Part shown: piece after piece, positions 1 through 64,000 of the stretch
Position numbering within the stretch: the first letter of the stretch is position 1
Layout: each line of letters starts with the position of its first letter
Translations under genes and position numbers: made by a program
Notes under the pieces: model-generated
Seen by the model: only the letters and a program-made list of their open reading frames with translations
What the model was told of the DNA's origin: nothing
The model's database searches: none
From: Ailurus styani
Lineage: Eukaryota > Chordata > Mammalia > Carnivora > Ailuridae
Reading direction: 5' to 3'
Assembly: GCA_002007465.1 (NCBI GenBank)
Contig: LNAC01000350.1
Coordinates: forward strand, 1,151,037-1,215,036
DNA: 64,000 bases

Positions 1-1194
1 AGGTTACATCTGTGGTCATTTTGAATTATGGCTAATATGTTTAGTTGAAGGACTTTGAAATAATGCTATGAAAGAAGAGATACCCTATGTAATAGGATGG
101 ATTTGTATGTAAATCTCCTAAAATATAAACAATAATTAAAGTATTTCTCTGTTGGTCATAATTTAATTTAAATCAAGTTAACTTGGCACCCCCAAAATGT
201 TCCTTATATTTCCAGATGTCCAAGGAACATTTAAAACTTATTTCATTTATTGCAGGAAATAATGCAAAGGCATTATTTGTATTGTTTCATAGCCCAAGGA
301 TAGTTATCCTAAAGCTATTTTCAGTTTCTCTGGCAATCTTAGCATAGTAATTTCTGCCCCAGCTGCTGACTTTTATTAAGACACTGTGTACTTTGATTAG
401 TTTCATTACCTACTTTCATATATTTAATTATGTTTTCTATTTATTTTGTCAAAACAATTTCTGAGTTTCTTATTTCAAAATAAAAGTTTCACCATTATAT
501 CAGTGATTTATACTCATAAAAATTCAGAAAATGCCAAACATAAAATAGAAATTAAGCATTCCTTTTGGCTTCCTTGGTATAAGATTTTTGTATATTTACT
601 TTTGATGTATTTGCCTTTTGCATACATTTGGGGGAAGAGAGTAGAGATAGAGAGACATATATAATTGTATAATTGTGATTAGAAAGTATACAAAAGTAGT
701 ATATATATTAATGTTAAGTCTATTTAATACATACTCATGGTATAAAATTAGAAAAAAGAGATATAAAGAAGATATAAAATTCCTTTGTAAAGTGTAAGTT
801 AATTTTCAATTGTTTTTTCACTTATCTAGAAAAATAAATGCCTATTATTATGACATGCTTACTTAATACAATGAAACTAATGCCACTCAAAATCTCTCCT
901 TATACCCATCAGTTATATATGCAAGTTTTTAAGTGTTTGTTTTTAAAATTCTCTGATTTTCTTAGCATATGGTAAATTTTCAAAAATTAAGTATTTTCCA
1001 ACAGCAGTTATTCAGTTGTGCTTCTATGCTGGACTGCTAAAAAAATGCTTGCAGTGTTTTCCTAATTTTGGTAAAATAATGACTGTCTCTTTACTTCCAT
1101 GGTACTAGCTCTCACTTTCCTGTTTTGCAAGTAACTAATTGAGTAAGTCATATTGATATTTCTAATTATTCTTCAAAAAACAAAGAGAGATACT
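1..1194. other. AT-rich unique stretch, nothing recognised
   Basis: I see no gene or named repeat here. Short open frames such as 446-664 are T/A-rich and show no domain. Nothing resembling a CpG island, splice pair or RNA gene stands out. Confidence 0.5.
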
Positions 1195-1415
1195 GTGAGG
1201 TGGTAAAAAGCATGACAGATATAGGTTCCTATAACAAGTTAGATAATCTCTATGCTACCCTAGTTTTCCATTTCATGTTTGGAAATAATACATATCTTTG
1301 GGGAATTTAATGAGAAGAATAATACATGTCATATAGTATTATTATGAGACTTAACTGAAAAAAAAAAGCACATAAAGTGACACAATGCCTTCCACACAGT
1401 AAGCACTTCATAAAG
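1195..1415 (+). mobile_element. MIR-type SINE remnant (diverged)
   Basis: The order of motifs follows MIR: a ggtggtaaaaagcatga head, then cttagttttccatttcatg-like text, then a tail reading cacacagtaagcacttcata. It is heavily diverged, so the limits are approximate. A tRNA-derived MIR core is the best reading, but an L2 tail is possible. Confidence 0.4.
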
Positions 1416-1579
1416 GTAAATGTGTAGTAATGAAGGCAGAATTCTTCTCTATGTAGCTATAGGAGGAATTGTCATCTATTTATATAAGATTTGAGGAGAG
1501 ATAGATATCATCAAGAAATAGAATTTTGCCTGATATATTTGGATATAATTTATTTATTCAGTCAGTAACTTTATTGAAT

Positions 1580-1765
1580 CTTTGTTGACCTTCCTTTATT
1601 CTCCTATTCCATACTATTTATCTTTTATAACCTTTATCACACAACAGGTTATCAATAACATCCTTGATTATTTCTGTCTACCCAACTGTGAGCTTCTTAA
1701 AGGAAAAACATTTTACTCATCTCTGTGTTTTTATTACTTTGTACTAAGGCAGATATTATATTTCA
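1580..1765 (+). mobile_element. L2 LINE 3' end remnant
   Basis: The stretch contains the weak consensus order of an L2 tail: tctgtctacccaactgtgag, then cttcttaaagg, then catctctgtgtttt. The divergence is that of an ancient mammal-wide insertion. The open frame at 1582-1770 is a by-product of T-rich sequence. Confidence 0.4.
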
Positions 1766-2106
1766 CATAATCCTTTTTTTGTTTATAACTCTCTTTTTCT
1801 ATTTAAGCTCTATCCCAGGTCAATCTAATGACTTTACTGCCACTTACTGTTTTGAAGAATCAAAAATCTGTATCTCTAGGTTCTATCTTTAGACTTAGTA
1901 TATCTCCTGTATTTCCAAATGCATGCTAGACTTTGAAGGCATAAAGTACTTTTTAAATCTTATGTTAAAACAGAATTCACTGTTTTTGTTTACTATTTCT
2001 TCCCTCCCCAATCTTGTTTCTCCTATATTCCCAAACTCCTATAGATTCATAACCATCTAAATGGTTTTCCATATTAAAAGTTTAGGAGATATTTTTTCAT
2101 TTCTTC

Positions 2107-2300
2107 TTTTTTTTAAGATTTTATTTATATATTTGACAGAGAGATAGAGATCATAAGTAGGCAGAGTGGCAGGCAGAGGGAAAGGGAGAAGCAGGCTCTC
2201 TGCTGAGCAGGGAGCAGGATACAGGGCTCCATCCCAGGACCCTGGGATCATGACCTGAGCCGAAGGCAGATGCTTAACTACTAAGCCACCCAGGTTCCCC
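2107..2300 (-). mobile_element. CAN-SINE (tRNA-Lys derived), minus strand
   Basis: Read on the minus strand, the tRNA-like head lies at the right end (complement of ccacccaggttcccc) and the A-rich tail at the left (tttttaagattttatttat). The body contains the diagnostic complement of CTCAGGTCATGATCCCAGGG. An imperfect target repeat, atttcttctttt versus atttctttctttt, flanks it. The head shows C-to-T decay (caggttcccc instead of caggtgcccc). Confidence 0.93.
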
Positions 2301-2374
2301 ATTTTATTTCTTTCTTTTACCACACAACATCTTATTAAATATGAAGCCCTATAAATTCTATATACAAAAGGTCT

Positions 2375-2780
2375 CTGTGTCGGAGACTGGCTGACTTTTC
2401 AACAAACCTATTTCCTATATTTCTCCAGGACAATTAATGTATATTTTCCAGCCTCCCTTATACAGTTAATTGGGGCACAGGACTGAATTTTGACCAATGA
2501 AATCTGAGTAAAAATGACTGCCAACTCTACAGGTATGTACCATGAACTGTACTCCATGATTTTTTCTCTTCTTTTGCCACCTTGGAAAACATATGCTAAA
2601 AATGACTGAGCCACAAGATGAAAAGAGTATAGGTTCCTGAATCATGGCTTGTAGTGTGATCAAGAATACCTACTTTCTTCCTTACTTGATCCAAAGAAAA
2701 TTCAATTATGTTAAGGATTTTGTAATGCAATCGACTACATTAAGCCAGCAGTTAATAGTGATTTAATCAACAGAGAACTT
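2375..2780 (+). mobile_element. MLT1-like (ERVL-MaLR) LTR remnant
   Basis: Motifs resemble MLT1-type LTRs: ttttgaccaatgaaatctga, then gagccacaagatgaaaagag, then ggttcctgaatcatggcttg in the expected order. It is strongly diverged, and the polyadenylation end is unclear. Family assignment is from memory; another MaLR subfamily would fit as well. Confidence 0.45.
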
Positions 2781-2909
2781 GGTACTCAAAGTAAGGATGC
2801 TGCCATTACAAAATCCCTATGAATGTGCTGTTGGCTTTCCTGGATAGTGAGGAAACTAACATTGAGAATGGAAATATGAAAACTCAGGTCTACTGATAGT
2901 GTATTCCAG

Positions 2910-3040
2910 GGGTTGGGTTAGCAAACTTTTTCACCAAGTACAAGTTAGTAAAATTGTAGGCTTTGTGGGCCATAAAGTTTCTAGTTTTGCATTGCTATGA
3001 TATAAGAGAGACATAGATAAAATATACAAACAAAGCACTC
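2910..3040. mobile_element. hAT-type MER element fragment (uncertain)
   Basis: The run gttagcaaactttttca followed by taggctttgtgggccataaa matches the start of a common mammalian non-autonomous hAT element. Only one end is recognisable; the other end and terminal repeat are not. Confidence 0.4.
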
Positions 3041-3489
3041 AGTTCATGGTAGTGATACTTACCTACAAAGGCAATAGAGATTTCATAAACTAATGAGAAA
3101 TGATTCATTCTCTTGAGATTTACCTGGTGTCTTTTTGCTACCTTTATATTATATTTTGAAGAAAAGTTTTCCTACAATTGCATTTTTTCTTTGCCAGCAG
3201 GAGTGACTCTTGGAATTGCAGAGCCTAACAAGGCTGAATCAAAGTCATTTGATGGAGGGGAGGATGGGAGAGGTACAGGATAACAGCAGGGGAAAAGAGG
3301 CCATTATGCAAATATACATTCATTCCTGTAATCACATAAAGACAAGCTTAGAAAGAGACTCTAAAAAGGTTCTCAGATGTAAGTTTTCTGCCTATTACTT
3401 GACTAGTCTATTATTTTGGCTATGTATTTTAACTACAATAATTTGTTAATAGATATACAATATAATAAAGATATAAATTACAAAAATCA

Positions 3490-5449
3490 ATAACCAAGTG
3501 TGAGTGGAGAGAGAAGTAAAAGTGTAGGGTTTCTGTATGCTAATAAAGGTAGGTTGTTATCACCTTAAAATAAGATGTTATAATTATAAGATATTTTATG
3601 TAAACCTCATGGTAACCACAAAGGAAAAACCTGTAGTAGATACAAAAAAGGTTAAGATAAAGGAATCAAAGTATACCATCACAAGAAGTCAAAAAAGAAG
3701 ACAGAAAGACAGGAAGTAAGGAACTGCAAAACAGTCAGTAAAAAAAAAAAAAAGGCAATAATAAGGTCTTATCTATCAATAGTTATTTTAAATGTATATG
3801 TATTAAATTCTCTAATCAAGAAATAGAATGCCTGGATGAAAGAAAAACAAGATCCAATGATACTGTTGTCTATAAGATATTCACTTTAGCCTTAAGAATA
3901 CACATAGGCTCAATCAAAGTGAGTGGTTGGGAAAGATACTACAAACAAATGGTAATCATAGGAAAGCAGGAGTAGGTAGGCTAAAATTGGTCACAAGAGA
4001 TAAGTGCGTCTTTATATAATGACAAAAAGGTCAATTCATCAAGAAAATAAAATGATTGTAAGTATTTATTCACCTAACATTGGGGCACTTAAATTTATAA
4101 AGTAAATCCTAACAACTGGAAGAAGAAATAAATAACAATAATAGTAGAGGACTTTAATACCCAATTCACAGCAATGGAAAAATCACCAGACAGAAAATCA
4201 ATAAAGAAACAGCAGATTTAAACAACACTGTAAATAAAACAGACTTAGCAAATTTAGATAGAACATTCCATTGAACAGTAACTGAATACTCATTCTTCTC
4301 TGGTACGCACAGAACATTGTCCAGGGTAGGTCATATGAAAAGCTACAAAACATGTCTCAACAAAGTCAGGAAGATAGAAACCATATCAAGTATCTTTCCC
4401 AAACACAATGGCATGAAATTAGAAATATTGGAGTAGAAGAGGAGTGAAATTCACAAATACACAGAAATTAAACAAGAGACAACTGAATAACCAATGGATT
4501 GAAAATAAAAGAAAAGGAAAATCAAAGAAAGATCTTGAGACAAGTGAAAATGAAAATATAACACACCAAACTATAACAAATCAAAGCTGCTCTAAGAGGA
4601 AAAGTTATAGCTATATAATCCCTACGTATAAAAAAAATCTCAAGTGACATAACATTATACATCAAAGAACTAGAAAAATAAGAATAAACTAAGCCCAAAG
4701 TTAGCTGAAGAAAGGAACTAAAAAGGATTAGAGCAAAATAAATGAAATAGAGAATAGGGGAGTAATAGAAAAGATTAATGAAACTAAGAGTTGATTTTTT
4801 AAAAAGGTAAAATTGACAAACCTTTATCTAGACTTACTAAGGAAAAAATAGGAAGGTCTCAAAGGAATAAAGTTATAAATAAAAGAGAAGACTTTACAAC
4901 TAACTACAGAAATACAAAGGATAATAACAGTATTGTGAATAATAATAAACCAACAAATTGGACAACCTAGAAGAAATGTATATGTTCCTAGAAACACACA
5001 ACTTATCAAGACTGAATCATGATGTAGAAAATCCAAACAGACCAATAATGAAATGTAAGTCTTTTATAAAAGCAAAGTGTCATAATACAAACTTTTGGAA
5101 AATGGAGGATACTTATAATCTGATTAAAATGGCCAAAGGACTTAGTTAGATATTTTTCCAAAAAATTCCCATACAAATGGCTAATAGACACATGAAGAGG
5201 TATTTAACATTACTAATTGCCAGGGAAATGCAAATGAAAACTACAGTGAGATAGTACCTCATACCTGGTAGAATAATTATTATCAAAAAGATAAGAGATA
5301 ACAGGTGCTGACAAACACATGAAGAAAAAGGAACCCTTGTGCAATATTGGATTGAATGGAAATTGGTGGGAATGGAGAACAATATGGAGGTTTCTCAAAG
5401 ATTTAAAAATAGAACTACCACATGATCCAGAAGTTCCACTTCTAGGTAA

Positions 5450-5480
<31 letters not shown>

Positions 5481-5565
5481 ACCAAATCATTATCTTAAAG
5501 ATATATCCACACCTCCATGTTCTTTGTGGTGTTATTCACAATACCCAAGACATGGAAATGACCTA
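3490..5565 (+). mobile_element. Old L1 (L1M-type) fragment, plus strand
   Basis: The sequence follows an old L1 in sense orientation. The region before ORF2 (about 3500-3800) has the 'cctcatggtaaccacaaagg' type of motif. Endonuclease-region remnants follow to about 4750, then part of the RT region to about 5050. After about 5110 it jumps to the ORF2 C-terminal part, so a segment is missing. Stops and frameshifts interrupt every frame, and frames such as 4444-4647 are relics. It ends near 5565 in sequence resembling 'cacaatacccaagacatgga'. It is clearly older than the L1 at 29-36 kb. Confidence 0.75.
5447..5481 (+). repeat. (TAAA)n microsatellite
   Basis: About eight near-perfect TAAA units lie inside the old L1, probably grown from A-rich L1 sequence. 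The adjoining minus-strand open frame (5213-5485) translates this repeat and is not a gene. Confidence 0.95.
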
Positions 5566-6024
5566 ACTGTGTAAGGCAGAGATAGTTGATAAACTTTTTT
5601 GCAGCACCAACATTTCAGAAGAGGTAGCTACTAGTTTCTTATGGCAGCAGTCCCACAAGTTCTTACCGAATTTTTTCTATGGTGTGACCTCTTTTTGTTT
5701 CATGCTGAGTGGATTCTCTAAGTGGCTGCCCACGTGTTAAGCTGGGAATCGCCAAATATCCTTTTCTTAATATGTCTCTGAAGGAGACATAGAGCATAGG
5801 AGAGTATGGACAGAGCCCCAGCCATCTTAGTTCTATGTGTAGAGCCAAAGTTAACAGAAGACTATGGCAACACTTCACAAACAAGAGCCTATTTGTTGGG
5901 AATGAATGTTTTAGTAAACCTACCAGGTGAAATCTCCTGTTCTAGTGAAATGTTGACTGAAGGTGACAGATTCACTGATAGGCGATATAGGAGATAGTCA
6001 AACGTTCTAACTCTGCCTCATCAA
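5566..6024. other. Unique stretch, no gene recognised
   Basis: There is moderately GC-richer text around 5660-5900 with short open frames on both strands (5663-5884 minus, 5806-5997 plus). Neither has a recognisable domain. A decayed LTR is possible but I cannot name it. Confidence 0.4.
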
Positions 6025-6026
6025 TA

Positions 6027-6359
6027 CAGTTGATCCTTGAATAGCATGGTTTTCAACTGTGTAGATCCATTATACACAGATTTTTGACAGTACTATATTG
6101 CAAATGTATTTTCTCTTCCTTAAGGTTTTAACATTTTTCTCTAGCTTTCTTAATCACAAGATTATAGTATGTAATACATATTACATACAAAATATGTTAC
6201 CAGTTGTTTATGTTATCAATTGTTTATGTTATCAGTAAGGCTTCCAGTCAAGAGTAGGTTAGTAGAATTTCATTTGTGGGGAGTCAAAAGTTATACATGG
6301 ATTTTGACTATGTTGGGGGGTCAGTACTTCTAACTCCCATGTTGTTCAAAGGTCAATTG
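6027..6359. mobile_element. Tigger-type (Tc1/mariner) non-autonomous DNA transposon
   Basis: Terminal inverted repeats are visible. The left end reads CAGTTGATCCTTGAATAGCA and the right end, reverse-complemented, reads CAATTGACCTTTGAACAACA. A TA dinucleotide sits on each side (6025-6026 and 6360-6361), as expected for Tc1/mariner insertion. At 333 bp it is too short for a transposase and has no open frame. The internal text ttttctcttccttaaggttt fits the mammalian Tigger-derived MITE group; the exact family is not assigned. Confidence 0.88.
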
Positions 6360-6364
6360 TACGT

Positions 6365-7464
6365 GCAAAAATAAAGATCACAACCTCTATTGTTTATATT
6401 GTGTCACAAACATGTTTGCATAGTTTAATATGTCTTTTCCATTGTCTCAATTTCCCCTAGTCCTTATACATATAATATTAATGTAATATCATAAGAGAAC
6501 TAAAGAGTAATAGACATTGTATAGTGATTCTGGGCTTCAAGTCGGATGTAGTAACTAATGAGACTTTGAATTATTTCTCCTAGAGATTTGGATGTATGCT
6601 TTCTTTGGTTGTATAATGAATACTTACATTAGAACTGAGCCACTTTGGGGGGGAATAAGTGTTGGTATCAGAAGAAGGATGTAGGTGGACATTTGTTAAG
6701 TTCTTTTTGTCTCTAAATCATTTGAATTCCTTTTTTGAAGAAATAATCTTTAGCCAAGTCATACTTTAAGATATGGAACCATGTCCCAACACAAAATTTA
6801 GAAAAATCAAATAAGTTTCACCCCAGCTCCTGACATACAGTTAGCCATTTGGTATTCATGCTAGCACTTTCAATCCTGAAAAAGTGATATACCAAAGACA
6901 ATTAAGTCATTCATGATGGTATTTAGAGTCCTAGAGTAGCAGCAGCAAATTTCTAGTATTAGTAATCCAAAAAAAAAATCATTTCTGTGGCATTGCTCAG
7001 CCTGGACTCTTGCTACCTAGCTTTCTTTGGTTTCTACCCATTTTCTGAGTTTGATCCCCCTTGATCTCCTGTTGATTCATAAGTTACCTAATATCCTTCC
7101 AGTGAGTATCTTTAGTGCTCTCCCTAGCAGTGTTCTCAGTAAGAGTAGTAAGAATGTAAGAATAAGAGTTCTTATACCCTTAGTTCATCCCACAGAACTT
7201 AATTTTCAAATGTAAATGATTATTTCTGAAACTGACACTATATTCTTTTTGTCTTAATCACCCAGATCAGTGCCAGAGTCATAAGAAGGGCTAGATTATT
7301 ATAATGATTGTTTTATTAATTATTATATTAATAAATGATTACTATCAATCATCTCCAGTGCTATGATTTTTTAACTTTTGGGGGAAACTGGAAGGCGATA
7401 CATCAGAGGCAGATAATCAAAGGACACAAATTAGAAGTTAGTCATGGTAGTTTGAGTGTACAGC
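6365..7464. other. Unique AT-rich stretch
   Basis: No repeat family or gene is recognised. The open frame at 7027-7215 is short and featureless. A poly-A run lies at 6970-6979, and an A/T-only stretch near 7300-7335 is low complexity. Confidence 0.4.
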
Positions 7465-7615
7465 CCTGTGACCCTCATCTTACTTTGTATTCTGGTCATC
7501 TGTCTACTTGTTTAATTTCCCCAGGTAGTTTATAAAATCCTTGGGGTCAGAAATGTGTGTCACCATCTTTCCATTCCCAGCTGTCTCTGGCAGAGTCCTA
7601 TACACCATATGTGGT
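7465..7615 (+). mobile_element. Possible L2 3' end remnant
   Basis: The order cttactttgtattctggtca, then ctgtctacttgtttaatttc, then tccttggggtcagaaatgtg parallels an L2 tail (spacer, 'ccttgagggcagggac'). It is highly diverged and could be chance similarity. Confidence 0.35.
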
Positions 7616-7789
7616 CCTCAGTGATCATTTACTGATGTCTTACTCAGCTGTGATTTAGTGAGTGTTCCCTGGGGTAAGTTGAAAGACCTCTTGTAAAGCC
7701 TACATCCAAAAAAGAACAGAAAAACTGCTTATATTTAAAAAAATTATTGTAAATGTGTATGTCAAAATGATTGAATAATTATTCCCTCT

Positions 7790-9165
7790 TTGCTCTAGTT
7801 TTCCATATGTTCCTTTTGTCACCTTTACTGATTCCTTGTCTTCTAAATATACATCTTAGGCAATTCAAGTCATTTAAATGCACAAACATTCTCTCCTGTG
7901 TTTTACATATCAATACTGCAAAATCAAACTTCCATACCCTCCTATGACACTCCGATGAAAACACCTTCACCAAAATCACTAATAATTTCCTATAGGCTAA
8001 ATTAAATCAACATCTTTTAGGTTTTGTTTTTTTTGTTTTTGTTTTAATTCATGAAGACATTAAATACTATTGATTTCCCCCTCTTTGACACCTATTTTTC
8101 ACCTCAACTTCCATGATACCATGTGCTAGACTTCAGATTCTTTCTTACCCTTCTGAACTTTCTGGGACAGGTTCCTGTTGCTTTTTCCTTAAATGTTGAT
8201 GTTACTCATGCTTACACCTACAATCTTCTGTCTGTATATGTTTCCTGAATGACAACATGCAGGGCTGTAATTTATGACATCACCTATATTCTAACAGATC
8301 CTAACAGCATCTCTCCTGAGCTCCAAATACATTTCTTTAAAGATTTTATTTATTTATTTGACAGAGAGAGAGAGGCAGAGAGGCAGGCAGAGAGAGGAGG
8401 AAGCAGGCTCCCCACCAAGCAGGGAGCCCAATGTGGGGCTCGATCCCAGGACCCCTGAGAAGGCAGAGGCTTTAACCCACTGAGCCACCCAGGTGCCCCT
8501 CCAAATACATTTCTAATCATCTACTGCACATGCCCCCACACAGCACTCAGATTTAACATGCTACAAACCAAAACCACTGCCTTTACTTTCAGAACCTATC
8601 CTGGGTCATCCCTAGCATCTGTCTTTACTTAACATCTTATATAATTAGAACATGTCCATCTTTTTATCTCTGCTTTTGAAACTCCCCTTCTCTGAGTCTC
8701 CAATGGCAATGTTTACTTTAGTTCATACTATTTCTTTCCTCAACTCTATCATGCATATTTTTCTAAAATGCAAATCTACTCTTTGGTTGGGTCCCCATTC
8801 CTATAGGATAAAGTAAAAATCCTTCTCCCTTGGTAGGAAAAAAATTCTTAATGATTTTGCTGGTTCCTACCTTTCTAGCTCTTTCTTGCCTTCAAAACTC
8901 CTAATTCCAATTTTCCAAATATCAGATTAGTTACAATTCTCAAATTCTTTTGCCTAGTCTGCTCTTATCCCTTTTTCTGCTTGCAGAATTTCCCTTCTAG
9001 AGTCAAGGGGCATACTCTGAGAGTTTTCTCACATTGCTTCTGTGCATGCCTCCATTAGAATACTTACTACATAGCACTACATCTAATTAATTACATAGTG
9101 TTCCATCTATTTGACTGTAGATTCCCTGTATTTTATTTATTTTTTATCCCCAGTGCTAAAAAAAA
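7790..9165 (+). mobile_element. L2 LINE fragment (RT region to 3' end), split by a CAN-SINE
   Basis: Several L2 landmarks occur in order: ccaaaatcactaataatttc near 7972, ctattgatttccccctcttt near 8069, atctctcctgagctccaaat near 8310, ttctaaaatgcaaatctact near 8762 and ctcttgcc-type text near 8880. The 3' end near 9110-9150 (ctgtag...tatccccagtgct) follows. It is ancient and frame-broken. A CAN-SINE (8337-8498) was inserted into it later. Confidence 0.6.
8337..8498 (-). mobile_element. CAN-SINE with perfect 16-bp target-site duplication
   Basis: A minus-strand copy carries the A-tail complement at left (ttaaagattttatttattta) and the tRNA head complement at right (ccacccaggtgcccc). The target duplication ctccaaatacatttct is perfect at 8321-8336 and 8499-8514, indicating a fairly recent insertion into L2. 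An internal loss of about 15 bp removes the usual 'tcatgacctgagccg' segment between ccctgaga and aggcagaggc. That removes the B-box region, so the copy is probably not transcribed by Pol III. Confidence 0.95.
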
Positions 9166-9227
9166 ATGCAAGAAAGAAGGATATTTTTAGTTTTCTGTGT
9201 ATATTATTTAGTCCTTGGCATAGTTTC

Positions 9228-9498
9228 TTTTTTGAAGATTTTATCTGATTATTTGACACAGAGAGAGAGAGAGATCACAAGTAGGCAAAGAGGCAGACAG
9301 AGAGAGAGGAGGAAGCAGGCTCCCCGCTGAGCTGGGAGCCTGATGTGGGCCTCTATCCCAGGACCCTGAGATCATGACCTGAGCCAAAGGCAGAGGCTTG
9401 AGCCGGGAGCCTGATGTGGGCCTCCATCCCAGGACCCTGAGATCATGACCTGAGCCAAAGGCAGAGGCTTTAACCCACTGAACCACCCAAGTGCCCCA
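9228..9498 (-). mobile_element. CAN-SINE carrying a 71-bp internal tandem duplication
   Basis: This minus-strand CAN-SINE is flanked by a perfect 19-bp target duplication (9209-9227 and 9499-9517, tagtccttggcatagtttc). The element is longer than its neighbours because 9329-9399 is repeated at 9400-9470. The units differ at two positions, each T in the first and C in the second. The minus-strand open frame across it (9241-9645) translates SINE and is not a gene. Confidence 0.95.
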
Positions 9499-9659
9499 TA
9501 GTCCTTGGCATAGTTTCAAGAACAAAGGATTAACTTTTAAAATATATATATATATTTTTTTAATTTTCTGACCTGTGTAGGGGCAACAGATTAATGAATA
9601 TATTTTATAGACTGATAAACCTGAAATAAAGGCATTTAGTAGCACTAAAATTTCAAGAA

Positions 9660-10884
9660 GAAAACACTATTTTGCTACATTCTTTGAATTAACTCTCTCA
9701 ACTGTTCTGCTGAGGAATCAACTTTTAGGTTAAAAGCCCCATTTATAGTAATTTCAAAAACCTCCTACTCTCCCTTCTTTCCCACATTTATAGGGGGAAA
9801 AAAAAAACAAACTTGAAAGCTGACTTTTTTTTTAGAAATTTTCTTCTTCTAAAAATGTGGTTCTTTAGATAAAGTAGAAGAGTGATTATGAGAGTTTAAA
9901 TAAAGAATGAAGTACTTTATCATAGCTCTGGAAAGAGTTCCTAACACACTACCTGCATGCATAATTATTAACTATACTTTTCCTGGCCTATTCTCTCCCC
10001 TCCTACTGTTCTTCTGCTAGCCAGAATACAGATTATAGTCAGGCTGTCTATGAAAATGTCAGCTACTCTCATGCCACAGCCCTCATGATTCACAAAGTAA
10101 AGTACTTTGGGAAAGAGGAAAGCCACTGTGTATCACACTGATGTTGGTTTTCTTCTCTTTGAAGGGCCAGAGAATTTGAGCTCCAAAAAACCATCAGAGC
10201 TAATTGTTTAGCTAATTTACCTCAGACTATAACATGTGACCTGTGATATGAGCTGGCCCTCATGAAAATGGCTGACTTGTGTGTCAGAAGTCTGTAGATA
10301 TTGGCCTCATTCACCTAATACTGACATCTAATAAAGGTCTCTATTACAAAGTTATCTTAATACATGGAAAAAACATCATAAAATGCACTTTCTGTGTGTA
10401 CTCATAAGACTGTGGATGTGTACATGTGTTTCCATATGTATATAAATACAAAGGTGCCAGTCTGTATGTATTAATGAGAGCTACTAAAAATGACTAAAAA
10501 TAGGAAAAAGTGGTGGCTCAGACACTCAGCCAAAGGAAATTTCTCTTGGGTTTGGTTTGCATAAAGGGGAAAAATATACACAATTTCCCAGGCCTTGGGG
10601 AAAGAAGGACTTTTTATCTAGTTTACTTTTGGAGAGTGTGATAAATAGATGATGAACAAAGATAATGCCTAATTACAGGTAAGATGTTGTAATATGAAAG
10701 GTTAGGAAGGGCTGGATTCAAATTTTTGTGAAACTTGAAGCTTATTCAAGTTGGAAGGGTCCTTTCTTAGAAAAACTATCAGAAATTACAGATACGTAGT
10801 TAGGCAGAAAATCTCAGAAAGGGCCTATAAAACAAGAGGTAGTGACGTTACACTCCATTATCTTCACTATGGATTTTTCTGCAG
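9660..10884. other. Unique stretch
   Basis: Non-repetitive AT-rich DNA with no recognised repeat family. A splice-donor-like CAG/GTAAGA occurs at 10676-10684, with only a weak acceptor-like tatctag upstream near 10610. No gene is claimed. Confidence 0.4.
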
Positions 10885-10996
10885 CCTGGAAAACGAAAAA
10901 TCTCTTAAAGAGGAAGGAAAGAATTGATGAGAAAATGTCACTGTTGGAGCTGAGAAACCTTCATTTATCTCATGTATAGAGGTGGTCACCAACCAG
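10885..10996 (+). other. Exon-like segment bounded by good splice signals (hypothetical)
   Basis: A pyrimidine-rich acceptor ending ttttctgcag (10875-10884) precedes a 112-bp segment, followed by the strong donor CAG/GTAAGAACC (from 10997). One frame (offset +2) is open for about 31 codons, until a TAG near the end, giving a Lys/Glu/Leu-rich peptide. That favours a non-coding RNA exon or a chance splice pair over a conserved coding exon. No neighbouring exons were found. This is inference from splice motifs only. Confidence 0.25.
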
Positions 10997-12418
10997 GTAA
11001 GAACCAAATGTTAAATTTGTATAATCTGCAGTACCTCAGAATTGGTATGCATGGTTTCCAGAAGTCAAGAAGTGTTTGAACTGATATTTAACAACCTATA
11101 TATTTCATATTAACACCTCCTTTATTATTTCGGGATAATCTCTGATTAACAGCCAGAAATAGGCTACAGTAACAGATGCTCAAATCTCAGCAGCTTAGCC
11201 CAACTTAGTTCATTTCTCATGGAACTACATGTCCAAAGGGACTGAGGAAGGTGCCACCATTTTATAGCTTCTGCATCTGTTACACAAGCCCTTCCAGTCT
11301 GTTATAGCAAAAAAGAGAGCATGGTGGAAAGAAGGTAGTCCAACAGTTCTTAAATGCCTTGGCTCTAAAATGATACATGTCACATCTCCTTATAGCCTTT
11401 TTTTCCAGAACTTTTAACATGGACTTGCCTAAAACAGGGGATTTGGGAAATTCTGTGGAGCAGAATGTTTTGAGTACATGAACAGCCATACTCATCTCTT
11501 GAGTATAGGTACTCTCTTTAACCAATCATCACAAGGAGAATTCCTTTCTAATCTTTATACAGATATGGAAATTTAAGATCTAAGCTATATATATTTAATA
11601 ATTAGCATGATGATTGATATATAATGAGCCCTTAAAAGTGTTTGTTGAGTAAACAAGTGAATGAAGGAATAAATGAATTGAATACAGACCATTCACAATG
11701 ACTCTAATTCCTTTAAGAAGCAAAAAACCAATCATGTGTTCCTAAAATATCCAGCAAGGAAGTCGTAATACTATAACTTAACTCTGTGCTTTTTGCCCCT
11801 CTATATCTCTTTTCTAGTCTAACCTGATTGTTACTTTTACTAAATAAAATTATTTGCTTTTCAAAAATCTTATATTCTGCCCACTCAGCAAGGTTTGATC
11901 AAGAACTTGAACTCAGAATTATTACTAGGGTTGGTATAATCTTAAACAAAAACAAAAAATTGACCTTGGGAAATTTAGTGTGAAGAAAAGTAATGTTAGG
12001 CCAAGGGAGAATTTGACTGTCAACTATACAGCTACATGTTATTTGCCTCAGAAATAGCTAAGCAAATAAGAGTTGTCTTTAGAGAGGGGAATTTTCTCAT
12101 TCTAATGAATATGATTACATGATTACTTTATTAATGATACTTATTTGGACTAATATGTAGATTTAACCATTTCTTATGATTGTTATTTAAACATATTTTC
12201 TCATTCCATGTTTTCTCATTTGTAATATTATCAATATCATTTCTTCATCTAGCAATTTTATAAGTTACTGACATCTTAAATGAATTCATTTCTACTAGAA
12301 TATATTTTGCCTGGTGAATTGTGTTATATAGCTTATTGCATTACAGCACTGTTTGAAGGACATTTTCTCTTTTACCTCCCACTGGTTGAGGTCTGGTACT
12401 ATCCTAAAATATTGTGTA
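10997..12418. other. Unique AT-rich stretch
   Basis: No named repeat or gene is recognised. The minus-strand frame at 11280-11525 and the overlapping frames at 12280-12555 are not domain-bearing; the latter runs into the duplicated block around the N at 12581. Confidence 0.4.
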
Positions 12419-12748
12419 TGGGATCCCCCCACCCCACCATTTTTACTACTGCTTTCCAAAGAATTGCAAGATCCAGGAGAGTTCACCTGATTTTGCCTTT
12501 TCCTTCCTCCTATAAATTACAATCTCCCTGTTCTGAAGTATTGACTTTTCTTTGAAAAAACTAGCTTTCACCCTTATTTCNGTGGGATCCCCCCACCCCA
12601 CCATTTTTACTACTGCTTTCCAAAGAATTGCAAAATCCAGGAGAGTTCACCTGATTTTGCCTTTTCCTTCCTCCTATAAATTACAGACAATCTCCCTGTT
12701 CTGAAGTATTGACTTTTCTTTGAAAAAACTAGCTTTCACCCTTATTTC
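12419..12748. repeat. N-separated direct duplication (probable assembly overlap)
   Basis: The block 12419-12580 is repeated at 12583-12748 with only 'n' and one base between. The copies differ by one G/A substitution and a 4-bp 'gaca' insertion in the second copy. This is the pattern expected when two contig ends from different haplotypes overlap but are not merged. Open frames through it are not meaningful. Confidence 0.9.
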
Positions 12749-13835
12749 ATGGTGTCTGAGTCCATCACCAACTAAGAGCCTTGGGGAACCATTTCCACTA
12801 ATGGACACTGTACTCCCCAGTGTAGTTAATTTCACCCTTATGGTTAGAAAGAGTTAATGTCTTTTGCTACTAAGGTGTAACATATAAACTAGGTGAAGAA
12901 GATGATACCCTGTGTTTTTCCAAAATGGACATCTTTACAAGTCATTAACAATTTTATCTTCCAGAAGTTTTCTTTATTTTTTTTCTCCAAAAACTTTAAA
13001 CTTATACAATATGCAACCATCACTCTTTGGAAAGGGCATTTCAACAGATTTGATTTTCTTATATATTTTTGCCTTTCGCACAACTTGATGAGTTCCTTCA
13101 TTAATCTCTTGGTCTCCCTGCCTCTCCTCCATCTGGCATCACTAGCAGATGGAGGCAGAATTGCTCAGATATAAAGGGACACACTCCAACTACAAATATA
13201 TCACAAAGATAGCAAACAAAGATACTTTGTGATTATTGGATGGTAAAAATTATATAAACTCCATCTATTATTTAATGTAACTGTTATTAAATATGGGCTT
13301 TCACAATTTACAATTGTGGTATATAAACTGTGTATATAACTGTTTACATATACTCTAACTTTTTGATTGTAATACATAAACTGTGACTTGGTGATTGTAA
13401 TTTGTACATTTATTCAACAAGTATTTATTAAATACCTACTATATACAATGAAATTAACTGGGGATAAAATGGAGTACAAAATAAGATAATCTTTTTCCTC
13501 AAAAATATATGAATAATAGTTTCCAGGATACCAAGTATTAAGGGTACACATAAAAAATACTTAGTGTAGAAGGTTTACATAAATATACTATGCTACTACT
13601 CTTCTAACCTTCCCACATGAAACCTCTATAAAAGCCTTCTCAGGCAAACTTTATCCAACTTTACTTAGCATGTAGTAGAGTCAACCGATAGCAATCAATC
13701 AATCAATTTTTCAAGAAACAAATCTTTACTGAGCTCCCACTATACAAGATATACTGTGCTTGGCCTGTGATGAATGAAAAGAATTATAAGGTAGTACCAC
13801 TTGTTCACTCAAGGAATTAAACAAAGCAAAACTTG
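12749..13835. other. Unique AT-rich stretch
   Basis: Mostly unrecognised sequence. Around 13400-13460 and 13710-13765 two short runs resemble the 'caacaagtatttattaaatacctactat' type of ancient repeat core; each is too short to assign. Overlapping frames 12889-13101 (minus) and 12893-13174 (plus) show no domain. Confidence 0.4.
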
Positions 13836-14018
13836 ATACCAGAGAGGAGGTGCACGGGGTGATGTATGAAATAGGTGATTAGGATTAAGGAGTGCACTTG
13901 TTGTGATGAGCACCAGTTAATGAATGGGATTTTTGAGTCACTATATTGTGCACCTGAAACAAATATAATACTATATGTTAACTATATTGGAATCAAAATT
14001 TTAAAAAAATTACAAAAA
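13836..14018 (+). mobile_element. Carnivore L1 3' end, 5'-truncated
   Basis: The segment matches the L1 3' terminal region: aaggagtgcacttgttgtga, then gatgagcaccagttaatgaa, then a 'tgaaacaaatataatactat' motif and an A-rich tail. The flanks caaaacttg and caaaaaacttg suggest a short target duplication. It is only about 180 bp, a typical severe 5' truncation. Confidence 0.8.
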
Positions 14019-14149
14019 ACTTGGTCAGATACAAATTGCACATGAAATGATAAATACAGTACTGCAGAACATGTGACATATCCTGGCTGATTCATACAGA
14101 AATATATACTGGGATCCCTGTTTGGAAGTTCAGTAAGCACCTCATGCTA

Positions 14150-15025
14150 TCACCAAATGCATCCTCACCTCCTCCTCCACCCCGCTGAGGCTACTCTTCT
14201 CTATTCGCTCTAAGGCAGACACCAAGGCATCATTCTGGATCCCACTACTCCATTGTCCCCCACTCCCCCTTCATCCAAAAATCAATAAACTCTTTGTATT
14301 TAAAATATTTAAAATCTATCTTTTAAACCAAAGTACTTTTTGCTATCACTAGTTCAAACCCTTGTCATCTTTTACCTCGATATACTGCAACACAGCTGCT
14401 TAATACTTCCTTCTATCTTTTCTGTACCCACACCTCAGGCACACTGATCTTTCTAAATATAAATCCCGACCTGCTTAAAAAATTATTTTTTAATAAACCC
14501 TTAATGCCTCCCCACCTTCTTCAGATTAAAATCCAAGCAACTTAGCATGGCATAGAAAGTCTCTTACGATTTAGTTTCTCCTTCTGCCTCCAACCTCATC
14601 TCCATCTGGCATTTACTACTCTGTGTTCCAGTCACACACAGCCACTCTGACGATGGGGCCACTTTTGCCTAGAGTGTTCTGCCCTGCCTCCCACCCCACC
14701 CCTACCACTTACTTTGGCTTACTCAGATTCATAATTAAGAGACTGCCTACATATATCTTCTTTGAAAAATTGTATCTGCCACTCTACCCTTATCCCCTTC
14801 TGAGTGTGGTGTCCCTCCCATATGTGCTTTTGGGGCGTATACATAGCTGTCATTATTTCTTAATATGTAGTGATATATTTGCCTATTGACTTTCTTCCCA
14901 TAGGCTCTAAGGTTCATGAAGTTAGAGACCTAGCCTCTCATCATTTTCTAATCAGCAACCCACACAGTGCCTGATATAAAATAAGCACTTGGTAAACATT
15001 TGTTAAATTGAATCAATAAGTACCA
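14150..15025 (+). mobile_element. L2 LINE fragment, plus strand
   Basis: L2 landmarks in order: cttgtcatcttttacctcga and tactgcaacacagctgctta (RT C-terminal region), ctgatctttctaaatataaa, ccctcccatatgtgc, then the 3' tail gtgcctgatataaaataagc and acatttgttaaattgaatca. All frames are broken; the frame at 14623-14889 is a relic. Confidence 0.65.
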
Positions 15026-15554
15026 TAAACACTCAGGAGAGTGAGCAATTAGCTTTAAAGATTTCTTGGAAATAAAACCAGGCAAGAGGCAAATGGACCA
15101 GCAGATATTGTCTGTCAGACACAGAAGCTGCTCAATTAATGCTAGTTCCCTGTCTCTTGAATTATCTCCTGAAAATTGATTGCAACTACGTAAATGAAGG
15201 TGAGAAAGAGGAGTTTTTTAATTGGGGGTTGTATCAGTCTCAGCTTCAAAAAGTATTTGGGGAGTAAGGGAGATTAGGACTTAAAGAACGTGAGGAGCTG
15301 AGGAAGGGAAGGCCTGAAAAGTCCAGCTAGAGGACTGGAAAACAAGTCACTGACTACCACAACCAGAAACTCAGGTGGAGAGGCTGGGGCCCATGCCAAA
15401 GTGCAGGGAGCTGCAGTACCTGGGGATTAGAAGGAAAAGGGAGAAGATAAAAATAATTGGCTGAAGTCAAAGAGTAGATATAAACAATGTAGCAAAGAGA
15501 AAATTTCAGAAAACTAAACTGACCTGGTGAAGTAGGCTTGAGAGGCCAGGTGTG
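15026..15554. other. Unique stretch
   Basis: No repeat or gene recognised. Purine-rich text around 15180-15330. The minus-strand frame 15354-15635 runs into MIR sequence and has no domain. Confidence 0.4.
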
Positions 15555-15745
15555 ATAATAGGAAGGGGTTGACTTTGAAGTTAGAAGGTTTTGTTTTAAA
15601 AGCTCAGTTCTGCCATTATTAGCTTTATGACCCAACTAAATACTTAATTTTCTAAGCCTTGGTTACCTCATGTGGAAAATGTGGATAAACCCTGTAGGTA
15701 GTGTTGTCATAAGGATTAAATGAAATAATGTGTACAAAGTTCCAG
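15555..15745 (+). mobile_element. MIR SINE
   Basis: Good MIR order: ctcagttctgccattattag, then ctttatgacccaactaaat, then ggttacctcatgtggaaaat, then gttgtcataaggattaaatg and a weak tail. This is one of the clearer MIR copies in the window. Confidence 0.75.
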
Positions 15746-15868
15746 GGCTTATTAAACTTTCTGTAAAATTTAACTACCATCTTATCATTTTAGATGGTTC
15801 GGTCTCTTATGGCACCTTTGATATCTATTGTTCCTAATGTTATTAGGTATGGGATCACAATGAAAATT

Positions 15869-16060
15869 TTGAAAGAGATAAAGAGAGAGAGAGAGAACAC
15901 AAGCAGGTGGTGGAGGCTCAGCGAGAGAGGGTTAGAATCTTAAGTAGGCCTCATACCCAACGTGGAACCTGAGGCAGGGCTCAATCTCATGACCCTGAGA
16001 TCATGACCTGAGCCTAGATCAAGGGTCTGATGCTAGCTGACTGAGCCACCCAGAAACCCC
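15869..16060 (-). mobile_element. Older CAN-SINE, minus strand
   Basis: The complementary SINE body is recognisable (ctgagatcatgacctgagcc at about 15994) with a (GA)n-type tail region and a decayed head (ccacccagaaacccc). A 9-bp target duplication cacaatgaa flanks it (15856-15864 and 16060-16068). The high divergence marks it as an early carnivore insertion. Confidence 0.88.
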
Positions 16061-16068
16061 ACAATGAA

Positions 16069-17310
16069 CATCTTTTTGAACAAAGAAATGGAAGCATTTC
16101 TCTCTCTGTCAATCTAGCACTTGAGTATATTGCTCTTTAAATATTTGTAATGTGTTTCTCTAGTGTATCGTATGTTTCTAGAAGTGTGTTAGATGATTTT
16201 CATTAGATTGCACTTTCATTGAGGGCAGAAACAGTATCCATCTTCTTGCAGCTTTCCACAGTACCTATTGCAATCTAATACAGTGCACACAGTTGACAAT
16301 TGATGAATGTTGTGGACAGCAGCAACTAGGTCCGATTCTGTCTCATACAACCTATAAGTTTCTCAAATTACAAATGAGCAGAGAGAGAGAGAAGCATTTT
16401 TTTGTGTTTGAAATGAATTGAGCAACTATGGAAAATAGGTAAAACAGGTAAGCAATATGAAATATATCAATTCATGTGTGAAAGGCAGCACTTCAATAAA
16501 CATAAAAATAACTTGTATTGTTTACTTTTAACCTTAACTAAATGGCTAGTCTAGAAATTATCCCAAGAACATTTTTCAGATGAACTTGTCTTACTTGAAA
16601 TTTTAAAAGTATCTGGAAATTTTCATTTTCAGATCATAGTAGTACATTTTTCATTATCGTTAAGAAAATCAACAATGTTATTATTAAAAATAAATCTTCA
16701 AGATTTAGATAATGAGCTGCTTTCTGATCATTTTCTCTCCATTGTGTGCAAAACTAGATCATAGAGAGGGGCTTCATTTGTCTTGAACTTTCAGTATAAT
16801 TGGCCAAATATCCAAGAGGCTTTAGCCCAGATTTCCAAGTATTTCCAAATGAAAATGTGTAGGCATATTTAAAATTAAAACCAACAGCACAATGGCATAT
16901 AGATTTAATTTGTTCTTTCAATTTTAATGTTGTGAAAAAAGTTTCTACAAATAGAGAATTGATTTGTTTGAACATTGTGCAAAATAGAGAAAGGGAAAAT
17001 GGACCTCTGGAGCTATCAATCATGAGAGCAACTAAAAATCAGATTGGTCACTAGTAAAACCTACTGCATCATATGTATTTTATCTTTTTGTTCCTTCATT
17101 AAGTAAGTAAATATGAGCATCTACCAATGTTTCTGCTTTGTTCATTGCTGGTTTCTTAAATTGTAGTCAACATACTTTAATTCTGGCATGTCATCATTGA
17201 ACCAATAGACTAGCTGCTCTTACAGATTTAATTTACCTATTGAGGGCTTGGGACCATCTATATTGGAGTCAAGTAAATAAAGAAGGAATGAAATTACTTT
17301 CCAGGAAAGC
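16069..17310. other. Unique stretch
   Basis: Non-repetitive, AT-rich. Around 16080-16330 the text (cattgagggcagaaacagta) hints at an L2 tail but is not convincing. The minus-strand frame at 16754-17023 has no recognisable domain. Confidence 0.4.
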
Positions 17311-17569
17311 TGCAAAGAAGTGATGTAACATGAGAATATTATTAAGTGTCTACTCCATCAGATTAATGGGTTAAAAGAAAAAAAATACCTAACAGGGGTA
17401 TATATATCCCTTTGAATTCATGTTTTGTATTCTTTGAGTNTGCAAAGAAGTGATGTAACATGAGAATATTATTAAGTGTCTACTCCATCAGATTAATGGG
17501 TTAAAAGAAAAAAAATACCTAACAGGGGTATATATATCCCTTTGAATTCATGTTTTGTATTCTTTGAGT
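17311..17569. repeat. N-separated perfect 129-bp duplication
   Basis: The block 17311-17439 is repeated without a visible mismatch at 17441-17569, separated only by 'n' at 17440. This is read as an unmerged contig overlap and not biology. Confidence 0.92.
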
Positions 17570-17995
17570 ACCTAGTAGTGTGATTACTAGATTGTAAGAG
17601 AGTTCTATTTTTAACTTTTGAGGAAAACCCGTACTGTTTTCTACATGGCTGCACCAGTTTGCATTCCTACTAATAGTGCATGAGGGCTCCTTTTCCCCAC
17701 ATCCTCACCAATACCTGCTGTTTCTTGTGTATTTGACTTTAGTCATTCTAACAGGTGTGAGGTGATATCTCATTTTACTTTTGATTTGTATTTCCCTGAT
17801 GATGAGTGATATTGAGCATTTTTTCGTGTGTCTGTTGGCCATCTGTATATATTCTTTGGAGAAATGTCTGTTAGTGTCTTCTGCCCATTTTTAACTGGAT
17901 TATTTGTTTTTTGGGTCTTGAGTTGTATCAGTTCTTTATATATTTTGGATACTAACCCTTGGAATGTCTTTCCTCCATTAACCAATCTTATAAGA
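17570..17995 (-). mobile_element. L1 ORF2 C-terminal fragment, minus strand
   Basis: The plus strand carries the reverse complement of the L1 ORF2 C-terminal region: gtttgcattcctactaatag, tgtgaggtgatatctcattt, gtatttccctgatgatgagt and tctgttggccatctgtatat. Stops break the frame. Its left edge coincides with the N-flanked duplication. Confidence 0.85.
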
Positions 17996-18204
17996 AAATG
18001 AAACAGTAGCAATTTCTCCCCTGATATTCCTAAAACTTATCAATACTACTCTTAAGTGGCAGCACTTCTCCTTCTTATTACAGTTATTTGTAAATTACTT
18101 AACATCTCTTCATTGTATGACCACATTTTACTATCAAAAAGTTTAATACTATACACACAAAATTATATGTAAAGTGTATTATCTTACATACAGTATATAC
18201 TCAA
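17996..18204. other. Short unique spacer
   Basis: AT-rich, nothing recognised. Confidence 0.4.
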
Positions 18205-18440
18205 TAAATTTTACTTCCTCAGAGGATACTTCCCTCTCACTTCCTTGTTTTGTGTTTTCATATCATGCCTTATTTCCTGACAGATTTTTACAATGTTAAC
18301 TAATTAATTGATTAATTTAGTCATTTACTTAATATATATTTTCCTAATAGGTTTGTGAAGCCAGTTATTCTATGTCTTAGTAACCAGTTTTCCTGCACCT
18401 AGCTTAGTACTTATAGGCATCAGGAGATATTTTATAAATG
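18205..18440 (+). mobile_element. L2 3' end remnant
   Basis: Motifs match an L2 tail: ctcagaggatacttccctct, ttgtgaagccagttattcta, then cctagcttagtacttatagg. The element is ancient and diverged and its limits are approximate. Confidence 0.45.
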
Positions 18441-19011
18441 GGTGAAAGATGCTTAACCAATTTATTCCTCCTTCCATAGTTAGAAAACTAATATTTTATT
18501 CTACTGTCCCATAAGGCTGGTCTGTTTATTCTCTGTTTATATCTCGTAATATGTTAGACCTCTGTGTGTGTATATTGCTTACACCCAGCAGGACAAATCT
18601 GGGCCTGCATTTTCTTCAATGGAACAATTCTCTTATTCCCCCATCTGTCTCATAAAGCAATATTTTGAGAGTTAATCATGCAGTTAACATACTTTCCAGA
18701 GTCCTTGTTTCTGTTTTTCTCTTTCACTACTCACCTTTTGGTCATTTTCCTGATCATTAATACTTGAAGTATACTTACTTTGTGAAATGTGTTAGTAGAG
18801 GTTTAGGCAAGGGAGCGATTTGTAAGTTATCTTTGCTATTTCCTACATTCTGCTATCTTAGATAATCAAGAATTGAGTATGTATCTAAGAGAATGATCCC
18901 AAATAAATCTCATGAGTTATCCTAGTGGTAAACTCAGGGTAAATTAAAAAGCGGGTAAAGGCAACCATAAAAAATATTTAATTCATCTAGTTAGATTAAT
19001 ATTTTCCTGGC
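18441..19011. other. Unique stretch
   Basis: No gene or repeat recognised. AT-rich with scattered TG runs. Confidence 0.4.
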
Positions 19012-19533
19012 TGTTATGGTCATATCTGTATTGGAAACCAAAATCTGAGAAACTGTAGCAGCATTCCAACTGGTCTTAAGGGTTAACTTGCTTCAAACTT
19101 ATAAACTCCTTGTTTGCTGACTTAAGTCCCTTGGCCTACAGCAGAACTAACCTGTTTTCCTTAAGATTTGCAGACCACTGGCCTTGACAAGTGAAGGATC
19201 AAACTTTCCCAGAAGATTAGGAGTGACTGCATTTGAAAACAGGTGCCACTGATGTGTCAAGTCTGTTGAGAGTCATGCTGATGCATAAGTAACCCCCTGG
19301 GCACCTGCTCCTCCTGCACACAGCCCCGTTCCCTTTTCCCTTCCCTTCCCCTTTAAAACTCTCTGGCTCTGCCTGGAAGGGGAAGATGGTCTTTGAGACA
19401 TTAGTCTATCATCTTGCCAGCTTCCCGAATAAGCAATCTTTCCTTTCCCAACATCACTTCTTTTTGGAGGATTGATTTTTTGATCAGTGAGCAGCCAAAC
19501 CTGAGGTCAGAACCAGTTTTGTGTCCACTAACA
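19012..19533 (+). mobile_element. Probable solo LTR of an endogenous retrovirus
   Basis: The stretch begins TGTTATGGTC and ends CTAACA, compatible with TG...CA LTR ends. A TATA-like ctttaaaact lies at 19351, and a polyadenylation-like gaataagcaatctttcc near 19427 is followed by a T-rich and GT-containing R/U5-like part. It is GC-richer than its surroundings. No gag, pol or env sequence lies on either side, so it would be a solo LTR. I see no clean target duplication, so the ends are tentative; the start could instead be near 19047. Confidence 0.5.
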
Positions 19534-19569
19534 AACTATATATGTTGAGGAACAAATATTTAACTTTTT

Positions 19570-19753
19570 TTTTTAAAGATTTTATTTATTTATTTTACAG
19601 AGATATTACAAGTAGGCAGAGAGGCAGGCAGAGAGAGGAGGAAACAGGCTCCTACTGAGCAGAGAGCCCGGTGCGGGGCTCAATCCCAGGACCCTGAGAT
19701 CATGACCTGAGCCGAAGGCAGAGGCTTTAACCACTGAGCCATCCAGGCGCCCC
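19570..19753 (-). mobile_element. CAN-SINE, minus strand
   Basis: The complementary body is complete (gcagagaggcaggcagagag, ctgagatcatgacctgagcc) with the head ending ccatccaggcgcccc. The target duplication atttaacttttt is at 19558-19569 and 19757-19768. Its right flank is the block duplicated around the N at 19832. Confidence 0.95.
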
Positions 19754-19757
19754 AACA

Positions 19758-19906
19758 TTTAACTTTTTCAGTGTATAAAGTGGTGATATGAGATAGCAAA
19801 TCATTTGGAATTCTATTGAAGTTTACATACANTTTAACTTTTTAAGTGTATAAAGTGGTGATATGAGATAGCAAATCATTTGGAATTCTATTGAAGTTTA
19901 CATACA
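19758..19906. repeat. N-separated 74-bp duplication
   Basis: The block 19758-19831 recurs at 19833-19906 with a single C/A difference, separated by 'n' at 19832. It is read as an unmerged contig overlap with one allelic or sequencing difference. Confidence 0.9.
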
Positions 19907-20257
19907 GTTTATTCATAGAACAAAAATATGTATATTAAGTTACTTTAAATGAAATCAGCCCCCTCTCCATTATCACCAAAAATACAAAAACGGGATTTTT
20001 TTCTATTTACTGTGGAGAGTCAAAAAGAGAAATGTATTAGAAAAGCTGAGTTGCTCCAAATGGGAGTTTATCTTTGTTATCTTTCCACAGGATGCAAACA
20101 ACTGGCTTGTCCCTAAGCAATCATGTTGCAATCAGTCAATAGCGACAGTAAACAAGGGTCCCACTTTCTCTCCAATATTTCACTTCTCCAATAAAATGAT
20201 TTGCAGAGTTAGTTTAATGGAGTGTTGTCACCAGATTAATGGCCTGGCTTTGAAACC
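19907..20257. other. Unique, non-repetitive island (candidate conserved non-coding)
   Basis: No repeat family is recognisable. The text between about 20060 and 20257 has balanced composition and holds forkhead-like GTAAACA, homeodomain-like GATTAATGG and octamer-like ATGCAAA words. Such motifs occur by chance often; only cross-species conservation would give them meaning. Confidence 0.35.
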
Positions 20258-20893
20258 ATGTCAACCCCTTGGCTGGACATGTTTTTGATAGGTGTCCTGG
20301 CATATAGTTACAAGGAAGAACCCATTAGGCCGCATCAATGTTGTATTTCTCTGAAGCATTCAAAATTTGCACTTTGTGGTAATAAGCCAAATTATCATAT
20401 TTGTGTTTCTTCATTTTACAAAAAAAAAAGCATTAGCTTTTGTTTTGTTTTATTCTTGCAAGGTGACAAAAGGTTGTGGAAAGCTATGCAGTTTCATGAT
20501 TTCAGTTTGACAAGGCAGAGTAATTTTAAGATCCTTTTAAGTGCAGTATTTTTCTCTCCTCTTTCTTTATACTTATTTTTTATTTTTCACACTTTTCTTT
20601 CAAATAAGGGGAATACTTGTGTGTGTGTGTGTGTGTATGTGCACGAATTAAACTTGATTTGCAAAACAAAGGAGCTCTGTTTTATGCACAAAGACCTCAC
20701 GTCTATACCTTTCTTAATATCTCAGAATACCTGTTGTCTTTTACAGGTTTTCTTTGTGTGTCAGATATTTCTGTGTTCTGAAGCAAAGCACAGAAATATT
20801 TCTTGTGCCGGGAAGCTTTGCCTTCTGAGGGAGATATCTGCTTTAGTCATGCATCTTTGGTGTCCAAGCCTTTTAAGTCTGGTCACCTTATAA
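20258..20893 (+). other. Longest open frame of the window (211 codons), status unknown
   Basis: An uninterrupted ATG-to-stop frame of 211 codons in sequence without recognised repeats. The predicted peptide is rich in Phe, Leu, Cys and Ser. It contains a Val-Cys run encoded by a (TG)n microsatellite (20619-20641) and several hydrophobic stretches. I recognise no domain, signal peptide or family. The T-rich strand lowers stop-codon frequency, so chance is a serious explanation. No clear promoter, polyadenylation signal or splice context marks it as a gene. Confidence 0.15.
20619..20641 (+). repeat. (TG)n microsatellite
   Basis: About ten TG units ending in TATG, inside the 211-codon open frame. 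Confidence 0.95.
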
Positions 20894-21049
20894 TGAGGTG
20901 CTTTGGGGGCATCAGCAGCTAACTGTAGTGGGATGGAGTCCAACATGTGTTTATCCTACATAAAATGTTACATTTTTGTATCTGGTAATTTAAGAGCAAT
21001 ATTCCAGTGTATTAAGATTAGTGAAACTCATTCTCTAAATGAATTTGGG

Positions 21050-21257
21050 AGAGCACCTGTGTGGCTCAGTTGGTTAAACATCTGCCTTCAGCTCAGATCA
21101 TGATCTCGGGATCCTGGGCTCAGGCCCCACATTGGGCTCCCTGCTCAGTGGGGAGTCTGCTTCTCCTTCTCCCTCTGCCTTTGTGCCCCCTGACTCCTGC
21201 TCTCTTTCTCTCTCTCCCTCTCAAATAAATAAAATCTTTAAACAAAATAAAATGATA
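21050..21257 (+). mobile_element. CAN-SINE, plus strand
   Basis: A full plus-strand element runs from the tRNA head (gtgtggctcagttggttaaa) through ctcagatcatgatctcggga to the CT-rich zone and the AAATAAATAAAATC tail. The flanks aaatgaatttggg (21037-21049) and aaatgaacttggg (21258-21270) form a target duplication with one mismatch. The 'catctgccttcagctc' and 'gactcctgctctctttctct' text marks an older subfamily than the 24.9-kb copy. Confidence 0.95.
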
Positions 21258-21270
21258 AAATGAACTTGGG

Positions 21271-21354
21271 GACAGTTCTGTTCACAGAAATTAAATATCG
21301 GGAGTAACTGAAGAAGTTTCTTTGAATAATTTGGTTATTTTACTAATTTACCCA
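21271..21354. other. Short unique spacer
   Basis: Nothing recognised. Confidence 0.4.
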
Positions 21355-22010
21355 TTCAGAAGAATCTTGCTAAGATTTTACTGTGTGAAGAGGTCATTGC
21401 TAGGTGCTAAGGACAAGACAGTGAACAAAACAATATATGATGCTGGCCTCTAAGGAATTTAAAGAGTAGTGGGGAAAACAGAGGGATACACAGGTAATTA
21501 TAATAGAGTGCTAAGTGCTATAGAAAGAGTTAAGTACTGAATGCTGTGGCAGTATATGATGGTAGTCGGGGGCAGCACCTAATCTAGCCTTTGGAGATTC
21601 AGAAAAGTATTATGCCAGGACTAAGGACTCAGTTGAGTTAGCTACACGAAATAAGGGATGATAGGGAAAGTGTATTCTGGGCAGAAACAAAAGAGCAATG
21701 AATGACCTGAAGGACAGAGAAAACAGGGTGAGTTCAAAGAATTGAAATTCATTTAAATAAAGGCCTAAAAGGCATTATCAGAACCTGGGACCTTATACTG
21801 AGAATAGTTGCAAGCCAATACAGGGCTTCAAAGAGAGGAATGACATAATTAAATGGGTGATTTAGAAAGATCATTCTGGGTCTAAAGTGGAGAATGAGTT
21901 TGAGTGGGATAAGATTGGAGGCAAGACACCCATTAGGAAGTTGTTAAAATAATCCGGGCAGAAGATAGTGAGGCTGTCATTGGGTAATGGAATAGGGAAC
22001 GACTAGGGTG
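21355..22010 (+). mobile_element. Ancient interspersed repeat, family not named
   Basis: The order of motifs matches a common mammal-wide repeat: gctaggtgctaaggacaaga, ctctaaggaatttaaagagt, gagtgctaagtgctatagaa, tatgccaggactaagg, ggacagagaaaacagggtga, ccaatacagggcttcaaaga, ttagaaagatcattctgggt and ggaggcaagacacccattag. Diverged relatives lie at 36640-36905 and 55670-56165. I recognise the pattern but cannot give a reliable family name. Confidence 0.5.
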
Positions 22011-22039
22011 AACAGTTGAAGAGACATTGTTATCAACCT

Positions 22040-22150
22040 GATTTTTGGATTTCTGGGCTCTACAACTGTGAGACAAAACAACTGTGTTTTCTGGGCCTCC
22101 TCATTTGTGATACTTTGTTATGGCACCCTAAGAAAGCTAATACAACTAGG
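22040..22150 (+). mobile_element. MLT1-type LTR 3' end remnant
   Basis: The tail gggctctacaactgtgagac, then tttgtgatactttgttatgg and caccctaagaaagctaatac matches the end of MLT1-type MaLR LTRs. The 5' part is not recognisable. Confidence 0.55.
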
Positions 22151-22686
22151 AAAAGGAAGATTCCAGCTGGACATAAATAGGAATTTGCTAGAAAACAGAG
22201 TTGTTCAGAAGGGAAAGACCACCCTGGTCTTCCACATGCAACTGTTTCCCATTCTACTGGACCATTCTACCACATGAAGTGAGTCCAAAGTTTCAGTGCC
22301 GTGTCTGCCACTGTTCAGTGTGTTTTTTCACATCACATCATTGACTTATGGGAATGAAACTGAGTTAAATAGCTAGACCTTGATTCCAAAGTAGAGTATT
22401 GATTTGCTAGTCCTCCTAACTCTCCTTCACAGGACTCTTGCATTTGCTATTGCCTCTCCCATTCATGCCTTATCTCTTTCCTTATCCCCTTTTCCCAACC
22501 TGAGCTCTGGGATGTTTTTGTTTACCTATATTAATTAAGATTGGTAATGTCAATATCTTTCCTTTTGTTTTGGGCTTATTTTCCCCCTCCACCAAATGCC
22601 TTGTATTCTTCTGTCAATGAATTGAAATCATCTGAAAGCAGATTGGTGAGTGAAACTGGAAGATGAGGCTACCCTGGAAGCAAATT
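22151..22686. other. Unique stretch
   Basis: No repeat or gene recognised. Confidence 0.4.
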
Positions 22687-22893
<207 letters not shown>

Positions 22894-22974
22894 ATTGAAG
22901 AGGTCTTGCCACCTACTTGAAGCCAATAAGAAAAGGAGTTACTATTATTCAATAATTGCAAATATCTTTCTTAT

Positions 22975-23498
22975 CCTTATACTTTAGTAATTATTATTTT
23001 GAGGTATGACATAAACAGAAGATGCATACATCCTAAGTGTACGGCTTGATAATTTTTGCATGTATACCTATATATATGCTCCCATGTACCCACAGCTCAG
23101 ATAAAGATGAAAAGCATGTTCAGTAAGTCAGAAGGCTTCTTCATGCCCCTTCTTAAATGACACTCCTTTTAAGAATAACCACTTGTTTTATTTCTGTCTT
23201 GATAATTATCATCTATTTTGCCTTTTGTTGACTTTTTTATATTAATTTTAATCATACAAGTTTTACTTTTTTGTGTTTGACTTCATTCCTTCAGAATTAT
23301 TTTATAAAATTTATTAGTGTTGTTGTTATATTGTATAACTTGTCCTTTCTTATTTTTGTCAGATATCCATTTGACTGTTTATGAACATTGGGTTTTCAGA
23401 GTTTTTGTTATAATGAATTAAACTGCTATGAACATTCATGTATATGTACTTTGTGCAATATTTCTGTTGGGTATATACTCACAGAAGCAGAGTTTTGG
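22975..23498 (-). mobile_element. Old L1 (L1M-type) 3' portion, minus strand
   Basis: The plus strand shows the complement of an L1M 3' UTR (gaggtatgacataaacagaa, gtgtacggcttgataatttt, accca...agataaagatga). It then shows ORF2 C-terminal complement (ccatttgactgtttatgaac, gctatgaacattcatgtata, gggtatatactcacagaagc). It abuts a CAN-SINE at 23499. Confidence 0.65.
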
Positions 23499-23630
23499 GA
23501 GAGAGAATCTTAAGCAGGCTCCATACCCAGTGTAGAGTCAGATGCAGGGTTTGATCTTAACAACCCCAAGATCATCAAGAGCTGAAATCAAGAGTCTGAC
23601 ACTTAACAGACTAAGTCATCCAGGTGCCCC
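23499..23630 (-). mobile_element. Partial old CAN-SINE, minus strand
   Basis: The recognisable part runs from gagagaatcttaagcaggct to the head complement ccaggtgcccc at 23630. The A-tail part is missing, and the body is diverged (ccaagatcatcaagagctga). Confidence 0.85.
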
Positions 23631-24901
23631 AAAACTGTAATTTTAACTATAGCACATTCAGTGAGTCCTCTGAGTCTAATGAGTAATTGAACTTAAGGGT
23701 GATATGGTAACGCTCAAACCAGTTAGCTGGTCAGAGTGAAGGTAGACCTCAGGACCTCTGAATTTGTGGCTAGTGTCTGATAAGGGCAAAGCTGTCTGGT
23801 GGGAAGGCTGTGCCTTTAACCTGTGAATTTGGGCTACTGTGGGTAGTATTAAATTCTATAGAAATTAAAATGAAAAACATTATTAAGAATGAGGGCAGTC
23901 ACAATATAATTATAAAATAATACATTTCTTAGGAAAGTATGAACAGTATGGTAAAGATGGCCTTAAAATATGGGAAACAAAAACTGTCAAAACAAGATAA
24001 AATTTTTATTTCATCATTATATTGGAATATATTAATGTTTGTATACTAACTGAAGGATCAGAGAAAAAAATTATGATATAGAAAATATGAACAATTAACA
24101 ATTAACTATTTTGATTCATCTATTTACTTAGGGTCCAATAATGAGAAAATGCACATTTTAAGCATACATGAAAAAAATGGACCATGAAGAAAGTCTTAAC
24201 AAGTTTCAAGGAAAATGGTATTATAACATGAAAAACTGAGACTGTGCCCTTTATTGTGTAGAATGTACATTTTTATTTGTGTTCCTTTTTCAAGTAGGAG
24301 GCATCTGGTGCACTAAATGAAATTGCCTAAGGCAATGGCATCCCCTTCTAATACAGGTAATTGTGGGAGCTGCAGAGAGCCAGGACACTGTTGAAGTTTG
24401 TCTCCTGTAGCCTGTCGACTTGATATTGGGGGTTCATCAGTGTGCACATGCGTAAGTGTGTGTGTGTGAGTGTATGTGATTGTGTGTCTGTGTATGAGCA
24501 TGTGATTTACTATCCAAGGAGATCTTACTCTCATCTCCAATGCCTTAGTTTGTTTGTATCTTTTCCTTGACTATTTATCCCTTAACCTTCTTGGGAGATT
24601 GCTGGCATATCTGTGTCAGTAATTAATCTTATGGAAAGTCTCATCAATGATGCTGAACAAAATAATGAATCTCAATATGAACAAATGTATAATATTAACA
24701 TATAGCTTGAGGGTATTGTTCTTTAATTGTCTTTCTTTAAAGAGGTATAATTTGTTTCAAGACTGCTTCAATTGATCTTACAGTGATTCAAAAAAATTTA
24801 ATTGCTGGATGAAATCCATTTGAAGATTGAAAAATGAAAAATGATTCTAGGATCATGACAAAAATCCTGAGAGCTTACCTTTTATTTAAAAAAAAAGTCT
24901 T
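23631..24901. other. Unique stretch with a degenerate TG tract
   Basis: No gene recognised. An imperfect (TG)n stretch lies at about 24450-24505; the minus-strand frame 24313-24540 translates it (Thr-His run) and is not a gene. Confidence 0.45.
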
Positions 24902-25111
24902 ACGGGCGCCTGGGTGGCTCAGTGGGTTAAAGCCTCTGCTTTCGGCTCAGGTCATGATCTCAGCGTCCTGGGATCAAGGCCCGCATCGGGCTCCCTGCTC
25001 AGCCGGGAGCCTGCTTCCCCCTCTCTCTCTCTGCCTGCCTCTCTGCCTCCTTGTGATCTCTCTCCCTCTGTGAAATAAATAAATAAAATCTTTAAAAAAA
25101 AATAAAAAAAT
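24902..25111 (+). mobile_element. Young CAN-SINE, plus strand, 14-bp target duplication
   Basis: This is a nearly consensus-like copy: GGGCGCCTGGGTGGCTCAGT head, GCTCAGGTCATGATCTCAGC, GAGCCTGCTTCCCCCTCTCT, the TGCCTGCCTCTCTGCCTCCT zone, then AAATAAATAAATAAAATCTT and an A-rich tail. The target repeat aaaaaaaaagtctt is at 24888-24901 and 25112-25125. It preserves A-box-like (GGCTCAGTGGG) and B-box-like (GGGATCAAGGCC) positions. This is the best species marker in the window. Confidence 0.97.
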
Positions 25112-25188
25112 AAAAAAAAAGTCTTCCAACTAGGGTTTGTTGTTGTATAGGTTTTTTTTTACCTATAAATTCTATACAATACTTTATA

Positions 25189-25350
25189 CCACTACTTCTC
25201 AAATTTTAACATGTATATGTATTACCCAACGATCTTGTTAAAATGCAGATTCTTTTCAAGTGGATGTGGATGAGGCCTAAGATTCTGCATCTTACCAGCT
25301 CCTACCTGATACTGGGACTGCTAGCTTGCAGACCATACTTTGTGTATCAA
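25189..25350 (+). mobile_element. MER5A (hAT-Charlie non-autonomous element)
   Basis: The order cactacttctcaaattttaa, gatcttgttaaaatgcagat, gatgaggcctaagattctgc, ctgatactgggactgctagc, accatactttgtgtatc matches MER5A closely. One terminal repeat is worn. Confidence 0.8.
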
Positions 25351-25548
25351 AGGTCTATACAATACTGAACTGTGCTATCCTATTCAATTTATGCAGTGAT
25401 TAGACTTGCTTAGATGTCTAACCCTGAATCATTTAAAAATATTTTGGTAAGTAAAAATTTTTTTGAAAATATATGAGACAAGAGAGTATTTAAACATGGT
25501 GGGTCAATAAATAATGCATATAGAACATAAATATTTATTTTCAGGTCT
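25351..25548. other. Short unique spacer
   Basis: AT-rich, nothing recognised. Confidence 0.4.
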
Positions 25549-25819
25549 CCTATATATTTAAGAAGACCATCTTTTCAACAATTATGTTCACATTCTTCTG
25601 TAGAATAAAGCAGTGCCATTCGTTTTAACTTGATTTTGCAGAGTTTACCAGTAGATGGCAGTACGTATTCAGTCTTCTGGGAANCCTATATATTTAAGAA
25701 GACCATCTTTTCAACAATTATGTTCACATTCTTTTGTAGAATAAAGCAGTGCCATTTGTTTTAACTTGATTTTGCAGAGTTTACCAGTAGATGGCAGTAC
25801 GTATTCAGTCTTCTGGGAA
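25549..25819. repeat. N-separated 135-bp duplication
   Basis: The block 25549-25683 recurs at 25685-25819, separated by 'n' at 25684. The copies differ at two C/T positions (ttcttctgtag/ttcttttgtag and ccattcgttt/ccatttgttt). This fits two haplotypes of one locus left unmerged. The unit contains the CTCF-like word ccagtagatggcag, so it would count twice in motif scans. Confidence 0.92.
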
Positions 25820-25967
25820 GAAAAATAAAGAGTAGCCCCTAAGATCCAGGAAGTCTTTCTTTTAGTGCTCCCCAAACCCCAAGACAGAATCCAGAACTCT
25901 TATTTACAAAATCACCCTTATTTGGTATCATTTCTAAATATTTGCCTTTATTCCACTTGAATGTTTT

Positions 25968-26165
25968 TTTTGTGTGTGTTGTTTTGTTTTTTAAGATTTT
26001 ATTTATTTGACAGAGAACACAAGCCAAGGAAACAGCAGGCAGAGGGAGAGGGAGAAGCAGATTCCCTGCTGAACAGGGAGCCAGATATGGGGTGCAATCC
26101 CAGGATCCCACGATCATGACCCGAGCCAAAGGCAGCAGCTTAACAACTGAGCCACCCAGGTGCCC
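25968..26165 (-). mobile_element. CAN-SINE, minus strand
   Basis: A (TG)/T-rich tail complement at left, the body gcaggcagagggagagggag, and the head ccacccaggtgccc at right. An imperfect target repeat flanks it (ttattccacttgaat versus taattccacttaaat). The minus-strand frame 25839-26174 translates it. Confidence 0.93.
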
Positions 26166-26885
26166 TAATTCCACTTAAATATTAATAAATATTTTCATTG
26201 CAGAGGATTAGAAAACCACACCTATTAGGTCAGATGAAGAAGAAAAGATAAAGTTAGGAATCTATCTGTAGAGATTTAGTTCACATTTGTGTATTGAGTG
26301 TATGGGGGAATAATTCTCCTAAAGTAGGCATCAAATAAAAAACAAATCTGAAAGTAGGTAAGAAGAGATTTTGAGAAACATTATTACAGGGGAGAAAAAC
26401 GTCTATTGTACTAAAGGCACAGAGACTATTGCAATGAACCTGAGATCTGTAAATATTCCAATATGAGACAAAAAGTGTTCTTCTTTTATAGGGAGGAATA
26501 AACAAGGTTGAAAAGAACCAAATGTGGGGAAGTGGGATGAAAGAATGGGTTTGGAGAATAGATCAGAGTGTTTTAGCTCAAGGCGCCTATTATCGCCTAT
26601 TATCAGGCAGAGTTGTTGAGTTTTAGGCTGGCTCAAGGTAAGAGTGGGTCAAAGTTCAGGGGCTTGGGGGAAGGGGGAAAGTTTACCTCAGCTTTGATTA
26701 ATGAACATTCTGTTTCAGTTTATCAGTGAAGGCAAATAGTTCACCTAATCATTAATAGGCAAAAAACTGGGAATTGGGAGGATTTTTGTCTGGCCTTGTC
26801 ATAGGCAAACAAGGAGAGCATCTATAAATCTTTACCTAACTCATATAGGGGAGTTGTTTCTTTTCAGTAGAGCCCTGAACATAAA

Positions 26886-26886
<1 letters not shown>
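26166..26886. other. Unique stretch
   Basis: No repeat or gene recognised. The short direct repeat cgcctattatcgcctattat near 26584 is a two-unit duplication. The overlapping minus-strand frames at 26281-26636 have no domain. Confidence 0.4.
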
Positions 26887-26961
<75 letters not shown>

Positions 26962-26967
26962 TGTATT
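26887..26967 (+). repeat. Compound (GATA)-(GA)n-(GT)n microsatellite
   Basis: GATA units grade into about sixteen GA units and then about twelve GT units. It is likely length-polymorphic. Confidence 0.97.
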
Positions 26968-27538
26968 TTAATTGCTGTTTTCCAGGATCACTGAGTTTTG
27001 GTAAAGTTCAACATTGTCATAGATCAAAATCTTAATAAGAGATTGGAAAAATGGGCAGAGGATTTATGTGGATAGTAATTTATTCTATAAATATTTATTG
27101 GGAATTCAAGCAAGGGTAGGTGTAGGCTCTTGTCCTTAAAGAGCCACAAGCTATAATTTAACAATGCTCCCTATGGACCTTGCTTCATATCCAGTGCAGG
27201 GCATTTGATAATTATCCAGGTGATTTGGAAAAATGGTGTGATTTTTTTCCTAAGTAATCTAAGTTAATAAGCCAAAGTGGGTGCTTAATAATATTTGTTG
27301 GATAAATGAATGAATTCTACATTAACCATATCATTACATATTTACATATTTGTTCTAGATTAAATAAAACTTGACCTAAGAGTTAATTTTCCCCAAATGT
27401 TTCATTTTAATTTACAAAATCTTCACAGGTGTTCCCTGTGAAGTATAAATGTTTTTCAGAGTACACATACTTTTACGTTTATATACTCTAATTATTCTTT
27501 CTAGAGGTACTACGATGATTTATACCTTTTTCTTTTCC
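26968..27538. other. Unique stretch with one ancient repeat core
   Basis: Around 27075-27160 the text (tctataaatatttattggga ... ccttaaagagccacaag) resembles the start of the ancient repeat at 21355. The rest is unrecognised AT-rich DNA. Confidence 0.4.
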
Positions 27539-27747
27539 TTTTTTTTTTTAAAATGATTGACTTATTAATTTGAGAGTGTGTGTGAGAGAGAGTGAATGTG
27601 TGAGCAGGGGAAGGGGCAGAGGGAGAGCGACAGTCTCAAGCAGACTCTGTGCTGAGTGCAGAGCCCAATTCCAGGGCTTTATCTCACAACCCCGAGATCA
27701 TGACCTGAACCAAAACCAAGAGTCAGATGCTTAACTGACTAGGCACC
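27539..27747 (-). mobile_element. Older CAN-SINE, minus strand
   Basis: T-run and GA-rich tail complement, then gagcccaattccagggcttt, gagatcatgacctgaaccaa and a degraded head (gactaggcacc). The 'aaccaaaaccaagagtcaga' body is the older CAN-SINE subtype also seen at 38.1, 49.8, 51.7 and 57.3 kb. Confidence 0.88.
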
Positions 27748-28208
27748 ATTGGTTTAGATGTTTTTCACTTAAAAACCCAAGGTTTATGCACATAAACGGA
27801 AAGAATAAAAGAATATTTCAAGTCCTATCCCTAGGATCAGAATATCAAAAAGAACCTTTCCTGCCATCTACTTATGAAGGAGGTATGGTTTCCAGTGAAG
27901 AATGGAGGTCTGGGAATTATCATTTATATCCAGACATTTAGTATATTTTTCTTCATAACATACTGTCAACAATTTTGTAGGATCACTGGGTTCTGGTAAA
28001 GCTCTGTAACAAAATTCTTAAAGATTTAAGATAGTGTCCCAAGTTCACCTAACTATGGGAAAACAAACAGAAAACAAACCACACAAAAGTGGCAGAGGGA
28101 GCTTTGAGTAAATTCATTTAATCAAAATTTGTTATTGAATAATTGCTCTGTTCCTTTAATAGGGCTATGTGTTGGAACATGGAAAGTTGAATAAAAAGTG
28201 GTCCCTGC
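27748..28208. other. Unique stretch
   Basis: No gene or repeat recognised. Confidence 0.4.
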
Positions 28209-28402
28209 AGTGTCTGGATAGCTCAGCCAGTTAAGTGTCTGCCTTCAGCTCAGGTCATGATCCCAGAACTCTGGGATCAATCCCCGCATTAGTCTCCCTA
28301 CTCAGTGGGGAGTCTGCTTCACCTTCTGCCCCTTACCCTGCTCATGCTCTTTCTCTCTTGCTCTCTCTCTGTGAAATAAATAAATACAATCTTTTTTTTT
28401 TT
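28209..28402 (+). mobile_element. CAN-SINE, plus strand
   Basis: Head tggatagctcagccagttaa, body ttcagctcaggtcatgatcc, CT zone, and AAATAAATAAATACAATC tail. The target duplication aaagtggtccctgc / aaagtagtccctgc lies at 28195-28208 and 28403-28416 with one mismatch. An intermediate-age subtype ('gtctgccttcagctc'). Confidence 0.94.
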
Positions 28403-28529
28403 AAAGTAGTCCCTGCCCTTGAATAGTTACCACTTAAAGGAACCAAGTGATGTAGGTACCATAATGGTATTCTGATTATAGGGTAAGCAACAGAGAGTAG
28501 TTAGCTGTCAAGAAAGTGTGGCAGAGAGG

Positions 28530-28940
28530 ACTAGATGTTCTCCAAAAATTTGATTCCCTATTTTCACAGCATGAAGTTGGTCCTGGAAGGGGACTCTTCA
28601 TCCAGGGACTGATTTTTCCAACCTCTGCATCCAGATAAGGCCATGTGTTCTCACTAATAAGAAGTTTTCCCAACAGAAAGTGAACAGAAGTTATGTGTGC
28701 CACATCTAGACTGGGTTTCTCCACTCTTCGTGCTTTTACTGACTAGAAGCAGAGAACTCTGTGGTCCTACTGGATGAGAAGCCACTAGATGGATGAAAAC
28801 TAGGTCCCTATATCATGGGGTGAAAAAAAAAGGTAACTGCCAATAGGAATAGTTATATAGGTAAACAATAAAATTATATTGTTTTAAGCCATTGAAATTT
28901 GGAGATGTACTTGCCTTAGCAGTTACTATTACCCTAATGA
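28530..28940 (+). mobile_element. MLT1-like LTR remnant
   Basis: The 3' half is recognisable: attatattgttttaagccat, tgaaatttggagatgtactt, ttagcagttactattaccct. The 5' limit is uncertain. Confidence 0.5.
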
Positions 28941-29142
28941 CCAGAGTAGTTATTCTTAAATTGTGTCATGACAAGTTGATTTACATGGGTCAAATAATTT
29001 TAAATTGCAAGGAATTTTATATATGTCTCCAAGTTTTCATTTTTTGTAGCATGATATATGCCTACAAAAGACCCAGGGACACATAGCTAATTAGTGATGA
29101 ACTTAGGTCCGGGATCCTAGGCTTTCCTGCTATCATGTCCTT
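28941..29142. other. Short unique spacer
   Basis: Nothing recognised. Confidence 0.4.
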
Positions 29143-29193
<51 letters not shown>

Positions 29194-29226
29194 GAGAGAG
29201 AGAGTGAGAGAGAAAGAGAGAGAGAG
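29143..29226 (+). repeat. Self-complementary (TC)n-(TG)n-(AG)n microsatellite
   Basis: Ten TC units (29143-29162), fourteen TG units (29163-29190), then an interrupted AG tract (29193-29226). The TC and AG arms are reverse complements, so the strand could fold with the TG tract as a loop. Confidence 0.97.
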
Positions 29227-29351
29227 ATAACATTTTATATAACACTTAAATTTTTTAAAATTGATTTTCAGCCTATTTCTCTATATTGATGATCTGAGAA
29301 AACCTAGCACAAGTCATGTTTTTTCCTATAATCACTGTCTGTAGTTAAAGA

Positions 29352-29370
29352 CAACTATTTTTCAATCATT
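29352..29370. repeat. Target-site duplication, 3' side of the full-length L1
   Basis: The 19-bp word caactatttttcaatcatt pairs with caactatcttacaatcatt at 35838-35856 with two mismatches. The pair brackets the L1 exactly. The following T-run (to 29380) is the complement of the L1 poly-A tail. Confidence 0.85.
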
Positions 29371-32054
29371 TTTTTTTTTTGCCCCAGGGGTACAGGTCTG
29401 TGAATCATCAGGCTTACACCTTTCACAGCACTCACCATAGGACAAACCCTCCCCAATGTCCATGACCCAGCCACCCTATCCTTACCCTCCCACCCCCACC
29501 CCCAGAAACTCTCACTTTGTTTTGTGGTATTAAGAGTCTTTTATGGTTTGTATCCTTCCGAATACCATCTTGCTTCATTTTTCCCTTCCTACCCTCCAAA
29601 ATCTCCCTCCCTGCCCCTCAAATTCCTCATATCAGAGAGATCATATGATAATTGTCTTTCTCTGATTGACTTATTTTGCTTAGCATAATACCCTCTAGTT
29701 CCATCCACGTCATTGCAATGGCAAGATTTTGTTTCTTTTGATAGCTGCATAATATTCCATTGTATATATATACCACATCTTCTTTATCCATTCATCTGTT
29801 GATGGACATTTAGATTCCTTCCATAGTTTGGCTATTGTGGACATTGCTGCTAAAACATCCGGGTGCATGTGCCACTGCAGATCACTACATTTGTGTCTTT
29901 AGGGTAAATACCCAGTAGTGCGATTGCTGGGTTGTAGGGTAGCTCTATTTTCAATTTTTTGAGGAACCTCCATACTGTTTTCCAGAGTGGCTACGCCAGA
30001 TTGCATTCCCACCAACAGTGTAAGAGGGTTCCCCTTTCTCCACATCTTCGCCAACATCTGTCATTTCCTGACTTGTTAATTTTAGCCATTCTGACTGGTA
30101 TGAGGTGGTATCTCACTGTGGTTTTGATTTGTATTTCCCTGATGCTGAGTGATGTTGAGCATTTTCTCATGTGTCTGTTGGCTATTTGGATGTCTTCTTT
30201 GGAGAAATGTCTGTTCATGTCTTCTGCCCATTTCTTGACTGGGTTATTTGTTCTATGGGTGTTGAGTTTGGTAAGTTCTTTATAGATTTTGGATACAAGC
30301 CCTTTATCTGATATGTAATTTGCAAATATCTTCTCCCATTCTGTCAGTCATCTTTTGGTTTTGTTGACTATTTCCTTTGCTGTACAAAAGCTTTTGATCT
30401 TGATGAAGTCCCAATAGTTCATTTTTGTCCTTGCTTCCCCTGCCTTTGGTGATGTTGCTAGGAAGAAGTTGCTGCAACTGAGGTTGTAGAGGTTGCTGCC
30501 TGTATTATTCTCAAGGATTTTGATGGATCCCTGTCTCACAGTGAGGTCTTTCATCCATTTTGAATCTATTTTTGTGTGTGGTGTAAGGAAATGATCCAGT
30601 TTCATTCTTCTGCATGTGGCTGTCCAATTTTTCCAGCACCATTTGTTGAAGAGACTGTCTTTTTTTCCATTGGACATTCTTTCCTACTTTGTTGAAGACT
30701 AGTTGACCATAGAGTTGAGGGTCAATTTCTAGGCTCTCTATTCTGTTCGATTGATCTATGTTTCTGTTTTTGTGCCAGTACCATACTGTCTTGATGATTG
30801 CAGCTTTGTAATAGAGCTTAAAGTCTGGAATTGTGATGCCACCAACTTTGGTTTACTTTTTCAACATTCCTCTGGCTATTCAGGGTCTTTTCTGGTTCCA
30901 TATAAATTTTAGGATTATTTGTTCCATTTCTTTGAAATAAATTGATTGTATTTTGATGGGAATTGGATTAAATGTATAGATTGCTCTAGGTAGCATAGAC
31001 GTTTTCACAATTTTTGTCCTTTCAATCCATGAGCATGGAATGTTTTTCTATTTCTTTGTGTCGTCCTCAATTTCTTTCATGCGTACTTTACAGTTGGCTG
31101 AGTACAGATTCTTTGCCTCTTTATTTAGGTTTATTCCTAGGTATCTTATGGTTTTGGGTACAATTGTAAATTGGATCTACTTAATTTTTCTTTCTTCTGT
31201 TTTGTTGTTGGTATATAGAAATGCTCCTGGTTTCTGTTCATTGACTTTATAATCTGACACTTTATTGAATTCCTGTATGAGTTCTAGCAGTTTTGGAGTG
31301 GAGTCTTTTGGGTTTTCCATATATAGTATCATATCATCTGCAACGAGTGAGAATGTGACTTTTTCTTTGTCGACTTGAATGCCTTTTGTTTTTGTTTTCT
31401 GATTGCTGAGGCTAGGACTTCTAGTACTATGTTGAATAGCAGTGGTGATAGTGGACATCCCTGCCATGTTCCTGACCTTAGGGGAAAAGCTCTCAGTTTT
31501 TCCCATTGAGAATGATATTCGCTGTGGGTTTTTCGTAGATCGCTATGACTATATTGAGGTATGTACCCTCTATGCCTACACTGTGAAGAGTTTTGATCAA
31601 GAAAGAATGCTGTACTTTGTCAAATGCTTTTTCAGCATCTATTGAGAGTATCATATGGTTCTTGTTCTTTCTTTGATTAATGTATTGTATCATATTGATT
31701 GATTTGCAGATATTGAACCAACCTTGCAGCCCAGGAATAAATCCCACTTTGTTGTGGCAAATAACCCTTTTAATGTAGTTTTAGATCCTATTGGCTAGTA
31801 TTTTGGTGAGAATTTTTGCATCCGTGTTCATCAAGGATATTGGTCTGTAATTCTCCTTTTTGATGAAGTCTTTGCCTGGTTTGGGGATCAACGTAATGCT
31901 GGCCTCATAAAATGAATTTGGAAGTTTTCCTTCCATTTCTACTTTTTGGAACAGTTTCAGGAGAATAAGTATTAATTCTTCTTTAAATGTTTGGGAGAAC
32001 TCCCCTGGGAAGCTGTCTGGCCCTGGGCTCTTATTTGTTGGGAGATTTTTGATG

Positions 32055-32055
32055 N
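32055..32055. other. Single unresolved base flanked by an 8-bp direct repeat
   Basis: ttttgatg occurs immediately before (32047-32054) and after (32056-32063) the N. Relative to the expected L1 sequence this adds exactly 9 bp, keeping the local ORF2 frame open with three extra codons. It fits the unmerged-overlap pattern of the other N positions at a much shorter overlap. Confidence 0.8.
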
Positions 32056-32635
32056 TTTTGATGACTGCTTCAATCTCCTTACTGGTTATGGGTCTATTCA
32101 GGTTTTCTATTTCTTCCTGCTTCAGTTTTGGTAGTTTATATGTCTCTAGGATTGCATCCATTTCTTCCAAGTTGTCAAATTTACTGGTGTAGAGTTGCTC
32201 ATAATATGTTCTTATAATTGTTTGTATTTCTTTGGTATTGGTTGTGATCTCTCCTCTTTCATTCATGATTTTATTAATTTGAGTCCTTTCTCTTTTCTTT
32301 TGGTTAAGTCTGGCCAGGGGTTTATCAATCTAATTAATTCTTTCAAAGAACTAGCTCCTAGTTTCGTTGATTTGTTCTACTGTTCTTTTGGATTCTATTT
32401 CATTGATTTGTTCTCTGATCTTTATTATTTCTCTTCTCCTGCTGGATTTAGGCTTTCTTTGATCTTCCTTCTCCAGCTCCTTTGGTGTAGGGTTAGGTTT
32501 TGTAATTGAGACCTTTCTTGTTTCTTGAGAAAGGCTTGTATTGCTATATACTTTCCTCTCAGGACTGCCTTTTCTGTGTCCCAAAAGTTTTGAACAGTTG
32601 TGTTTTCATTTTCATTTGTTTCCATGAATTTTTTT

Positions 32636-32789
32636 TTTTAGATTTTTTATTTCTTTATTTGACAGAGAGAGGAGGAAGCAGGCTCCCTGCTGAGCAGAGA
32701 GCCCCGATGTGGGCCTCGATCCCAGGACCCTGGGATCATGACCTGAGCTGAATGCAGAGGCTTTAACCCACTGAGCCACCCAGGTGCCC
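32636..32789 (-). mobile_element. CAN-SINE nested in L1 ORF2
   Basis: A minus-strand CAN-SINE with target duplication tccatgaattttttt perfectly matching at 32621-32635 and 32790-32804. Body gacagagagaggaggaagca, ctgggatcatgacctgagct, and head ccacccaggtgccc. It is shortened in the GA-rich zone. It lies in the same orientation as its L1 host and is younger than it. Confidence 0.96.
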
Positions 32790-33681
32790 TCCATGAATTT
32801 TTTTAATTCTTCTTTAATTTGCTCATTGACCCTTTCATTCTTGTTCCTTAGCCTCCATGTATTTGAGCTCTTTCCAACTTTCCTCCTGTGATTGAGTTCT
32901 AGTTTCAGAGCATTATGGTCTGAAAATATGCAGGGAATGATCCCAATCTTTTGGTACCAGTTGAGACCAGATTTGTGACCTAGGATGTGGTCTGTTCTGG
33001 AGAATGTTCCATGTGCACTATAGAAGAATGTGTATTCTGCTGTTTTGGAATGGAATGTTCTAAATATATCTGTGATGTCCAACTAGTCCAGTTGGACCAG
33101 TTGTCATTTGAAGCCTTTATTTCTTTGTTGATCTTTGCTTAGATGCTCTACATTTCAGTGAGGGGGTATTAAAATCCCCTACTATTATTGCATTATTGTC
33201 AATGTGTTTCTTTGATTTTGTTATTAATTGGTTTATATAATTGGCTGCTTCCATGTTAGGGGCATAGATATTTAAAATTGTTAGATCTTCTTGTTGGACA
33301 GACCCTTTTAATATGATATAATGTCCTTCCTCATCTCTTACTATAGTCTTTGTCTTAAAATCTAATTTATCTGATATAAGGATTGCCACCCCAGCTTTCT
33401 TTTGATGTCCTAATGGTAAATTGTTTTCCACCCCCTCACTTTAAATCTGGAGGTGTCTTTGGATCTAAAATGAGTTTCTTGTAGACAGCATATCAATGGG
33501 ACTTGTTTTTTTTATCCATTCTGATACCCTGTGTCTTTTGATTGGGGCATTTAGCCCATTTACATTCAGGGTGACTATTGAAAGATATGAGTTTAGTGCC
33601 ATTGTATTACCTGTAAGGTGACTGTTATTGTATGTTCTCTCTGTTCCTTTCTGGTCTGTTACTTTTAGACTCTTTCTTTGC

Positions 33682-34618
33682 TTAGAGGACCCCTTGCAGT
33701 ATTTCCTGTAGGGATGGCTTGATGTTTGCAAATTCTTTTAGTTTTTGTTTGTCCTGAAAGCTTTTTATCTCTCCTTCTATTTTCAATGACAGCCTAGCTG
33801 GATATAGTATTCTTGGATGAATATTTTTCTCATTTAGTGCTCTGAATATATCATGCCAGTTCTTTCTGGCCTGCCAGATCTCTCTGGATAGGTCTGCTGT
33901 CATTCTAATATTTCTACTATTGTATGTTACAGACCTCTTGTCCTGAGCTGCTTTCAGGATTTTCTCTTTGTCACTAAGACTTGTAAGTTTTACTATTAGA
34001 TGATGGGGTGTGGACCTATTTTTATTGATTTTGAGGGGGGTTCTCTGTGCCTTCTGGATTTTGATGCTTGTTCCCTTCACCAAATTAGGGAAATTCTCTA
34101 CTATAATTTGCTCCAATATACCGTTTGCCCCTCTCTCTTCTTCTTCTTCTGGGATACCAATTATTCTAATATTGTTTCATCTTATGGTTCATTTATCTCT
34201 TGAATTCTCCCCTCATGGTCCAATAGTTGTTTGTCTCTCTTTTCCTCAGCTTCTTTATTTTCTATTATTTGGTCTTCTATATCACTAATTCTCTCTTCTG
34301 CTTCATTTATCCAGCAGTAAGAGCTTCCATTTTTTATTGCACCTCATTAATAGCTTTTTAAATTTCAACTTGGTTAGATTTTAGTTCTTTTATTTTTCCA
34401 AAAAGGGTTTTTATTTCTCCAGAGAGGGATTCTCTAATATCTTCCATGCTTTTTTCCGAGTCCAGCTAGCACCTTGATAATCATCATTCTGAACTCTAGT
34501 TCTGACATATTACTGTCTGCATTGATTAGGTACCTAGCCATCATTACTGCCTCTTGTTCTTTTTCTTTCTTTCTTTCTTTCTTTTTTTTTTGTGTGGTGA
34601 GTTTTTCCACTTTGTCAT
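33682..34618 (-). pseudogene. L1 ORF1 (RNA-binding protein), disrupted
   Basis: The ancestral ATG complement is at 34616-34618 (peptide start MTKWKNSPH) and the stop is at 33682. The C-terminal half is still open over 144 codons (33682-34116) and holds the conserved RRM/C-terminal-domain text, for example LSREIWQARKNWHDIF and RILYPARLSLKIEGEIKSF. The N-terminal coiled-coil half (MSELEFRMMIIKVLARLGK region) is broken by stops and frameshifts. The total length of 937 bp is not a multiple of three. Confidence 0.9.
34559..34591 (+). repeat. (TTTC)n and T-run at the ORF1 start
   Basis: Four TTTC units followed by ten T, just downstream (in L1 sense) of the ORF1 start codon. It has expanded inside the coding region and contributes to the loss of frame. 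Confidence 0.9.
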
Positions 34619-35837
34619 TTTATCCAGATAAGAAAAGATGATTGAGAGAACAAAATACTAAAAGGGTAGCAATGACCCCCGGAAAATATACACTAACCAA
34701 ATTAGAAGAGACCCAAAACTGGGGGGAGAAGAAAGAGGAGAAAAAAAAAAGAAGAAAAAAAGTCTATATCTATATCTATATCTATCTATAAGTATATCTA
34801 TATCTATATATCTATCTATATCTATATCTATATATCTATTAGACTGATGAATCGTACAGAGCCACATACTTGGTTTTGGGTATATCTTGTACTGTTAGAA
34901 GAAACTATCTCCCCAAATTTTAAAGAAAGAAAACTTATATATATATATATATACAAATAAAGCTAAATACGATGAAGGGATGGAACATAATTGTAAAGCT
35001 GAAAATTAAAAAAGATTCTATAAAAGGAATTGATAAGAAGTTGGTTGAAAAAAGAAAAAAAAGCAAAGAATGTGATCAAGCTGGAGACTAGAACAAAACC
35101 ATGTGCTAGATTTTGGGTGCATTTTGATCTATAGAAGAAATTTTGGAATCTCCAAACCCAGTCGATTCCTGCAGTGTGCTCACGTGCCACTCCTCCCGGA
35201 GTAGGAAGTGGGGGGGGGTGTCTCTGGGGATCTGCCACTTGTGGGGTCCCTGCTCAAAGGGACCTGACTGTGCCTTAGATCACTGTTTAAGGTAATCCCG
35301 AGCTGAGAGACCCCTTCTCAGCTCGGCTCCATCTCTGCAGCCAGCTTCCCCACTCTGATACCTGGGAGCTCTGTTGTGCTCAGACACCTGGTCTTTTGTG
35401 TCCCCGTGGGTCTTGAGACCACACTGTCCCCATGACGGCTTCACCCCCTCTCCCCCCTCCACTTTGCCTCTAGAGCGACATCACTCAGTGGAGCCGACTT
35501 CTAAAAGTTCTGATTTTGTGCTCTGCTGCTCTTTCACTTGCTGGGAGCTAGCCCCTCTCCCTGGGGTCTATCTTCCTGGCTCTTCGGATTCACTTCTCCA
35601 TAAGTCCTACCTTCCAGAAAGTGGTCAATTTTCTGTTCCTAGAATTGCTGCTCTTCTTCTCCTCGATCTCCTCAAAAAGTCTTTTGAATGACCTCCAGAT
35701 TCTAGTTTTCTTCTGATTAGTTCTAGTTATCTTGTAGTGCTTACAAATACTGGCAAAGCTTAATTGACACACCAACAACTGCAGCTCATGACAGATACTC
35801 AAAGTAGACAGACAGTAAAATTCCTCCTGGAGGCTCC
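34619..35837 (-). promoter_or_regulatory. L1 5' UTR / internal promoter region
   Basis: This 1.2-kb region upstream of ORF1 is the most GC- and CpG-rich stretch of the window, especially 35150-35620. In L1 sense it starts GGGAGCCTCCAGGAGG at 35837, next to the target duplication. L1 5' UTRs carry an internal Pol II promoter; whether this decayed copy has activity is unknown. Short open frames on both strands (34963-35238, 35374-35691 and others) are by-products. Confidence 0.8.
34763..34840 (+). repeat. (TATATC)n / (TATC)n microsatellite in the L1 5' UTR
   Basis: About 78 bp of CTATAT and CTAT units, preceded by a poly-A/GA run. The minus-strand open frame across it (Asp-Ile-Arg-Tyr repeats) is a repeat translation. 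Confidence 0.95.
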
Positions 35838-36009
35838 CAACTATCTTACAATCATTCTTGATTTTAAGGTAAGATGTGCGATTCCTTGAACTACTTCACA
35901 TTTATTTTATGTTATCTGAATCCTCTTAAAATATATTCCATATCTACTATATCTTTTCTGAAAGGAGGAGGTCCCAGAACTGCTTTTTAGAAAGAATATT
36001 TGACTAGAA

Positions 36010-36435
36010 ATAAAAATTATACTCAAACATCTGTGGTATACCTATTGCATGTAGTCTATGTAATAGTCTCAACCAACTTGCATTTCCAGGAACATGGTAG
36101 AATGGCACTTCATGATCTTCTTGTTGATGGGTAGGGACTGCATGACTAGTTTTATTCACTAACTTGTGAGTGGGAACAATGTATGTTACTTCCAGGCCAT
36201 AGCTATTATTGTTCCAGAATACTTTTTTTTCCTCTAGCACAGGGATAAGCAATGTTCAAGACTGTGGCTATTCCATCAGTCTTTGTCTTTGAATAAAGAT
36301 GTGGATTTCCTCCTAATCCCAACCTATGGTGGATCTGTAGCAGAAGCAACAAATAAGCTTTTGTTGTTTTTGGTCTTTCAAATTTGAGGTTATTACTGCA
36401 GCATAACCTAAACTATCCTGACTGAAATGACACAA
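36010..36435 (+). mobile_element. MLT1-like LTR
   Basis: Recognisable text: ccaacttgcatttccaggaa, ggtagaatggcacttcatga, agaagcaacaaataagcttt, gttattactgcagcataacc, taaactatcctgactga, the last being the LTR end. No internal MaLR sequence is attached, so it is a solo LTR. The minus-strand frame 36004-36252 is a by-product. Confidence 0.7.
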
Positions 36436-36639
36436 CATTATCAGTGTGACCTGGAAAAATTCATCAGATCTCTTAGATTTCAAGCCTTAATTTGGAAATT
36501 AAGTTGGAAATTAATTTTTAATTACTTGGGACTAAATTAGATAATGATTGTGAAAAATAATAGACTAGGAGCAGAAAGTCTGAACTTTGCTATTTACTCT
36601 TTTATTAACTTGTATGATTTGGGGAATTTATTCCTTCTC

Positions 36640-36905
36640 TCATTTATTCACAAAACATTTATTAAGCACCTACTGTGACCAACTACTAGAAGACAAAAAT
36701 GAATAAATTATTGTTCTTGCCCTCATAAGAGCTCACAGGCTGCATGTGACAGACAGATGTAAAAATGTATAGAAATGTGTTAAGAGCTACAGCAGAGGTA
36801 AGTGCAGATTATTATGAGAAACCCTGCATAGGCTATTGGCTGACTCTACAGGGAAGTAGGGAAAGCATCACAGAGAAGACATTTCAAGTTGAACCTTTTT
36901 ATAAA
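36640..36905 (+). mobile_element. Ancient interspersed repeat, same family as 21355-22010
   Basis: Text such as aacatttattaagcacctac, tcttgccctcataagagctc, gtgttaagagctacagcaga and ctacagggaagtagggaaag follows the same motif order as the first half of the 21355 copy. Confidence 0.5.
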
Positions 36906-37292
36906 AAAAGGTGACATTTTTTTGTAGGAAAAATGAAAAAAAATGAAAATATTTTACATAAAAGGGCAATCCCTTTTCTTTCTTCTCTAACACTGACATG
37001 TCCAACTCCTGTTTTCTTTCCTTTTCTTTTCAGGACAGGAGCTTGCAGTGGTGCTTCCAATGTTTGTCAAGGTTTCATAATGGCCCACTTTTTAAAAATT
37101 CAAGAATCCTTTGGGCATTATTTGAAACTTGGAAAAAGAAGGTAAAAAGAAGATAAATTTGTTCTTATTAAAATATTCAGCTTTACATGCATTACAGCCA
37201 GGGAATATCGTGTAGGCTTTTTGTATTGCATATAGAAAAAAATTTGCCTTCATTTCTAATGTTCTTATAAAAATATTTCTGTGTGTATATGC

Positions 37293-37335
<43 letters not shown>

Positions 37336-38144
37336 AATAATTACTCATCCCAAACCTGCAGGAAGAATTAGGAGATGTATTGGTACCTCATTCTACTACA
37401 AATATTATAAAGAAAAATATACATGATGGGCCAAAGCATTCCTTGGTAGATTTTATTATGTATTCCCTGGACTCTACTGCTAAGGCCTCATGGTTCAAAA
37501 GTTGGAGCAATTTTGATGATTAGAGATGAGTCAGTATCTTGTCTCAGGAGATCGGGTAGGATGGGTAAATACTTACCTGGAGCACATTGAAGGATGCTCC
37601 TCCTCATTCAGAGGGAGAGAAGAGAAAAATCTTTCAGGATGGGAAAGCAAGATTAGAAATAAAGGCATTAAGGATTCCTTTTACTTGGACACTAGGAACA
37701 ATCATGCATAGCATCTAGACTTGTTATCTCTTTATTTTAATTATTCTAGTTATCAACACTGCAATAAAGTCTGTTACATACGTAAGACTTTTTTGTAGTG
37801 ATTCTTGTGGACAATTAAGGGAGGGGTCCATAAAGGAAGGAATGGCTGTCCCCATATCACTTTCCAGTGCAGCTAGCCCTGCAGTCACAGCCCTATATAA
37901 AGGATCAAAGCATCCTGGAGTATCAGGTGGTACCTAGCCATAAAGTATATGATGATCAGAGTTAGAGACAAGAGCAGTAAGGAACCCATATCTCATGAAG
38001 CAGCATGAGCCAATGGGATGACCTGGGATTAGGATGAGAATTTCTCACTTTCTCCCAAATATACTAGAGATAAAGAGGCTAACAGTCTATGTTTATAATA
38101 TGAAACTGCCTGTAATGTTGGGTAAAAGATAATATTTCTTTTCT
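36906..38144. other. Unique stretch with a TG microsatellite
   Basis: A poly-A stretch near 36905-36945 and the TG tract at 37281-37330 are the only structured parts. Open frames (36933-37145, 37526-37711) show no domain. Confidence 0.4.
37281..37330 (+). repeat. (TG)n microsatellite
   Basis: Broken GTGTGTATATGCATATG lead-in followed by about sixteen uninterrupted TG units. The minus-strand Thr-His frame is its translation. Confidence 0.97.
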
Positions 38145-38305
38145 TTTTTTAAGATTTATTTATTTGAGAGAGAGAGAGAGAGAATACCAAGCAGGCCCAT
38201 ATCCAGCACAGAGTTCAACATGGTTCGATCTCACGAACCAGAGATCATGACCTGAGCCAAAACCAAGAGTTGGATGCTTAACTAACTGTACCACCCAGGC
38301 ACCCC
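38145..38305 (-). mobile_element. Older CAN-SINE, minus strand
   Basis: Tail complement tttttttaagatttatttat, a GA run, ccagagatcatgacctgagc, caaaaccaagagttggatgc, and head accacccaggcacccc. The central body is shortened (the usual 'gagcccaatgcggggctc' zone is degraded). Confidence 0.92.
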
Positions 38306-39454
38306 AAAATCCTGGCTGTAGCACAGGATCTATGGGATGGTGGACCAAAAACCTGTACATAAAGCAGGAAAGGGGCTGAAACATAAGAAAGGAATACACT
38401 GAGGAAAGCTAATGGATTTGATGTTAATCCCATATAGTAGTGGAAGCTACTGGGAGTTTTGAATGATGGAAATCATAATAAGATTCATTTTCTGTAAAAC
38501 AATCTCCAGTAAATGTGTTGAAAATGGATCAAAATCAAGAGTATATGAGAACCTAATGAAGATAGAAGCAAAATTTTGCTGTTGTGTTTATAGCATTTGG
38601 AACAGTATATGTCTGCAGAAGTTGCACAGAGTATTTGTAGCATGAAAAAGTGAAAGCAATGATGAGGACCTGAACTACTTCAGACGCTATGAGTTAATGA
38701 GATGCTCAGGACTCAAAAATAAATGGCACTTGGATCACTGATTGTATATTGGATGAAAAGAAGAGGAATTTTAAGATGACCTAGATTTCTGGTTTGGATG
38801 AATTCCGATGCTTTTAACTAAAAAGAGAAATCATAGGGAAAATAATTTTGCCTAATTAGAGCTTAACTTCACCTAATTGGAGCTTCACTTCCTTATTTTT
38901 TAAATAAGGAAGATAAACTAGGAAGTCTCTAAGTTGTCAAATAGCTCCAACAGTTTATGATTTGATGATTCTGAAGCAATTGGTAAAAGAAAATAAACTG
39001 CTATGAAAGAAGATAGTATTGGTGGAAATACTGGCTTCCAACAATGCAGTATTATAACAGAGGTCCAATTAGTGCTGAATAAAGAAAGATGATTATTTGC
39101 AGGCCCTTGCTTGACCTTTTATTTTTTAACACAATCTAGTGTCTTGCCCAGTGTTTATTTTCAGAGAGCATTATACAGCTTATACTTCTGCTTAGCTTTT
39201 GAGCTACTATGATCTCAGTCCAATTGTCTTCTTTTGTTTATCTTGTAATGTCTTTCCTCATACTCTTCTTTTTAAAAAAATCATTAAGTATACATTTGTG
39301 TTTTGATCCTAATTTTTTTCTCATCTATTTTCTGTTAACTTTCAATTCTTTCCCTATTCTTAAGATGGTAGCAATTCTACTAGGCTTGGCATCACCTGAA
39401 AATACAGTGGTTTTTTTCTTAAATATAGTTTTGAAAACATTTATAAAGATAAAA
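38306..39454. other. Unique AT-rich stretch
   Basis: No gene or repeat recognised. The frame at 39209-39520 is T-rich and hydrophobic and runs into L1 sequence. Confidence 0.4.
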
Positions 39455-39538
39455 TGTTCATCAAACAATGAATCATGCAACACTTCATCAAAAACAAATG
39501 ATGTACTGTATGGTGACTAATGTAACATAATAAAATAT
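39455..39538 (+). mobile_element. L1 3' terminal fragment, plus strand
   Basis: The run gaatcatgcaacacttcatc, aaaaacaaatgatgtactgt, atggtgactaatgtaacata, ataaaat matches the very end of a carnivore L1 3' UTR, with severe 5' truncation. Confidence 0.75.
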
Positions 39539-39644
39539 GTTCATCACTTCTGTAGCAACAATAAACAGTCAGAAACTAAAATAATAATGCTTTAAAAATT
39601 TTCATTTATAGTAACAACTAATGTAAAACATGCAGACTAACTTA

Positions 39645-39890
39645 AATCAGAAATGCATGTGATATTTTACTGAAAAATATGAAAGAATTCTTGAGCAAAT
39701 GAAGCAATATACCATATTTCTAGAGGATAAGTCTGAATATTGTCAAAATATCAGCTTGTCTAACCTTATATTGTAGCTTTAATGAAATTAAAATCAAGGT
39801 ACAATTAGAATTTATCTTGACAAAATTATCTAAAAATTCTTGTAGAACAATGCTCAGAAATAAAGACAAAAAATGTGGAACTTATATCAT
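39645..39890 (+). mobile_element. Old L1 fragment, plus strand
   Basis: Order cataccatatttctagaggat, tctgaatattgtcaaaatat, agctttaatgaaattaaaat, agaatttatcttgacaaaat parallels the L1 ORF2 text around 'ttcaatgcaatcccaatcaa'. It is highly diverged. Confidence 0.45.
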
Positions 39891-40149
39891 AATCATTAAA
39901 AAGTGAACAAGAATGTAAGGTGTCTTCGTTTGGGATCTCTAGAGGCAGAACCTATGATGAGCATTCATGTACAAATGACTTATGAAGGGAATATCTCAGG
40001 AGAAACCTGTAAGGGGGAAGGGAAACAGGATAGAGAAAGGAAAGAAATTATGCAAGAATGTAGTTTAGATTACGTATTTTCAGTGGAATAGTATTACCTG
40101 ACTCTAAGAATCAGATTATTTTGCTTCAAAATGAGTTAATTAAATGTAG

Positions 40150-40653
40150 CAGGCAGAGTTCTGTGATGGCCTCAAAGATTTCCACCAACTGGCATACATT
40201 TCCTATGCAATTCTCTCCCCTTGTGTGTGGGTAAAACCTGAGAATATGGCAAGGCAATTACTCTCTTGGTTAGGTTGTGTTATGTAAAATTCTCCTTGTT
40301 TTGAAGAAGGAAGCATCAATATTATGGCTGCTTTGCCAGGAACTGACAGTGGCTTTCAGTTACTGAGAGTGGCCCACAGCCAATAGTCATAAAAAAATGG
40401 AGGTCTTAGTCAAAAACTTCAGGAAACTGAATTCTTCCAACAACCTGGAAGAGGATATCAAACTACAGATGAGAATATAGCCCAAGAAGATACTTTGGTT
40501 AGATATATATAGCCTGGTAAAACCCTAAGCTAAGGACCCATCCGACCATACTCTGACCTCTGACACATAGAAACTTTGAAATAAGCAAATTTGTATTGTT
40601 TTAAACCACTAAATTTATGGTTAATTTTTACACAGCAAGAGGAAATTAATATG
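40150..40653 (+). mobile_element. MLT1-type (MaLR) LTR
   Basis: LTR landmarks in order: ctgtgatggcctcaaagatt, acctgagaatatggcaaggc, ggaaactgaattcttccaac, ctgacctctgacacatagaa, attgttttaaaccactaaat, acagcaagaggaaattaata. It is complete in outline but diverged. Confidence 0.7.
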
Positions 40654-40812
40654 TGGCATAAAGTATAACATCCTCCTTTAAGAAAGAGAACTATTAACTC
40701 CAAGTAGCATGGCCAGGGGTACTGGTCCTATGTATTTCTACAGTTTCAGATAGTAGAGGCTGGTAATGAATTTGTATGCAGAGAATATCTCATTCTTTAA
40801 ATCTGTTCCTTT

Positions 40813-40986
40813 CTGGGTGCACTTGGGTGGCTCAGTGGATTAAGCATCTGCCTTCAGGCCAGATTATGATCTCAAGATCCTGGGATCGAGTCCTACATCG
40901 GGCTCCTTGCTCATCAGAGAGTCTGCTTCTCCCTCTCCTGTGCTCTTTCTCTCTCAAATAAATAAATAAAATCTTAAAAAAAAATA
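40813..40986 (+). mobile_element. CAN-SINE, plus strand
   Basis: Head gggtgcacttgggtggctca, body gattatgatctcaagatcct and gggatcgagtcctacatcgg, a short CT zone and AAATAAATAAATAAAATC tail. The CT zone is compact, typical of the 'catctgccttc' subtype. A clean target duplication is not obvious. Confidence 0.94.
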
Positions 40987-42462
40987 AACCTTTTCCTTTA
41001 CAGAGCCTCCTTGATCAGGGTTAAGAGTATATGGAAATACCATATTAGCCAACTAAGTTTCAAGAACTATGGATATGTGCTTTTTCTCTTTTCCTCATTT
41101 TATCTTCAAATATCTGTGGACAGGGAGCTACTAGGTCCCCATGTCTTAGATGAGGAAACAGTTGCTGAGATATTTAGTAATTCCGGAAAAGACAAAGTAG
41201 ATAACAAAAGGCCCATCTCCCAGGGCCCTGCTGACTTTTATTATCTTCTATTTGTAATGTCACATTTACCTTCCCTCGGCATCTTCCTCTAATTCCTCAG
41301 TTGTCACTAGAACAAATAACAAATATCTATCTGTGACAGGTAAATTGGCAATCCACTTTATCCGTGATCATTTTATACTTTTTGAGAATAGAGTGAAAAA
41401 TAGCATCTTTATTAATATATAGGAAAAATTGCTTATAATTATGCAGTTTGAAATATCTGAGAAATTATTTTCAGTTGGTTCAAAACTGCTTCCAAGTGTC
41501 AAGATAAAGCCTGATGTAAAAGAAGTCAGCACAATAGAAAGTGATTTCCTAGCCAACATCTGCATTCCCAGTTGCCTTGGGATATTGTACTTTGCAAGTT
41601 GTCTTAGACTGTACTCTGTGAACTACGTGTTTTCTGAGGAATGATTTTTTAAAAATAGAAATAATGCCTAAAAATCATTGGTAACATCTCAGGGAGGCTC
41701 AGAGCCATAGAAGCAATTGGAATCAAGATGAAAGTTATCAGCCAGAATGAAAAGGACTAAGGGATCACAGACATTGGCTGCATTCTCTCCTTAGAGAAGG
41801 CTTCATCCAGAATAATACCCATGCTGCTGCCAAGATTAATGAAATTGCTAAATCTGGAATATGACAAAAACTTTGAATGTCATTTAATGAAGAAGGTGGA
41901 GAAAAATACATCTATTGGATATAGACAAATGCTATCTAATGCTTGATTAGGCATTGTCAGAAACTTTTATTTTATGAATGCATAATTTTAGATACCTGCT
42001 TTTTTCTATAAATTAGTTACTCTTCATATTGATGTTTTATGAATAACAGACATGCCGACTTTTTTATTTATTAGAACAATTATTGCTTTCTTTTTATGAT
42101 GATATATTTTATTTTGTGCTTGAATTATCCACCACTCTTCAGGAACTTGTATAAATTATGAAACTCAGTTTTCACTCCAAGACTTTCTATAAGGAACTTG
42201 GGGTGTTCCATAAGCCAGCTTCACCCAACTAAGGCACTTACCCACATTATTACTAACCCTAACCATGACTTGTCAAACTCCATCCAGACCTACCATCTCT
42301 CCCCAGTATCAGACTCTTACAGACATTTTGGAGAACACAAGAGGATAATAATGGACTAGAGACCAAAGGATCTAAGACCTACCAATTGAGAAGCAACCTG
42401 AAATAATAAGTTCCATGATTAGTGTCAGTATTCAGAACTAAACACATACATGAATAAGGAGG
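40987..42462. other. Unique stretch
   Basis: No repeat or gene recognised. Frames at 41011-41292, 41368-41565 and 41429-41644 are short and overlap on opposite strands, with no domain. Confidence 0.4.
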
Positions 42463-42550
42463 GACAATATGGTCATTAAGAGTCCTGACTAGGAATCAAG
42501 TGGTCTGGATTTTCATCCTGATTCTGCAATCCATTAGCAAACTAAACTCT
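42463..42550 (+). mobile_element. MIR SINE fragment
   Basis: The text acaatatggtcattaagagt, cctgactaggaatcaagtgg, tctggattttcatcctgatt, ctgcaatccattagc aligns with the 5' half of MIR. Confidence 0.65.
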
Positions 42551-42949
42551 GTAACAAAGAAACCATAAAATAGGGCAACTTAAACAAGATAGAATTGTTT
42601 TCTTTTTTTACTTAATGGGTCACAGATAAATGGTTCAGGAATGACAAGGTGGCTCTGCCATTTTTAATAAACAGCTTCCTAGATTGCCCATGTTATTGCC
42701 ATTTTCAGGTAAACAGAAAGGGAGAAGGAAAAAGAACGGGACAAGAAGCTTTGTGTTTAAAATTATCACAAGTCAGACACGTTATTCCTAATTACATCCC
42801 ATTAGCTAAAATCTACTTATTTGGTGTACTTCTCCCACATTGTGCACTGCAAAGGGGCATCACTAGTGGATTTGATGTGTATGATGCCTCTGGCATTATG
42901 CACAGTAGTAGCCCCGGAATGGCTGCTTCTACTGCAAGAGAGGTATAGC
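42551..42949. other. Unique stretch, possibly LTR-derived
   Basis: The start (gtaacaaagaaaccataaaa, ggcaacttaaacaagataga) and the frame 42649-42948 may be part of a decayed repeat related to 46770-47335, since both show a 'taacaaattaccacaaa'-like opening. Not assignable. Confidence 0.35.
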
Positions 42950-43545
42950 AGACAGAATATTGCCATCCATGATCTTAACCCCTAATGTTACTTGAATGGA
43001 TATGTTTCATTATATACCAAAAGGGATGTAACTAAGGTTACTAATCAGCTAACTTTAAGACAGGTAAATTATCCTACATAACGTGGTTGGACCTACTATA
43101 ACTACAGGAGCCCTTCAAAGCGGAGATCTTTCTGTGGTGGTAGTAGAAGTCAGAGATTCAAAACATATGAAGGATTCAATGTGCCATTGTTGACTTGACT
43201 ATGAAAGGCTACATATTAAGCAAACAGGGACCTCAACTTTAAAAATGAGATGGAACTGAATTCTGCCAATAATTTGGGATTAAAAGCAGATTCTTCACTT
43301 TAAAAATGAGATGGAACTGAATTCTGCCAATAATTTGACTGGGATTAAAAGCAGATTCTTCCTTGAAATTTCCTGGTAATATCCCAGCCCAGCCACCACC
43401 TTGATTTTGGCCTTGTGCAGCCCTGAGCTGATAATTCAGCTAGATCTTCTGGTGCTTCTTGTCTACAGAACTGTGAGATATTAAGGGCTGTTATTTTAAG
43501 CTGGTAAATTTTGATAATTTGTTATGGCAGCAATAGAAAACTAAT
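42950..43545 (+). mobile_element. MLT1-type LTR with internal tandem duplication
   Basis: Landmarks: gcagacagaatattgccatc, ccaaaagggatgtaactaag, gacaggtaaattatcctaca, ggaactgaattctgccaata, acagaactgtgagatattaa, gttatggcagcaatagaaaa, ctaatt. The block at 43236-43296 is repeated at 43297-43361. Confidence 0.75.
43236..43361 (+). repeat. Tandem duplication (61 + 65 bp) without an N
   Basis: Copy one 43236-43296 and copy two 43297-43361 are identical except that copy two has four extra bases (gact after aattt). Compared with other MLT1 LTRs only one unit is expected. Confidence 0.92.
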
Positions 43546-44074
43546 TCAGGAAGTTTCAAAATAGAGTCTCTAGCTATGAAGCCTAAATGTACTGCTAAAA
43601 AGAAGGAGGAGAGAATGTGTATTGGGAGTAATCAGTGAACTGTACGACAGCCACTGTTTGCAAGATTGTGTCCTCAGGTTACTTAACTGTGGAGGTTTGA
43701 CCTAACTAGAGGCTTTATGGTTCCTTTGCTGTGATGTGATATTATAGTTACACTAAGGATATGGTAAAGTCTATCTTTCTATGTTGACTTCCCTTGATAG
43801 AATATTGGAGCCTGTTTGTCCATCAGGAAGCTTGCTCATACCGGTCAAATTAATTCTCCTCTTCCTTTTGTTTCAACACTCTACAAATCTGTTTCAGTGA
43901 AAGGAAAAAGAAAATTAAGTGAAGATAAAAATAACACTATTAACATCAACTATAATAAACAATAGGATACATTTCCTGAGTTGATTGAGTTGGCTAAATT
44001 TTTATGGACTTAACAGTGTTACATTTCCAAAGATGAAAGTAGAATTCAGGATGATATTCTAAATATGGGGATGA
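43546..44074. other. Unique stretch
   Basis: No gene or repeat recognised. Confidence 0.4.
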
Positions 44075-44278
44075 TGGGATCCTTGAGTGGCTCAGTCAAG
44101 CATCTGCCTTTGGCTCAAGGTCAGGTCATGATCTCAGGGTTCTGGGATCGAGACCCACTTTGGGCTCCCTGCTCAATGGGGAGCCTTCTTCTCCCTCTCC
44201 CTCTGCTGCTTCCTCTGCTCCTTCCTTCTTTTTCTCTCTCTCAAATAAGTAAAATCTTTTTAAAAAGCTTTTAAAAAA
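44075..44278 (+). mobile_element. CAN-SINE, plus strand
   Basis: Head gatccttgagtggctcagtc, ggtcatgatctcagggttct, gggatcgagacccactttgg, CT zone, and tail caaataagtaaaatc. The head lacks part of the 'ggttaag' segment, and 'tcaaggtcagg' carries a small duplication. Imperfect flanks atggggatgat and atggaggtgat suggest a target duplication. Confidence 0.92.
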
Positions 44279-44635
44279 ATAAATATATATGGAGGTGATT
44301 CCAGTAAGCATAGTCTCCATTGCCTATTGCTAGCTCCTGTGGGAAGGCCACTAGATACAACAGTGGAAGAGGAGGGCAAAGCTAGAAGGAGAAGCAGGAG
44401 AAGAAGAAAGAGAAAAAGCTATTTTAGGCTTTTAGCCATTATTCTCCCACAAATATGAGGAAAAGCAAAGATGTTTTGCATGCATATGAAGAGTAAAATT
44501 AGTTACCTAGAGGCAAAGTGGAATTTGAATCAAGTTCATTCCTTTTTCTATTCTTCCCTTAAGTCTTGACTACCATGTCCATGACTACCAAATGTACACA
44601 CACATACATGAAGATTAAAATAAGAGTGGCAGAGT

Positions 44636-45140
44636 ATAGCCAATGATTTATGATGCTTCAACTTATGATTTTTCATCTTTGCAAATGGTGTGAAAGCCAT
44701 ATGTATTAATTAAGCACTGTCATTCAAATTTTGAATTGTGACCTTTTCCTGGGCTAGTGATATGCAGTGTGATACTCTATCATGATTCTATGTAGGGGCA
44801 GTAAGCCTTGGCTCCCAGTCAGCCACATGATCACAAGGGTAAAGAACCAATGTACTTACAATAATTGTGTACCCATACAACCATTGTTTTCATTTTCCAT
44901 ACAGAATTCAATATATTACATAAGATGTTCAACACTTTAGTATAACATAGGCTTCAAAATAGATAATTTTTCCCAACTGTCAGCTAATCTAAGTGCTCTG
45001 AGCACATTTAAGGTAAGTGAGGCTAAGCTATGATGGTCAGTAGGTTAGGTGCATTAAATGCATTTTTGACTTAGGATATTTTCAATTTATGATAGGTTTA
45101 TCCAAATGTAATGCCATTTTAAGTCAAGGAAGATCTAAAT
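44636..45140. mobile_element. Tigger-type DNA transposon relic
   Basis: The interior follows a Tigger-derived element: tgctctgagcacatttaagg, aagctatgatggtcagtagg, taggtgcattaaatgcattt, gacttaggatattttcaatt, tatgataggtttatccaaat. The ends resemble tacagtcatcgacttatg-type termini but are eroded, so I cannot show clean inverted repeats. No transposase frame. Confidence 0.65.
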
Positions 45141-45659
45141 AGTAAATGTTCCATTGGATCCGATCCAGGCTAATATTTGGCTTCCAGGCATGCAAGTCAT
45201 TGTTTATTTTTAGACCCAGGTTAAGTCTGCTCTCAAAGGCTGCAAGCTGAGGTATAATGGATTTCCAACATATGGTAACAAATGATTAAGTGATTGTGTC
45301 TAAGGTTACGACCTTCCCCACCACTAGCTTTTGATTTAGCTTTTGTTCCATTTAAGATATTGTAAGATCTTAATTTCCTCCAATAAAGGTTTATTTAAGA
45401 AATAAAACTCATTAACCTCTGAGAGGACTCATAAAAATTCAGGTCTACCTTTCCTCTGAAATGCTAACTAAATTTCAAGTAATGCCATAAAGTAAAATTA
45501 AGCTTTTTTATTTAAAATATCTTGGTAGTTGACAGGTTTGGAGTTTGGTGGGTTTGTTTTTTCTCCTCAAGAATCTGATGAAGCAGAAATTTCTTTAAAA
45601 AACATGGCCCTTTATAGTTTTAAGCTGAACTCATCATTAAAGAATTGTGAAGTCTCAGG
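45141..45659. other. Unique stretch
   Basis: No repeat or gene recognised. The last 21 bases (45639-45659) are the 5' target duplication of the next SINE. Confidence 0.4.
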
Positions 45660-45861
45660 GTGCCTGGGTGGTTCAGTAGGTTAAGCCTCTGCCTTCGGCT
45701 CAAGTCATGATCTCAGGGTCCTGGGATTGAGCCCAGCATCAGGCTCTCTGCTCAGAGGGTAGCCTGCTTCTCCCTCTGCATGCCTCTTTGCCTGCTTGTG
45801 ATCTCTCTCTCTCTTTCTCTGTCAGATGAATAAATAAAATCTTTGAAAAGAAGAAAAAAAA
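45660..45861 (+). mobile_element. Young CAN-SINE with a perfect 21-bp target duplication
   Basis: Head gtgcctgggtggttcagtag, GCCTCTGCCTTCGGCTCAAG, ATGATCTCAGGGTCCTGGGA, the CT zone with TGCCTGCTTGTGATCTCTCT, and tail AATAAATAAAATCTTTG. The 21-bp direct repeats at 45639-45659 and 45862-45882 are identical. With the 24.9- and 47.9-kb copies it forms the youngest SINE set in the window. Confidence 0.97.
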
Positions 45862-46039
45862 AAAGAATTGTGAAGTCTCAGGCTTAGGAAAGCTTAACAT
45901 TTTATTATTTTATTATCTTTAAAAAAATCACAAGTTACTTAGTTTTAAGGGGGTAGAGCTGGAAAAGATTTTAAAAATTCACTCTCCATATTTTTATTAA
46001 AATTGAGAGTGGATGTCTTCACAAGAACCACTGAAGTGG

Positions 46040-46455
46040 CCCACTGTGGGTTTAAAGTTTTGTCCCCAAAAGATGTGGAAATCTTAACTCCCAGTGCCTG
46101 TGAAGTTATCTTATTGGGAAATATGGTTGCTGCATATGATTAAGTTAAGATGAGTTCTAGTGTGGGCCCTATCCAAATGGCTATGTCCTTATAAAAAGGG
46201 GAAATTTGGATCCAGCCACAGGCATACATATAGGGAAGACACAGGGAGAATGCTGTCTATGAACAAAGGAATACCTGAAGCTACCAGAAGCTTGGAGAGA
46301 GTTATGGAACAAATTCACCAGCACAGCCCTCAGAAAAAAACAGCCTTGCTGATATATTGGCTTTGGCCTTCTAGCCTCCAGAACTATGCAACCCCTATTG
46401 TTTAAGCCACTTAATTTGTGGCAACTTGTAGTAGCAGCTCTGGGAAACTACCAGA
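46040..46455 (+). mobile_element. MLT1-type LTR
   Basis: Classic order: aaagttttgtccccaaaaga, cttaactcccagtgcctgtg, agttatcttattgggaaata, taagttaagatgagttctag, ggccctatccaaatggctat, gtccttataaaaaggggaaa, cttctagcctccagaactat, gtttaagccacttaatttgt, tagcagctctgggaaactac. The open frame at 46160-46405 lies within it and is not a gene. Confidence 0.85.
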
Positions 46456-46769
46456 AAGCCCAAGCTCAACTGTTTTGGAAAGACACCTAAGTTGGGAATC
46501 CAACTTACCTCAATGAGTATTTTCTTCTGTTTAATAAAAGTGGGCATAAAAAATGGAAAGAATTAAGATGACCTTAAAATATAAAAGTTTAAGATTAAAA
46601 AAGTGCTTAATATAAGATGCCAATTTTCCCTGAGTTGAAAATTCAACAGTGTACCATAAATTTTAATTTTCTGAAACTGTGAAACTAATTTAAAAAAATG
46701 TATATGGAAAAGAAGTAATCAAGTAATAATAGCCAGGGGAAACTCTGATAAAGAAGAGTTATGTAACAA

Positions 46770-47335
46770 TTTGCCACAAACTTAAAGGCTTAAAACAACA
46801 CAAATTTATTACTTCACAGTTTATATAGATCAGGGGTCAACCAAAGGCATAACTGGGTTCTCTGTTCAGGGTGTCAACAGGTTGAAGTCAAGGTGTTGGC
46901 TAGGCTGTATTATCATCTGGAGCTTGGAGTCCTCTTCTAAGCTCCTTTAGGTTGTTGGCAGAAGTCAGTGTCTTGTAGTTACAGTGCTGAGGCCTCTGTT
47001 TTCTGACTGGCTATAGGCTGGGGGTTGCTATGAGTAATAGAAAATTGCCTACATTCCTTGTCATGTTCCTCCCTCCATCTTCAAAACCAGCCTTGGAGAA
47101 TCTTCTCTTGCTTTGAATATCTTTCTTCAGGAAGAGCCCAGTCCCTTTTGAGAACTAATTAGATCAGGCCCACCTAGGATAATCTCTTTCTTAAGGTCTA
47201 TGGTGCCATAGACCTTATGGCATAATGTAACCTTAGTGGGAGTGATTTTCACAGGTCACTCCCACAATAAAAGGTTGTGGGGTTATAACAGAGTGGGGGA
47301 TCATGGGTAGTCATCTTAGAATTCTGCCTACCACA
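46770..47335. mobile_element. Interspersed repeat, family not named
   Basis: Starts acaatttgccacaaacttaa, ggcttaaaacaacacaaatt and ends cttagaattctgcctaccac, which I recognise as the two ends of a common mammalian repeat. The interior (ggtcaaccaaaggcataact, gggttctctgttcagggtgt, aaggtgttggctaggctgta) agrees. Type (DNA transposon or LTR) not decided. Confidence 0.55.
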
Positions 47336-47369
47336 AAACACAGAGTTATTAATGGAAATGCAGTTTAAG

Positions 47370-47525
47370 GAAGTGGAAATGCAGCCATACAATGAAATAC
47401 TATGCAGGTATAACAAAAAGTATAAAGACCTCCTGATATAGAAAGCTGCATTATTAAATTAGAAAAAAAAATGTTAGAAGCCAAACAGTATAGGACTATG
47501 TTTATCTTTGTGTAAGAATTGGAGA
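47370..47525 (+). mobile_element. Old L1 3' end fragment, plus strand
   Basis: The text ccatacaatgaaatactatg, cctcctgatatagaaagctg and aggactatgtttatctttgt follows the L1M ORF2 end / 3' UTR order. Short and diverged. Confidence 0.5.
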
Positions 47526-47948
47526 AAATAAAGGCTTAAGGTCAGAAACCCAGCCATGAACTCATTGTTTAGTCATTGGGACAATGATCAAAGCACAGTT
47601 CCTGTTCTAAAGTAGGGAACTTTAGGAACTGTGGTAGGGATCAAAAACCAAATTCAAAACTGAATATAATTCAAATAAGAGAAATAGAATGGGAAAACAA
47701 GCAAATTATTTTGGGGGTTTTAAAGAAGGAAGTGATTGTACCAAGTGCCTACAAAGCTGAGTGTTTTTACTTGGTGATACCTGTCTGTGAGATAGGGCAG
47801 TTTAGATCATTGTCTACTGATCTGTATAATTCAAACTTTCACATTTAAAAAACTAAAAGAAGAATTACATTCCTCAAATCTCATTAGGTATCATTGGATC
47901 ACTGATTTCCACATATTGATTAGAAAGTGATACACAGTTTTCATGATT
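47526..47948. other. Unique stretch
   Basis: Nothing recognised. Confidence 0.4.
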
Positions 47949-47964
47949 AAAAAAATAATTTCTT

Positions 47965-48153
47965 GGGGTGCCTGGGTGGCTCAGTGGGTTAAAATCTCTG
48001 CATTCGGCTCAGGTCATGATCTCAGGGTCCTGGGATCCAGCCCCACATCGGGCTCTCTGCTCAGCAGAGAGCCTGCTTCCCCCTCTCCCTCTGCCTGCCT
48101 CTCTGCCTGCTTGTGATCTCTCTCTCTCTGACAAGTAAATAAATAAAATCTTA
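47965..48153 (+). mobile_element. Young CAN-SINE, plus strand, perfect 16-bp target duplication
   Basis: Head GGGTGCCTGGGTGGCTCAGT, body CGGCTCAGGTCATGATCTCA, GGGCTCTCTGCTCAGCAGAG, the CT zone CTGCCTGCCTCTCTGCCTGC, and tail AAATAAATAAAATC. Target duplication aaaaaaataatttctt is perfect at 47949-47964 and 48154-48169. The minus-strand frame 48014-48274 is its translation. Confidence 0.97.
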
Positions 48154-48429
48154 AAAAAAATAATTTCTTATAAAGCATTATTTTATGTGAGTCAGAAAAT
48201 TGGATATGACTTTCCTTCATTTTTTCAAGATTGCTACACAAAGAAAGGTTGTTGGTAAAATATGAACAAGACATGCTTATCAGATAATTAGACTATGCAA
48301 ACTCTCCTTTTCTACTTTAGACTAACATTACCATTACCTGAATTTCTTCTTTAGTTATTTTAAACTAAAATACTTTAGTTTTTAAAACTTATTTTAAAGT
48401 ACCTGTATTCATTCTATTTTGAGAAATAG

Positions 48430-48770
48430 CAAAATAAGTCCACTGGATTTTCAGGTGGCTTGCTTCCACATTTCCTTCAAATCTCTACTCAAATATCATC
48501 TTTGCAGTGAGGACTTCTCTGAAATAACGCCACAGCACTACCCCAAGTCCCTATAACCCTTACCTGCTCTCTTTCCATAAAGCACTTACTTTGAAACTAT
48601 TATACATAGGAGCTTGCTTGTCTCCGGTCTGTCTCCTCTATCACAACATTACACTCCGTAAACAGAGCGGGAACTTTGTCCTATTCACAACCGTGTCTGG
48701 CACTACTAGAACAGTGTTTGGCTTAATGGTACTCAAAAATGTACATATTGAATTAATAAATAACCAATTT
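48430..48770 (+). mobile_element. L2 LINE 3' end
   Basis: Clear L2 tail order: tctctactcaaatatcatct, ttgcagtgaggacttctctg, cttacctgctctctttccat, aaagcacttac, cttgtctccggtctgtctcc, actttgtcctattcacaacc, gtgtctggcactactagaac. Confidence 0.75.
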
Positions 48771-48989
48771 TTTGAAGAAGAAACCCTATTCACTGCCTTT
48801 AAATGAGCTATATTAATTCCTGCTCCCCTCCGCCACCCCGTCCCACTGAGAAAGTTGTATTAAAAGAACACAAGCTTTGTTCTCAATGCTTTTCTAGAAG
48901 TTGTCCCTATCTGGAACTTGCATGAGGGCAGCCATCAAGTCACATGGCCTAGCAAATGTCCAATGGGTATAAGGTGTCAGGTTGCCTTT

Positions 48990-49735
48990 AGTGCAGTGTA
49001 GTATAATAAAAAATAAATATTTGGTGCCAGTCTCCTGGCACATAGCTCCTTGCTATTCACTGTCTTCAGATGCTAATGAGATGACTCTTGGTGGGCCCCT
49101 AGATAGCTTCAGGGTGAGATTTTGTCCCCAGAAAATCAACCACATGCTCAGAGGGTTAGAACTTTCAGCCCTATTTGCAACTTCTGAGGAACAGAAAGGG
49201 GCTAGAGATTGAGTTCAATCATCAGTTGTCAGTGATTTAATTAACCATGCCCATGTAATGAAACCTCCATTTACTGTTAATAATGGAGTGAGGGAGCTTT
49301 TGAGGTGGGTAAATACATCACTGTGCTAGGAAAGTGGTGTGCCCAGAGAGGGCATGGAAACTCTGCACCCCTTCCCCCAAAACTTTACCTTATACATCAC
49401 TTCCACCTGGTTTTTCCTGAGTTATCTTTTATAATAAACTGGTAATTTTAAGTAAAGTGCTTATCTGAGTTCATAAGTCATTCTACTGAATGATCAAACC
49501 TGAGGGTGTAGTTGTGACAACCCTCAAATTTATAGTCAGCTGGGCAGAAGTGTGAGTAACCTAGGTACTCCATTTTGGGCTGGCATATGAAGTGAGGGCA
49601 GTCTTGTGAAGAGACTAAGTTTACCCTGTAGAGTCTGTGCTAACTCTGGGTAGTTAGTGTCAGAATTGAGTTGAATTGTTGAATATCCAGATGTTGTTGG
49701 CAAAGTAGAGTATTGGTTGGTGTTAGAAAAGACAC
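48990..49735 (+). mobile_element. ERV-type LTR
   Basis: LTR-like organisation: ccacatgctcagagggttag, gagattgagttcaatcatca, gatttaattaaccatgccca, gtgcccagagagggcatgga, tttataataaactggtaatt (polyadenylation-like signal at about 49430), then a downstream part ending near ttggtgttagaaaagac. I recall the motif order from a mammalian ERV LTR but cannot name the family. No internal viral genes adjoin it. Ends are approximate. Confidence 0.6.
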
Positions 49736-49810
49736 ACTATTTTGGTATTAGAAAAAGCCACACATGCAGGTAACCCCAGTCACTGTGAGTGGTTTCGTTC
49801 TCTCTCTCTC

Positions 49811-50030
49811 TTTTTTTTTTTGTGAAGATTTTCTTTATTTGAGAGAGAGTAAGAGATGGAGAGAGAAAGAACACGACTGGGGCGGGGCAGTGGGAGAGAG
49901 AGAGAGAGAGAGAGATTCTCAAGCAAACTCCTCACTGAGCATGGAGCCTGACTCAGGCTCAATCTCAGCACCCTGAGATCATGACCTAAACCAAAATCAA
50001 GAGTTGGCTGCTTAAACAACTGAGGTGACC
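49811..50030 (-). mobile_element. Older CAN-SINE, minus strand
   Basis: Tail complement at left with expanded GA (about 49892-49914), body tcagcaccctgagatcatga, ccaaaatcaagagttggctg, and a degraded head (actgaggtgaccc). Overlapping open frames on both strands are SINE translations. Confidence 0.9.
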
Positions 50031-50877
50031 CTGCCTGGTTCCTTTTATAAGAGACTCTGAAGACAAGGAGGAAAAGATTCTTTAACAGCAGTTCCATAGA
50101 AGGAAAAGAGGAAAATAATAATGATAGTCATAATAGACTGCTTAATATAATCCAGGCATTATAGAAGGGAATTTACATATGTGACCCAATGTGATATTCA
50201 TAGAAACTCTGTGAGGTAGTGCTTATTCCTGCAATGTACAGATATCCCTTTGTAGAGCTTCATGAATATGATGCAAGTTTCCCAGTCATGTTGGTGATAG
50301 TAGTCAGAACTGGGCAGCAGGAGCAGGTCTTTTCTACTTGGTGCCCATGCTGTTCACCATGGTCGACAAAATAGGTCAGTGACACTGTGCTGATCCATGA
50401 GCAAATTTTCACTCAGATAAAACAAGAAAATAAGAACAATGTTGTGAGTTTTCAGGAACATTAATTTAATTTAATTTGAAATGCTGTCTTTTATTCAAGG
50501 TTGTGTCTTTCCTACATTTTGATCTTTATTTTGAGGTATGAAATGACAATAATAAATGGAGATTTTTATTTTTTTAAGTGTGTTTACTTGGAAAGAGAAA
50601 AGACAGAACCTGTGTGATTCTCTAGCATGAAAAAAGTCTATAAGATCCAAATGTCTAAAAATTAAAGCTCCATATCCTCTCTTGTTAGTGAAAATTATTT
50701 ATATCTTACATTAACTCTCCAAAAATGACTCCCTTATGAACATTTTAGTGTTCCTACTTGGCCAGCTCACACTTTCCCAGTAAAAATCTAGTCACAATTA
50801 AATTACTGTCTGTTTGGTGCCTGCTCCAGAGAAGCTAAACTTTGCTGGTGGTGGGGGAGAAGACAAACATTTCACTT
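50031..50877. other. Unique stretch
   Basis: Around 50140-50340 the text (ataatccaggcattatagaa, tcatagaaactctgtgaggt, tgcaatgtacagatatccct) resembles a MIR/L2-age repeat but is not assigned. No gene. Confidence 0.4.
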
Positions 50878-53043
50878 TGTTTTTTAAATTAATACATTTT
50901 TGACATACATAAAGCTGTACATAATGTATACAACTTGATGAGTTTAGAGATAAGTATACATCCTTGAAACCATCACTACCATCTAGGATATAAACCTCTC
51001 CCATATTTCCACAAGTTTCTTCTCACTTATGATGATGACTTGATAAGGACCTAAACATAAGATCTACTTTTTTAGCATATTAAGTATGCATTCAATATTG
51101 TTAACTATAGGCACTATGGTATACATAGCTCTCTCTCTCTCTAAATATATATATATACACACACATACACCATGTTTTCTTTATTGATTTATCCATAGAT
51201 GGACATTTAGATTGCTTCTGTGTCTTGGCTATTGTGAATAATGCTGCAGTGAACATGGGAGTGCAGGTATGTCTTGGAGATCCTGATTTAAATTCTTTTG
51301 TGTATATACATAGAAGTGGGATTGCTGGATCATATGGAAGATCTACTTTTAATTTTTTGAGGAACCTGCATACCGTTTTCCATAGTGACTGCACCAATAT
51401 ACTTTCCTACCAGTGGTATGAAAGGATTTCTTTTCTCCACATCCTGGCCAACATTTGTTAGTTTTTTGGTGTTTTGTTTTGTTTATAAAAGCCATCCTAA
51501 CCTGGGTGAGGTGATATTTTATTGTAATTTTGATTTGCATTTCCTTGATGATTAGTGATGTTGAATACCTTTTTATGTATCTGTTGACTATTTGTCTCTC
51601 TTCTTTGCAGAATAGTACATTTAGTTCTTTTGCCCATTTTTTAATTGAGTTATTTTGTTTGGTTTTTTTTTTTTTTACTGTTGCTTTATAAGAGTTCCTC
51701 ATATGTTTTGGATATATATTTTTTAGAGATTTACTTATTTATTTTAGAAAGAGAGAGAGCAAGCAATGAGGAGTTGAGGAAGAGCAGAGGGAGAGGGAAA
51801 GAAGACTCGCTGCTTAGAGTGGAGCCAAGCATGGGGGCTTCATGATCCTGAGATCACAATCTGAGCCAAAACCAAGAGTCAAAGGCTTAGCTGACTGAGC
51901 TACCCAGGAGCCCCAACATATGTTTTGGATATTAACCCTTTATTGAATATATGGTTTACAAACATTTATCCCATTTCGTAGGTAGCACTTTTTACTTTAT
52001 TGATTGCTTCCTTTACCATGCAGAAACTTTTGGGTTTGACATTATCTCACTTATTTAGTTTTTATTTCTATCCTATGCTTTTAGTGTCATATTCAAGAAA
52101 TCACTGAAACTTTACTGAATTCATTTATTAGTTCTAATAGTTTTTTGGTGGAGTCTTTAAGGTTTTGACATATAAGATGATGTTCTCTACAGAGATAATT
52201 TTATTTCTTCCTTTCTTATTTGAATGCTTTTTATTTCCTTTTCTTCCCTAATTGCTCTAGGTAGGACTTCCAGTGTTATGTTAAATAGAAGTGGCAAGAG
52301 TGGGCATCCTTGTCTTATTCTAGATCTTAGAGGAAAAGCTTTCATTTATTCAATATTAACTGTGGGCTTTTCACATATGGTCTTTATTATGTTGAGATAA
52401 GTTTCTTCTATACTTAATTGGTTCAGAGTTTTTATCATGAGAAAGTGTGAATTTCAAGTGTTTTCTTTACACTTACTGTGATAATCATGTGCTTCTTATC
52501 CTTCATTCTGTTAATGTGGTGAGCACAATGATTGATTTATGTATGTGGAACCATTCTTGCATCCCAGGGATAAATCCCACTTGCTTATGATGTATTATCC
52601 TTTTAATGTGCTGTTGAATTTGGTTTGCTAGTATTTTGTTAAACTTTTGCATCTATGCTCATCTGGGTTATTGGCTTATAGATTTCTTATGCTGTCTTTG
52701 TCGATAGCTTTGGTATCAGGATAATGCTGACCTCAAAAACAGTTTGGAAGTGTCCCCCTTCTATTTTTTAGAAGAGTTTGAGAAGAATTGGTATTCTTCT
52801 TTAAATGTTTGTTAGAATTCACCAATGACATCATTTGATTCTAATTTCGGGAGGAGGGTTTTTGATTACTGATTCAAACTCCTTGTTTGTTACTGGTCTG
52901 TTCAGGCTTTCTATTTCCTCTTGATACAGTCTTGGTAGGTTGTATGTTTTTAGAAATTTCTTTCTTTCTTGTAGGTTTTCCAGTTTGTTGGCATATAATT
53001 GTACATAATAGTCCTTTATGATCTTTTTTCATTTCTGTGACAT
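50878..53043 (-). mobile_element. Old L1, minus strand, split by a CAN-SINE
   Basis: The plus strand carries the complement of an L1 3' UTR (50878-51120: tacatttttgacatacataa, caacttgatgagtttagaga). ORF2 C-terminal text follows (residues LKKLKVDLPYDPAIPLL and CTPMFTAALFTIAKT in the 51101-51397 frame). It continues through the RT region to about 53043 (agacttggtagg-type, cttctttgcag-type motifs). Frames are broken many times. It is older than the 29-36 kb L1. An (AT)/(CA)/(CT) microsatellite at 51130-51170 marks the ORF2/3' UTR boundary. Confidence 0.85.
51716..51916 (-). mobile_element. CAN-SINE nested in the old L1
   Basis: Body with gagagagagcaagcaatgag, gatcctgagatcacaatctg, ccaaaaccaagagtcaaagg, head ctacccaggagcccc. 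Perfect target duplication catatgttttggatat at 51700-51715 and 51917-51932, sequence that belongs to L1 ORF2. Older subtype despite the intact duplication. Confidence 0.95.
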
Positions 53044-53079
53044 TGATTGTAACATTTCACTTTAAAATCATGTTCACAA

Positions 53080-54930
53080 AGCAAAATAGACACCCAGTAT
53101 TGCTTGGTAGCCCTACTGCATTTTCTTTTTATCTCTTCAGGTGACAATTTTATAGCTTTAGCTTTTCCTCAAACATCCCACTCCCTTCTTCCAGTCTTGA
53201 AAAATGATTCTGCCTCATACTTCATGAAAAAGACAATAAAGGCAATTAGGAAGGAACTCTCTTATTTTTGCTACCAGTCTTACCAACTTATCTGGGTTTG
53301 CTTCCTGCTCTTTCCTTCCTTCTATAACAATGCTTAAGTGTCCCTGCTGTAATCTAAGGCTATTGCTTTCACGTGTGCTCTGGAGAGTCATTTTTCAGGA
53401 CTTCCTGTTTTTAAATTAACTTCTTTCTCCTATATTATCAATACCTATCTTTAACTGGAACATTACCATTGGCAATCAAACATGCCTTAATATCACCAAT
53501 CTTAAAATAATCCTTGTTTGAGGTCATGTCCCATTTTAATTATATCCTCATCTTGTTGCTTATTTTTCTATATTAAAATTTCAAAAGTTATCCATTTAGA
53601 TACTCCATATTTCTCTACTTTCATCCTTCACTCAACTTATGTTAATCAGATTTCCATGCTACCACTCTGTTAAAAACTGTTTATCATGTTGTCTCTAACA
53701 ACCAAAATTTTGCAAAAGTTAGTGGCCCACCTTCCTCATTTATTTTACTATATTTCAATAACATTTGATAGAGAGGACTCCTTTCTCTTTAAAATTTTTT
53801 TTCTTTTGACTTCGATGGTACTGAATTTTGTTACCTTTCATTCCCCAACTGATTGCTTGTGCTTCTCTTTTGCTTCAACACCTTTGCACAACCTTTAAAT
53901 ATTGGTGTGACATATATTTCGTTTGTTGAAGCTTGCTTGGTTGCTTTTTTTTTTAATAACTACTCATTTCTTAGGTAATTGCATCCAGTTTTATGTCTTT
54001 ATGTCTTTAAATTCATTCGCTCTACTGGTGAATCCTAAGTCTGTTATTTTCACCTCCAACCCTTCTCTGAAATCTAAGCTCATGGACCAACTCTCTGTAC
54101 CTTATTTATTTGGATATTTAATAAAGTATCTCACTTACTAAGTGCCCAAAACAGAGTCTTGATTTTCCATCCCAACTTATTTGTTCCCAGTCTTTCCCAT
54201 CTGAGTGAATGCCATTACATTTAGTATCTCAACCCCAAAACATGAGTCAATCTTTTTTCCTCTCTTTCCCTCACTTCTGATGAATATCATTAAGTTCTAT
54301 AGATTATTCATTAAAAATGTCCTAAAATTGTCCACTCCTGTCTCCAATGCTACTATTTTGTCTCATGTTGACAACTGAAATGGCTTCTTAACTGACTTGT
54401 TTTTCCATTGTGTTCCCCTCTTCCCAACTTGTGCTTCTGCTAAAACAATCTCTACATAGTATGCACAAAACCTTCATGATCACATTCTGTCTCTCATCTT
54501 GTTAAAAATCTCCAGTGACAAACAATTACTTTTATAATAAAATCTACACTCGTAGCTTATAAAACCGTATATGATCTAATCCCTGCTAACTCTCTGACCT
54601 TATCTCATTTTATGCCCCTCCTTGCCCACTATCCAGGACCTTGGGATATTTTCTCTGTTGGTAATGCTTTTCCTAGATATTTGAATGGTTGGTTTTTCCT
54701 CAATATTCAGGTCACATCACACTCTTTTATTTTCATCATAGAGCACTTGTCTCTTCTTCATTTTGCCCTGTTTATTTATTTTCTATGTCTCCAGGGGCAA
54801 ATAAACTCTATGAGAAGATGAGTCATATCTGTTTATCCTTTGATACATTCACAATATTTAGAAAAGAACTTGGAAAACAGTATGCTCCTAGTAAATGCTC
54901 ATTGGATAGATAAATAAATGACTAGATAAA
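53080..54930 (+). mobile_element. L2-type LINE, plus strand
   Basis: RT-region text (ggactcctttctctttaaaa, tctgttaaaaactgtttatc), then C-terminal and 3' text: aaatctccagtgacaaacaa, taataaaatctacactcgta, ctaatccctgctaactctct, gaccttatctcattttatgc, cttgggatattttctctgtt, then the tail agtaaatgctcattggatag. It is one of the longest L2 segments in the window; frames such as 53923-54141 and 54612-54913 are relics. Confidence 0.65.
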
Positions 54931-55669
54931 TGATTATCTATATGTATTTTAGACAAAGATTCAGAAATGCTTGAAATAGATAGGATAGTTTAGATTGATT
55001 AAAAGATAAAATTATGCTTTTTAAAATTAAATTCATTACTTTTAGCTACCTAATCTAGGTTAAAAAAAGAATTACATAAAAAGCTCACTAAAGAAACAGC
55101 TTTAAAGAACAGAAGACAATGAATTGCAATTATACCATTGATTTACTTTTATGCAGATAAATGCTTCTAATGAGCTTTAAGTAATTCTTTTAAATTAGAT
55201 AAATATTTCCCCCTGTGATTCTTCTTCATAGTCTTCTTTGGCTTTGAAATGCTTTTTTTTATCCTTGAAATTTATAAGGTAAATTTTACCCTAGTCTATG
55301 ACTGCATAATTATACATTTTAAATTAGTAGAGTCTGAAATAATGTGACTCCTGTAGTGAAACCGATATTTTAAAATACTGAGTATATAAAAGCTATTCTC
55401 TGAGTGCCTTAGCTCATTTTTCAGTGTGTTTCTTTTAAAATTTAAAATGTATTAATCTTAGAATGATAAAAATCAATTTTTAAAATATGGACATCAATTG
55501 ATCTTGAAAGACAGCAAGTCTTTAAGAACAGGTCTTGGATATCTAGCACTATGTTTTGCTATCAACCTGGCATTCTTGTAGCTCATAATTTGATGGTGAC
55601 ACTCTGATTTTCCTGTCTTTTAAAAAGATTGATTAAAATTCTCTGAGAGTGTCTCCCTTTCTGATTTCC
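54931..55669. other. Unique AT-rich stretch
   Basis: Very AT-rich with many TAAT words; no repeat family or gene recognised. Confidence 0.4.
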
Positions 55670-56165
55670 TTCTGCAAATATGTACTGATCATCAATTATG
55701 TGCCAGACACTAGGTTTGGTACTATATATCAATGATGAACTATACAGAGAACTTGAGCTTAAAGAACACGTGTTCTAATTGAGAAAGGAGGATGAGTTAC
55801 AGGCAATAATTGGTATAATGAAAGGTATAAAATACTTAACTAAAGGTGCTATATAAACAGGGGCTTCTAATTTTGTGGGAGAAGGAAGTCAATGACATCA
55901 ACCTAGAAGAAATGACACCAATTTTGAGACTTTAAGGCTGTCAAATAAATGTTTGCCAGGTAATGTGGAAAAGGAAGAATATTTTTGACAAATAGTTCAA
56001 AGTTCAAAGGCTTAGAAGTCAAAGTGAATAAGAGAACATAAAGCATTTGGGAAACTCAAGGAAGTTTATCATGGCTGCAGTTTAGAATATGACTGAAATG
56101 CTGGCAAAAGATGAGTTGGCAGAGGTCAAATCATCAAGAGTTGAAGATGTGTCACAGGGCTGGAT
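55670..56165 (+). mobile_element. Ancient interspersed repeat, same family as 21355-22010
   Basis: Motifs: tcatcaattatgtgccagac, gagcttaaagaacacgtgtt, aaaggtgctatataaacagg, gaatatgactgaaatgctgg, aaatcatcaagagttgaag. The order follows the 21355 copy, with higher divergence. Confidence 0.45.
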
Positions 56166-56189
56166 ATAGACTCAGTAAAAGTGAGGACT

Positions 56190-56559
56190 GCATGGATGGA
56201 ACTAGAGGGTATTATGCTAAGTGAAATAAGTCAGTCAGAGAAAGACAAATACCAAATGATTTCACTTATATGTGGAATTTAAGAAGCAAAACAGATGAAC
56301 ATATGGGAAGGGAAGGAAAAATAAAATAAGATGAAAACAGGGAGGGAGGCAAACCAGAAGAGACACTTAACTATAGGGAACAAACTGAGGGTTGCCAAGG
56401 TGAGGGGATTGAGGTGATGGGGTAACTGGGTGATGAGCATTAAGGAGGGCACATGATGTAATGAGCACTGGGTGTTATATACAACTGATGAATCACTGAA
56501 TTCTACCTCTGAAACTAATAATACAGTTAATGTTAATTAAAATGAATTTAAATTAGAAA
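56190..56559 (+). mobile_element. L1 3' end with target-site duplication, plus strand
   Basis: Runs from catggatggaactagagggt (end of ORF2) through gtggaatttaagaagcaaaa and gggtaactgggtgatgagca to the 3' end. The target duplication aaaagtgaggact / aaaagtggggact is at 56177-56189 and 56560-56572 (one mismatch). Length 370 bp, typical of 5'-truncated L1. A short clean carnivore-lineage insertion. Confidence 0.92.
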
Positions 56560-56572
56560 AAAAGTGGGGACT

Positions 56573-57336
56573 AAGGTTTCAATCCAACTCTTGGCTGTGA
56601 TTTTTTATTTTTATTTTTTGCAATTTATGTAACAGCTGACTTATTTTCATCATCTCTGTAATGCTAACAATACGATAGAGGCTTTCTTAAAAAGTTAATA
56701 ATAAAAAGTGATATATACAAATCTTAAGCCTTTAATTATAATTTAAACAAATATTCATTTGCCAGCAGTTTTTTAAAGAGTGAAAAACATTTCTTTTTAG
56801 TGTAAGTCTGCTGATGGGACTTTGGTATGATCTTGCATAAACCACACCATTATGTTTCTTCTGTGATTTTCAGTCTTAGTTTCTTTAAAATGAGTGAGAA
56901 CTGAATACCTGAAGAAATCCATCTTCTTAATCTTTCTCAATTTTTATTGTTCTCAGCACTTTACAGTGCTGTACAAACATAATTTAATAGCAGTTCTTTT
57001 TACTGACCCATCTTTATTTGGCTTCCAAAATATTCTATTTAATGTTTAGAGAAAATATAGAAACAACTTTCTTTTTTTAGGATCTTCTATATTTTTGGTT
57101 TACAAGTTATTAAAATAACAATTTCAAAATAATGACAACTGACCTTAGAAGTTTCAGGATCCAACTCAATTGATTCTTAATAGCACATGACTTAAACTTG
57201 GGATGAAGAAATGAACACTCTGTACTACTCTTTAGTATTAAAGGATAGCCTAGTGGATATAAGTGTTCAGTGAATGATGAGCATTGCTCAGCATGTTTCC
57301 TTGAGGGAGTGGAAAATGTCAGTTAATCTAGGGAGT
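56573..57336. other. Unique stretch
   Basis: AT-rich, nothing recognised. Confidence 0.4.
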
Positions 57337-57366
57337 TTTTTTTTTTTTAAAGATATATCCATTTAT

Positions 57367-57402
<36 letters not shown>

Positions 57403-57570
57403 CAAGCACACGCACTTGGGGGAAGGGTAAAGGGAGAGGGAGAGACAGTCTCAAGAAGGCTCCAACTGAGCACAGAGCTCTACACGGCTCGGATCTCACC
57501 ACCCTGAGATCATGATCTGAGCTGAAACCAAGAGTCAGAGGCTTAACCAACTGTGCCACTCAGGAGCCTC
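57337..57570 (-). mobile_element. CAN-SINE, minus strand, with expanded GA tract
   Basis: T-run, then about sixteen GA units (57370-57401), gggaagggtaaagggagagg, ctgagatcatgatctgagct, gaaaccaagagtcagaggct, head ccactcaggagcct. Target duplication taatctagggagt at 57324-57336 and 57571-57583 (perfect). Open frames on both strands are by-products. Confidence 0.95.
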
Positions 57571-57583
57571 TAATCTAGGGAGT

Positions 57584-59319
57584 CCTTCAAGTAAAAGATG
57601 TTTAAGTTCTTTGGATGACTTTTAGCTTATAAAGTTTATGAACGGGTTTAATGAGATTGTATGAAAACAACTAACAGAGTGCCAGATGCATAGTAAATGT
57701 TTAAGACATTATGTTACTTCCACTTCATATTTATAATTTATCCCTTAATAGGATAAATCATCCCTTAAATAATTTTACTTTGGTACATATGTTTCCAGGC
57801 CAATGTTAGGCCGTATCATGCCTCTGTGGGAATTAAGAATAGCACTCCATCAGAATAGGTGAATTCCTTCAAGGCCATGGTTTATAAGAGGGGAATGGTT
57901 TTGTGTGAATTAGAAAAATATGTTCCTTTTTTCCAGAAGCACATCCTGGCACCTGCTCTGTAGGCTGAATGTCAGCCCCCTCTTGTCCTCTGAGCTGGCT
58001 ACCTTTGTGTAGTTAATAATGGTAAAATCCTACACTGCATCTTTAACTGAGTTAAAGATGATCTGGCCTCTCCTAGTACCATGAAGAGAAATCTTTGCTC
58101 CCTTTAGGTGACCAGATTTTTTCTTCTCTTTTCATATCTGTGTAACTAGCTCATGTTTTTCCATCAGTATATTTCCTGAAAGTTCACACTGGTGAAGGAG
58201 GCTTTTTTAATTTCTGCCTTGTATGAAAACAATGGGGATTGAGTGTTGATGACGGAAGACTCCACAGCTAACAAAAAAGTGCAAACACAATTCATGATGA
58301 TTCTCCTTCAAACTGGACTAAGAAGAAAAAAAAATGTGGATTAAATGTCAGTTTTTTATATTTCTCTTACTTGGATAGAAAATTGAATAGCTTATCTGTT
58401 GCACGAGTTTACATATAAATCAAGACAGAATTTGTTTCGGTATGCAGGGAACACCATCCTTTTGGTCCCTCAAATGTTGCAGATTTTGTAAGGCAAAAGA
58501 TGTTTAATTTCACATATCTTAAACTTGGGAATTTGGCCATCCTCTTTCTTAGATTTTCTGCTAGTATTCAGTTCAGATGTATAAAATATTAAGTAGGGTA
58601 TTTTATCATTTGAAAATAACGTGGACATGAAATGATAGGTTTGTTGAATTCTTACTTGAGCTTAAATGATTTCCCTCAATTCTTTGGGTATAAGCAAATG
58701 CGTTTCGTTGGAAGGCATACCTCTCTTCCATGAGCCTTTCTTTTGATAAATACATTTTGATTCATACTGGGTTCTATTCACTGGGGTTTATTCATGACAA
58801 GGACATATGAGGGACAGGCAGCTAATTGCTCTGCAAAATTTTTAAGGAATTGGAAGGCCAAGCAAAAGGTTCTACAAACCTTGGTAAAGGAGTATATTGA
58901 CTCTGAAGGGGTTGCATTGTCCTATGACTATGGGAAGACCTTTGATTACATTAGAGAAGGCTATGAACAAAGGTGAAAATAACATGGGATTTTCTGTTTA
59001 ATGCAGTAAAAACAATCAGTAAAAACAAAAGGAATGTACATATTTAGAATATGTTTATATATACATGAATATAAATATTTAAAATCCAAATATTTCTGGA
59101 TTTAAAAGAAAATATTTATTTTAATTTTTAAAATGCCAAGAAAATAAATCTCTGTAAACCTTTTTTCCAGTATTTCCCTTGTTTTCAATTTTATCTTTTT
59201 TCAATTTATCATATTTTCAATTGTATCCTTACACAAAATATTTTCTAATCTACTAATCTAGAAGTGATATTATCTTGATTTCTAAATGTTCTCTCTTAAG
59301 CTACTTACAGTTTCTAGCT
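57584..59319. other. Unique stretch
   Basis: No named repeat. A 60-codon frame at 58794-58976 has a less biased composition than the surrounding frames, but no recognisable domain and no splice or start context. I do not call it a gene. Confidence 0.4.
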
Positions 59320-59460
59320 TAATTGGATTAATTTGCATTTATATGTCTTAGTTTTCACTAAGTTGTAAGATTCTTGAAGGTAGGGCCAGTGTCTCACAAA
59401 GACATTTCCTTTGGCAAATGTTGCACAAAATTTAGAGTATAAATGAATAAATGAATAGCT
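59320..59460 (+). mobile_element. L2 3' end remnant
   Basis: cttagttttcactaagttgt, aagattcttgaaggtagggc, cagtgtctcac, then an AAATGAATAAATGAAT tail, typical of the L2 end. Confidence 0.6.
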
Positions 59461-60287
59461 CTGTTGTGTAACACAATTGCAGCATTTTTGATGCTAAGTC
59501 CTGCATGCTACAAAGGTAAAATGCTCCAAGGCAAGTGTGTCATATCTGACATAAAATTTTAGAAAACCTCAAAAATGTCATTTAAAAAAAATGATAAATA
59601 GAACATAAGGTTTGTGTTTTAACAAAACATGATGACAAGTGAAACTTATTAAGCTCAATGTCAGTGTGAAATTCTAGAACTTGGGATGGAATTATTAAAC
59701 TAGTTCTTTGTTAAGAGTTTTATGGTATTCTAGTCTCTAGTAGGAGGTAAAAAGCTGGCAGACTATGGGAGGGAACATAGAAATATATCCTAGGCACATA
59801 GGGATTAGTTTTAATTGCAGTGTACTAAAAGGAAGGGTTGATCCTAAATTTGTTAATCCTGTGTACAAGGAGTGTATATTTCATTAAAAATGAATAGGAG
59901 ACAAGTACCAATGCTACTTTGATCATTTATGGTAAAAAAATAATTTCATTTCTCACATGATTAAAATATTGTAGTTCAGTTACTTATATATCACCATTGC
60001 TGGACAGATAACTTTTATAGGACGTTGAAAAAATTCTCTCCTGCCAGCCTCATGTTAGTAGCTCGACTGTCTTGTCCAGGAGAACAACAAGTGATGGAAA
60101 GGTCAAAATGAGTTGCATTTTAATGAAATCTACTTAATTGTAAAAGCAGAAATAAGCTAGTAAAAAAGAAGGAAGAAATGCTTGTTATCTATACACAGGT
60201 GTGTTTCATGGTACACATGGGAGAAAGTGCAATTTATACTCCAACAGGATAGAAATATGAATTGGAGGGCTCTAAGGCAGCCACTGT
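59461..60287. other. Unique stretch
   Basis: Nothing recognised. Confidence 0.4.
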
Positions 60288-60347
60288 CTTTTTTTTTAAG
60301 TTTTTATTTTAATTCCAGTTAGTTAACCTACAGTGCTATATTGGGGT
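60288..60347 (-). mobile_element. 60-bp L1 3' end sliver with target duplication
   Basis: The complement of a carnivore L1 3' terminus (T-run, then aattccagttagttaaccta, cagtgctatattgggg) is bracketed by agccactgt at 60279-60287 and 60348-60356. It is an extreme 5' truncation. Confidence 0.85.
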
Positions 60348-60356
60348 AGCCACTGT

Positions 60357-60959
60357 TTTGACTTTTTTGCTGAATTTATGGGCTCTTACCTTGGCTTTTC
60401 CTTTCAAATCTGATTTTTCTCTTTCTGGTTCTCTGGGGATATAATGCAAGATCATTTCCTTGCAGCTGCCAAATTTAGCTGTTCTCAATTTAACTAGCAG
60501 AAGCCAGCATCTATCTCCCATTAAAACAAACTTCTGGGACAGATAATGTTAATGGTCCAGCTTAGTGCACACCTTGTCTAATAAAACATAGTCAAAAATT
60601 GTCAGTTACTGCAAATTTGGCTGTCAAATCTACTTCCTTTGGAGAGAAATGGAGTTCTTAGGGAAGTGGATAGTTCACATGTTGAAAAGAGACTCTAACA
60701 AGTATTTTCTATTCCTTTTCACCTTTTGAAGAGGGCATCACCAAATACAGAAACAATTCTCAAGTGGGACAATGGAGCAGAAAGTTTTTTGTCACTGTAA
60801 ACTACCCCTGAATATATAATACTTGAAAATATATGAGGAGTGTAAAATGCTTCCTGACTGTCACCACAGAAATTTGATAAAACATTCCCTGCAAAAATCT
60901 AGTAGTCTCACTGGCCTCCCTTCAATCAGGTGGAAACTGCTCCAAAGGAAAGTTATCAG
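60357..60959. other. Unique stretch, partly LTR-like at its right end
   Basis: 60760-60959 may be the 5' part of the following LTR but is not clear. Frame 60336-60521 (minus) has no domain. Confidence 0.35.
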
Positions 60960-61245
60960 AGATGCGGAGACACAGACACATGTGGGAGAAATGCCATTTG
61001 ATGATGGAGGCAGGGGTTGATGTGCTAGAGCTGCAAGCCCAAAAATGACAAGGATTGCTGGCAAACCACCAGAATCTAGAAAGATGCAAGGTAAGGTTCT
61101 TTTCCCCAGGCTTCAGAGGGAGCATGGCCCTGCCAACACCTTAATTGTGGACTACTAGACTCCAGAATTGTGACATAAATGCCTGTTGGTCTAAGCCACC
61201 TGGTTTGCAGTACTTTGTTATGGCACCCCTAGCAAACTCATACAA
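60960..61245 (+). mobile_element. MLT1-type LTR (3' half clear)
   Basis: agatgcggagacacagacac, gtgggagaaatgccatttga, tgatggaggcaggggttgat, caaggattgctggcaaacca, cagagggagcatggccctgc, caacaccttaattgtggact, tccagaattgtgacataaat, tactttgttatggcacccct, agcaaactcataca: all in MLT1 order. Confidence 0.8.
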
Positions 61246-61529
61246 TGTGATCTAGGAAAGAGTACAATCTCAGAGTCATTGCTGGCTGGGTGTAATCACT
61301 TGTTAGATGTATGTCTTGAAGGATAGCTTTGGACATACCACTTCTCATAGAACAACAAGAATCTAGGTCAAAAGTGGTAATCTGGGGGAACTGGATGAGA
61401 AAATAAGATGAGAAATTGAAGGGAGTGAAATAAATCAGGAAGATGGTAAGAAGTTGAAGCAATTATTGATAGGGGTGGGAAGAAAGCCATCAAGAGAGTG
61501 CTGGTGGCCATTTTAGTAAGTGTCTAATA
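61246..61529. other. Unique spacer
   Basis: Nothing recognised; ends in the TA target of the next element. Confidence 0.4.
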
Positions 61530-62170
61530 CAGTTGATATTAATTATTTGGGGATCTGTGTCTGTGAATTTGCCTACTTGATAAACCTGATTTGAAATAAT
61601 AAGCTCCAAATCAATACTTGTGGTACAGTCATTCCCAGACATGACAGGATAGTAAAATTCTGAATTATTGGACTAGCCCATTCCCAGCTGAGGTCGATGA
61701 ACAAGAAGATACTCAGCTGCTTTGTTTCAGCTCTCATACTGTAAACAAGCGGGGATTTTCTGCAGTATTTTTAGTGCCATATTTTTTGCAATTTTGTTGG
61801 TAATTTTGCTATTTAAAATGGGCCCCGAGCATAGTGCTGAAGCATAGTCTGGTGTTCCTAAGTGCAAAAGGCTGTAATAATACCTTATGAAAAAAAATAC
61901 ATGTGCTAGATAAGCTTTCAGGCAGGAGTTATGGAGTTGTTAGCTGTGAAATCTATGCTAATGAATTTGCATTTTAATATTAAATAAGGTGATTTTCAAC
62001 AGAACACACATAACAAAGTAAGTGTTAATTGGTTGATGAAAATGTTATAACCAAAGACTCATAGGACCCTAACCCTGTTTTCCTCTAGAAGCAGTGGTTC
62101 AGTATTTGTTAATTCAGTGTTTGTGGAGACTTTGTAGAATATAACTACCACAAATAATGAGAATCAACTG
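61530..62170. mobile_element. Tigger-type DNA transposon with TIRs and TA duplication
   Basis: Left end CAGTTGATATTAATTATTTG; right end reverse-complemented CAGTTGATTCTCATTATTTG. TA on both sides (61528-61529 and 62171-62172). The 641-bp interior joins both termini of a Tigger: cagctgaggtcgatgaacaa, gtactgtaaacaag-type, aaatgggccccgagcatagt, gctgtaataataccttatga, taaataaggtgattttcaac, gttgatgaaaatgttataac. The transposase-encoding middle is missing, so it is an internally deleted derivative. Confidence 0.9.
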
Positions 62171-62585
62171 TATATGATTTAAATTTGTTCATGGAAGTTC
62201 ACAAAACTTCAGTAAACATTCACCTACAGACTTGAATCTATGTGTGTGTGTGTGTGTGTGTGTGCTGATGGATGGAAGAGGAGGGTGGGAACAAGGCAGA
62301 GTTTAAGATTTTGGCAGGTGGCAAAACTAAGGTAAAGGAACAGGCTTAAGAAAAAAGTCAGAGAATTGAAGGGAGCAGAAATTCTGAGCTGGAGATTGAC
62401 CACGTAAGGCTTCCAGAAGTTCACTGATATTTTGAAGAGCCTATGGTCTTTGGGAAGATGTTTAATGGGAATTTGAAAATATTTGTCCTTAGATGTTAAT
62501 TAGCTGACATAACATTAGCTGGAATAACAGTGATCTTATTCCCTGTGACTGAGCTCTTAACCACTGTGAAACTGATTCAAGTTTT
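62171..62585. other. Unique stretch with a TG microsatellite
   Basis: A (TG)n tract at 62240-62264 (about twelve units) is the only structured part. The minus-strand frame 62224-62424 includes its Thr-His translation. Confidence 0.5.
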
Positions 62586-62857
62586 AAGATAGATTCACCC
62601 TGCAAACGTAGCACAGGCATTGATTATGCCAAGAAACATTTTAATCTGGATTACTATAATTTGGTTGTAGCATTTTTGCATTATCATGACTTGTACCATG
62701 CTTCTTGTATATAGGCCTGNAAAAAGATAGATTCACCCTGCAAACGTAGCACAGGCATTGATTATGCCAAGAAACATTTTAATCTGGATTACTATAATTT
62801 GGTTGTAGCATTTTTGCATTATCATGACTTGTACCATGCTTCTTGTATATAGGCCTG
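62586..62857. repeat. N-separated perfect 134-bp duplication
   Basis: The block 62586-62719 recurs at 62724-62857, separated by 'n' (62720) and three A. No mismatch seen. It is read as an unmerged contig overlap. Confidence 0.92.
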
Positions 62858-63019
62858 ATTCTTTATTTAAACCATAAATAACTTGAGGCAAGAACCTTGA
62901 CAATTTGTATTTTTATTTCCATCACCTAGTCCACTGGTGAACATAAAGAAGGAACTCAATTAAATGAAACCTTGTGATTTTTTATTTTTTGCATCAAATT
63001 TTTTTTAAAATTTTTTTCT
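62858..63019. other. Short spacer, L2-like then T-rich
   Basis: caatttgtatttttatttcc, catcacctagtccactggtg resembles an L2 tail; then T-rich sequence leads into the next L1. Confidence 0.4.
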
Positions 63020-63349
63020 TTTCTTTATTTAATTTTTTTATTTTTTCAGTGATCCAAGACTCATTATTTATGCACCACACCCTGTGCTGCATGCAATATG
63101 TGCCCTCCTTAATACCCGCCACCAGGCTCACCCATCCCTTCCTCCCCCCTCCCTTCCATGACCCTCAGCTTGTTTCTCAGAGTCCACAGTCTCTCATGGA
63201 TCATCTCCCCTTCTGATTTATCCCAATTCACTTTTCCTTTCCTTCCCCTAGAGTCCTCCATTTTATTCCTTATGTTCCACAAGTAAGTGAAACCATATAT
63301 CTTCTTTATCCATTCATCTGTTGAAGAGCATCTCGGCTCTTTCCACAGT

Positions 63350-63611
63350 TTGGCGATTGTGGACATTGCTGCTATGAACATTGGGGTACATATGGCCCTT
63401 CTTTTCACTACATCTGTATCTTTGGGATAAATTCCCAGTAGTGCAATTTCAGGGTCATAGAGTAGCTCTACTTTTAATTTTTGGCGATTGTGGACATTGC
63501 TGCTATGAACATTGGGGTACATATGGCCCTTCTTTTCACTACATCTGTATCTTTGGGATAAATTCCCAGTAGTGCAATTTCAGGGTCATAGAGTAGCTCT
63601 ACTTTTAATTT
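63350..63611. repeat. 131-bp tandem duplication in the L1 tail
   Basis: The block from ttggcgattgtggacattgc (63350-63480) is repeated immediately at 63481-63611 without a visible mismatch. The junction has 3-bp microhomology (ttt). As 131 is not a multiple of three, it breaks the ORF2 frame. Confidence 0.95.
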
Positions 63612-63641
63612 TTTAAGGAATCTCCACACTGTTTTCCAAAG

Positions 63642-63981
63642 TGACTGTACTAACATGCATTCCCAACAACAGTGAAAGAGGGTTCCCCTTCCTCCACATC
63701 CTCTCCAGCAATTGTTTTTTCCTGTCCTATTGATTTTGGCCATTCTAACTGGTGTAAGATGGTATCTCAATGTGGTTTTGATTTGAGTTTCCCTGATGGC
63801 TCGTGATGATGAACATTTTGACTGTACTAACATGCATTCCCAACAACAGTGAAAGAGGGTTCCCCTTCCTCCACATCCTCTCCAGCAATTGTTTTTTCCT
63901 GTCCTATTGATTTTGGCCATTCTAACTGGTGTAAGATGGTATCTCAATGTGGTTTTGATTTGAGTTTCCCTGATGGCTCGT
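63642..63981. repeat. 177-bp tandem duplication in the L1 tail
   Basis: The unit 63642-63818 recurs from 63819; the second copy is complete only to 63981. 177 is 59 codons, so the minus-strand ORF2 frame (63474-63947) stays open and its peptide repeats a Cys/Trp-containing block ([18 protein letters not shown]) twice. Confidence 0.95.
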
Positions 63982-64000
63982 ATCTTCTCCCATTCCGTGG

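Follow-up and report, generated by a model that had tools for sequence, protein, structure and literature searches.

The 64-kb stretch of DNA analysed here (the window) contains exactly six bases other than A, C, G or T, and each is a lone N. What do these isolated letters represent? They could stand for missing sequence, for boundaries within sequence that is truly duplicated, or for places where contigs with overlapping ends were joined. A first-pass annotation favored the last reading, in which overlapping contigs were placed end to end. That reading is supported here by repeats that abut each N, by a constant distance between sequence differences and contig ends, and by surplus bases in a LINE-1 reading frame. 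The six sites are very probably overlapping contigs that were set end to end, unmerged, with a token N between them, and so reflect an assembly error and not biology.

Direct repeats beside the six Ns

Local alignment of the 600 bp on either side of each N revealed five long direct repeats, and the repeat at the remaining site (32055) was found as an exact 8-bp suffix-prefix match (Table 1). The sequence that ends at the N recurs after it at six of six sites, with 0-3 unmatched bases between, which bears out the earlier claim that all six Ns are flanked by a direct duplication. In every case the left copy runs right up to the N. The right copy begins directly after it except at 12581 and 62720, where one and three unmatched bases, respectively, follow the N.

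The copy lengths reported in the first pass (162, 129, 74, 135, 8 and 134 bp) stand as given, but the annotation did not mention that half of the pairs are not identical. Copies are exact only at 17440, 62720 and 32055, and differences occur at 12581, 19832 and 25684. Leaving aside the unmatched bases beside the N, these differences sum to 4 substitutions and one 4-bp indel. The left copies of the six sites add up to 642 bp, in agreement with the earlier estimate of about 650 bp of false duplication in the window. No further copy of any of the five long overlaps was found in the 64-kb window by blastn at E 1e-3.

Table 1. Coordinates of the single Ns, the repeat copies on either side of them, and the reading frame that spans one site
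Feature	Position	Strand	Basis
Left copy, overlap 1 (162 bp), ends at N	12419..12580		Local alignment; common suffix 62
Single N	12581..12581		Base count
Right copy, overlap 1 (166 bp; 1 SNP, 4-bp indel)	12583..12748		Local alignment
Left copy, overlap 2 (129 bp)	17311..17439		Local alignment
Single N	17440..17440		Base count
Right copy, overlap 2, exact	17441..17569		Local alignment
Left copy, overlap 3 (74 bp)	19758..19831		Local alignment; common suffix 62
Single N	19832..19832		Base count
Right copy, overlap 3, 1 SNP	19833..19906		Local alignment
Left copy, overlap 4 (135 bp)	25549..25683		Local alignment; common suffix 62
Single N	25684..25684		Base count
Right copy, overlap 4, 2 SNPs	25685..25819		Local alignment
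LINE-1 ORF2 reading frame across N 32055	31781..32329	-	LINE-1 ORF2 PDB chains, best 8c8j_A, E 3.5e-71
Left copy, 8-bp overlap within LINE-1 ORF2	32047..32054		Suffix-prefix match; 3-residue insertion vs ORF2p
Single N	32055..32055		Base count
Right copy, 8-bp overlap	32056..32063		Suffix-prefix match; ORF2p alignment
Left copy, overlap 6 (134 bp)	62586..62719		Local alignment
Single N	62720..62720		Base count
Right copy, overlap 6, exact, after 3 unmatched bases	62724..62857		Local alignment

The frequency of abutting repeats away from the Ns was estimated from 59,600 junctions, comprising positions 400-63599 with any position 300 bp or less from an N excluded. Exact abutting repeats of at least 100 bp occur at only four of these junctions (63479-63482), all of which belong to one duplication (63349-63610). 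A relaxed scan of the whole window, which allowed 3% mismatch and units of 60-250 bp, found only two N-free sites, at 9398-9399 (71 bp) and 63475-63486 (131 bp). The same scan recovered four of the six N sites; an indel caused 12581 to be missed, and 32055 escaped because its repeat is short. Given these background rates, the five N sites with long overlaps are not due to chance.

Exact abutting repeats of at least 8 bp are far more common, occurring at 302 junctions (0.5%), 271 of which are low-complexity sequence by our own filter. On such statistics the 8-bp site is weak, and the case for 32055 therefore leans mainly on its position within a LINE-1 element. For the minus-strand frame that spans this N, the PDB contains five LINE-1 ORF2 matches, which we take to be human proteins, with E values from 3.5e-71 to 1.1e-70; the frame also matches an R2 protein weakly. 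In both of the alignments shown, the sole gap in the 182-residue comparison with ORF2p consists of three surplus residues, including the X produced at the N. Since 8 bp plus one N equal 9 bases, or three residues, the repeat together with its N is exactly what is surplus in the LINE-1 frame. Relative to ORF2p, no sequence is missing at this site.

A common suffix of 62 bases

The three overlaps with internal differences share a further property. At 12581, 19832 and 25684, the two copies end in a common suffix of 62 bases in each case, and the last difference is the 63rd base from the left contig end in all three. The overlaps at 17440, 32055 and 62720 contain no internal variant and are uninformative for the distance between variant and contig end. 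With variants placed at random and the indel counted as one variant, the chance that all three suffixes would agree is 1.1e-4.

In a de Bruijn graph, a variant path ends k-1 bases past the variant, where the paths again share k-mers, so a suffix of 62 bases means that k = 63. We infer that this value was the setting of the assembly program. Toy de Bruijn graphs built with k = 31, 63 or 71, each with one SNP (not two variants) and with the second allele uncovered on the left, behaved in the same manner: in seven of seven cases, the left unitig stopped k-1 bases beyond the SNP. The toy graph also keeps the unitig of the alternative allele apart from the right-hand unitig. This means that the real assembler must have merged the two, which is one step beyond what the toy graph does.

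A constant distance was also sought to the right of the N and was not found there, the common prefixes being 51, 11 and 49 bases at 12581, 19832 and 25684, respectively. All three are shorter than 62, as the toy graph permits. The right-hand starts in the toy graphs (11, 49 and 51) were set by us to the observed values and predict nothing.

A related bias is described in an earlier report, in which variants concentrate at position k, counted from the contig ends, in draft assemblies made with de Bruijn graphs (PMC5368935). The overlaps in the window resemble that description in that a variant at base k, with the same k throughout, is present at all three informative sites. The variants in that report came from read mapping, whereas the scaffold here contains both sequences next to each other. 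The same report attributes position-k variants to unresolved repeated sequence and regards them as mostly false positives, not heterozygosity; therefore, the differences here could also be between repeat copies and not alleles. We judge that the three overlaps with differences probably join two alleles, and that the differences may instead lie between near-identical repeat copies. It is conceivable, if rather doubtful, that single-N junctions with a constant variant-to-end distance reveal both the k of an assembler and a set of the animal's heterozygous variants, with no recourse to reads.

Competing explanations and related assembly errors

End-to-end placement of contigs accounts for repeats that abut the N, the constant 62 at three of three sites, and the LINE-1 frame having 9 bases too many. 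By this route, each scaffold join would have had a negative true gap size, with contigs that overlap and stay unmerged, and a token N would have been written between them. In a k = 63 de Bruijn graph, the left contig would continue for 62 bases beyond the last difference and stop where the paths reconverge, and the right contig would follow the other path from a point 11-51 bases ahead of the first difference. At 32055, the 8 bp shared within LINE-1 would have been too short for a join. The 129- and 134-bp exact overlaps presumably arose when contig ends were extended during gap filling, with the overlap never rechecked.

The token N itself is presumably the mark of a negative gap. SSPACE and ABySS treat such gaps in a similar way. 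Targeted literature searches, which covered parts of the relevant papers, turned up no passage in which scaffolders are said to represent a negative gap by one N; the Meraculous report describes negative gaps in which the overlap is too short or repetitive (PMC3158087).

Several observations count against unmerged contig ends as the explanation. The rule based on k covers the left end at only three of the six sites, and the identical stretches at 17440 and 62720 (129 and 134 bp) are longer than k, so that such a graph ought to have merged them. In addition, exact tandem duplications at 63349-63981 occur with no gap mark.

One alternative is that short tandem duplications truly exist at these sites and halted the assembler, which then placed an N at the boundary of each. 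Contigs can be broken by tandem repeats whose length exceeds k, and tandem repeats that contain no N do occur in the window (e.g., 9328-9470, 43236-43368 and 63349-63613). The attribution of position-k variants to repeats in PMC5368935 makes such duplications slightly more likely. However, the N falls within 0-3 bases of the copy boundary at all six sites, a constant 62 is unexpected for real duplicates, and the 8 bp and N at 32055 are surplus to ORF2p. Moreover, the N sites aside, just two places have abutting repeats of 60-250 bp with an identity of at least 97%. Real duplications are therefore a highly improbable source of the six sites. Even less probable, to the point of being almost negligible, is the idea that the Ns represent genuine gaps whose length is unknown and to which the flanking repeats bear no relation. 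Gaps of any length could indeed be reduced to a single N by an assembler or data provider that shortens gap runs, but repeats flank the N at six of six sites, compared with the four N-free junctions, from one duplication, that carry an exact repeat of at least 100 bp. The comparison of 32055 with ORF2p likewise speaks against lost sequence.

Unmerged contig ends belong to a class of error that is already known, which includes duplicated overlapping contigs (DOCs) and false duplications. DOCs were described by Kelley and Salzberg (2010; PMC2864568), who attribute them to divergent haplotypes and note that the alignment comes within 10 bp of the contig ends for 11,113 of the 13,576 DOCs in chimpanzee (82%). 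As with DOCs, neighboring contigs of a scaffold match end to start, with the alignment lying at the contig ends; this arrangement is present at all six sites if the N is assumed to separate contigs. DOCs in that report were judged by mate pairs, and their average identity was 98.1%, with few above 99.5%. In contrast, the overlaps here are short (8-166 bp), are exact at three of six sites, and are known from the assembled sequence alone.

False heterotype and homotype duplications form a second point of comparison, and Ko et al. (2022; PMC9516828) link them to heterozygosity and sequence errors as well as to gaps that were filled incorrectly. A gap between the two copies, which characterizes the heterotype form, is seen in the window as one N at each of the six sites. 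The same report names haploid depth, discordant linked reads and one-copy k-mers as criteria, whereas our comparison draws on sequence only.

Such false duplications produce spurious tandem repeats and can shift reading frames, and they can yield false indels or paralogues in comparisons. One of the six sites lies in LINE-1. If a rate of 6 per 64 kb held genome-wide, the fault would be systematic, and it could be found by scanning for end overlaps at single Ns.

Exact duplications without an N and other features of the window

Two adjoining exact duplications, which the first-pass annotation does not list, lie in a LINE-1 fragment at 63349-63981 and have no N between their copies. In the first, 63349-63479 is identical to 63480-63610 (131 bp), and in the second, 63642-63804 is identical to 63819-63981 (163 bp, with a period of 177). 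A LINE-1 paralogue at 29777-30165 carries the duplicated stretch once, at about 81-85% identity in the blastn pieces, and by ungapped scan each duplicated unit has one clear best place in this paralogue (66% and 79%). In the frame at 63109-63579, the match to ORF2p is confined to residues 34-97. Beyond the second pair, the last 25 bases fit the paralogue best near 30322, a weak match of 19/25 with 15 for the next best place; the sequence after this pair may thus skip forward relative to the paralogue. These duplications may represent the same error of unmerged overlaps, here following gap filling, in which case they may add about 300 bp of false duplication. They could also be a real rearrangement; recent tandem duplications would be a weaker explanation for them.

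The LINE-1 copy that includes the 8-bp site lies on the minus strand at 29777-34176, and its ORF1 and reverse-transcriptase domains are split over several frames. Among 8 frames chosen from the 50 listed, Pfam identified LINE-1 ORF1 domains and reverse transcriptase in two frames. Endonuclease matches in 33117-33440 fell below the curated cut-off, as did one match to DUF4898 that was taken as chance. No Pfam domains were found in the remaining four of the 8 frames, and Rfam gave no match at gathering thresholds.

Part of the translation of the frame at 32612-33082 resembles, by eye, that of 9241-9666, and perhaps a SINE was inserted in the LINE-1 at this place. At 9328-9469, a 71-bp unit occurs twice (97%) inside an apparent SINE, an element that presumably resembles the carnivore tRNA-derived SINEs. 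A long TTCC-rich microsatellite of about 51 units occupies 22685-22887.
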